From assembly GCF_036373705.1 (NCBI RefSeq), contig NC_089850.1:21063256-21127255 (forward strand): a DNA stretch of 64,000 nt, given 5' to 3'. Numbering within the stretch: the stretch's first letter is position 1; each line of letters opens with the position of its first letter. This DNA comes from Amia ocellicauda. Taxonomy: Eukaryota; Chordata; Actinopteri; Amiiformes; Amiidae. This document shows positions 1-64,000 of this stretch, in pieces. A program made the translations under genes and the position numbers. The notes below the pieces were generated by a model, which saw nothing but the letters and a program-made list of their open reading frames with translations, was not told where the DNA came from and did not search any database.

Positions 1-1885
1 CTGGGCCTGTGTGCTGATCCGACCTGGGCACCTGGCCTTGCCCCCGGCTTCACTGCTGTGCCAGCTGCTGTGGAGGGTGGGCACTGTGGGCGCCAGGGTG
101 GTCAGCCTCGCCTTCTTCACCAGGGTGTTCCGCTGGTGGGTCTACCCAGTGGCAGGTGAGTGTGGGGGGAGCAGCTGTGATCACTGCCAGCTGTTGTATC
201 GGCTCTCACGATGTATAAGGGTTGTGCAACAGAGAGGGCCTGATGGCACTGTGTCCCTTGCAGGCCTGCACTGGCTGACCGCCTCCTTCTGGCTGGTGTC
301 CCAGCAGACGGACATCTGCCCTGGGACGTGGCGCTGGCGTCTGTGGAACGCGGTCATGGGTGTGGTGCATGTCTTCTGCTTCCTCAACTTGAAGGACGGC
401 CCCTCCCGCTTCCGCATGGCCGGGTTCTACGTGGTAAGTGCCCCCAAACCTGGCAGAATTTTCCCATCCCTTAAGTCAGGGCACCAGTATGTTGCCATTG
501 GTGTAACAGGTTTGTTACTCCGCTGGTGAGACTGTCAGATGGCAATTTAAATCCACACACCCCTGTGGCCCTCCATATTCCTGACGCCCCTCTGGCCTGG
601 CCCTGCTCTTCTCTCCTTGCCGCTGCAGGTGATGCTGCTGGAGAACACCACCCTGGTTCTGTCTGCCTCCGACTTCCTCAGCGCCGCATCCTGGGACAGC
701 GTGGGGGTCCTTTCAGCCATGCTGGGAAGCTTCCTCCTGGGTGAGAGAGATTGCTGTACTTCTCCTGTGTCATTGTCCTCACTGTGACCCTCTCTCCTCA
801 CTCTCTCCCTGTATTCTTCCTCTCTCTTCACTTTCCTCACACTTATTATGCCCTCTTTTCACTCTGTCCCTCTCTCCTCCATCTGCCCCTCTCTCCTCAC
901 TATCCATAAACTCCTTACTCTGCCTCACTCTCTTCAATCACTTCCTCTCTTCACACGGACTCTTTCCTCTCTCTCCGCAGGCATCTTCTCTCTGGTGGTG
1001 TATTACCACTTCCTTCACCCCAAGTCCACAGAGATCTCTCACAGCCTGTGGGGTGGCCCAGGGGGCAGTGCATGCTGGGAGAAGGGTGAGTTGTCGTTCT
1101 CTCTGGGAGACAAGATGGCAGCCGCTCCCCCCCTGCACGTCACTGGCAGTTTGTCTCTGAGCGGGCTGGCCGGCTCCCTACTGGGGCCCCCGGGCAGCTA
1201 CGGCTCGGAGTCCCAAGGTGAGAGTGGGCACCACCATTGGCTGCTGCTGCGCTTGGCACTGAAGACAGGAGACCGGGGCAAGATCAGCCAGGCCTACGGG
1301 GCGGGGGCGGTAGAGGCCATTCTAAATGTGGAGCTGTACCACCCCGAGACAGATGATATGTCCTCTCCGGCCTCCGACTGGGATCATGGCATTGTCCCCT
1401 TCACGGAGGAGTGGAGGGAAGATCCGCAGGGGCCTGACCAAAAGCCCTCCCCTGAGGATGAGCAGCAGGGGGAGCAAGAGGAGGAGAGGACAGAGCTGGG
1501 CTCCCCGCTGGACTCCCAGGAGTTGGAGTTCCAGAGGGGATCCCCGGAAGGGAAGTCAGTGCTGGGGGACAGTCCCGAGCTTAACGTCTGTCCCACCGAG
1601 TCCAGCTCTACCCTGTACTTCAGCGCTGACCCCCAGTCTCCCAGCAGCGCCAGCAATCCGGGGCTAGACAGAGACGGTGGGGGGGACAGCGTGGCCGAGC
1701 TCAGCCCTATCTCCAGTGAGCCCGTCGCCCTGCGGGGGGGCAGGGTCTGGCTGGGCAGGGCCGAGCCACGCTTCACCTCCACCCCCAAACAGGAGACCAG
1801 TCCCCAGGAGCAACAGGGCACACACATGGCAGGGGCCCGCAGACAGCTGCTGCCCTGGAGGAGAGAGGAGGCGGGGCACTCGTAA
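1..1885 (+). CDS. xkr5: XK-related protein 5, 3' part (4 exons, 5' end outside window)
   Basis: Multi-pass membrane protein of the XK/XKR family. Some XKR members are phospholipid scramblases; that activity is not established for XKR5. Coding exons are 1-155, 264-433, 629-740 and 981-1885 (stop TAA 1883-1885). All introns are GT-AG and the frame is kept (first full codon at base 2), giving 446 residues here against about 686 for the whole human protein. The first three exons and the start of the fourth hold the C-terminal membrane segments, with family motifs such as RPGHLALP, LHWLTASFWLVSQQ, VMLLENT and YYHFLHPKSTEI. The rest of the last exon is a long acidic, Ser/Pro/Glu-rich cytoplasmic tail. 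It keeps short XKR5-type islands: HHHWLLLRLALKTG, STLYFSA, SPIS and FTSTPK. These islands separate XKR5 from XKR4/6/7/8/9. An open frame extends upstream from 981 into the intron but is not coding. Confidence 0.92.
741..980 (+). repeat. Pyrimidine-rich xkr5 intron
   Basis: The last xkr5 intron is almost entirely C/T on the + strand, with repeated CTCTCTCC and TCCTCAC units. It ends in the polypyrimidine tract and acceptor CCGCAG before 981. It is open in the reading frame of the last exon, so a naive ORF call starts inside it. Confidence 0.75.
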
Positions 1886-4807
1886 GGGCCGGGGCTAGAG
1901 CCCGCTGCAGGACACTGAATCACTGAATAACGCCAGCTTTTCCCTTAACAAGTGAATGGACTACAGGGTTGTTTTATGTAACTGGAAACAGAGCTGCAAG
2001 ACTTAGAGCTTCTGAAGCCACCGGTGAGGACTAGGGGGAGGAGACGCCTGTTATAGCACAATGACCCAACAGACGCTGAAGGCAAAGAAAGACAGAATTT
2101 CTCTCTGTTGAGAGAGAATCTACAAACTGTATTCTTTGGTTTCACAAAGCATTTTACTCAGCATTGTCGCTGCATGTGTGGCGCACAGTTTATCATACTC
2201 GCACTGCTCAGAATATGGACCTAGTTTTTAATAGTGGAAAATCTTTTATTTTGTTACAGTTTATAGGCATTCTCGTTCAGCTGGTGAAAAGTCAGGTACG
2301 AACAATTTTAGAGTTACTTATTATCTGCTGGGGTTCTGAAATTTGTTCCAGGTAATATTTTGCAAACACATGCTACAATATCAGATTATTACCATCATCA
2401 GAGCCCATGTATCTACAAACTGTCACTTTTAAAACATACATTTTTAATAAATTGTTTTTTAAATCATTATTTTAAAAACATTAAATGGAGAAAATAACCA
2501 TTTGCAGTAAATATTAGCTTTGGAGTTGGCAGACAAATTTCAGGGAGTTTGAGTTCTGAGAGATTTACATTTTTCCTCCTGACACTAAACTTGCTTGTTT
2601 TAGATACACTAACGATTATATAATATGAGGAAAAACATCACACATTGTCATGAAAAATCAGGAGTATAGATAAAATTTGCTACTGCACTGAAATATTGAA
2701 CATGCATGTGGAAATATATATACTAATGACTTGCAGACACAGAAATGTGTTATTTTACTGATACTGCAGGTTTGAGTTGCTGGTACTGATTTAAATACTT
2801 GCAGGAACTTTGGGTATCAGGAGACAATGCAGGAATAATTTCTTCTGTCTTACGAGGAGATACAAACCTCAAATAGTCATGAGCACGCATCCTTACTAAC
2901 CTCAGACTAGCACTCGTGATACCCGTTTACCTCGGTACATTATGACATGGTAGGACCACATTCAGCCACGCCGGCTCCGTTAGCTCTCATCGTCACAGAA
3001 CACTCTGGAAAGAACATAAGACAGAAAGAAAAGAACCTTGTATTGTCCAATTTGGGTCTCTTTCTGTTTATTTTCTTCAGTTATACCGGCATTTGTTTAA
3101 ACCACTTTTGTGATATTTCTATATCATTGAATGAACTTTGAACTATTTTTTCTTCATGTTTAGATTGTTGTGCCAGTTGGCTTGTGAAGAGATTTCTCCC
3201 AGGAAATGTACTATAGGAACTGACGTGCTTTCCTTCTCAAGTCTTCTAAGACGCCTTTTGCATGATTGGTTAGATATTGTACCAAGTGCAGTTTTATAGC
3301 CAGACAAACACTCAGACAAGACACGGTGAATAGCAATTGCAATAAACAGGAGGAACCACAACTGAGGGAGAGAGGTGGATAGCTGGCTTTAACATTTAAC
3401 ATTATTTAATTTAAAGTAATGTATTTAGAATAGAGCATAATTTAAAATCTTATGCATGTAGTAAAACAATATAAATCTATATATAAAAGTAGACAATTAG
3501 TGTTTGTCCCCGTTTGCAAATGCAACTGTGGAGCAAATAAGTATTAGTGTTTTTTTAATTTAACAGTTTTGTATGTGTTTTGCCATGAATGCACTTGTGA
3601 TATCTGAACCTGGGGCCTTAAGCAATCCAGTGCTGTTGTTTCTAACCTCCTGTGGTATATTAGTAAAACAGCACAGTGCCAGGTCAATTCCAAACAGGTG
3701 CTACTTGGGGTGTGTGGAAAGGTAATTCTGGCTGTAAAGATGGTAAATGTGTGGACTGGGTGACCTGCAGTTAAGCCAGTGCATTGCATAATTGGCCTTG
3801 GAACTGGGAATTGTGGGAGGACTTCCTGCCAGTTTGTTGAGCACCTACAGATCAAAGTGTCTGAGCTGTGGGAACTCTGACTACTCTGTGTCGGTGGTCT
3901 CCTCGCTCTGTAAAGCATTGCTGAACACACAGACGCTGGCCCCTGGGACTAGGGTCACTTTCCGGTCAGTGTCCTGTCAGTTTGGGCTGGTCCTGGGTGT
4001 GAGAACAGGCCGTTTCACCTCAGCATTGCACCAACATTGCACCAACCTGGCCAACGGTTCATTTCTGTGCCTTTAAAAAAATAAAAATAATAATACAATT
4101 TATAAATTCAGTCTGCGCTGAATTTAGAAGGTACTACCTTATATCTCTATTATGTAACTATTATTGTGTAACTTTATTTGGGTCCTAATACAATGTCCAT
4201 GTACAGAATAATAAACATATACAATCTTCAAAACGTCTGGGTTTGTTTGTATTCTGTTGACTATATATATAGACTGATTTAGAGTGTGCAGTATTGTAAT
4301 TATACACACAGACTTCAGTATCCACTTCTATTACCGTCAGAAAGCCATCTAACAGGTGTCTTGATCATTATAGTCTGCATGTCCAGATTAACTTGCAAAC
4401 TGTTTCAAATGCAATACCGTACCTTGAATAGGCCTATAAAACAAATCAATAAAGGCCATCAAATAGCACTGCTTTAACAGCATATTGAATTGACAAGTAA
4501 GCTACATGGAGCACTGAGTATCTTAAATCTATTGCTGTATGTTGTCTTTTATCTTGATAGAGGACAGGACATCTTAACTGAGACACATTTCCCCAGTAAG
4601 TTCCCATTTTACAGACATGATATTATTTGGTGAACCGTCGAGTCATACATACATTAAATGCATAGTGGTAAAAAATAGAAAGCTAATTCAAATGAATACA
4701 GAGGAAATGAGTAGGCTACAAAAACATGTAATGAGACGTCTTATGGTCTTATTCGTGCACTTCACCTTTAAGGGATTCTTCAAAATATTTCCCCTTTAAG
4801 CGACACG
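1886..4807. other. xkr5 3'UTR and xkr5-tram2 intergenic region
   Basis: The proximal part is probably the xkr5 3'UTR; the first canonical poly(A) signal I see is AATAAA at 2446-2451. The rest is AT-rich. It has no exon with splice sites that I could recognise and no transposon ends. Short open frames here have no recognisable domain. Confidence 0.5.
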
Positions 4808-4817
4808 GCGCATGCGC
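4808..4817. promoter_or_regulatory. Palindromic NRF1-type site in the tram2 promoter
   Basis: GCGCATGCGC is a perfect 10-bp palindrome that matches the core of the NRF1 consensus. It lies 108 bp upstream of the tram2 ATG in a locally GC-rich stretch without a TATA box. The position suits a housekeeping-type CpG promoter. Binding is inferred from the motif only. Confidence 0.5.
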
Positions 4818-4924
4818 TTGAGGAACTGCAGAAAACTTTTTTTTTTTTTTTGGAGTTCAGTGCTCAACTTCGTAGAAAGTTTTTGCATACAGAAAAAGAC
4901 GGAGAAAAAACTAAGCACGCCGAA

Positions 4925-10940
<6,016 letters not shown>

Positions 10941-11650
10941 AGCTGCCCCTGCTGCCCGGCTGTGTGCTCGCGCCTGGACTCGCTCCAACGGAACGGAACA
11001 GAAAAGGAAACCGGTTTTGGTCGCCGCGCCCCCCCCCAACTGGACACTGAACACGAGGCGGCCATGACTGCCATCGGGCCGTGGCGCAGTATTGGGAAAC
11101 GCCCCTGCCCTTTCAAAGCCCCAGACTCTCGCCTTCACCCCTGAGCAGTATTCCTCCACGCTGACTAGCTGCCCCCCACCCCCCCACCCCCTGTTCAAGG
11201 TCCTCGAGAGTCTGTGTCACTGATGTCACCCGTGACCAGTGTGTTCAGTGCCAGTGCCTTTACTTGTGTATTGCAGTGGCAAGCACCCTCCTCTTTAATC
11301 TTGTTTATTTTTCTTTAACAAACCAAAAATGTGCCCCCCCCTTCTTAAAACTGCAGTGAAGTGACTTGCTCCTGTCCTGAGCTGCCTGGAGAGCCCCACT
11401 CCTCGGTGCTATTGGTAAGCTGCCCTCCCTGGTCTCCCAATGTGCCAGTGTGTCTGTGGCCCTGTGTGTAACCTGCCTGAGGGTTTGTGCTCAGAGTGGG
11501 TTCAGCTTGGATCCCCTGAATGACGGGAGGCAACAGTGTTGCACACGGACACAGTCATTACTGTAGTGGAGCAACGGGGGCCACTGCAGGACCAACCCCA
11601 CACCATTGTATTTAATTTTTATAGCATTTGCACACTTGAATAAACCATTG
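10941..11650 (+). other. tram2 3'UTR with poly(A) signal
   Basis: GC-rich sequence follows the tram2 stop codon and grades into AT-rich sequence. AATAAA at 11639-11644, followed by an A-rich stretch, is the likely polyadenylation signal. Confidence 0.7.
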
Positions 11651-12380
11651 TTAGAAAAAAAAAAACTAAACTGAGAAAACTGAGAATTTCACACACACGC
11701 TTCATGTGCTGTAATGAAGTCAAGACATCAGCTGTAGATACCACCACCACCTCCCAACAGCTTTCCTGGTTTATCTCTGGTTTCTGTGTATCTTTAAACC
11801 CCCTGTTTCAATGTCGACATTAAACCAATGTATAATAAACAGGATGTATGTACCAAAGTGTTCCACGCTGGTCTTAGCCCTTTTCATTTAAACCTGCCAC
11901 AAATTTATACCCGTTTAATATATATGTTTGTGAGTGTGTCTGCTCTTGATCTCGTCTGTGTTTTTCAGTCCAGAGATGGACATTATTTACAGCTCTTTAG
12001 CCCATCATTACTTCTTATACAGTACCATCGCTGTGGTTCAGTTTAGGTGCCTGAAAGCAATATATTTCACAACATGGTTCAAGTTCACTGGAATTTATTT
12101 TTTGTCATGCAGAGGTTTCAATTTCATGGGAAGTCAGTTTGAGGGTAAAGGTCACACTCAGCAGGTCACCTTGTTGACCTTTCCGCTGTGCTGCGAGTCC
12201 ATAATCCCCCCTGCATCACCGTCCAGCCACACGTGAGATACTCAATTTGAAGTGAGGGCTCTGCTTTAAACCTGAACAAAGATTCCCAGTTTTGTAAAAG
12301 CAGACCCTTTTTAACCTTAACACTTGAAGTGAAGTAAAATGTTTCTCTACTAAATAAACTGATGACACACAATCCCCTCC
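11651..12380. other. tram2-efhc1 tail-to-tail intergenic region
   Basis: Tram2 (+) and efhc1 (-) converge here. I see no exon, RNA gene or transposon end in it. Specifically, no EF-hand-coding exon for efhc1 is visible on the minus strand. Confidence 0.55.
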
Positions 12381-12396
12381 GAATACAGCAAATCAG

Positions 12397-12402
12397 TTTA
12401 TT
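12397..12402 (-). terminator. Poly(A) signal of efhc1
   Basis: AATAAA on the minus strand, about 120 bp past the inferred stop at 12522. It supports the short final exon as the genuine 3' end of the efhc1 transcript. Confidence 0.55.
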
Positions 12403-12521
12403 TCAGGCCTTGGCAGAAGGCAATGAAAGTGGGATCAGGATATTGAGAGATGCAGTGAAGGGGGAGAGGGGCAGAGCACAAGTCCAGCATGGCGGTGTTC
12501 CTGTGTGCTGCAGCTGTGTGT

Positions 12522-14827
12522 TTAAACTGTCTGGGGTTCATCTGCAAAAACAATATGAAAAAATAGAAAAACAAATAAATGGGGCTCCTGTGCCATCTGG
12601 AAACAAGCTTAATGGCAGTTGGACAGTTTTCCCAGAAGCCCTTTTCTACACACACAGCAGTGTCTCTCCATGCTTACTCCTCACATATTCATAGCACCAC
12701 CCATGGTTTTAAAGATTAAAAAAACACCCAAAAGTGAAAAAACATAATTTAATGTTGTTAACCTAAATTGGCTCTCCGTTCCATGTGAATCCAAATTCAA
12801 TACAGAAAGTAACAGCATATAACAGTTATTGTACCTAAATAGGAATTCTGTGTATGTCTGTAATGCTGTGAGAGCTGAACAGTAAGCTGTACTGCTGGGA
12901 CTGGAGACTCACCGGGCTGGCTTTGGTGCTCAGGCATGTCCTTTAGCTTCTGGCGCAGGGAGCTCAAGGTCTCTTCTGGGATGTGCTCTGAGATCGTCTC
13001 CAGATAGTTCAAGACGTACCTGTCGGCGTCTGTTAGTATGAAACGATGTCCGAAAACTAAAGAGGGAGAGACAGACAAGGGTATCACACTTAGTTTGTCC
13101 ACTTATGAATAAACACACCAACATTTGGCTGCCGCTCCTCAAGACTGATTGGAAACAAAAGTGACAGCTGACCTTTAAACACTTTCAAAACATTGTATAA
13201 AAAAAGCATATTTTATTTACCTCAGAACCATATCCATTTGAATCAGTTTCAGTCTATGTGGGCTGATGTTAAAATACAGTAGAATAAAACAAAGCCTCAG
13301 AGATGCCGGAACTCATTAAAACACAGTTTTGCTGCTGACAGGTGGGCGAGTCGTCAAAACACAAAACGCTATCAGCAAAGATAATGCAGACGGGGAGAAT
13401 GGACAACAAAGAGTCTTTACTCTCAGAGACTGACTGGTCCCTGTGTTTCAGGTGTAAGGGATGGAGTCTACAGCTACTACACGGTGTGAGCAGAGGCCTA
13501 CCCTCCACCCTGGCTCCGATGAAGAGGTCCGCTGGGCTATAGTATATGGGATTATCCATGGTGCTGCCCGGTTTGGGGATGCGGGCCTTTTCCAGGAACT
13601 TCCCCCCGATGATTCCAGAGTTCCGGACCGGCGGCTCAAAGATGCTGATCATGTCGTTTGCCAGGTAGTAAGAAAGGACGAAGCGACGGCCGTTGTCCTG
13701 GGGGTTCTGGGAGTCCTGTGGGGAGAACAGTGCTGGTCAGCTGCAGAACACCTGGCTGCAGTCTAATGAACACCTGGCTGAAGGGAAAGGTTCCAGGGAT
13801 ACAACAAATGTGATAGTCAGAAATTAGGAAACAAGTGTCTGTGGAGAGTGGAAAACCGCAATCTACTATAGCAACCGAGATATAACTACGGAAGTTAGCA
13901 ACAAGCTCACTTGACTTCTGAATTGGAATAGGATGCTTGCTTCACTAGTGAGGGACATACATTAGCAGGTAACACTGGCACTGTGTAGCCTATGTAAGTG
14001 GATACTATTGTCTGTTGTGCGTTGCTTAGGAACTCTGTCCCCAGCAGGCTGTGAATGAGCTATAACCACACTGCAGCGAAACAAACACAATGTTTATTAT
14101 TAAGCTTCTTCACCTGTCCAGCTGATGCCAACAATAACAGAAATCACCTCTACAAATGAAGACGAAACTAACAGCTGCCTGTCTATCCCTCTCTCCCTAT
14201 TTGCAACTGTCTTCGGCTAGGCCTCACCAGTCTGGCTTCATATCTCAGCACTTTGTGGTCATTCTCCAACATCTTAATCAGGTCCTTCTTCGGTGGTTCG
14301 GGGATGAGAGACAGGCAGTTCTGCAGTGAGTCCTCCAGGGAACCAAACCCATTGTAGGGAGGAATGTCCTGTGTGCAGAAGAACAGGAAATCACAAACAC
14401 TTTCAGTCTGATTAGAAGGGACTGCAGGCTGTCTGGTCTGGAGCTGTCAGTTCCTATGGGGGGTAGGGGTGGCTGCAAAAAATCAGTTTCATTGTGTCTC
14501 AGCAAACAGGTGAAATAACTAAACCCCCCCCCACACTGAACTCACCATCTTGGCCTCCTCGCCCTGTGTCTTGTTGACCTCGAGGGGCGCCGGATGGGTC
14601 TCCCCCAGTTGCTCCTGGTAGTAGTGACGGGTGAACTTGTCACAATTGTACAGGAGGAAGCGGTGGCCCATGATGGTGATGGTCTCTCCGATCTTGAAGT
14701 CCCTGGGTGACAAATACTCCCTCACCTCCTGGTCTGAGATCTCCAGCACACATGTGGGGAAGGAGTCTGCAGGAGAGGGACAGCAAAGTGCATCACACCT
14801 ACATTCACCGCTGCTCCCAGCTATAAA

Positions 14828-14879
<52 letters not shown>

Positions 14880-17436
14880 ACTTGTCTCCTCACTAGCAGG
14901 GGCGTGGGTGTGTTTGGGCACCCTCTGTCGCCTCAGTAACACAGGGAAGGGGTCGCGGCCACTGTTGGGCTGGTGGACCTCACGGATCTCCACAGAGTCA
15001 TCCACTAGGTAGTACTGGACAATGACCGCCCGCGTCTCCCCATACAGGCTGTCCGAGTGATCCCACATCGCATAGAAACGTAGGACCTGCAACACAGAAC
15101 ACAGGCACGCTGACACACTGAGCACAGGCATGCTGAGGAACTTAGCACACAAGGCACACTGAACTGTGTATGTACAAAGTTGGCGTCAGTACCTTGCGGT
15201 CCATGGTGAGGAACTGCCTGAGTCGGTCAAAGTCAGACGGGGTGACGTAGGAGCGCGGGGGTTGGGCACGGCGCTCAGTGTAGGGGTCAGCAGGGATCTC
15301 CTCTGGCTCGTTCAGCTCCACCCCCTGGCTCTCCAGGAACTCCTGCAGCAAAGAAACACATTCTGTTACAGAAAATAAAAAAATATGCAGTTATCCTTTC
15401 TCTAAGTCACAGTGTCTCAAAGTGGCTTAATGGAAATGGAGTAAAGTTCAACAGTAACAATACATCAGGAGTCATAAAGCCTGCTACCCTGAACACCTGC
15501 AATCATTGAGAGTGACCAAAGGCTGTTCTATACCTGCGTGAAGGCGTCGCAGTGTGTGAGGCGGTAGGTGGTGCCGTACATGCACAAGTCTGAGGCCCGG
15601 TTCAGGTCGGTCCAGAGGTAGTGATCGCCCTGGTCGTTCTTGGGCAGCCGCTGCCTCTTGATGAGCTTCCCCTGGGGCAGCCCCGAGTTCTCCTGGGCCG
15701 GCTCCACCACTGCCATGCTGTCGTCTTCCAGGTAGTAGAAGACAACCACGGGCCGCACACGGTACTGCTCGTCTGGCGACCCCAGCACCTCTTGCTGGAA
15801 ATACCCGTCGAAGCGCAGCACCTGGGAGAGCGTGGGGTGGGGGGAATGGACGCCTTCAGTTCTGCACAGTCAGTCTCACTTTACTGCCAACATTAAAAGC
15901 AATACTCAGTTTATCATGGTCTCTCAATGAGTTTTTCTTTATGTTTCAGTGCTTGGAATTGATTGCCTAGTCTTGCTTTTGGGCCTAACAATAAATAAAA
16001 TAATAATCCATGTGGATCTGTGGGTGTGAGCTACTACCAGAGACCAACTACATGTAGGTAGTCCACGAGGCTGTCCCTGCAGGGGAGCGTACTGCAAAGT
16101 GAAGAGAGGATAATGTACCTTCTTATCGAAGGCGACATGTGCAGGGATGAAGTCTGAAGGGGCAGAGGGGCGAGGCTGTCCGTAGGTCAGTGTAGGATAC
16201 AGGCTGGCCAGCTGGTCCAGCTCAGACTGGGAGAGCTGGTTGGCCAGGAGGGGGTCCTGTCCAATGCCAACGCGGGGCCGGCGTGGCAGGGCGTAACCGT
16301 TCTTGTAGTCCAGCGTCTGGGAGCGGTGGAATGCAGACTTCTGCAGGACAGACACGGGAGAGCAGTGTAGAACAGGGCTCTGCATAAAGCTGACTGAGCT
16401 GAGCATTATCTGCCAGCATCATACTTTACTCATTGGGGTTAAAGTGGCACAACAGCACCGATCACGCAGCTTCCTGATCAAGTACAAGCTCAGCTGCCCT
16501 GGCAGAAAGCTTTGTGTTTCTGTGCCTACTCTTTATACCTGCTCAGTGCAGCTTGTTTTTACAGGTGTATTCAATCACACTGCACTGGAGAGCTACCTGC
16601 ACTGATACTGCACGTTTCAGACAGGTAACAAACTTGTGCCCCTCATCTCCTCTCTGGAACAATTTGAATTCCTGTTTCTACAGACATGTTCATGGATCGA
16701 GACTCACGCTTTTAAGCCAAATTGAATGCATTGTATTATTATATTTACTTTTTTCTATTATTTATTTAATGTTGGTATTTTTACATTTGCCTGAGAAGAT
16801 TATTAGCGCCACAGAGCCACCACGTTAATACGAGATATTGTAAAACTAGAAAGTAGATGGTAGGAATAAGTAGTGAGAATTACAAATATAACAAAAATAT
16901 GTTTGAAGCATATTTCACCACAACTCAAAATATTTAATGCAACTTGCAGTTTTTTTCTAATTGTGTTTATTTCCAAGTCCATATCATTAAGTATAACCCC
17001 TGCCACTAAACGAATACGTATTCTTGATCCTCCTAAATGATCTGAATCTCAAAGCAAACTTCTCTCATAACAACGCAATCATTATTGAGAAATAATGCAT
17101 TATCTCGTATTAGCGCAACAATCAGGCTATTGCGAGATGACATTATCTCGTATTATAGCAATACTGAGTTTTTTCTCTGGGGCTCTAATACGCTTCGGCG
17201 CTGTTGCTCGTTTTGGTTTAGACGACACCGCAACACTGCTAATGCCAGGTAGTCCAGCACATATTCAAAAACATACACTGATAGAAAAACAAACATGCAC
17301 ACATCAACACAAAGTCGGAAACGCGTCCACTGTCTCCACAGAGGTTATAACCAAACACTACACTGGCGCTTACCGCGGGGTCCGGGAAGCTGTTCCCGGG
17401 GAGGAAGGGCAGCCCGTGGGTCCGGTGGAAAGCCAT
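12522..17436 (-). CDS. efhc1: EFHC1 (myoclonin-1-like), 10 exons, no EF-hand seen
   Basis: Axonemal microtubule-associated protein with three DM10 domains; in humans it is a doublet-microtubule inner protein linked to juvenile myoclonic epilepsy. Exons in order: 17436-17374, 16340-16119, 15821-15534, 15342-15193, 15086-14882, 14766-14546, 14368-14228, 13715-13502, 13056-12913, 12541-12522. They sum to 1668 bp (555 aa plus stop) with phase kept throughout. The start [17 protein letters not shown] matches the family N-terminus (HGLPFLPG). DM10-1 is mainly exon 3 ([21 protein letters not shown]), DM10-2 exons 5-6 ([27 protein letters not shown]) and DM10-3 exons 8-9 ([29 protein letters not shown]). 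Human EFHC1 is 640 aa and ends with an EF-hand; here the last exon adds only DEPQTV and a stop. The last exon is the least certain part. Confidence 0.93.
14831..14876. repeat. (GT)23 microsatellite in a 115-bp efhc1 intron
   Basis: The run fills 46 bp of the intron between efhc1 exons 5 and 6 (14767-14881). On the transcribed strand it reads (CA)23 and begins a few bases after the 5' splice site. Confidence 0.95.
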
Positions 17437-17480
17437 GGCTGTGCGGTGCCGTCAGTGCGTGAAGCGCCGTCTGAGCAACG

Positions 17481-17494
17481 GTCGCTATAGCGAC
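17481..17494. promoter_or_regulatory. RFX X-box-like palindrome upstream of efhc1
   Basis: GTCGCTATAGCGAC is a perfect 14-bp palindrome. Its layout is that of the RFX X-box, with two GTYRCY half-sites facing each other, as in GTTGCCATGGCAAC. It lies 45 bp upstream of the efhc1 start codon. X-boxes close to the start are a hallmark of ciliary genes controlled by RFX factors. Function is inferred from motif and position. Confidence 0.6.
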
Positions 17495-18632
17495 TGTACA
17501 CAACGCGCCAACAGCAAAGCGGCGAACGCGACATTAACAAACACACGCTAAATACATACATAAATGTGGAAATTAAAGGATTCATGTCCATGTATTTATT
17601 TAAACATTCTATGTTTTTATTTCCCCCGTGTTTTTGTTTTTAATGTTGGCATGGATAGTCCTCCATACACTGAAGGGTCTGATCAGAAATTCTGAAACAG
17701 GCACATATGACAATCATTTGTGATGCCATTGCTACACTGAACAATGCAATTGCTTCATTTTGTTGAAAACAAATAAACGTTTGTACATGCCTGATTAATG
17801 GTAATATGCATTTCAAATCCCTGACGGTATGTAACCTCAAAATAATACTGGGGAGTGCATGTTTAGAATTGCCTTTAACGCTTGGGTGACCCCAAACATC
17901 TTTTTACTATTGTGTACTGACTAAATACATAACCCACACACAAATAAAAACGTACTAAAAATGTAATTAACCTAAAGTGCGTTTCCATTTAGAAATGCTT
18001 ATCAGAGCCTGGGCAGTTAGAGCTGGCCAGTGATGTTCTGTACTACTTTAACACAGGTTGCTTATTTGGTTACTACTCATTTCCAATACAGAATATAACT
18101 TGTAAACAAAATATACTTTTAAATAGGAAAATCTTGTAATCATAATCTTTTGAAAGAAGAATACAGTATTTATGATTAATGCATTTTAATAGCAAATGTA
18201 CAGGAACAACACATTTAAAACACATACATGTGGATACAAGACAGCATAGGAAAAAATACAGACTGGATGGAATCTATTAATGTGATCATGTTTAAAAATA
18301 TTTCAGTGTTAGAGATACAAAAAATAAAAATAAAATACAGTGGCTGTTAAAAACCATAAACAATCCAAGTTATGCTGGTATAGTCCATAAAACACCAAAC
18401 TGTATTAAAATGTTTAAAAAGTTCAACCCTTGAGAATATTTTGTTTTTTGTCGTGTTTGTTGTTCTTATATTACAAAAAAACATACATCACATATGAAAA
18501 TGGAGATAAAACTTAACTCCCGTTTCACTTGCTTTATGTACTTGAATCTCATGTAGTTTGCCCATGGAGTAAATCTAACACGTCCTACTACCAAGTGAAA
18601 GGAGGAGTGGCTGTGTAGCTGTGCGTGCCAGT
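17495..18632 (-). other. H3.3 3'UTR and H3.3-efhc1 intergenic region
   Basis: AT-rich sequence between the H3.3 stop and the efhc1 promoter. H3.3 genes usually have long 3'UTRs. On the minus strand AATAAA occurs near 17594-17599, close to the efhc1 promoter, and may end the H3.3 transcript. No coding exon is visible. Confidence 0.45.
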
Positions 18633-21260
<2,628 letters not shown>

Positions 21261-21909
21261 CTACTGTCACTCTTGCGGGGAGAAGAGACAGCAATGAGCC
21301 TCACTGCTTTGATCATGACATTACAAAAGTATGCATCAAAAGAGTAACTAAAGATTTAAATATCACAAAAGCATGTAACAGTGTAAGGAACTGTGTAGCA
21401 GTGTAACGCTTGAATGGGTGCCAAAACAGTTTTATCATTTCCACCTTTCCTACTGCGCCTGCTCTTTAAACTGGAAGCACATTCACAGCCCGTTTCCATA
21501 GGAAGGGCAACACTACTCTGGTAAACCCGTTTTTTTCCATTTGGACAAAACTGATAAGTGTTCAATGCTCAGACAGAAGTAATTGAAGACCTGGACGACA
21601 CCGTTAAACACACTAGAAGCGCTTATTTATGCAGCACAGAGCAGGCGGCGCTTCATACTGCAGCCTGAGCCGCACAGCCGACGTCATTACGGCGGGATCC
21701 TTTACCGAGAGATCACGGAGGGGGAAGCTGCTCAAACACACACCGCGCTTTCTAGGTGTCCGTTTGTGTGCCTGTGTCTTTAACCAACATGGGTATATCT
21801 TCTTTACAATTCGTTGTTATAAAGCATGCAAAGTGTAATTCAAACAAGCACTGGAGTTGAAAACACATCTCGGTGACATCACACACTAGATTAGGCTCGC
21901 ATTGCCGCT

Positions 21910-21994
21910 GCGCAGATTCCCGCAGGCCTGCGCGGCTCCACCAATGGGATCGGTGGGATTCTGCAGACCTGCGCAGACCTGCGGAAATCTGCGC
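21910..21994. promoter_or_regulatory. Hairpin-forming, CCAAT-containing GC-rich element upstream of H3.3
   Basis: Two 24-bp arms (21910-21933 and 21971-21994) are inverted repeats with 22 of 24 matches. The two differences become G-T (G-U) pairs on the minus strand. Between them lies a second small inverted repeat, CCACC (21938-21942) with GGTGG (21952-21956), and a CCAAT box. The arms contain TGCGCA-type cores. It is about 660 bp upstream of the H3.3 ATG, where the promoter or 5' non-coding exon is expected. A promoter role is an inference. Confidence 0.4.
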
Positions 21995-24299
21995 TACAAG
22001 AACACGACCGAGCTCCACACTGCGCCGTACTAAACACGCCCCTTCAAATATGTTGCACGCAAATCATAACATTTAGTGTATTGGTTTGATGCACAGTATT
22101 AGAAAATACCTAGTTCAAGTGTCAAGTTGAACAGCGTAAATCCGGTAATTTCGTCGCTTTTGCGGTGCATTGTGTGTTGCCAGCCTCAAAATAAAATTAT
22201 AAAGTAGATGCATTTTAATTGTCTCTCTCTTCGTTTGAAAATGCATTATTTTCTTCATTATCTCAAATTAATTTGTACGGCCTGCAGATCATCTCGGATT
22301 AGGACGAAAACTGACAATACATTACAAAAGGAAATACTGCAGCAACGACAATTTTGAAAATAATTAAATGAATACACAGAAATGAATGGTTTACTCAATA
22401 AAAGAGACCACTTTCGACAGATCATAATGACAGGTGTAGTTTTTAAAATGTTTCTGGCTTGTTTTCCGTTCCCCCATAAATCCCCACGTTGAAAGCCACG
22501 GTTAGATGAGATCAGACAAGATGGTGTATAAGGTTGCAACAGATAGGCGAAGCCAACATTAAACCGCTGGATCAAGAAGGGTTTTTTACTCAAGTATTTC
22601 TCATTTTATTTCAAACACGGACAAGAGAAGCGCTTTGATCGGACCGACTTCAACTTCCCGCACCGCCGATCTCCCTGGACCGAGAGCCGCCACCACACGC
22701 ACTGTCAGCGCCAGGGAAATAAAGCACAGAAAGAGAAAAGATGCTCCATGTTGCTGCAACGACTCAAAAAAAATACCTTTTACGTTATTTCCCCCTTAGA
22801 TTTTCCTTGCAAAACTTCGTTACATTTGCAAAGTTGCCTATCAAATCGACCCCCGCTGCTTCCGCAACGCTTTCAGATACATTTGCATTCTCCTTTACAA
22901 ACATCGGTGCATGCAATTTATTTCTGTTTCAAACATACCTTTTTTGAAACCCCTCTGCAAAGCAATTCCTGAAGAGGTTTGGTTGCAAACACAATTGAAA
23001 GATGGCTGCCAGAGGGCTATCCCAGCCAGCTCCACCATCACAGCCAATCACACACAAAGAAGCGAGAGGCTCCGTACAACTGTGTGTACAAACATTGCAG
23101 GCATGCCGCTGAGAGAGGGGGCGGGAGGGGGGCAGACTTACAAGCATTTTATTGAACGAAAACTCACGCAGTTAAAGCACAGGAGAACTCCAGAGCCTTT
23201 TAACAGAAGAAACTGCAGCTATACAGAAACAGTCTGTGAAAAGAATAGTCAATCAGCTAGAACAGGCAACCCACTGATGTGCATCACAGTTAGCTACTTC
23301 GGATTCAATAAGCAGGAAGGTGGTCTAGACTCTAGCCCAACCCCCCAAAAAGTAGCCAGAAAAACACACACACACACCTCAAGGTGTAAACACAGCATGA
23401 CAATTCACACACTCAACTGACTCTCTCACACCCGCCCTCAACACAATACATAAGCACACACCCACACATATAGAGTTTTCTGCATTGCATATATCAATGC
23501 CTTCAAATAACCAGTTCATAGGGTTCAGTGATACTGTTCTTTCTCCTGCATTTTCCCAGTTTCCTCTTTATGACCACACGTAGAGGTACACAGCTCTGTC
23601 AGGTGACAGGTAGATACTGTTATTTTTTATTGTTTATTTCTCTCTGTATCTGTAACTGTAAATATTATCATCCTAGGTGATTTACATGGTTTTACATTTG
23701 CTAACTTTTTTTTTTTTTTGCAACTGGCGGCTGCAGTACTCAAAGAATCACACAGATGGCATTGTTGTGCTTATTATATAAAGGTATTCCCACATTATCT
23801 AACCTGAGTATTTTGTGCAGCTTGGCAGACACTTGCACGTATTTCCAAAAGGCCAGTGTTATTTTTTTTATCATGTAATATAATATATATAAAATATACT
23901 AAAATGTTGTAAACCCACAAACATCCCCAGATTGACCATTTATTCAGTTAGTATCTAAATAAAAGGATACAAAATGAACCAAGAACAATTATTTTTACTT
24001 TTTTTTTTTTGCATTTATTTTGGGCACAAGTCTCAAATTTGGTCTCATTTACCAGCCTTTGGTCTATCATACATTCCACTCCATTTAAATACAAAAGCAT
24101 CTCCAATAGAACTCAGTGGTGTGATAAATCTGTCACCGTCAAGCCGCATTGCTGTGTATAATCACCACCTGGAAAAGCTGTAAAAACTGCAACAAAGCTG
24201 CTCTAGGGCATTCCTCCTGGACAAACAGAACCAGAGACATCCAGCACCCTGATTTTACTGTGCACCTGTCATGTCAACCAAGAAAGAGTTTGTATCAAT

Positions 24300-24405
24300 C
24301 AGAGAGGTGGGAGGAGAAGAGACACAAACGGAGGAGAGGAAGGGCCAGGAGAGGAGAGGAGAGATGAGGGGAGAAGGGAGAAGGGAGAGAGGAGAGGGGA
24401 GGAGA
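24300..24405. repeat. Purine-rich GA tract
   Basis: About 100 bp that are nearly all A and G on the + strand, built of GGAGAG and GGGAGAAG units. Such tracts can form triplex or other non-B DNA. No coding sense is apparent. Confidence 0.8.
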
Positions 24406-25808
24406 TTATGTGTGAGCCACTGCAGAGCCTGTAATGTGCTCCAGGGAAATTACCTTTGTTCCCAAACATATTGAGGACCAAAAAGTAGAAAGTTGTGTTT
24501 GTGAGTTGTGAGTTATGCATTTTATGTGTTTTGTAGGCACAATGTTCTGCTGGCACATGTTATCCTTGATTTTTCAGGGGGTTTGTTCTCCTATTTCTAA
24601 TTTCCACATTCAAATACCACACAAAATCCCATGGGCTCTGTTCTCTGTAGTCATGTGACCCTGAGGTGAAGGCTGTGATCAGTTTGGAAGGATCTCTCCC
24701 ATCCTTTAACTGTCAGACCCAGGGAAACCCATTCGAAGTGCAAGCCACCTTGAAGTATTGCCAGCTACACAACAACCCCACAGCGCAGGAGTCAGCTGTC
24801 CTTGGTGTTGGTCAGTCACAATTTGTTTTGTTTTTAAATAAAGCACTGCTTCTCTTTCCTTCTGTACACCCATTGGATTCACTCCATTAATCTCAAAACC
24901 TCGTTAGAGTTTCACTGCCTAGAATAAGAATACAGATGTTCTTCATTGTCCCAGATCATCTACAGTCTTAGTAGCAGGTTAAGGCACATCATTGTGCAGT
25001 TTCAACACACAATTAGTTTAACCTCTTTGAGGTTTTGTAACTGAATGTTGACACATCTCAAGCAATGTGATAATAATCTTCTTAGAAAAAAAATAAAATA
25101 CAAATTATTGTACAATACAAAATACTAGGATTTTATCCCTGAGGTGCCAGTCAAAGCTTTGCCACTGTATAAAAGTATTTCATAACATAAAAACAACTAT
25201 TAAATATTACAATAGATTTTATAAGGGCTGAGATGAATTCAGATCTTTTTGGTTCAGAATGATATTGTTTCTAATGTGGTCAATTTCTTCTCTTTTATAA
25301 ATGATCCACTACAGTCTGAAATGTAGGTCTTCAGAGTCTCGTTCTCATTTCCACACACTGTCTTTCCTAAATTATGCCACGGGCCTTGTTTAGAGTACTG
25401 TGGGCCCAGAGCGTCTGCAGTGACCGTGATTATCACGCCCCGGTGTCCCATGCTGACGGGAGAGCAAGACTCCATGATCTGTTCACCCATCCATGCATCA
25501 CTTGCGCAGTAATAAGTTAGAAATGTCATACTTTCACACCTCAACTCTTAAACCTCATTAAGAACACAAAAACACAAAGGCAAATCGGTCAGTGCTGCGT
25601 ATCGCCGTTAGTTTTCCTCCAAAACGGCCGTTGCATAAACAGTGCTTCACTTCCACAAGTCTGGTTTCAGCTGAGCTTGTCATGCTGAAGAGCTTATTCT
25701 CACTGCAGAGGCAATAGTTTCCCCACCCGCTGTGCAATGTCCCGGGCCTGGCGAGCTGCGATCCACAGGCACAGGACAGCAGCTGGCCACCACGCTGCGG
25801 CACCCTGG

Positions 25809-28800
25809 CTAGTAGTAGCGGTTGAGGCTGCGCGTGCCCGGGATGTCAGGCTGGCCGTTCATCCAGATCTCGCGGATGATCCTCTCCCGCTCCTCCAGCC
25901 GCTGCGCGCGCTCCAGCTCCTCGGCCGAGGTGAACACGTTCATGTTGAGCGTCCTCTCGAAGCGCCTGTGCCGCCGAGCGGACAGGTCAGAGGAGGAGTC
26001 CCAGTCACTGTCGCTGTCGCTACTGCCGCTGTCACTGTCTGCCCTGCGGGGCCGTGGCTGGGGGAGGGGTGTCCTGCAGTCGGTACGGCAGGAGATCTGC
26101 ACCACCAGTGCGCATAGAGTGAGGACCAGGCCCAGACACACGCCGCCCACGAAGCACAGTGCCGCTCGCTCAGGGTGCTCTGCAAAGACACACAGGTTAC
26201 TGAGTCTAGTGCAAATACACAGGGAGCTGCTGTCTTATGCGGTTTTCCCACAGTAGCCCACTGTCGGTGCCCTGCAGTCAATATCCATCTCCGTTTCTGC
26301 ATACTTGCTGTGTTGTTCATATCTGTCTTTTCACATCAGCAGAAAGGAAAGGTATTAGAAGTGACAGTTGTGATCAATGAGACACTTTTGACCAGAAGGG
26401 ACTAACAAGGCATTATATGAGGCACCAAAATAGGCACGAAACAAAGGAAAGTGAAAGGGAATGAGTTTTGAAGGCGCACAGGTCTGAGAGAGCAGGCTGT
26501 GTCTACACACTAGAGTTAGTGTGGAGTTCAGAAGGATCTTATCTGCTGTCAGATCTGTGCAGTTGATTGAGGCTCTGTCTGCGCCCCATGCCAAGAGCGC
26601 ACAGACAGACCTCAGCGCGCACCGCTGCCTGAATTCTGTTTGTTTTTCTTTCAACAACCTGGGAGGTAAATTAAGAGAGGAAATGAAACGAGCGCATTAT
26701 TTTACCAGCTGCTTCTATAACAGGTGATTGATGACAGTTATCTATGGCATATCTGGACTAGAACGCCTGACTTGGATAATGCACTTTTATTGAACTAAAA
26801 TAGACCCTGAAAACAAAAACAAAACAGAAAAAAACAAAACAACTACATACCTGTCCTTCTGAACCGTGTGGTTTCTGGTATTTTACAACAATGTGTTTTT
26901 GTTCACAGATCTCGTTTCATGTGGGATTGGTGCAGGTGTCTCGGGCGCCGCTCTCACCTGAGATATAGGTGTAGGCCGCCATCACATTGCTGATCAGAGC
27001 CATCTGTGTGCCGACTGCCCTGGACTCCATGGTGTGGTTCAGCATCGGCTGCTCTCTGTCATCCGCAGGCTCCCACAAGGGCTTCTGTCCCATGGAGTAA
27101 GAGCCGGACTCCCTGACCCTCTTCTTCTGTTGCTCTGTACATTGCACCAAGACATCAGCACAGTCACATCTCACAGCCCAAAGGTAGGCTGCGCTGCTGT
27201 GTTTAATCAGAGGAGCTCTGCTTGCATTTAAAGGTTGCAATGGGATGTTTACAGCAAACTTCACCAGTAAATTACGACTCAGATCAAAACACATGCAATT
27301 AGATAAACTAGAATGAAATACTGCTGACCATAGTCCTGCAAAAATAGTGCAGCTATGCAGTAATTCAAGGCACCGTGTAATTACCCACTTAACGCATTTA
27401 GAAATTGGTATGAATTAAGTCAGCCAAAGTTTGTTATGAGAGGAAAGCAGTGTTTATCAATCATATTTTGTCCAGAAAATAGTTCTAATTATTATTGTTA
27501 TGTCCCAGATAAAAAACAAAGCAATTTTTAAGGAATGCAGTGGAATAGCTACAGATATATTTGTATATATATTTATGCATTTGTTGGATTATCACATTTT
27601 AAAATCCTCTTTTCCTTCAGCAAAATACTTTGTTCTAATAATGCAAACCTGCCTGTTTCCAGACTTACAAGCATTGTCTTAATATTGAGAGATTTCTGTG
27701 AGTTTCATAGTTGCCCTTCTGCTGTTGTGTGCAGTGGGTGAGAGTCTGTCTAGGCTGGGTGGCCACAGTGACAGAACTGGGTAGAGAGGCAAAGCTGGGC
27801 TGATGTATTTTTCCTAAATCCAAAATACCCAATTTATGTCCCACCCCACCTCCAAACTGCGGGGAAGAGTTCTAAAATAAATCTTTACGTCAGGAAAATA
27901 CTTTAACATTTATTCAGTTTGTTTGCTTCTTTTCATTTTCCCACATTATATATTCAGGACATGATATTCTTATATCCACTCTTTCAGATACAGATTGAGA
28001 AACCTTCGGCTGTGGTCTGGATTTAGACAGAGGGGGTGGCAGGGACTATAAACAGCGCTCAGTTCTTTTTAATTCTCAGACAGTGTACATAAATGAACTA
28101 AACATCAACATGTAGGATGGCTGTCGCCCCCTTCTAGACCTCACAAGAAGGGGTGACCCCTCCCTCCCAGCAGCTCCAAGTGGGAGCGTCAGGAGCTCCA
28201 GATCACACCCTGGCTCCCGGCCGCAAGTGTCGCAGTTAATCAGACGACTGCTGTTCGTACAAGATGTTCACTCTGATAGCTCAGTTCATCAGTCCCCGCA
28301 GGTCTCCTTCCAGCACTGAAGCATGAGCTCTCTGTAGCACCGCAGCACAGGTCTGACGTTTATTAAAGACCCACACCTGAGGGTCAGTTACACAGGACGC
28401 TCTACACATTCTTAATGTTATATGTTTGATTTGGCAGCATTCAATGATGCATTGAGTACGGCCAATTCCATATGAAGAGACTTTGTGCATAATAGTTCAC
28501 CCTCAAACTCTCATAACTGAAGCCACTGCTTTATCCATTGCTGATATAATACTGCTGTTAAACATTTGTTTTGTTCAGTAGGACAGTGACTGTTTACATA
28601 TTTGTTAATATTCTTTTTCTTTTTCTTTCCAGTGCTGTTTCCACTGCTGGATGATTGTAACACGTTGGTTGAATCGGTTGTGATTACCCTGATTCTCACT
28701 GTGTTTATATCTCACTGCCCCTCCTGTGAGGGGGTGGGACTGTGACAGCAGGATATATTGCTGTGCAGTAACATGCTCTTACAAGGACAGAAACACAAGC

Positions 28801-31800
28801 TCCAGAAATAAACAAAAATGTTCTGCTTCCCATTTTATGACATCAATAAACATGGAACTCATAACGGCTGAATATTTTAGTTTTAGTTGTTTTGCCTTTT
28901 AATTGGGATATGTTGCTGCCGCTGTTCTAGGAGCCAAATGACAGTAATCTTACCAACAAAGCAGGATGTTTCTGAACTAAAGCCAACTGTAACTCTAACG
29001 ATATCTGTCTTTTGTCCATTCCTATGTATGATGGGTTCCTGATTTGCTATTAAATTGACTGCATGCAGAGGTAGAGTCCAGGTGAGAGAGCAGGCCAAGT
29101 ACCTGAGAGAGAGTGTGAGGTCAGGACAGCTGGCCCATCAGGAGGAGCGCTGTCTCCTATAACGTTGGGGTTGCGTGACTGTGGCTGCTGTGGGGACGTC
29201 AGCTTGGAGTGGTTCTCTTCCAGCAGCTTCTTGGGGACTGGAGCAACGAGAGAAAAGCATTACAATCAGGACGCTCACTGAATCCCAGCAGCACAGCTCA
29301 CAGGGTGGCCAGAGTCAATCACTGACAGCATCCTAAAATATCCAGACACCACCTGAGTGGGTTGCGAGTCACACTGGGGCGCCTCCAGCTCACTCTCTTC
29401 TACAGGTCAGCTGGACACAGATCTTATGAGTCAGCCCCACTTATTTTCAAATGAGACACACAAAGCAAACACTGAGCATTTCAGATCTGACCATGGAAAC
29501 AAAAATAACCTTTAAATGCGTGTTTTACAGTTAAAAATTAAATCAGATTTACAGTAAGACTAATATTTAACCCACCCCCACTGATGGGCAATCTTCTCCA
29601 ATTCTGTCATCTTTTCCATCTACCCATTCTCTCAGTCAATCTTACTAACTACATTATATTTTTCTCAGATACAAATAAGCCAGATATAGAACACCCTGGC
29701 CCTGGGGCAAGAGGATGCTCAGCTCATTCTCAATTAAATAACTCCATTCACAAAGGACTCCATTCACACAACAACCCAGTTTCCATGAACAGATGTGCAA
29801 TATACACTGCAGTAACAACATTCAGACACCAAAGAAAACACATAAAAGTGTACAGTGGTCAATATCCCACAGTCTGTCTGAAATGTTTGTAAATCAGAAG
29901 CTGGTTCTCTGGCAGGCAAATAATACATTAAAATAAAATAAATTTAAATGTTCCACCCATATATTCAGTGGAAGGCTATCTGGTAATACAATTCTCATTT
30001 AGGAAAGGAAATTGACGTGCTAATACAATAGGGCACACACACATTACATATGTCTCACATTTTAGTAATGGTACATGATTTTACCACTGTATATCCGATT
30101 TCCGAAGCCATTAAACAAGGTACAATTGCAGATAAACACAATGCTGTTATTCCCATTTCCTTCACCCTGGACAATCCTCAGTTACTAACTGGATCTACCA
30201 AATTTCCCAAGACTGCTTAGGCATTGTTCCAAACTCCACACAGAGAAATTAAAGATACCAAAAAATAAAACTAACCAATTCACCAGGGACTCAGGTCTAT
30301 TTTTATCTTCATGGGAACAATGTAACTCTGCGAATATAAAATGTCAAACTTCAGCCCATGCACTGCTCTTCAGAAAAGTCACTTGTTATTTAATATTGAA
30401 ACCCCTTAGCGAACTAAGAACTAGGCCAATCAATAACATTAGAGTTTGTATTTTATTAAGAATTGCAGGCTATTAAAAATCTACACAAATGTAATGAAGC
30501 AATTCACTATTTTAAAAGTTAAACATCATTTAATTTGTTTGATTTTCACCACAAAATGTTTCACTCTGCCCTTCACAAGCCTTGTATTTCTTTATCCGTG
30601 CTGTTTGGATGTTGAGCAGAATTCAGCTACATATTGAAAGATTCCGGCTTTCACTTCAATCCAATCAACCAAAACTATGCAAACACGACAGGGTGGCTGG
30701 AATAATTCCTGTGCCGGGGTGAGCGACTTCGCTCCCCGCTGACTCCACTGTTCCAGAGCACATGACGCAAGTGACCGCCTGATTCCTGGAACACAGTGTG
30801 ATGATTCCCCATCCCACATGAGCATAATTAAATTAATCTGCCAGCGCCTGTGGGAAAGAGCTCATTCCTGGGTTACAGAGATCCACACGCCTCCTGTGGG
30901 AACCTGGAGGCCACCTTGTGCTGAACTGCTTTGCATTAAAGTGACTTGTTTACTCCACAACAAGTTGCAACAGTGCTGGGGGCGTGTGGGGGTGTGAACA
31001 GAAGCACAAATACTGAAGGGCATGTAAGAGGAAACATCTAGCGGATGTCCTTTAACAAAAAAACAAAAACATCTGTAAATGTGTTGATTTTCATATTACT
31101 AAATCATGAAAAGGGTTAGGAAAAATACACACATACACACAAGGACAGTTAGACCTGAGAAATGATTCCTTGGGTACTCCTACACCCTTTGTGGATTTGT
31201 ATATCTAATGAGTGAAAGTGTCATCAGTGACTGCATCCTAAAAACATCATTCAGATCCTGAAAACTGGATTATTTCAAATATGCAGAAAATAACCTGATG
31301 ATTCTTTGCGGATGGTACCCGATTTAGCACTGACCTCAGCTGACCATTGAGGTGAAGCGATTAAGAAGGCAAACAGCATGCTGGCGAGTTTCGGCTGCAG
31401 TACAGGTACTGAAAGATCCTAGTGGTTTGAATAATGCCTTGGTTACACCCAGAATACCAGATCAGTATAGATCTGCAATAGTGTTTTCTGTTCTAGCATC
31501 ATTAAAGGACACAGCCTGCCCAGGGAAGGACAGTCAGCCTGACGGAGTTATGACAACATTTGAAAAAAGGGCTCCTGTAGACAGGAAACAGGTGTGGGGG
31601 CGATTTGACTGGGGCCTTTAAAATCCTGAACAGAATATAAATGAAGACAACAGACTTGATCACAATCCAAGCAGCAGACTGTGGGGACACTTGCTAACGT
31701 TTATGAAGTGATACAGAGATGACAAACGTAGAGCGAGCAGAACCATTTGTCTCGATAACTGTTTTTGTGAGGCAGGAGATCTAGATTTGATTAAAAAAAA

Positions 31801-34800
31801 AAAAAAGGTACAGGACATGGCAAAAGGAGGACCTAATCTTGACACAGAAGCCCTGCAAAGCAAGGATATACCGTAGGGGCAGGATCAGTCCCTTCTGTGC
31901 TGCAGGTCACAGAGTGGTTTATTTATATGTCCACAATGGGTCTCTTTACAGAGTGGGCTGCAGGGCGTCCACACATATACAGGTTTCGGTTTCCCCATGT
32001 GCTGCTACAGCTGCTTGTTCTTTCCATAAATAGCATCCTGACCGGCTTTGTTTACAGTTAAAAGCAGGTGGACAATTCAAAGAAAATGAAGTGTTTCTTT
32101 TCCTATAATTTCATGAGAAATCAATGCATTACTAATTTGGGGATGTGGGCCATACCATCAAACCAATGAATGAGTAGATGTTTTAGTTTGGCGATAACGG
32201 TCTTCTGTTGGCATTGGGTGGGTGGGGCACAGGAGAAGGGACATCCCGAGCCTCTTGTACTGAGAACAGACTGGTCCCATAAAGGCCAGTGTCCAGCTCC
32301 TGGCAGTAATCACTGCTACTTTTATAGAGGCTCAAAAAGGCAGCCATGAGGAACAGTCCAGGACAGCAGGTCAGCGGGTGACAGAGAGCAGGTGTTCAGG
32401 TCAGGGTTCGGGTCAGGCACAAAGCAAAACTGAGCGCACAGAAAACTGTCTAATTGACAGTCAGACTCTCACACACAATAATGAAGACATTGGGAATGAG
32501 AATCTCTGCACTCAGCAGGAACCACGACGGCCTGTTCAGGAAAACAAACTACCAAGGGGAGGTTTAGCAGTAAACTGGTTTAATACATTCTCCACAGTTA
32601 GAGAACAGATTAACTGCCTATTAATAAACATTACAAATGAAGGAAGTGGAACAAAGCGGCAGTTCATCAGCTGGCAGCAGCAGATTGGAAACACGTGCAG
32701 ACAGGCAGACAGCCGCTGGTGCTTAAAGGGCTTCACTAACGGAGCCTGGTTTCAATCAAGTCCCGCACAGGTCCCGTTTAAACTGTGACTTCAAAGTCCA
32801 AACCAACAATTGTTAATTTGATTCCAGTAAAGTTTATGAATGGGTCGTCTGGTAAAAGTGTTGGAATAAATGCTTTTCTACCGAGAGAGAAAGACTGGTT
32901 CTCTCTCTGACAGATGAACTACAAAGTGAGGTCAAGTGAAAATCGAATACCACCAACTTACTCAGAAATGACTAATAGCACCTACACAACAGAGCGCAGA
33001 GACACAACATGCCCCATGAACATAGTCAATCACAATGGTTGTACCGCATAAAACAAACCCTTAAGGGTAAACTTATGCTTGGGCAGTGATTACAACTCAT
33101 ATGTTCAGGAAGTGTCAACAATCATTAACAAAACTCTCTCTCAGACATCTCCACATTAGCAGCCAAGACCTCACCCAGACTGTGTCGGACAATCTAACTG
33201 GCTCATATTTTTCTAAAGCATTCCAGCCTGGAGGTATGTGTCTGAAACTCTTAACAGCACTGAGTGTCTGTCTTTAGATGAAGTGAGCCGATTTCATGGC
33301 TTCACCGATCACACAATTTCAAACCACTACCAGAGCTGGAACTGACCAGATGCCTAGAACAGCGGGTGAGAAATCGGTGGACTTATTTTGGCTAATTATT
33401 TGCTGGATCATAACAATGTAACGTAAGTCCAGAGTTTCAGAAACACCTTTCTAGCGGGCCATTATCCGTTCTGTCCCACAAAACAAATGCAAGGTGTTCC
33501 TTAACTCGTGACACAAGCTTCTCTGCTGGTCTTTGTGAAACAGTAACTGACTCGACTGTAGTGTGATCTTCTACCTAGTGTTGGTTGATTTGTGTCATGA
33601 AAAACTGATTTGTGAATGAATAAAAGAGCCAGGTATTGTTTAGTGAAATACATTACCATGTACTGGATGCTTTTCTGACAGGAACAGGTAATGCTTTCAG
33701 CAATGATTTATTCAAGGTAAATTAACTTTGTTCAAAGTCTCAACAAAAACAACCTATCCGAGGTCCAGTGAAGTCAACTGGAAGCCAATGGAATTCAAAC
33801 TGTCTGTCTCAATACAGAGAATTATAAATATCAGTCTGCTGAAGGCTCTACAGCAAGTCACCATGCTCAGTGTGATTGATACACTGCCTTTGGCTCACTG
33901 TTATTGTACCGGATCAGCATAATTGAACATGTCCTGTATAGCCATTGTTTATTCATAGGTAGTGTTTTTTGTGCTCAGCAGCAGTGGTTAGCCTTGAAAG
34001 ACAATGGCTGCAGAGTGGCAGCTCACGGTCACAGATTACTGATGATTTTTCTTTGTCTGGAGAAGAGGAAAACGTCCTCTTGGGCTTCTCTCCAGATGCT
34101 AAACCAGATCTGAGTAAATACACAATTCAATTGCAAAATGTTATCTTCAGTGTAGTTAATGAGGTGGAATGGATGCCTGATGTTGAAATAACTGAACTGC
34201 TCTTTGTGTGAATTCTAGACTCAGTTCTAGACCCAACCCCGACGACTTTGTTGTGTTCTAGACTCATCACATTAAACCCCAGAGCCTGCAGAAGACTCTC
34301 TCTCAACTTCCACTTGCATGAACAGCAAAATATTTGTTGTCGTACATTCAGCCAAGAAAATATATATTTTTGTCTATAGTTTAGGTTCCTAGTTTCCTTG
34401 CATCTCCCAAATGTTTTTTTTTTTTTCTGCAGCTGACTTTCTCTACCTCATTAGAATCACAAAATATGGCTAGAGGCAAATTAGCTCTCTGAAGCAAAAC
34501 CTGCATTTCCTTTTCTTTTTTCTAATTCCTGAGGAATCTGAACCTGTTCCAATCCCCATATCCAGCCTTCCTGAGAAATTCCCCGTCTTTTAACTCCCAG
34601 CAGCAGAGCAGCACTGCTTGAGGACCCAGACGCACTTAAACCCACGCAGATGTGAAATGTAGCCGTCCCTGCAATAAGCAGATAGCCTGCTATTAAAGAA
34701 AGGTTAGAGAGCTTTTGTTTCCTTTGTATCTGAGAAAGTTTCCCCAACTAAAGTTCTAAAATCTTTGTTTGTGTTTTCATAACTTACTGATCCTGTTCAG

Positions 34801-37800
34801 AATGGATAACCGCACAGTTCTACACATAAACGTTTTTGTGTGTGTGATTCTATGTGCTCCATCTCTAGCCAGCTCTTAGCTTTTTTTTTTTTTTTTTTTG
34901 ATAGTGTTTTGATCCCTGGGTTATACTCCAGAAAAGGTCATGAAATTCTCAGCAGATTTGAAAAGGCATCTGTTCCTTTGAGCTGCAGACTTTTATTTGT
35001 GTTTAATTTTAAACTGCTTTCTGTCCAATATTGTGTTAAATTATCCAAAGTCTCCAGCTTCAGTGAAATATTCAAAGAATGCTTAACCACCCATTTACTT
35101 TTTAAAAGAGGGATACTCTGTAGAAACAGATCATCCTTAATGTTCACTTTCATTTCTCCTGAATGGTGATTATAAAACAGGGACACAAGCACCAGCTCAT
35201 TAGCCCCTTGGATCTGATCACAAAAGATACTAAGATCATCAGCAAGACTGTAGTCTATCAACTAAACTCTGTACTTTGGATCAAAGCCCGTTGGTGCTCT
35301 GGATTAAACACATCCTGGTAAAGTGGAATGCCGAAAACACCTGCGTTTTCATAATTCAAATAAACGTTGTCAACAGATTGAGATGATACCTTATTATTGC
35401 ACTTTCACTTGGTCAATCATTAATATCTGCCCTTTTGTCTTATGCACTTATTAAAAGGAAACTGTGGGACATGTGGGAACTCTGGAATGACAACTCCCTT
35501 TACTTCAACAGGCCAAGCTCCTTGGGTTTACCTGTGTGAGTTTGTCAGGGCACTGTGGAAGCTGTAGTTCTAGGGCAGACTAAAAACAATGTGAGTGCAA
35601 AGATGAACTACAGCTCCCAGTGTGCACACAGAGTGCTGAATAGCTGGAGGCAATAAATTCACTTCAGTTGTCAGTGGGTGAGATAAGCTGATTGGCCCTG
35701 GTTAAAAAAAAGTGATCAGACACATCTTAACCCATGTAAAAATTTAGTTTCAGAACATGAGAAAGTGCAAGAGCAACAAAGGATATGAAAAAAGCAAAGG
35801 CAGCAGAGAGGAATTATGTAATTTAAGTTACAGCTGTGATTTCCTATATACTGTATTTCTTTGGTTACGTTTGTTAAGCTTTTGACATTGACTGTTCTTT
35901 CCTGTCTAGTGTAACTAATATAGCACAAACACCATAAATCACAATACAGTACAAACACTGTGAAGGTGTTGCTTTCCTCTGCCTGACAGATGTCATTTAT
36001 AAACAGTAATTGTCCTTCAGTCAAAAATAAACTGGACTGGACTGGAACACAGCTCTGGGAATCAAAGAGGTGCACCAAACTGTGTAAGGATCATACATAT
36101 TTAATGCAAGCCTGGGATTAAACTTAATCTGACAGTACCACATATATGGTTAAAATTTTGTACAGAGTGGTACCAGAGTGTATGTCAGTGCTACCAATGT
36201 GCATCACAGGTACATTCTGTTCTGTCTGCACTTTCCTGCAGAGGAATTCATACATTGCTCTTAGGTTGGTCTCCTGCAGGGACTTCAGCAGTATGGGCAC
36301 ACATGGTTACAAATAGATTTACAGGGTATTTGACAAAGCTTGCTACCCCCATATGCCCTAGTCTGTGCTCTTCACTGTGACTAGCCTCTCTGGACTCAAG
36401 ACTCAGGTACCAGTTCTGCAGTCAGACTGGACACAGACTTCCAAGTGACCTCTAACCTTTGGTCTACTGTGATGTTTCTGAAGGTCGTGTCATTATCGAG
36501 CTGTTTTTAAGATATTTATCTAACCTGTATATGCCACCTATGTTAATGCTGCTAATCAGTACACCAAGTCCATATAAGGGCCAGGCTTAGCTGAGTATAT
36601 GGGCGTTGAGGTGAGAAGCAGCTACATTGCCTTTTCTGGCTGTGTTTGTTTAATAAAGCTGTGCTTTGCTTTGAAGGGGCCTAGTACATTACTAGTGCCA
36701 CTACTCAAGACCTTAACGAGCTACAGCATATTTCACTGCTGCAAAACTGGAACTAGAAAATACCAGGTATCTTAAGAATCTGATGATTTGTTTGTTGCTG
36801 TATTATTTCTAAATTTAAAATGTAGTTTTATGAGAAGAGTAATATATAGACATCTGGAATGTCTATGTATATATACATATAGTGTTACATAAACAATATA
36901 TTAAACAATATATGTAAACATACGATGAGAGCCAGTACTAATTCTACTGTAAAAGTAATCAACCTTAGTAGCTGATGTGCGATATAACACCCAAGACTGA
37001 ACATAATTATAAACGTAGATTGAATGGGTCATAGAAACGTTGTCTGTAGCCGCACTCTCATTATAGAAGTATTGGAAAAGACTATTGTGTTTTTATCAAA
37101 AGAATGTTATCAGGTAGCCAGATAGCAGATCCCGGGGGGGGGGGGGGGGGGGAAGGTTAACAACATATCGTCCCTCAGAGAGACTGAGTTCTCCACTTAC
37201 TGAGCATCTCTTACAGTCCACGCTCTCCACCCCCTTTGCCACAGTTAGTCCATACCAGTTATAAATTAGCTGAAACTATTGATGCAGTGTGGTTTATAAA
37301 ACAATACAACAAACCTACAATATAAAATGTGTACATTTCCAGCAAAAAGTGTTATATAAAAACCCAACTAAGACGTCTGCACTTCACATACTACCTGAGC
37401 AGGTTCTCCATCCCATTCATTGTGCTTCTCATTTGTGCGGATTAACAATAATATCAAACAATTTGATCACTTCTGTCTTTTTCCATATTTTTGTTGTTAA
37501 CAGTCCTGTGAAGCACACACCGGCCCTTGGCTCCCAGAACAAACTGCTTTTAATGAGGGTGGAGTTTGCTCATAAAAAATACCATGTGTTTAATTTCAGG
37601 CTTTACCGACAAAGTGCACTTTGAGGATTATCAATTCTGACACTGGTAGTTTTTTCCCTGTGGGTATCACATTCTCATCTAATTACCTTGTTCAATTCTG
37701 TTAACTGTGAACTTAGGAGACTGTGTTCCAGAGAAGTATTTTTAACAGCAGGACCTGACTAGAAAAAACAAACTGTATTATCAAATATTGAAATGCAAAT

Positions 37801-40800
37801 TAGTCATTTTATGAATGAAAGCCATTGCAAATGGCATGTAGGGGACTTTTAAATGATCAGACTTAGGAATACAAATACTGGGATTTAAGGTCATACTATT
37901 CTTATGAGGTTCTTACGATTAAAATAATACACCCTGCGATAGAATGAAAATCCTAACAGTTCCCTCCTATTTGTATTACTTCAAATTCTTGAATTTGCAT
38001 TCTTCTTTAATCAACTTCTAAAAATAGTGGAACCTTGTTGCCCTGACGCAACATTATAAAACTCACAATCTCGAAGCACACTTCAGAGCACTTCTGAATC
38101 CTGGCATTCCTTCTAAACACACTGCAATCCCCGCCTGAAAACTACCGGCTCTAAAGAGTTACGAGCTCTAGAGTTACTGCTGCTGTTGATGTTTCCCCCC
38201 CGAGGTTCTCCCAGGAGGGTTAACGGTAGAAAAATCAAAGAGTTGTAAACACAATGGTTCACTCAGCCTTGTTTACAACCACATGCATTCAGGATTCTTC
38301 ACGCGAGGGCTCAGGAACTTCACAGCCCAAGAAACGTGTCTCTGAGTTTACACTCAGACACTGAAAATCCAAGAAACTTACCTCCTCAGCTCTGACAAAC
38401 AACACTTGGAGTCCAGACTCCCCAAGACTGTTGCTCCCGTTTCCCGTTCCACAGACAGATAGATCTCCCCAGGCTGGGTGAGTTTGGAGCTGCAGACTCC
38501 CAGACAATGATCCACAGTTTATCCAGGCCACCAGCCTCAGCTAATGACAGCGCAGACTGGGGTAAAACACGGAGCTGACACAAAGCAGCTGCTTGTTACC
38601 AGCAGAATGCCAGGAAGTTTGGAACATCTGCTTACTCAATTTATAAAAGCTCCCGAGCATCTGTGTTTGAAGCGGCGGCAGCGAGCCTTGGGAAAGAGAA
38701 GGAGCGATCCTGTGAGCAGTATGGAGTCTGAGATGAAGTGGGAGGTGGTGGGAGGGAGGTTTCACAGGCAGCAGGCGGATTTCAGACAGGCTGGCTGCAT
38801 TAAATGGAACCATTTGGTGGGGAAGGTAGTAAAGTCAGTCAGAGCGAGAGAGAGTATGGGGGAGAAAGAGAGGGAGAAAAAAAGGAGGATTCATTTCCTC
38901 CCTCCTCTCTGACATTGTTGGGTGCTGACAGGTCAGGAATACGAAGAAGTACAGAGTGCAGGCTGTTGTCAGAGACGACACAGATTCCTGGTGTACAGCT
39001 GCCCGACAGGAGACACCACACTCTGCCCCTTCATGTGGTTGAGATCTAATTTGTGAGGATCATGGGGATTTTCACAGCATATGTAAGGGAGCCTTCTTAC
39101 CCTCTAAACTCTAGCGGAGTTAAAGCAAATCTTTCCTTCTTAATTTGGCAATTTCTCTGCTCTATTCTGTGGGTTTGTCACACAACTTCTTAACCTCAAA
39201 CCGATGAAGGCACCAGAGTCTCATCAGCCTATCAATTATACAGCCTGTGGTTTCAAAAATACGATTGCATCCAAAGCAAGTCATTCTGCAGGCAAATATA
39301 TTAATCTAACCGGAATTACAAAAGGAAATGGTCGTAAAACATTCTGAGTAAATATCTCTAAGGATACTTTTGTCCCTTGAAATGAAACCGACATGTAGAC
39401 AGGGACTGTTAAAGGGGAAATAAATCTCTGGGAGTTCACAGCCCAGGCCTAATGGTTGCCTTTTCACAGTTCAGTAAAGCAATAGATTAATCAACCTAAT
39501 TAAACCCAATACTGATAGGAATTCCATCACACTAATTTCCAAGTAAAACTGTAAGCCCATCCATCATAGGATGTTTACAAAGAAGGTCATAGGTCACCAA
39601 GAGTCTACTTCCAAATCCATCCTTGTAACTGGGGAAAATGCTCTGTCATTACAACTTTGAACAGACATAAAAACCATTAATTGAAAAGAAACCACTTTGG
39701 ATTGTATCACCTTCTACTGACTAAAAGCCCTTCAGTGTGTCATCCCACCTGAGGGAGATTCAGGGCACACAGCACTGCCTGCGTTTCCCAACTCTTTGAA
39801 AATGCACTATAAGAGAACAGGAATTTGACTGCAAATTAAATTGTGGGAAGTTTTAAGTCAGCCCTTCAGAACAAACAAATCCAAAACAAACAAACAAAAA
39901 CAAATTATTTAAATGAGAAAGCAGATATCCATACTATCCTACACACCCTGGTGTAAGGAGCTGGTCACCATCAGTGCTGACACATTTGACACACAGTGCT
40001 GTACTTGTGCCCTCTTCATCAATGATTCCACCAGAAACCAGTTTACTGAAGATCGCAAACACATACATATCAAGTCAACAAGTCAAAGCACTATTTGTGT
40101 CTGCCCCTATTTGTGTTGCATGAAGGGAGTGAAGTTATGAATCTGTATTATACTCAAAGAAATACAAAGGAGACCTTTCCATTGCACAGTTGTACACATC
40201 AATAGTCAAATAATGATAAAAAACGATTACAGAGCACTGTAAGATGTCTATTAATCACAGAATCACCTTTCTTACATGCAGCACTTGGATACTCCCTGTA
40301 GTAAAGTGGTTAACAGGAGACATGCTGAACTACACCATGTATGGGAAGAGAAAACTGTCCCCCTCAAGGCAGCTCCCCCACCCAGACTCCCCTACAGCTC
40401 AGCAGTAATGCAAGAATTCAACATGTAAGTATGGAGCAGTTGTTCCACAGTCGTGGGTCTGTCTTCACATTAAGTTGCCGCCTCAAAGCCCTCCGGCCCA
40501 CTCTGCCTATTCTAGTGCTCCTCACTCCCCTCCACACGTGTTTCTTCTTGTTCCCAGATAATCCATGAGGACCCAGTATTAACACAGCAAATGTCAACTG
40601 CAATCTATCTTTCTGACACAGATCAACGGGACAGAGAAATTAGAAAAGCACTTGGACCACTTCCAATTTATAATTTGGAAGGTCAACATAAAAAAACTCT
40701 CATAAAAACAGGCAATACCCTGTTCTTCATTTATTTCTGCATGTATTTATATATTCCCGTATTTTCAGGGCTATTTCACAGACATCTACAGCTAGGCAAT

Positions 40801-43800
40801 TGTTTGACAAGAAAAATACAGTTTATAACAGTATAAACAAACACCAGAATGTTATTATTTTCTTTCTGTTATTATTACTGATTTTTTGCATTATTTTGCA
40901 TTGAAAAGAAACACTTACTAGTACATATTTTAGTTTAGAACTGCCATGTGACCAGCTGTGAACCTTTCTTTCATTCTCAGAGGACCCAAGTCTTCAGCAG
41001 AGTTAAAAAATAATCCATACCGTGCCAGAGAATCCCGAGAGGTGCAGTGAAAGGGGGAGAGAAGGAAACAAAAGTTTGTCTCTTTAACAAGGTACGCCGC
41101 TACAGCAGCACTTCCAAGTAAACAAGCCAAGTAGTAAGTTTAAAAGCCAGGCATGGTCTGCAGCAGGAGGAAACCTCTTTAACCTCCGTTTCTCCCTCGC
41201 AGCTTTCTTCAGAGAGGTCAGCCACAGGCAGCTGAGGAGCTGGAATGTGACAGAGGAGGGCAGGGGGCATCGGCTACACACCTCGCCAAGGAACAAATGC
41301 AAGAATGGAATCAAAGAGGGAGAGAATCTGAGACTCCAAGGAAGGCAGCAACAGGAAGTGACATGAGAGTTTCATTCAGCTCTGCTCTGGACTCGGCCTC
41401 TAGATGGGGAATTCTCTCTTTAACTCCTGCAGACGAAACTCTGCTGACTGACAGGAATTCACAAAGCTGGTTCTGCCTTTTGGAAGAGGCATTATACCCT
41501 GCTTTGTTTAACAGAGAAAGAAAGAAATTGACCACAATTCAACAACCTTTTTTTGATGCAAAGGTTGTTTAAAACAAAAAAAGTGTGATCAACAAAGTGT
41601 GGTTATATAGGAGGAATAGACAGGCAAAGAAACTGCTCGAGTTAGTCTGCCTTTGCGAAGTCTGCCTTTTTTTTCCACAGTACAATGTTATTTTTGTCAA
41701 GACCTTGTTTACATATTGTGTACTTCATAAATTGCAGCGTGAAGCTAAATTAAGGTTTTAATAATTAAGCACGGTTTGTGTTGACAGTTTGAGCAGGCAG
41801 ATTTGATCTCTACAAATTCTAGGAGTGAAATTTGATCATGTTTGATGCTATAGTGTATATGGCTGCTAACCACAGTTATGACATTTCCAGGGTTGATACA
41901 GTTTAATGTCTCATAATTCTTTACTGCAACATCTATGAGCACCAAGGAAAATGTATTCAAGTATTTCCACATTGCTTCTTAAATTCTGGTTTAAAATGGT
42001 AAACACAGTAATTGGCTCTATATCACCTTGCATTTGAATACATTTATCCTATTTACTGCCTATTAATAAGACTTTAACCTCTTGAACAGAGGCATACTGA
42101 GCACCACACACAACTGTGCTGTGACAGACTAGACTGCCAGCCTTCAGGACAAGCAGCAATTCACTCTTTAAAATGAACCAGACAACACACAGAATAAACT
42201 AGCAAGACATTTGAATAGTTTAACACTATAAATTTGATATTTCACACTTTGATAGAAATAATATTGGAACAGCAGCCAAATGCAAAACGCCGACCTATGG
42301 ACCAATTCTAGTGTGAACTGAACCAGTACTGAGGGCTGTGAACGGGCTCTGTAAAATGAACAGGGCACAGGACATCCGACTGCAAACAACAGTACCGTTC
42401 AGAGGAGAAGACCCCGAATTAACATCAGCACTCCTGGTAAATAAGTGCTGCACTAGAACTGACTGAGTGACACAATTAGTGTCATTCCAATGGCTTTACG
42501 ATGCAAGGGAAGGGAATCAGATAGTTAAAGCACTCAGCCCGCCAGGCTCTGCAGCCAGACTGGGTGGGCTTCATTGTTATGGGGAAAGTCAGCCAGGCAA
42601 GGCACTGTCCCTGCTACCAGATCTCTCAGTGTTTCAGAAAATGTGCCTGGAAGACATGGCTTACAGGGCTTTCAGTCTGTGTTACACAAAACCTGAGCAG
42701 TTACAACAGAAACTATGAAAGACCAGTCTTCTGCTATAAAAAGGTAAAACATGATTCACTTTAAAACAATTCCTATCAATTTAGAAGCCTTCTTGGAAGC
42801 CTTTTAGTAACAATCACAATGCTACATTTCAAGCCTGTGGTAATAATAAACAAATCCACGTCTTGTGATTGAATCATAACTGCAAACCAATCTAATTCTA
42901 GTAGTTAGTAACACAGTAATGTAGTTGACTGGGGGCAGTACCTCTGTGTTTCTCCCACTCACTAGAGCCAATGTGGGATATGTCACTTGATCCCCATTTC
43001 TTGGCAATCACATCGGTGGGGGGGTGGTATGACAGCATTCCCGCATACTACAGAATTGTATTGCAGTTTACTGGAATATTTAGTCTGACAGTAACCGGAG
43101 CTGAACTCACACAGCAGTGAGTCACACAGGCCAGTGGGAACTTCATAACTTTAACATCAGACAAACGGAGGTGATCAACACTGCGGCTCCATTTCTGAAA
43201 AGGTCTGCATGTCCCTACAGCGCAACTCGTCATCCTGAAAGACTGGGGGCTTCATACTCACAAGCCACCCATAAAAAAACAAGTAAAATGGCAAATATAA
43301 TATCCCCATAGCAGAAGGCAAGTATTGGTAATCCAAGCAGCAGTGAAATCTACCAGTGTAAGGTACCAGTGACCGAGTCGAAAATCTCTAATCTCCAACC
43401 TGATAGGTAAGAATATGATATGTTATATTTAGACTTCAAGAAAGCACTGTTTACACACAAAGTTAATGATTACACACAGCGAAGATGGAATCCATGCCAG
43501 GGTAAGTGTGTGAATTAAAAATGTGTTACTCAGTGCCATTAAATAAACACAAAAATGCAGTGTTTTTGTCCCTTTATTGTGATGAAATGCTACAATACAT
43601 TTTACTAACATGTACAGGTTCTTGTGTAAAGAACATGACTGGATAATGCCCTTGAAAGATGGACCAACCAACCAACCAACAGACAGACTGACACAGCTGG
43701 GTACCTCGTCTTTCTGGAAAGAGCGTGTGCAGATTGAAGGGATGACCGTACCCAAGATCCACACTGTTGTGGGTGTGTTTCAGTGCTGCAGCACTACTGG

Positions 43801-46800
43801 CACTAAACTAGTGAACTGCAGGACACGGAGCTACGACACAGATGGTGTTTCTCCTACTTCCTTCACAGTTGCTCTGGTGTCTGTTACTCCTGTGCGGTGC
43901 CTTAGGTCACCTCCTCAGACTCTTGTGTTGCTGACAGAGCCTGCAGCACCACCAGGGCGTCAGTGGGTCCTCTTCCACTCCGGACACAGATCGGGTGGGA
44001 GGAGCACTGCCCAGCTCGCTGTGCTCTATGACCACAGCTCTGTGGAAATGCTGAGACTGCACATATAACCATCGTGCATCAGCAGTTCAGCGGAGTCTCC
44101 CTTTGGCTGCCAAATGTTTTACACTGGGCTTTAATCTGTAGCACTGTGTTGACACAGTTGTGGGCATTGATATCACCATGACTGGCCCAAGGCAGTGTTG
44201 ATGGAGTTTGCACCGTCTTGGCCTAATTTCAGTCACAGTCACTTTGAAAAACACGATTTTAGATGGGTCTGGCTCTGGCAATGTAATAAAGTCATTGTCA
44301 TAGTGCAGTACTGTGAAACACTCGAATGTTTCAGTCCTCACCCAGTCCAAGGGCCCTAGATAGGTCACTGTCTTAGTGTTGCTATTTTGGTGGCAGTGTT
44401 GCTTTGGAGGGGGATCTCAATGGCAATGCCATGTTCAGCACCATGATGATCCAACATTTTCACTGAAAAAAGTTTTAAATCTAGTAAATGAAATTCAAAA
44501 CCTACCAAGGTAGGAAATGCTTTAATATTTAACTTAACTCTGTGAGAAATATAGCCTCATGAAAATATAACTTAAAGCCAACTGACAATTAAAAATTATT
44601 TCCAAGGGATTCATTGTCAATTAAAAAAAAAAAAAAAAATTCTATGATAAACTCAGTGTATGTGGGACTTTAACAGTTTCCAGCTGTCTTCTCGGTCTCC
44701 AGACTCACACTGCAGTTCACATTATGTTATTAAAATCTGTGTTAGTCCTTCATATTTGCTGCCAAAAATAGTGGAACGTCCCCCCGCCTCTGTGATTTTT
44801 AATTAGTTTTTTGCACTCTGACATTTCTCAAGGGAATATGTAAACACTTACAATACAGTTTGAAAACAGCAGACGGTCAATGATCGAAGATGTAGGGAAC
44901 AGCAGCCCTAGGTTTTCAGAGGCAAAAGGCTTTTTATTGTCTTCATACTAACACTTTGACCATCTGAACGTCCATAGCATTCACTCCAAAACAAATGTGG
45001 GAACAAGCCTTTGTAACCTCTTTCTTGCTTTCAGTCTACCTCTCACATACTATGTGTGATATTTAAGTTATAAAAAAAATATATATTCCTGTCTGAAAAT
45101 ATATTGGTAAATACATCATATGTAGGCATTTTAAAAGCCTAAACATATGAGCTGAAACCGAATACATTCTAATAAGACTGACCTATGTATACACTGTCCA
45201 GAGCGCTCAGACCTACAGTGGCTCTCAAAAGAATTCACCCCCTTGGACTTTTCCACATTTCATTGTGTTACAAACATGAATCAGAATGGAGTTTGTGCCA
45301 CTGATCAACACAGAAAATGTCACATTGAAAAATATAATCTGCAAATTGTTCTAAATTAATTACAAATACAAAACATAAAATAATTGAATGCATAAGTAAT
45401 CACCCCTTCAGTCAATATTTGATAGAGGCACCTGTGGCAGCAACTACAGCCAAGAGTCTATGTGGATAAATCTCTACCAGCTTTGCACATCTGGACACAA
45501 GCAATTTGTGCCCATTGGACTGAGGCCCGGGCTTTGACTGGCCACTCCAGGACATTGACCTTTTTGTTTTTAAGCCACTCCAGTGTGGCTTTGGCTGTAT
45601 GTTTGGGGTTATTGAAGATTAAACTTCTCCCAAGTCCCAGGTCTCTTGCAGACTTCAGCAGGTTTTCTTCCAGGATTTCTCTGTACTTTACTGCATCCAT
45701 TTTGCCCTCTATCTTTACAAGGTTTCCAGGCCCTGATGCAGAGAAGCATCCCCATAGTATGATGCTGCCACCACCATGCTTCGTGGTAGGGATGGTGTTC
45801 CCAGGATGATGTGCATTGTCAGGCTTGCGCAAAACATGGCACTTAGTGTTGAGGCCAAAAAGCTCTATTTTGGTCTCATCAGACCATAGAATCTTACTCC
45901 TCTTGGTCTCAGAGTCTCCCACATGCCTTCTGGCAAGATTTGATGTGAGTTTTTTTCTCTCCCATAAAGGCCACTTTTGTGAAGCACTCAGGCTATTGTT
46001 GCAGTATGCACAGTGTCTCCCAGCTCAGCTGTGGAAGACTGTAACTCCTTTAGAGTTGCCATAGGTGTCTTGGTGGCCTCCCTGACTAGTTCCCTTCTCG
46101 GCCGGGGATATTCAATGCCTTGGAAATGTTCTTATATCCTACCCAATCGGTGCTTTTGAAGAACCTTATTCTGGATTTGCATTGAATGTTCCTTCGTCTT
46201 CATGATTTTGTTAGGAATTGTACTAACCAACTGTGGGACATCCCAGAGACAGGTGTATTTAACCTGAAATCATGTGACACACCTTAATTGTAGTAGGTAG
46301 CACTGTGGGGTAGTGGTTAGGGCTCTGGACTCATAACTGGGAGGTTGTTGGTTCAAATCCTGGGTGGAGCTTAGATTACTCCAGTAAAATGCCCTACTTT
46401 ATAAGTGTAAGTCACCCTGGATAAGAGCATCTGCTTAGTGACAAATAATGTAATGTCACAGCAAAGGGGTATGTCATATGCATTCAATTATTTTCTGTTT
46501 TGTATTTGTAATTAATTTAGAACAATTTGCAGATTATATTTGTCACTTTGACATTATGGACATTTTCTGTGTTGATCAGTGGCAAAAACTCCTGATAAAA
46601 TCCATTCTGATTTCATGAAAAAGTCAAAGGGGGGTGAATACTTTTGAGAGTCATTGTATGTACACACACTGTCCAGAGCAGTCAGGCTTCCTTTGTGAAA
46701 CAGCAGTTCCAGCAGTATCTGGGAAATCTGGCTCCTTTCCACAGTGTAGGCCATCACCATCACTGGAAGGTGATACTCCATCACCAAGGCAACGCACAGT

Positions 46801-49800
46801 GACTTCCTGTCTACACCGGTGCGTGTGACTCATCGAGCCCCCTGCTTATGCACACAGACTCCAGCCCTGGCAGATAGCAGCAGTAATTTCCTGTGCACAG
46901 AGCCCAGTGCTGTGAGTGCCAGGTCCCCAGCAGCCTGGCGCAGGGCTCCCCTTTGTTTGGTCACTCTATAGTGGAGAGCTCTGTCAGCGGGAACAGGAAG
47001 AGGCAGAGTCGTTCTTCCTATTGTTCCTCCAGCTCGCTGGGAGCCTGTCAGGCTCTTACTGAGCGCTGGTAGAGTGAGGAGTTGTAGGAGCACTGCTATA
47101 ACACCACCTACAAAACTGCCAGGGCCGATGAGAGCAGGAGAGAGGAGAGGGTAAACCCAGAGCACTTATGGCCTGCACACCCCCAGAACCATCTGCCATT
47201 CTCTCACCCGAGCCCACAATGCCTGAGACGCCACCGGGGACAATGGACTACACACAGGGCAGTTAACCGCACCCCTTCTTCCTGTGGGACTCTGCCAATC
47301 AGGCACCACCCCCGGGGAACTCCTGACCACGCACAGCAGTGTGTGCCAGTGTAATTGTGGGATTGTAATACATCAGTAAAGGAAGCTGAGACAGAGCTCA
47401 CCAACTGTGCAACATCATCACTGGGAATGCATTTAATCTTAAGCCCTGCAGATATAGTCAAATAAAGTCAATATTTTACAGGTCAGCAATGTCAGATTCT
47501 TAATTACAGCCGACAATGTGCATCACCTTTAGAGATCTATACATAACTTATTTTAAAGCCTTAACTACGGGCAGAACATAACAAGACCTGCAAGTGAAGC
47601 ATGTGGCTTTTTAATTAACACTACCCCCTTACCAGGCATGCGTCTCATTTTCTACGAGCTTTATAATGGGAATTCCTGTCTCTTCAACCCAGGGGTGAAA
47701 AGTAACGAATTTCAACTACTCTCGTTCCTGTAATTGAGTAGCTTTTTAGTGTACTTGTACTTTGAGTATTCTTCAAATTTGTTAATTTTACTTTTACTTA
47801 AGTATGTTTTGAGTTAAGTATTGTACTTCACTACTTTTAAAAAGGCATTCGTTACAGAGTACACATTTTGTAGGCTGTCATTGAAAAATAAAAATAAAAA
47901 TGTGTATGACAGACCTACTTGTGCTGTTTTCAGTGCGTTTTCAAAGTTCCAGTCATTCCATAGAAATCAGCTGTCATTCCATGTCGTTCCACTTTTATTT
48001 TATACATTAAGTTATTTTAAAGAAAGTGTATTTAGGATTTTAGGATTCCTGTGTGGGATTTGAAGATATAGACAATCCTTCTGTTTTCCCCAATGTAATC
48101 TATGGACATTCCACTCCCCATTATAGTCAATGGGCATTCCCTTTGGTCATTCGTTTTAGTCTGTCCCAAATACAGCCTCCTGTCCTGACCAGTGATGTTC
48201 CCCACAATAAAGTTATATCAACATTTATTTGTGTTCTAGGTAAGTTGGTATTGTGATTTTATTTGTATTTATTTATTTAAATATCAGCTACAGCCATTTA
48301 GAAATAATAATAACACAAACTTTTAAATCAATAGAACTGTTACTTTATTGTTACATCTCTCTACACTCTGGCCATGACTGAGGAAAAAAAAAATTATATA
48401 TTAGTACTGTGCAAAAGTTTTAGGCAGGTGTGAAAAAATGCTGTAAAGTAAGAATGCTTTCAAAAATAGACATGTTAATAGATTATATTTATCAATTAAC
48501 TAAATGCAAAGTGAGTGAAAAATCTACATCAAATCCATATTTGGTGTGACCACCCTTTGCCTTCAAAACAGCATCAATTCTTCTAGGTACACTTGCATGA
48601 AGTCAGGGATTTTGTAGGCATATAGTCAGGTGTGTGATTAAACAATTATACCAAACAGGTGCTAATGATCATCAATTCAATATGTAGGTTGAAACACAAT
48701 CATTAACTGAAACAGAAACAGCTGTGTAGGAGGAATAAAACTGGGTGAGGAACAGCCAAACTCAGCTAACAAGGTGAGGTTGCTGAAGACAGTTTACTGT
48801 CAAAAGTCATACACCATGGCAAGACTGAGTACAGCAACAAGACACAAGATAGTTCAACTGCATCAGCAAGGTCTCTCCCAGGCCGACATTTCAAGGCAGA
48901 CAGGGGTTTCCAGATGTGCTGTCCAAGCTCTTTTGAAGAAGCATAAAAAACGGGCAAAGTTGAGGACCGTAGACGCAGTGGTCAGCCAAGGAAACTTACT
49001 GCAGCAGATGAAAGACGCTTCATGCTTACTTCCCTTCACAATCGGAAGATGTCCAGCAGTGCCATCAGGTCAGAATTGACAGAGACCCTGGTACATCCAT
49101 CTACTGTCCGGAGAAGTCTGGTCAGAAGTGGCCTTCATGGAAGACTTGAAGCCATACCTCCGACGTGGAAACAAGGCCAAGTGACTCAACTATGCATGAA
49201 AACACAGGAACTGGGGTGCAGAAAAATAGCAGCAGGTGCTCTGGACTGATGAGTCAAAATGTGAAATATCTGGCTGTAGCAGAAGGCAGTTTGTTCACTG
49301 AAGGGCTGGAGAGCAGAACATGAATGAGTGTCTGCAGGCAACAGTGAAGCATGGTGGAGGTTCCTTGCAAGTTTGGGGCTGCATTTCTACAATGGAGTTG
49401 GGGATTTGGTCAGAATTAATGGTCTTCTCAATGCTGAGAAGTACAGGCAGATACTTATCCATCATGCAATACCATCAGGGAGGCATCTGATTGGCCCCAA
49501 ATTTATTCTGCAGCATGACAACGACCCCAAACATACAGCGACTGTCATTAAGAACTATCTTCAGCGTAAAGAAGAACAAGGACTCATGGAAGTGATGGTT
49601 TGGCCCCCACAGAGCCCTGATCTCAACATCAAGTCTGTCTGGGATTACATGGAGAGAGAGAAGCAGCTGAGGCTGCCTAAATCCACAGAAGAACTGTGGT
49701 TAGTTCTCCAAGATGTTTGGGCCAACCTACCTGCCAAGTTCCTTCAAAAACTGTGTGCAAGTGTACCTAGAAGAACTGATGCTGTTTTGAGGGCAAAGGG

Positions 49801-49961
49801 TGGTCACACCAAATATTGATTTGATGTAGATTTTTCTTCTGTTCACTCGCTTTGCATTTAGTTAATTGATAAATATAATCTATAAACATGTCTATTTTTG
49901 AAAACATTCTTACTTTACAGCATTTTTTCACACCTGCATAAAACTTTTGCACAGTACTGTG

Positions 49962-49995
<34 letters not shown>

Positions 49996-52900
49996 TATTT
50001 ATGTTTGCTTGGAGATAATGTGTTAAATGTGCGTTGTTAAAAGTAAATATGTTACTTATACTCCAAATACATTTTAAATGAGCTACTTATTACTTTTACT
50101 TTAGTAGTTTTTAATACCAGTACTTTTACTATCTCCTTGAGTAGGATTTTTTAGTACTCTTTCCACTTCTGCTTAAACCTCATCAAGCTTGCGGCTCTTA
50201 ATTTGGCTGATCAGCCTCAGACTCACCACAGGTATAGATGACGTGAAGGTGTTTGCGGACACCGGAGTAACAGGGGTCACCAAACTCCTGTGGGGAAGCG
50301 TTCACACTGCAGCTCCTCCTTCCATGGCACCACGTCATCACGACTGGCAGGGCGCGGCTCGACTGGCACTCTGCAACACAGACACATCCTGAGAGACTGG
50401 ACACACAGGACACGGACCCTGAGAGAGTAAACACACAACACTGACTTGGAGATAAATGGCTGCTATGCTGACAGTACTAAGGTTTTGTGCACTTTCAGCA
50501 CTTCAGTAAAGTAAGTTCTCAGGTTTTGTCAACGATTTTCCTAAGGCCAACTCTGGTGCCATTGTGTGCCTGTGTGACAGGGTGAACTATCTAGTTTGTT
50601 TTTGTTTCGTCTCCAAATATTTCCCTAACTTCCCTTTTTGTGTGACAATGTGTGAAGGTGATACGAATTAAGCATGTATGAGGACTTACCTTTCCTTCCC
50701 ATAAATCACTGCAGTGTTTCCACCATATTTGGAGATTAGGTTATATTGGTGAACAGGGGTTGAGTGAACTTATGAATTGAAAGATGGCCGCCTGGGCTTA
50801 TCTAGAATGCCACATGAGCATTCAAAGGTCAGAGGTCAAATGAATGTTTGATAAAAGTAATGGTATGTGTTTTTATGTTTTGGTTTGTGTGTTATTCAAA
50901 GACATAATGGATATTGTCATTGTAATATTACATTGTAGTAAGATTAGAAGCCTGATGTATTAACCTTAACTGCAGGTGCAAAGAATTATGGGTAAATGGG
51001 CTATAAAAGGAGCTGGGTCTCCTCAGATGCAAGGAGAGTGAGGGCCTGCAGACAGCTTGCGGCAGAAACTGTGAGCAATAAAGAAACCCCAATCATTTGA
51101 TTTTTTGGGATCCTGTTTCCTTTGTTTTGTTTTGATTTGTTTTTTGTGTGTTTGTTTCAAATAAACTGTTTGATTATTGACACAAAATCAAGTTGATCAG
51201 GACATCCTTGTTTTGCCACACCCTGCTCACTAGGGACTGCTATAGCCTGACTTGGTTGGCGTTGCCAAATGCAGATCCAAACCTTAATTTCTTTGGTCAA
51301 ACTACAGAGCTGTGACTCGCTGAAGCCATGACCAGTGTCTGTCATGGCCCTGCCACCCACCTCACTCGCTGTACTCATTGTTGTTGAGAAACTGGACCCA
51401 GCGATGGCACAGCGCCACACTGCAGCGTGACTCTTGAAGGAATCGGAGACGTGCCACACTGACTGCTTTGATATTCTCCTCAATGGACAGTCTGGAAAGG
51501 CTGTGATCACATGTTTTTTTAACCAACCTGAGGAGGTATGATATACATAACAGTGCTCAGTGACTGCAAGTGTCACAGGAGAATGTGTTTTTTTTTTTGT
51601 TTTTGTTTTTTAAGTAGAAATAATGTGGAGGAAAAAGGTAATCTTCTCCCACTCATCTGATTAAAATGGAGGCAGTATTTACATTTCTTTAAAGAAGTAA
51701 ACACAGTTCAAACATTCTCCAGGACAAAGCAGAGTGTTGACTGAACGTGATTCTGTGGTGTCCCGCACCCTGGTGTTTTGTCCTCCAGACACCTGATAGG
51801 GAGAGTGTCAGAGAGCAACACAGACTCGGTAACAGATGGGGAACGGAGGGTCATTAATCTTACCTGCAGGAAGTGTCATTTTCGAGACCCTGCAAGTCGC
51901 TCGTTTATTGTATTGTGTCATTTTGACCTTTCTGATGTCAAGGTGAACAAAAATGCACAAGCCCTGCTTATCCTAAATAGCACACTATGTTGGGTGTTCA
52001 TTACCACTTGAAACATTAACTGTCAAGGTACAAATCAACCCTGAAACCATGTCTTTAAAACAGGCCTGGTGTCAAGGTTAGACAAGTGTTCCTCTCATGA
52101 AGCAAAGCTGCTGCCTACTATAATAATCTTCTTTCATAGTATAGCAGGTTGTGTCTGGAAATCCAGGCTTTCCATGTCTAGAAATGGTCACAAGTGCTTT
52201 CGAATGATAGCCCTCACTTTAACGGAGTATAAGTAGACAGGTGGAATTAAGTCTCAGTGATTTAATACTATTTTCTCACTTTTCCATGCTGCCTGGTGTA
52301 TTGTGAGCATGAAAGCAAGAGATGAGTGACAATAAGATAAAGAGAAACAAGACCCCAATCTCATGATGTTCTTAAAGGAAAAAAAAACAACATGTAAATC
52401 TGACCCCAGTAACATAATCAGTACAAATACCACCTGTCTTTCAAACTTTGAAAAATCTTAAGCTCATGTTTAGCTGTGTATTAATATAATGTATATATGT
52501 ATTATAATTATTAATCTTGTTTCTGGACTGGTCTGATAACATTCAATATCTCTTTAGTAATATATTGATTACCCATATTTTACAACAGCACAGATTGCAG
52601 GATGTGTTGTTCATCACCGTCTGATTTTCTGAGAGCACATCATGATCACATCTGAACTCTTCACTATCTGTGATGCCTGAGAGTTGTTGCAATAAAAGGC
52701 TAAATCTACCATTTGAGGAATGGCTGAGAGCCCAGGATTCAACAGTTCTCCAGTGTCCATGGTTATAAGTCCTATCCAGGATATCCTTGCTTACAACTCT
52801 GGGAAACCAAACACAATTAATCCAATTACAGCTGCTCCTCAGGCAGAGAAAGTAGAGACCTGCCTGAACTGGAGTGAATGCTTACAAACCATTATCATCA

Positions 52901-55900
52901 CTTCTGGATGGGAGCTCTTCAGTGTAGAAAACTCTAATGGAGTTAAATACAAATAAAGAAGAACATTCTGGAATTCATTCACAATGTGGGATTGTGAGAT
53001 GGAGGAAGAGAGTCCATTTTGAATATCTATCAATCTATATTTCTTAGTAATTAAGCAGGTGTATCAAGACAAGGCCTTTCAAAAGTTGATGCCAAGTCTA
53101 AATTACCCATATATAACTAAGTCAATGCTATTACTGTTTAGACATTTAATACCTGAAGTTCACCAACTAAGCTATAGTTTTATTAATACAACCTATAGCA
53201 GGAAGCGAAGAAAATGCTCAAGTATTGGCCCTGGGATCCCAGTGATTCACTGCCCAGCAGTAATGAAGCCTTGAACCAAGGGTGGCTACACAGTCTCCAT
53301 GGTTGCTGGCTCTGTAACAGATACACAGCTAAAGGACCTCAGCAGATGAAGCTACTGTCTGTGAACTAACTTTGAATTTGACCTCCAGGTGTCCTTTAAG
53401 AGCATTCCCACAGTCCAGATTGGACAGACCTGAGAACAGCTTTAATGCACTGCTGCATTCCAGCGCTGCGGGCTCAGTCTCTCCGTGCTGCTCTCGCTCG
53501 GCAGCCTGACCTGGGATCAGCAAGAATGGAGAGCAGCCCCTCCATCAGCCAGGGTCAGTGTCACTTCCCACTGGGCTGCGGAAATGAAAGGCTTTAATGT
53601 GATGCCAAGGGCGGGTCTCCTTTCAGTTCCACATCAGTGACAGATGAATACAGATAGACTAGGTATTCTTTCACATAAAAACAGATTGTTCTTCAATATG
53701 CCTTTGCTGAAGTCATTCCTCAGTCAGTTACTGAGTTCATTTTCACTCTTGCAATCATTCAGGTTGGGTAAAACCACCTCCTTTCTGCTGTGCTTGGGGG
53801 GCCCCTGTCAGGCTGGGTTACAGTTTCAGGTGCAATCACAATTTTTCCGCTCTGATCAAAGACACGTCTCGGTGAGAGAGCCGAGGCCACATTTTAATAA
53901 GAAGAACATTAAACTGCAATCTTTAATTTGGCAACTCCATGAAAATAAAATTTAAACTGCAATCATTCATAATTACAGATTACTGGTGATGAACAATGAC
54001 TAAAAGAAACTCTGGCTCTGATTCCATCCTCCCACTCATCCACAAGCCTCTTTCACTGCTTCCAGTTTGTTTTTATCTTATCTTCATTAAAGCAGGAGTT
54101 ACTCAACTGAGAAGGACTTTTAAGGTGAAGGGATTCTGCAAAGCTGTGGCATTTAACCTGAAACAATGATCAGGCTTTCCAGCCTCTGAATCCCGCACCG
54201 CACAGCAATGCTTTATGTAACCAGAAGTGAGATTGTAGTTTAACCAGTAAATCCATGCACACATGCATTCATACATTTAATAAATCCATCTTTAATTATA
54301 ATTTTTTTTCCACAGACTGACATTTTTTCCCAAAGAAGATCTGCATTTGAAGTTTTCCTCTTCCTTCTCCTTCTCCCTCATCCTTCTCTCCTGTCCCTAA
54401 TTGCACCCCAGCAGAATAAAGATTCCCTCTCTGCTGAGAGCACAAGGTCCACAGGCTCAAGAGCGATTAATTGGTCTGCTCTCAATGTACAGAAAGTCTC
54501 AGTGTGCAGCCGCTGGTGTGTTTATTATGACTCTGGATAATCCTTGACTGTTAGAAAACAGTTCCTACACGGATGCACATATTCAGAGTAAATTCAGGGT
54601 TCGCACTCTCAGGACACTGATGGTCAACTTCAAACTGAACTTTACCTTATGTTCACCCATATTAAGTAGTTCATATATGCTGCAGCCACAGCTCCCCATT
54701 ACAAAGATGTAACTGTGTAGCCATTCTATGTGGCAATGATTGATTAACAGTGTGAAATAATTAAATTATATGACTTTAAATGACAACCTAAAGCTTGTCT
54801 GTATTTTCCAGCTGAGCCGATTGTCTGCAGTGATGTGTCCTATCGCCAGTCACTGGCCTACACTGTCTACACAGTGCAGACTGAGTTATCAGGTAATTTC
54901 GTTACAAAGCCCAGTGGAGACTTTCCTGAGTAAAGCTAAAGTGCTCTTCCAACTTGGCACACTGACAGGGGGTTTCTCAGACATGACACAGAGCAACAGC
55001 AACAAACGCATTCACCCTATTTTCTTAAAACAACAGGAATTTCAACACAGATTCTTAATCACATTTACAGTACAGAGCTAGAGAAAATGGCTAGGAACTG
55101 TAAGACTGGTGAACATATTGTACTCGAGTAGGTTAGTGCTGCCAGTGCTAATTACAGGTTTTGTACTCTACAAATATGTTCCCCCTGTAAACATCCTCTA
55201 AATCAGCTTCGAGACACATAATAGCAGACTACACACCACACTTCTTTATAGAGTCTAACCACGTTGCTTGGATACAATATACTTGAAGTGTTTAGAAACC
55301 TTGGATTCCCACTTACAAACTGGGAGAAAACTCTCAGACCCATGACAGATTTGGTATCTCTAACAGACATTTAAAGTTGACTATTCAGCAGGGCTATAAT
55401 AAAGTAATATTATACTTTATTTGTTCATTTTGTAATATGAAACCTGGCAAGGTATGAATAAGTCAGATGTCATATTATAGACAGACTCTAGGGCATGATC
55501 CATTGCTATAATGGACGCAGGTGACTAATGACATTCAACCTTCATATTCCACTCCATCTGATGTTTGCATTTCCAACCTGGTTGCTGGGCTTTTGTAAAC
55601 CTGATACACTTGGAGGGTATTTATTCTGGTGCCATCTGCTCATATCACTTAATGTGAACTATCTTGTCAGCCTGAACAGGTACGGTCACTGGAAGGCATT
55701 TGTTAAATCCTCTGATCACGGCTCCAGAGTCAAGCCTGAACAAAATGTTGGTTATGAATAAAAGTAGCTTCTACATCCAGTTTGTTCAAACAGCAGGTGT
55801 CGGGAAACAGCAGAGTGTGGTCATGTGATGTGATGTCACAGGGCTATGTGGTGGGACCCTGCCACTGTGCTGCTCTTACCTATTGCGGGGGCTGTGCTGC

Positions 55901-58900
55901 TGGCATGGGGGCAATCCACACGGCCCTCCAGAGAGTGTCCGAACAGCGCAGAGTACACTGCAATCACCGTGCTCCGCCTGCAGCTCAGCCTCATCCTCTG
56001 GCCCTCACACACCACTTTGCTCTTATACTCATCTACCAATGAAGCACAGAGAGCACAGTGTCTGCTGAGTGGAAAGGCCTAAAAGAGCTGCATTAGTAAA
56101 ACTATGAAAGCTTCTTTTAAAAACGTCTGAATAAACAATGGAAAAGAGTGCCTATATATCCATATCTCAACTGGAGTGCTTTAAAAAGAAAAAGAAAAAT
56201 AATTAGAAAAATATTAGTAAAAGAAGGAGAGATGCACTTGGATTTTCTTTTGGGGCAGAAGGCACAAAATAGAATGCATGAAATCACAGCTCAGTCTGAG
56301 GATTATCAAACTGAAATGACAAGAATAAATGATCTAAGGATGGTATTTTCATGAATTCTTACTCATTGTTATTGAGAGTGCACGGGCAAAGAAACAGCAG
56401 AGAAGAAAAGGAAGTCTGAGTCTTCAGTTCTGTTATTCTTTCCTTGAAAGAATAGATCAAGCAACCCGAGAAAATCAGTGAAGCAGGTGTTGGCGTAGGG
56501 GTGACTGGGCTCCTGGCAATGTAAACAATTGAGCAGTGAGATGGGAAGAGGGAGGAGAGAGAGAGGGGAAAGAGGGAGAGACAGAGATAGGTGGAGGGTC
56601 CTTACTTGGCCGGCACTTGTACCATACAGTGAGGTGCTTGCTGTGTCTCGGGCAGGGGTCAGGTCCAAAAAGCCGGCTGTTCACAAGCATGTGACAGCTC
56701 CTCCTGTCCTGGCACTCATCCCACATCTTCTACACAAGGTGTGAGAGAGAGAGACATTTTTTCAACTACCACACAAGTTTATGGTGTTTAGAAGGCCTGG
56801 AGGTTAACATCTCTCTGTGATGAGCACAGACTGACCCCACTTTGAGCTCTGGCTCTCAGCTAGGCACTGGAGCCAATCAGGGTAGCGGTCAGGAGAAAAT
56901 AACCATTAACCTCAGGGTCTGAATTGTGCTCCCACACAGGAAAGGTCTTATCCACAACACTGAATGTTCCCCACACACTGCTGTGCATTTTCTGCCACAC
57001 TGGGAACACAGAGACAGTCAAACAGGGTCCTATGAAACGTGAGGACTCGGGCCTCTATAATACTTGACCCTGGGGCATGTTCCTCAGCCAGGATTAGATG
57101 TGACAGGTGATGTGTGCACACTGAGACAGGTATCCCAGGCTCCAGGCAATGTGCGGTCTGATCAGTGCTGAGAAGACTAAAGAACTGTAAACAATCCACC
57201 TGTCACTCAACACGCCCGGCCTCAGACACATGCTCTAAAAATTACAGCAGTAACTAATACACTTTTCAGCACATACTTTTAAAGACAATTCAGAGACTCG
57301 GTTAATGAGCAGATTTATGTTGATAAGATCTTGAATCCCTCTTTGTTTTAATAATTTAACACTCCTAATCTGAACTGTCAGCACTAAAAAGTGATTTTTA
57401 AATGTGTTTTTCTAATTCATAGGCCTACAGTTCACTTTCAAATTTAATTATTAAAAAAATACATCAATCAATTTGTAGTATATGCATACTACCAGTGCTC
57501 ACTGAAACCTGGTCACTAAACACAATATTACAGAAAATGCAGATGACCAAATGATGGAAAGAGGTTTGCGTGGAATAACAATAACAATGAATGGATCTGA
57601 AAACAAACAGAAGATGACCATATAGAAAATGGGAAAATGAAATCATAAAGTTTGCAGGCATGACATGGAAAAGAGAAGCTATATATCGAAGCAAGCGGAA
57701 ACATCTTGGGGAGGCCTTCATCCAGGTGTGGATCAATATATATTTCTTCACTTATACTACTACTACTACTACTACTACTACTACATATTATTATTATTAA
57801 TAAACTGTCCTAAAGCACCACATATGCATTTTATTTCACACCAACTTCACACTGTGCTATCTCCGATAAGGAGGGATAGAGAGCAATGCCGAAAGTTCTG
57901 TCTCTCTGCTTCCTAACGAACTATGATCCGATTTAAAATTAATCAATAAAGCGGGTTTTAGTGCAACCTGAAAAAAAATATGCGATTAACAGAGATAACA
58001 GGAAGTAAGTTAGTGTCCGTGCTACTATGCAAGTTATGCATATACCTCAGAAGAGGTGACATTATATATGTTTTTAGTAACATTAGTGTAAATAGACTAC
58101 AATCTTTTAATGTATCAATCACTTGTGTATTTTATATCAGTCAGTCATTCATTAAACTGTTATAGAGGGCAATGGCACGTTTTATAGTGGACAAGGGGTG
58201 TTCATAGGGGACAGGGGATATTCTTAAAGTGTTGAATCTGCTTGTTTTCTCATATTAGACAAAACTGCACTTGAACCAACAACATCCATTTTGGACGGTG
58301 GAGTAGGGGGCCAGTTCAGAAAATCAGTAGTAGTAAGCTTAAGTATATCTGTCTTAATTTAGAAAGGAAGGCAATAAGAATTAAGTACACAATGTGCACT
58401 GTTCTTGTCCCCTCTAGTGCAGGCTAGTACAAACCATATTGCTACAGGAATTCAGATATTTGTAATCGTTTTACATTTTAACCTCAGATATTGCCCTGCA
58501 TTCCAGGAGGAATAGTTAATACTTGTGTATTATAGGATTACGGGCAATTAGGCTTAAATCTAGGAATTAAAAACACAAATGCATATTATGTCATGAGGAA
58601 TACCTGTGCAGGTAGTGATGCTGTAATAAGGTAAAACCTGTACACAATAAACTATAAGCACAAGTCTTGACTGAAAACACAGACTACACACTCAGTGCTC
58701 TACTGACATTCATAATCACAGCTTTGTTTCCAGAAGGGCAATTACTTTAAGTACTGTGCAGTTGCCCACTCATCAAGCACCCACTTCACCCAAATCTCCC
58801 AAAACCACAATAAATAAATACAGCTAAGATTGAGCTCTTCTGTGACTTTCTGTGATTCATTCTGTGAGGCTGAATGCAAGTGCTCTTTGCTGCCTCCTTG

Positions 58901-59926
58901 AGAGAGCTCTCCTTCTATATAACTTACTGCATATGACCATTCTTCTGTATTCACAAACCAGTTAAGTCACAGGTATAACAAGCACGGTCAAACCCTGGAT
59001 CTCAGCATCCCACAGACAGCTGCAAATGTGTTGTCACTCAGTGAAGCATACACAACGTCAGAGCTATACACAAAAAACTTAAGCAAATATGTCAGACGCA
59101 AATGGTTTACCTGGAAAGAACAGCTTTAAACCTTTATTCAGTCAAGATTATATATTTTGCCATAAGCAACATTAAAATAATTGAATCAAATTATCAGACA
59201 TATAAGGGTGAATGACATCAATTGAAATAAATCCAAAGCTCAACTACCCTTAGACAAAATAGATTTTCCCACCTGGATTCTACACTTTGTCATTTGCTTT
59301 CACACATTCTGATACTCGATACACTGCAGAATCAGCTCCCGAGCCACCTCTCTGCAAGAGGACTGAATCTCCACATCAAGACATGGGTCACCTCCTCAGC
59401 AAGAGTGTCAACACGGCGACAGTTTCCCCATGTCAACACTGTGACAGAGGGTCACATGTCACACTGCTCTTCACCACAAGGAGTGCAGCACAGATAACGA
59501 CTTCGGATGGGAGGGCTGAGGTTTATCCCCAGTTAAATATATTTTTTAAGTTCAGTTCAATTAAAATATACTAAGATTTATTTCAGGACCAAGACTGATG
59601 TCACATATCAGGGAAAATTATAACAACAACAACAACAACTCAAAGTAAAAATAATGTCACAAATTATTAGTTAAAATGATTGTCTGTAAATAAGCGGAGG
59701 CGCAGGCTCACCTGGAGTGAAGTGGACACAGAGCAGGGTGTCCCGTCTCGGTGCTGTGGGGTGCTGGGGGTGCGGGAGTGGGATGGGCACTGTTGCTGGC
59801 TTTGGGCTCTCTGGCCATAGAAGGAGGACTGGATGCTGATGGTGGTTCTGGGAGGACAGCGCACAGACAAGTACTCTCCATCACACGCCTGCTCACTGTA
59901 ATTCCTCAGTGCTCTGGACAGGTGCC
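25809..59926 (-). CDS. eva1c/eva1a: EVA-1 homolog: two SUEL lectin domains, one TM, EVA1A-like cytoplasmic tail (7 exons, first exon not in window)
   Basis: Type I membrane protein of the EVA-1 family (C. elegans EVA-1 is a Slit co-receptor). Exons in order: 59926-59712, 56729-56606, 56032-55880, 50370-50227, 29237-29103, 27134-26958, 26179-25809. All junctions are GT-AG with consistent phase. They encode 439 residues; the signal-peptide exon is expected further upstream. Exons 1-2 form lectin domain 1 ([34 protein letters not shown]). Exons 3-4 form lectin domain 2 ([33 protein letters not shown]). Exon 5 begins VPKKLLE, as EVA1C does after its second lectin. Exon 6 holds the juxtamembrane part ([17 protein letters not shown]). 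Exon 7 has the TM segment ([17 protein letters not shown]), a Ser/Asp-rich stretch, [11 protein letters not shown] and the tail ending [17 protein letters not shown]. That tail is of EVA1A type, not EVA1C type, so orthology is unresolved. Confidence 0.9.
35606..35625 (+). promoter_or_regulatory. ZNF143/SBS-like motif
   Basis: AACTACAGCTCCCAGTGTGC resembles the ZNF143-type consensus ACTACAATTCCCAGAATGC. A partial inverted copy (AGCTGTAGTTCTAGG) lies about 40 bp upstream. This arrangement also occurs in dispersed repeats, so the call is weak. Confidence 0.25.
36571..36657 (+). repeat. TATA to poly(A) pair, possible LTR fragment
   Basis: CATATAAGGG at 36571-36580 is followed about 80 bp later by AATAAA at 36652-36657, with a GT-rich stretch after it. 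This compact promoter-to-poly(A) order is typical of LTR R regions. No LTR ends or target duplication were found. Confidence 0.25.
37134..37152. repeat. Run of 19 G
   Basis: Uninterrupted guanines in the EVA-1 21-kb intron, preceded by CCC. On the transcribed strand it is a C run. Such a run can fold into a G-quadruplex and is prone to length error in assembly. Confidence 0.9.
45458..45922 (-). pseudogene. Tc1 transposase remnant
   Basis: Part of a Tc1 catalytic domain. The first Asp is present ([11 protein letters not shown]) and the glycine patch [11 protein letters not shown] is intact. The second Asp is lost where the family has QDNDPKH, here FNNPKH. After NVLEWP the sequence jumps to unrelated residues, so the PDLNPIE motif with the catalytic Glu is missing. 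The N-terminal DNA-binding region is not in frame. It cannot encode an active enzyme. Confidence 0.85.
46296..46456 (+). mobile_element. tRNA-derived SINE
   Basis: A tRNA-like head with a pol III A box (TGGGGTAGTGG, 46305-46315) and B box (GGTTCAAATCC, 46350-46360). It is followed by the fish SINE tail GGATAAGAGCATCTGCTTAG and an AATGTAATGT end. The element lies inside the right half of the decayed Tc1 element, so it inserted later. The target duplication is not clear. Confidence 0.85.
48402..49962 (+). mobile_element. Tc1-like element with long inverted repeats, nested in the hAT-like element
   Basis: Inverted repeats of roughly 200 bp. The outer part reads TACTGTGCAAAAGTTTTAGG on the left; the right arm is the same with few changes and extends to ACACCAAATATTGATTTGAT. 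TA-rich flanks fit a Tc1 insertion. The right flank is a (TATG)n run. The transposase inside is inactivated. Confidence 0.88.
48816..49819 (+). pseudogene. Frameshifted Tc1 transposase
   Basis: It begins [20 protein letters not shown], a Tc1-type helix-turn-helix start, and ends RAKGGHTKY, the usual Tc1 C-terminus. Reading moves between frames (48816-49079, then pieces to 49249, then 49328-49819). Catalytic-region traces are [18 protein letters not shown] and [10 protein letters not shown]. In the last, the PIE motif is altered so the catalytic Glu is lost. Frameshifts and stops make it non-functional. Confidence 0.85.
49961..49998. repeat. (TATG)n microsatellite
   Basis: About eight copies of a GTAT unit immediately beyond the right end of the nested Tc1 element. 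Confidence 0.9.
50580..51160 (+). repeat. Possible solo LTR
   Basis: Contains TATAAAA at 51002-51008 and AATAAA at 51077-51082, 75 bp apart, then a T/G-rich stretch. This resembles the U3-R-U5 order of an LTR. TG...CA ends and a target duplication could not be fixed, so it may be another repeat type. Confidence 0.3.
57755..57784. repeat. (TAC)n trinucleotide repeat
   Basis: About ten copies, followed by a short ATT-repeat stretch, in the intron between the first two visible EVA-1 exons. Confidence 0.9.
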
Positions 59927-62900
59927 CTGCGCAACAACACAGCACAGCAGCTGTTAGATATCTGCGGTATAGCACAGTGCAGCAGGGACAGGGCCAGGCC
60001 CACCTACACCAACAAGCAATATAACTTTCTTATTATTATTAATAGACCTTTTATAACATTGAAAAAAAAAGCACATTGCTGTGAAAATGAAAAGGGAGAG
60101 GCCAAGGTTGATGAAGGAATGACTACAGGTGCCAGGGTTATGCCCAATGAGTCACTTGCTTATTTAATAATGGCCTTGATCACAGTGGAAAAATACATAA
60201 GCCTCCCATGAAGGCATTCTTCCTGATACAAAGCTCTTTCCTAAAAGGTTTTGACTCCTGTACAGGAACTGATGGTGCCAAACAAAGATCACAGCAGCTT
60301 CACAGGGAGTGACGATATTTTTTAACACATGATAAGAGCTGCCACAAATGGGAAGCAGCAGCTTTGCTTTAGGCCAATTAGGCCCGTTTGGTATGTGAAA
60401 GTAAACAGCTTAGTGTCTCGGTGCCAGACAATGGGGCTCTGAGAGGATGCTGGTTACACATCTGTATCTCCACGGTTATCGCAACGTGCTTACACAAAAC
60501 CGTATTGCTTAGAATATCAAATATCACATCTCAACACAATATAAATTAGCCTAGAATAATTGTAGTGCAGATGGATGTTTCCATGAAAAGGTGGACAACC
60601 ACACTAAAATGTCACATTGCTTGGTTGCTTTGGCCTGTAGGCTGTCCTGCTGCTCTAATAAATCAAATTACATGATCCATTGTGATTCCCCTGCAGTAAC
60701 AGAATGAGGCAGTCGTAAAGAAACTGAAGACATTAAATACATATCAGGGCAATTATAAATTGTAAAGAGTTACCTTTTAGGGTTTATCCCATACGACATA
60801 TCTCATTCAATAAATATTGTTCTATTCTAGACCTAGACTGAAACTGTCCCCCAGATAATAGCAACTTTATCTGCAGGTTAGCAGCAAATATGCACAAAGA
60901 AATTTGTATTGAGGGTGGGATCCTTGTCACAGCAATTCTATATTTGTGGCTTCACATGGCTTTCCAATCCAGAATATAAGCAACATCACAGCAGAGACAC
61001 CTGGAATGGAGCTCACTTTTTCAACACCACTACAGCAGTGACTGAAGAACTACATACCATGAGATACAACAATGAGAAAAAACTGTAGAAGCTCAATGTG
61101 AATATGCTTAGAAAATGCTGTAGGTAATTACTGATTCACCTGGTCCAGGTAATGCATGGTTCTTCATACAGTGCTGAATGACCTTGGCAGGTTTTTGGCA
61201 GCTGCATTACAGGGACAAGGAGGACTAAGAGCAAATCCCTCACCTGGAGCAGCTGTTATCTCCTCAACTGCACTTAAAGGATCAAGGGATGGTCCTCAAA
61301 GGCCACTTGCAAGAATAATTAAATTAACATTTATAGAAGGGACTGCAGCAGGTGACTGGAAGATGGCACATCTAACACACACACACAGAAACAGGGTTAG
61401 ATCTGAGCCAAGTAATAACAAGCCAGAAAACCTTGCCTATATCTACAGTTATAGAATCAATCACAATAACTAGACTGTAAGATTGCCTCATGTTAACCTT
61501 ATTATTAGACTCGAGACACATACACTACAGATTGGAATTAAACATACTGTTGTGATCTGGGACTGTGGATATGCGGGACTGCATTATGTCTGGGTGTGTG
61601 TGTGTTGGGGGGTGGGGTAGCTCATGTGTTACTTGTCTGATTATTTGTTGTTTTGGTGGTGAATCCCAATACCATAAAGCAAAGATATCACTACAATACT
61701 TATCAAGGGACCATACACAGGGGCGTGAGTACATATACAATATCAGGACTTTCTTAAGCTACATAGCATATACTGAATTATCTCCTCTTCTGGAATCGTT
61801 ATTGTTTGTATTATTGTTTGATGTCCTTGTTGCAGGGACAGAATGGTCAGAGAAGAGTGAGACAAGTACACAGAGACAGAGCAGAGGAACTAGAGAAGAA
61901 AATCAGAGTCAGACAGGACAGATCACACACAATCATCTGACGCTTCCACATTAGAATTGAAGGTATTTTCATGAGAAGAAACATCAATTCAGTCATCCTG
62001 GGGTAGGAGATCTGATACAAGCTATAAAGCCATACTTCCTCCCAGCAGAGCGCTGCACAAAACTGTAGATGCCCCGAGTTATTTCAGCCAGAACAGTAAT
62101 ACTCCTTACATGGGTCTGTCTTTCTGCGTTGCTGAGAATCCATAAACCCCAGTTAGACATCTAGGAAGAGGTGAGAGGACAGTGCCACGCTAGCAGAGAA
62201 TAATTAACTCTCAGACCGGGACCACAGTAGGCCCTCGGTGGCATCACAGAGACATGCAATTTGTCTTCAGAGGAGTCCCCTCAAGGGCCTAAAGCTGTGA
62301 CTCCAGTGAAGTGTCAGTCAGAGATCACAGACACCCCAGTGAACTGAGCAGCTCTGACACACAGATAAAATGTAATCCTGCTCTTCTCACCCACTGAAAC
62401 ATATCAAGGCACCTTACCATAATTTTAAAGATGGCCTTTTAAAATTCCCCTACGAAACAGGAAAACCGTGTGAAGAAAACTGGGGAATTGAAAATCACCA
62501 TGGCTTCATTATACAAGGTTACAATTGGAAATGAAAAATGGACTGGTGTAAAACTCAAACCATTTGCATTTAAACCACTTGTTTTCATTATTATTCAAGG
62601 ATTTCCTCAGTTTCCTCAGATGTGCGTCACCAGTGTAAGACTGCTCAACTTACCACAGCGCTTTCCCACAGCTGACAGAGAGGTTTAGCATTAAAGCAAA
62701 GGCAAAGTATTCCTCCAAAAGAGCAGCAGTCCTACCCTACACTGGCCTCCCTTCCAGATTCAACACACTCTGCCAGCTCCCTTCAGCTCCTCTGCATCTG
62801 TACAAACACCTTCTCCTCAGCACTGGACACGGCAGGGGCGCTTCTGGCTGCTCCAGTTCATTGCAGCTCACTGAGCCTAAGACCCACAGAACACAGACCT

Positions 62901-64000
62901 GTCTCTCAAAGCAAGCTATTGACTCGTCATTAATAACAATAACTACAATAATATTAATAAGAATATACACAGGTGGAAAATGCAGCTGTAACCACCACCT
63001 TCGGGTATTTGTCAATAGTTACAGGCAGAGATAAACCAGTGAAACACAAGGCAAAGAAAGGGGTGTCTGGCTGTGATGTCACTAACTCAGGAACCAGCTG
63101 CATGCGTTTACCTCAGAATTGCCAGTTTCTCACCAGGTTATGATCCTGTCTAATTATCACAGATCAGCGGAGACTGGCAGACCGATTCACCTACAGCTCA
63201 CCAAAAGGTAAAGAAGCAATCCGACCTAGAGAGATGAGACACCCCCCACCCCCCTCAGACCTGTGATGATGGGACCGAGGCCTCAGCACATCAATCAGCG
63301 AGTCTCCCAGAAAAAGGTGAGAGCAGGAGAGAGGGGGCTGGCCTATCACATGGCTGGAATAATGAGGGTTTCACACTGATTGAATCCTCACTTCAAGCAT
63401 GTAACAGCCGCTCTGTGCCCCTGTGAGGCAGTGGCTGGCCTGGTTTAAAGACCCGACATACGGACTGGCCTGGGTTTAGACCAGACCCCAGAGTGCCAGC
63501 TGGCTAGTGGCGCCCTAGACCTAAATCCTGCAGGGTAGCCAGCAGGACATTCATTAATTAATTATATAAAAAGGCTAATCAAAGTGTAAGGAATTGAATA
63601 CAAGTTTCCCCATAGAGCAGGGTTAATTATATTCTAGTATCTGTTTTCTAAGGTGATTTTAGACTGATAAGCACAGAAACGGTCCATCACTTTAAAGCTA
63701 CAGCAGATTAAAACCTGATGCAGGCTGTGCTGGAAGTGGCCACTAGAGGGGCAACACTGGCATGTCAGTTGCCTGGAGTCTCTGCTTGTGTACAAGACCG
63801 ACTCCTGGTGCTCAAATACTGCTGCAATGATATTTTTAAGTAAGTTTCCACTGCCAAAACTGAAGAAACAGTGGGAATAAATCTATTTAATTTAAAAGAG
63901 CTTTGTCAAATCAGCATTTTAATTTAAGGCCAAAATGATTCCAATCTTTCAATATCTCCTCATAATCCAAGTGTCTCAGTGTGGGACTAATTCTGCAAGC
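59927..64000 (-). other. EVA-1 gene 5' intron, no exon recognised
   Basis: The first visible lectin exon needs one base from an upstream exon to complete its first glycine codon, so this stretch should be intron. I found no minus-strand ATG followed by a signal peptide and a phase-1 donor. The first exon and promoter probably lie beyond 64000. No transposon ends were recognised. Confidence 0.5.

Follow-up and report, generated by a model that had tools for sequence, protein, structure and literature searches.

The minus-strand gene lying between positions 59926 and 25809 of the window (the whole 64,000-nucleotide stretch of Amia ocellicauda DNA analysed here) is best explained as an EVA1A orthologue that has kept the ancestral EVA-1 architecture of a type I surface co-receptor and that probably also gives rise to a short form, a reading that we consider likely to be correct. 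The long protein would consist of a signal peptide, two SUEL lectins, a linker, one transmembrane helix and an EVA1A-type cytoplasmic tail, and would most likely act at the cell surface as a type I co-receptor. The ligand of its tandem lectins could be a glycan, or else a guidance molecule that is glycosylated or associated with heparan sulphate, and the conserved tail could engage partners in the cytoplasm. The gene probably has a second product as well, an EVA1A-like protein of about 147 aa that begins at a start codon within exon 7. Along the mammalian lineage the ectodomain would have gone, leaving the short form alone, with EVA1B losing its lectins separately. In what follows C1 denotes the contig of the window, and C3, C10, C11 and C6 are other contigs of the same genome.

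The earlier note had joined seven exons in phase into one reading frame, and all seven, numbered here 2 to 8, are present on the minus strand at the positions it gave, with AG at all seven acceptors, GT at six of six internal donors and a frame that stays open as far as the stop codon; what that set lacked was exon 1, and its acceptor at 27134 is weak and has a stronger alternative. The exon lengths put the exon 2/3 junction in phase 0 and all the others in phase 1. The first half of lectin 1 is encoded by exon 2 (59712..59926), which is recognised from its splice sites, frame and homologous exon in the C3 and C10 genes, its SUEL match at C1:21122967 alone scoring below the family cut-off in a genome-wide SUEL search. 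The second half is encoded by exon 3 (56606..56729, 124 nt; SUEL match C1:21119868). For lectin 2 the first half is provided by exon 4 (55880..56032, 153 nt), which was missed by the genome-wide SUEL search and found through tblastn with a working human EVA1C sequence, and the second half by exon 5 (50227..50370, 144 nt; SUEL match C1:21113483). There follows intron 5 (29238..50226), which extends over 21 kb and contains two Tc1-like open frames in the ORF listing; no further gene was recognised by eye among its ORFs of at least 100 aa. Exon 6 (29103..29237), placed by splice sites and frame, encodes the extracellular linker VPKKLLE and has a counterpart exon reading VPKNLLEE in the C10 gene. 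Exon 7, similarly placed and juxtamembrane, runs from 26958 to 27134 in the earlier bounds, and exon 8 (25809..26179, stop codon included) encodes the transmembrane segment and EVA1A-type cytoplasmic tail, giving a FAM176 match at C1:21089067-21089444 (E 3.9e-48) in a profile search of the genome. Upstream of the window, a simple scan for ATG, hydropathy and donor returned a candidate signal-peptide exon 1 at C1:21140785-21140683, one of four in a wider scan and, in the stretch from exon 2 to MRPL19, the sole one to score 7. The signal peptide of the gene is thus a computed candidate, and with it the joined model has eight exons and 473 aa.

A Pfam search placed SUEL_Lectin on two stretches of this model (E 5.8e-35), together with FAM176 (E 1.6e-58). 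A PDB sequence search matched 12 entries (best E 9.9e-36), the names of which are those of rhamnose-binding lectins or latrophilins. All 16 of the lectin cysteines common to the C1, C3 and C10 genes and to a working human EVA1C sequence are kept, and a hydropathy peak at residues 359-377 marks a single transmembrane helix in the same frame as the lectins, that frame being the product of genomic exon joining. Between the C1 and C10 lectins dN is 0.42 and dS 1.5. Do these lectins still bind sugar? This is doubtful as judged from their residues. Set by eye against a working latrophilin sequence, lectin 1 has Asp at the position of latrophilin-1 Glu42 and lectin 2 has Phe at that of Tyr63; the loop Lys is kept in both lectins, and lectin 2 has Glu and Lys at the sugar-site places, again by eye. 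The accessible part of PMC2430599 reports that changing Glu42 of latrophilin-1 to Asp weakens rhamnose affinity from 1.8 to 144 mM.

The genomic sequence indicates that the lectin exons would be spliced to the tail exons, and it is at the entry to exon 7 that this joining can be questioned. The acceptor at 27134 scores 2.5 bits, which ranks at the 75th percentile among the 1,383 AGs of intron 5, and the exon 6 donor is modest at 5.1 bits. Exon 7 also carries a candidate start codon (27028..27030, minus strand) in the good context ACCATGG, with a predicted EVA1A-like product of 147 aa, and about 290 additional residues of lectins and linker separate the candidate signal peptide from this start. 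Exons 1 to 6 might accordingly belong to a transcript that ends separately or whose product is secreted, and exons 7 and 8 to a short EVA1A of their own, with the long protein made rarely or never, an arrangement to which the 21 kb of intron 5 lends itself and which would agree with mammalian EVA1A being known only as a short form. We regard this split use as rather improbable, however. Exon 6 is separated from exon 7 by only 2 kb, as against 21 kb from the remaining lectin exons, and without the final base of exon 5 its first codon is incomplete. An alternative acceptor at 27335 is open, in phase and strong (9.1 bits, 99th percentile), and the exon 8 acceptor (7.0 bits) is in phase with exon 6, such that the frame survives skipping of exon 7. 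Moreover, two accepted acceptors of the C3 gene are as low as 27134, at 0.9 and 2.4 bits, and exon order and phases are kept in the paralogues. A single gene may produce both long and short forms.

Matches to FAM176 occur at four loci of the genome, namely C1, EVA1C on C3, a divergent fourth copy on C10 and EVA1B on C11; since these four are the only ones genome-wide, no second EVA1A-like locus was detected. HoxA13-like genes are found on both C3 and C10, a pair of loci that would suggest a teleost, and the two Hox stretches examined contain no WFQN homeobox motif, the mark sought for Hox14. Lectins accompany EVA1C and the fourth copy and are absent from EVA1B, with none of the 27 genome SUEL matches falling on C11 and none in the 60 kb examined around EVA1B. 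All three lectin-bearing genes have an exon 3 of 124 nt and an exon 5 of 144 nt, and exon 4 measures 153, 150 and 153 nt on C1, C3 and C10, respectively; exons 6 and 7 of the C1 gene have about double the length of those in the other two. As the architecture is repeated at two other loci of the same genome with matching exon lengths, chance is practically excluded. The order of the exons, linker exon included, and the phase pattern are identical in all three genes, which is why the ectodomain looks ancestral, and if ancestral then mammalian EVA1A has lost its lectins. The loss suggested in the earlier note thus finds support in the introns that EVA1C and the fourth copy share with the C1 gene, and EVA1B looks to have lost its lectins separately from the mammalian-lineage EVA1A.

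The lectin exons could instead have been regained, with EVA1C or the fourth copy as donor and exon shuffling or gene conversion as the means. In a tree of four lectin sequences C1 does pair with C10 (UFBoot 95), and the other two four-taxon topologies are rejected (AU 0.016 and 0.046). Identity is, however, only 54% between C1 and C10 and 43% between C1 and C3 (45% between C3 and C10), values on which the C1 lectins are deeply diverged from both, and a regained ectodomain would have had to arrive with the same intron places and phases, linker exon included; such an origin seems to us scarcely credible. The C10 copy was also considered as a teleost duplicate of EVA1C, since C3 and C10 each have a HoxA13-like gene, and rejected as such, its lectins being nearer to C1 (54%) than to C3 (45%), with the tree and AU tests also against it. 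It would be either a copy of EVA1A duplicated in teleosts or a fourth paralogue of greater age.

The identity of the C1 gene itself was approached through separate trees for lectins and tail, the latter with seven sequences and both with working human references. In the tail tree C1 and human EVA1A are split from the other five (UFBoot 91), and exons 7-8 are 73% identical to the working human EVA1A sequence, so that the last two exons are EVA1A-like as had been claimed. Placing the tail inside EVA1C is rejected (AU 0.00035), as is a place inside EVA1B (1.8e-10). As sister to EVA1C the tail is marginally rejected by AU (0.049) and not by KH (0.064) or SH (0.43), and grouping of C10 with C1 is not rejected (AU 0.24). 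Could the gene be a fourth vertebrate paralogue with an EVA1A-like tail, the true EVA1A having been lost in this fish? A tail sister to EVA1B escapes rejection (AU 0.079), and downstream lies a minus-strand gene with DM10 domains (13272..16418; Pfam DM10 in 3 of 4 ORFs scanned, and a genome search) that we take to be EFHC1/EFHC2-like, where a probe for TACR1, the human neighbour of EVA1A, gave no match in regions examined to about 56 kb downstream. Yet the tail is only 53% identical to EVA1B of its own genome, it shares SLNRYY and an 11-residue stretch with human EVA1A, and two expected neighbours adjoin. MRPL19, located with a probe, is on the plus strand, opposite to EVA1A, some 20 kb beyond exon 2 on its upstream side, and a GCFC-domain gene, presumably GCFC2 rather than PAXBP1, lies upstream at C1:21148084 on the minus strand, as EVA1A does; this we take to be the order at human 2p12. 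A fourth paralogue is on this evidence very improbable. The nine DM10 matches in the genome comprise four beside EVA1A on C1, five on C6 and none on C10, and this genome-wide test gave no support for a common C1/C10 neighbourhood. The tail tree, AU tests, microsynteny and shared introns together support the C1 gene as the EVA1A ohnolog that retained the ancestral ectodomain, and the orthology, read from sequence, is supported. The mammalian form of EVA1A has no lectin exons; here they are present in the same frame, hence the gene is not classed with that form.

What follows for EVA1A, also named TMEM166 and FAM176A, and for EVA1C, also named C21orf63 and FAM176C? Work on the former treats it as a small autophagy protein of the ER and lysosome, and work on EVA1C and EVA-1 concerns co-receptors in axon guidance; no evolutionary connection between the two was found in the literature searched, as far as its accessible text goes. 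An EVA1A that bears lectins and whose orthology is well supported supplies that link and suggests that human EVA1A descends, in shortened form, from a cell-surface receptor. It would follow that human EVA1A arose through loss, that EVA1B came to the same short form on its own path and that the evolution of the EVA1A tail took place beneath a surface receptor. A more speculative and rather unlikely extension holds that the ancestral lectin receptor had an ATG16L1-recruiting tail coupling a glycan or Slit-type cue to LC3 conjugation, with mammalian EVA1A a constitutive remnant and the fish locus making both forms. A TMEM59-type ATG16L1-binding motif is absent from all seven proteins in strict and relaxed form, so that this coupling draws solely on published binding of EVA1A 60-152 to the WD-repeat part of ATG16L1 (accessible part of PMC5108317). 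The C1 gene would be well suited to asking whether engagement of the lectins and recruitment of ATG16L1 are parts of a single pathway.

The architecture of two lectins, transmembrane helix and FAM176 tail is already known, and no description of it for EVA1A was found in the accessible text of the literature searched. EVA1B shares a 25-residue block with EVA1A, in this genome also, and is without lectins. In C. elegans EVA-1 both lectins, the transmembrane segment and the tail are all required (PMC4133157, in its accessible part), and its C-terminal lectin is without the sugar-site glutamate and loop lysine (PMC2430599, likewise), which by eye lectin 2 of the C1 gene has. Heparin binding by human EVA1C is cited in the accessible parts of PMC3269628 and PMC8277382. 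The C1 gene resembles mammalian EVA1C, on the working human sequence, in having two SUEL lectins, a VPK linker that follows lectin 2, a single transmembrane helix and a FAM176 tail, and the fish EVA1C orthologue on C3 has the same exon phases; the EVA1C tail, however, is of the ELAERIERREQ type, whereas that of C1 is of the EVA1A type and its place inside EVA1C is rejected. With mammalian EVA1A, on the working human data, it shares a transmembrane segment and tail that are 73% identical, the same C-terminus and the MRPL19-GCFC2 neighbourhood, but where the mammalian protein has 152 aa and no lectins, the C1 model carries some 290 residues more.

The seven minus-strand exons (59926 to 25809) that the earlier note had joined into one reading frame are all found exactly where it placed them, bounded by AG acceptors and GT donors, and their joint frame stays open up to the stop. 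A candidate signal-peptide exon lies upstream of the window at C1:21140785-21140683, one of four candidates in a wider scan; in the stretch from exon 2 to MRPL19 no other candidate has a score of 7. Its inclusion gives a model of 473 aa. In this model Pfam recognises SUEL_Lectin in two stretches and FAM176, the family of the EVA1 membrane and cytoplasmic tail, once, bearing out the proposed pairing of two lectins with an EVA1-type tail; a third match, to a DnaJ-like family, is weak and below the family cut-off. At E 0.1 the model matches 12 distinct PDB sequences, whose names identify them as rhamnose-binding lectins or latrophilins.

To which EVA1 does the tail belong? Its identity is 73% to a provisional human EVA1A sequence, 53% to the same genome's EVA1B and 42% to its EVA1C, and a tree of seven tails sets it with human EVA1A apart from the other five (UFBoot 91), which upholds the claim of an EVA1A-type tail. 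Among seven topologies compared by AU tests, a position inside EVA1C, the outcome contrary to the earlier note, is rejected (AU 0.00035). A sister relationship to EVA1C is marginally rejected by AU (0.049) and not by KH (0.064) or SH (0.43), that to EVA1B is not rejected (AU 0.079), and neither are two placements of a long-branched fourth tail, on contig C10 (AU 0.37 and 0.24). Placement inside EVA1B was also tried and rejected (AU 1.8e-10). The opposite strand carries probe-matched MRPL19 exons some 20 kb upstream of exon 2, at a distance of 2 kb from the candidate first exon, and beyond them a GCFC-domain gene lies on the strand of the EVA1 gene, an arrangement that agrees with what we take to be the human gene order around EVA1A at 2p12. 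Of the six GCFC matches in the genome, four are on C23, one is beside this gene and one is on C3, where EVA1C lies 2.2 Mb away; in human, PAXBP1 lies near EVA1C.

A FAM176 profile search of the 988-Mb genome (19 candidates scored) matched at four places. The C3 copy is EVA1C by tail and by lectin tree, adjoined by what by eye we take to be a URB1-like gene, and the C11 copy is EVA1B by tail. None of 27 genome SUEL matches (E up to 10) falls on C11, and a provisional human EVA1C sequence run by tblastn against 60 kb around EVA1B gave no lectin match. Since the SUEL search detected three of four lectin exons per lectin-bearing locus, and one of those three scored under the family cut-off, the lack of a match on C11 carries weight but falls short of proof. 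The C10 copy pairs two lectins with a strongly divergent tail (FAM176 E 1.1e-11) from which much of the conserved EVA1 core is gone; it forms an open eight-exon lectin receptor model of 420 aa at L035 3560-9870 (C10:14097560-14103870). An ORF at L037 8943-9974 is one that by eye we take to be C1GALT1C1-like (no Pfam match). Of four Hox13 loci, the two examined, on C3 and C10, both look HoxA13-like, an indication of the teleost genome duplication or of some other additional duplication. In zebrafish, a 380-aa 'C21orf63 homolog' tabulated on chromosome 14 (PMC3269628) may correspond to the C10 copy and not to EVA1C. A cluster of SUEL matches at C10 40.167-40.221 Mb perhaps represents secreted egg-type rhamnose-binding lectins.

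The lectin-bearing genes on C1, C3 and C10 all have AG acceptors and GT donors and share intron places and phases, with exons 2 to 8 of 215/124/153/144/135/177/371, 200/124/150/144/69/90/338 and 200/124/153/144/72/87/383 nt, respectively; counted from candidate first exons of 103, 91 and 100 nt, the junction phases are identically 1,0,1,1,1,1,1. The C1 lectins share 54% of residues with those of C10, 45% with human EVA1C and 43% with C3. These identities, together with the common introns, fit descent of the lectin exons rather than their recent capture. Over 210 codons the C1 and C10 lectins differ at pS 0.649, near saturation, and pN 0.321, and synonymous sites are saturated for C1-C3 and C3-C10; nonsynonymous change is well below synonymous, and all 16 shared lectin cysteines are intact in C1. 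If EVA1A here kept its lectins, their loss from EVA1B, which shows none in this genome, is separate from the loss toward mammalian EVA1A. C. elegans EVA-1, described with two lectins (PMC4133157), supports the lectins as the older state of the family.

The exon 7 acceptor at 27134 scores 2.5 bits on a generic splice matrix, the 75th percentile among the 1,383 AGs of intron 5, and two accepted C3 acceptors are equally low (0.9 and 2.4 bits); an alternative at 27335, in phase and open, scores 9.1 bits (99th percentile). Joining exon 6 to exon 8 keeps the frame, since the length of exon 7 is divisible by three with either acceptor. Exon 7 also carries a candidate start codon, set in ACCATGG and 10 residues ahead of MALISN, with a predicted product of 147 aa; human EVA1A starts 14 residues ahead of MALLSN. 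The splice scores, exon 7 frame and start context therefore suit a single gene with a putative long receptor form and a putative short EVA1A form.

Directly downstream lies an EFHC1/EFHC2-like gene with DM10 domains (13272-16418, minus strand), which has a relative on C6 near 30.07 Mb. A Pfam scan found an uninterrupted Tc1-type transposase frame of 346 aa (18879-19916, minus), and frames resembling it by eye lie inside intron 5 (45461-46024, minus; 48711-49816, plus). The GC-rich window start has an open plus-strand frame of 365 aa (788-1882), whose second half abounds in acidic residues and serine; it has only two weak Pfam matches, both below cut-off. A perfect (CA)30 microsatellite occupies 6227-6286. 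Among the open-licence matches listed, no title or abstract opening has EVA1A with lectins, and the five papers naming EVA1A, EVA1B and EVA1C together concern, by title, glioma (two papers), gestational diabetes, penguin ageing and mouse implantation (one each); lectin-bearing EVA1A models may already be present in automatic annotation of fish genes.

In the simplest reading, the product would be a lectin-type co-receptor that ends in an EVA1A tail. C. elegans EVA-1 is reported to need both lectins, the membrane segment and the tail, the lectins being required for binding the cue MADD-4 (PMC4133157); human EVA1C is cited as binding heparin (PMC3269628, PMC8277382), and the WD-repeat region of ATG16L1 is reported to be a binding partner of EVA1A residues 60-152 (PMC5108317). 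Coupling of the C1 tail to ATG16L1 is a guess, and a TMEM59-type ATG16L1-binding motif is absent. By eye, lectin 1 has Asp where the sugar site of latrophilin has Glu42, a substitution reported to lower rhamnose affinity about 80-fold in latrophilin-1 (PMC2430599); lectin 2, also compared by eye, retains the Glu and the loop Lys of latrophilin, with Phe replacing Tyr63.
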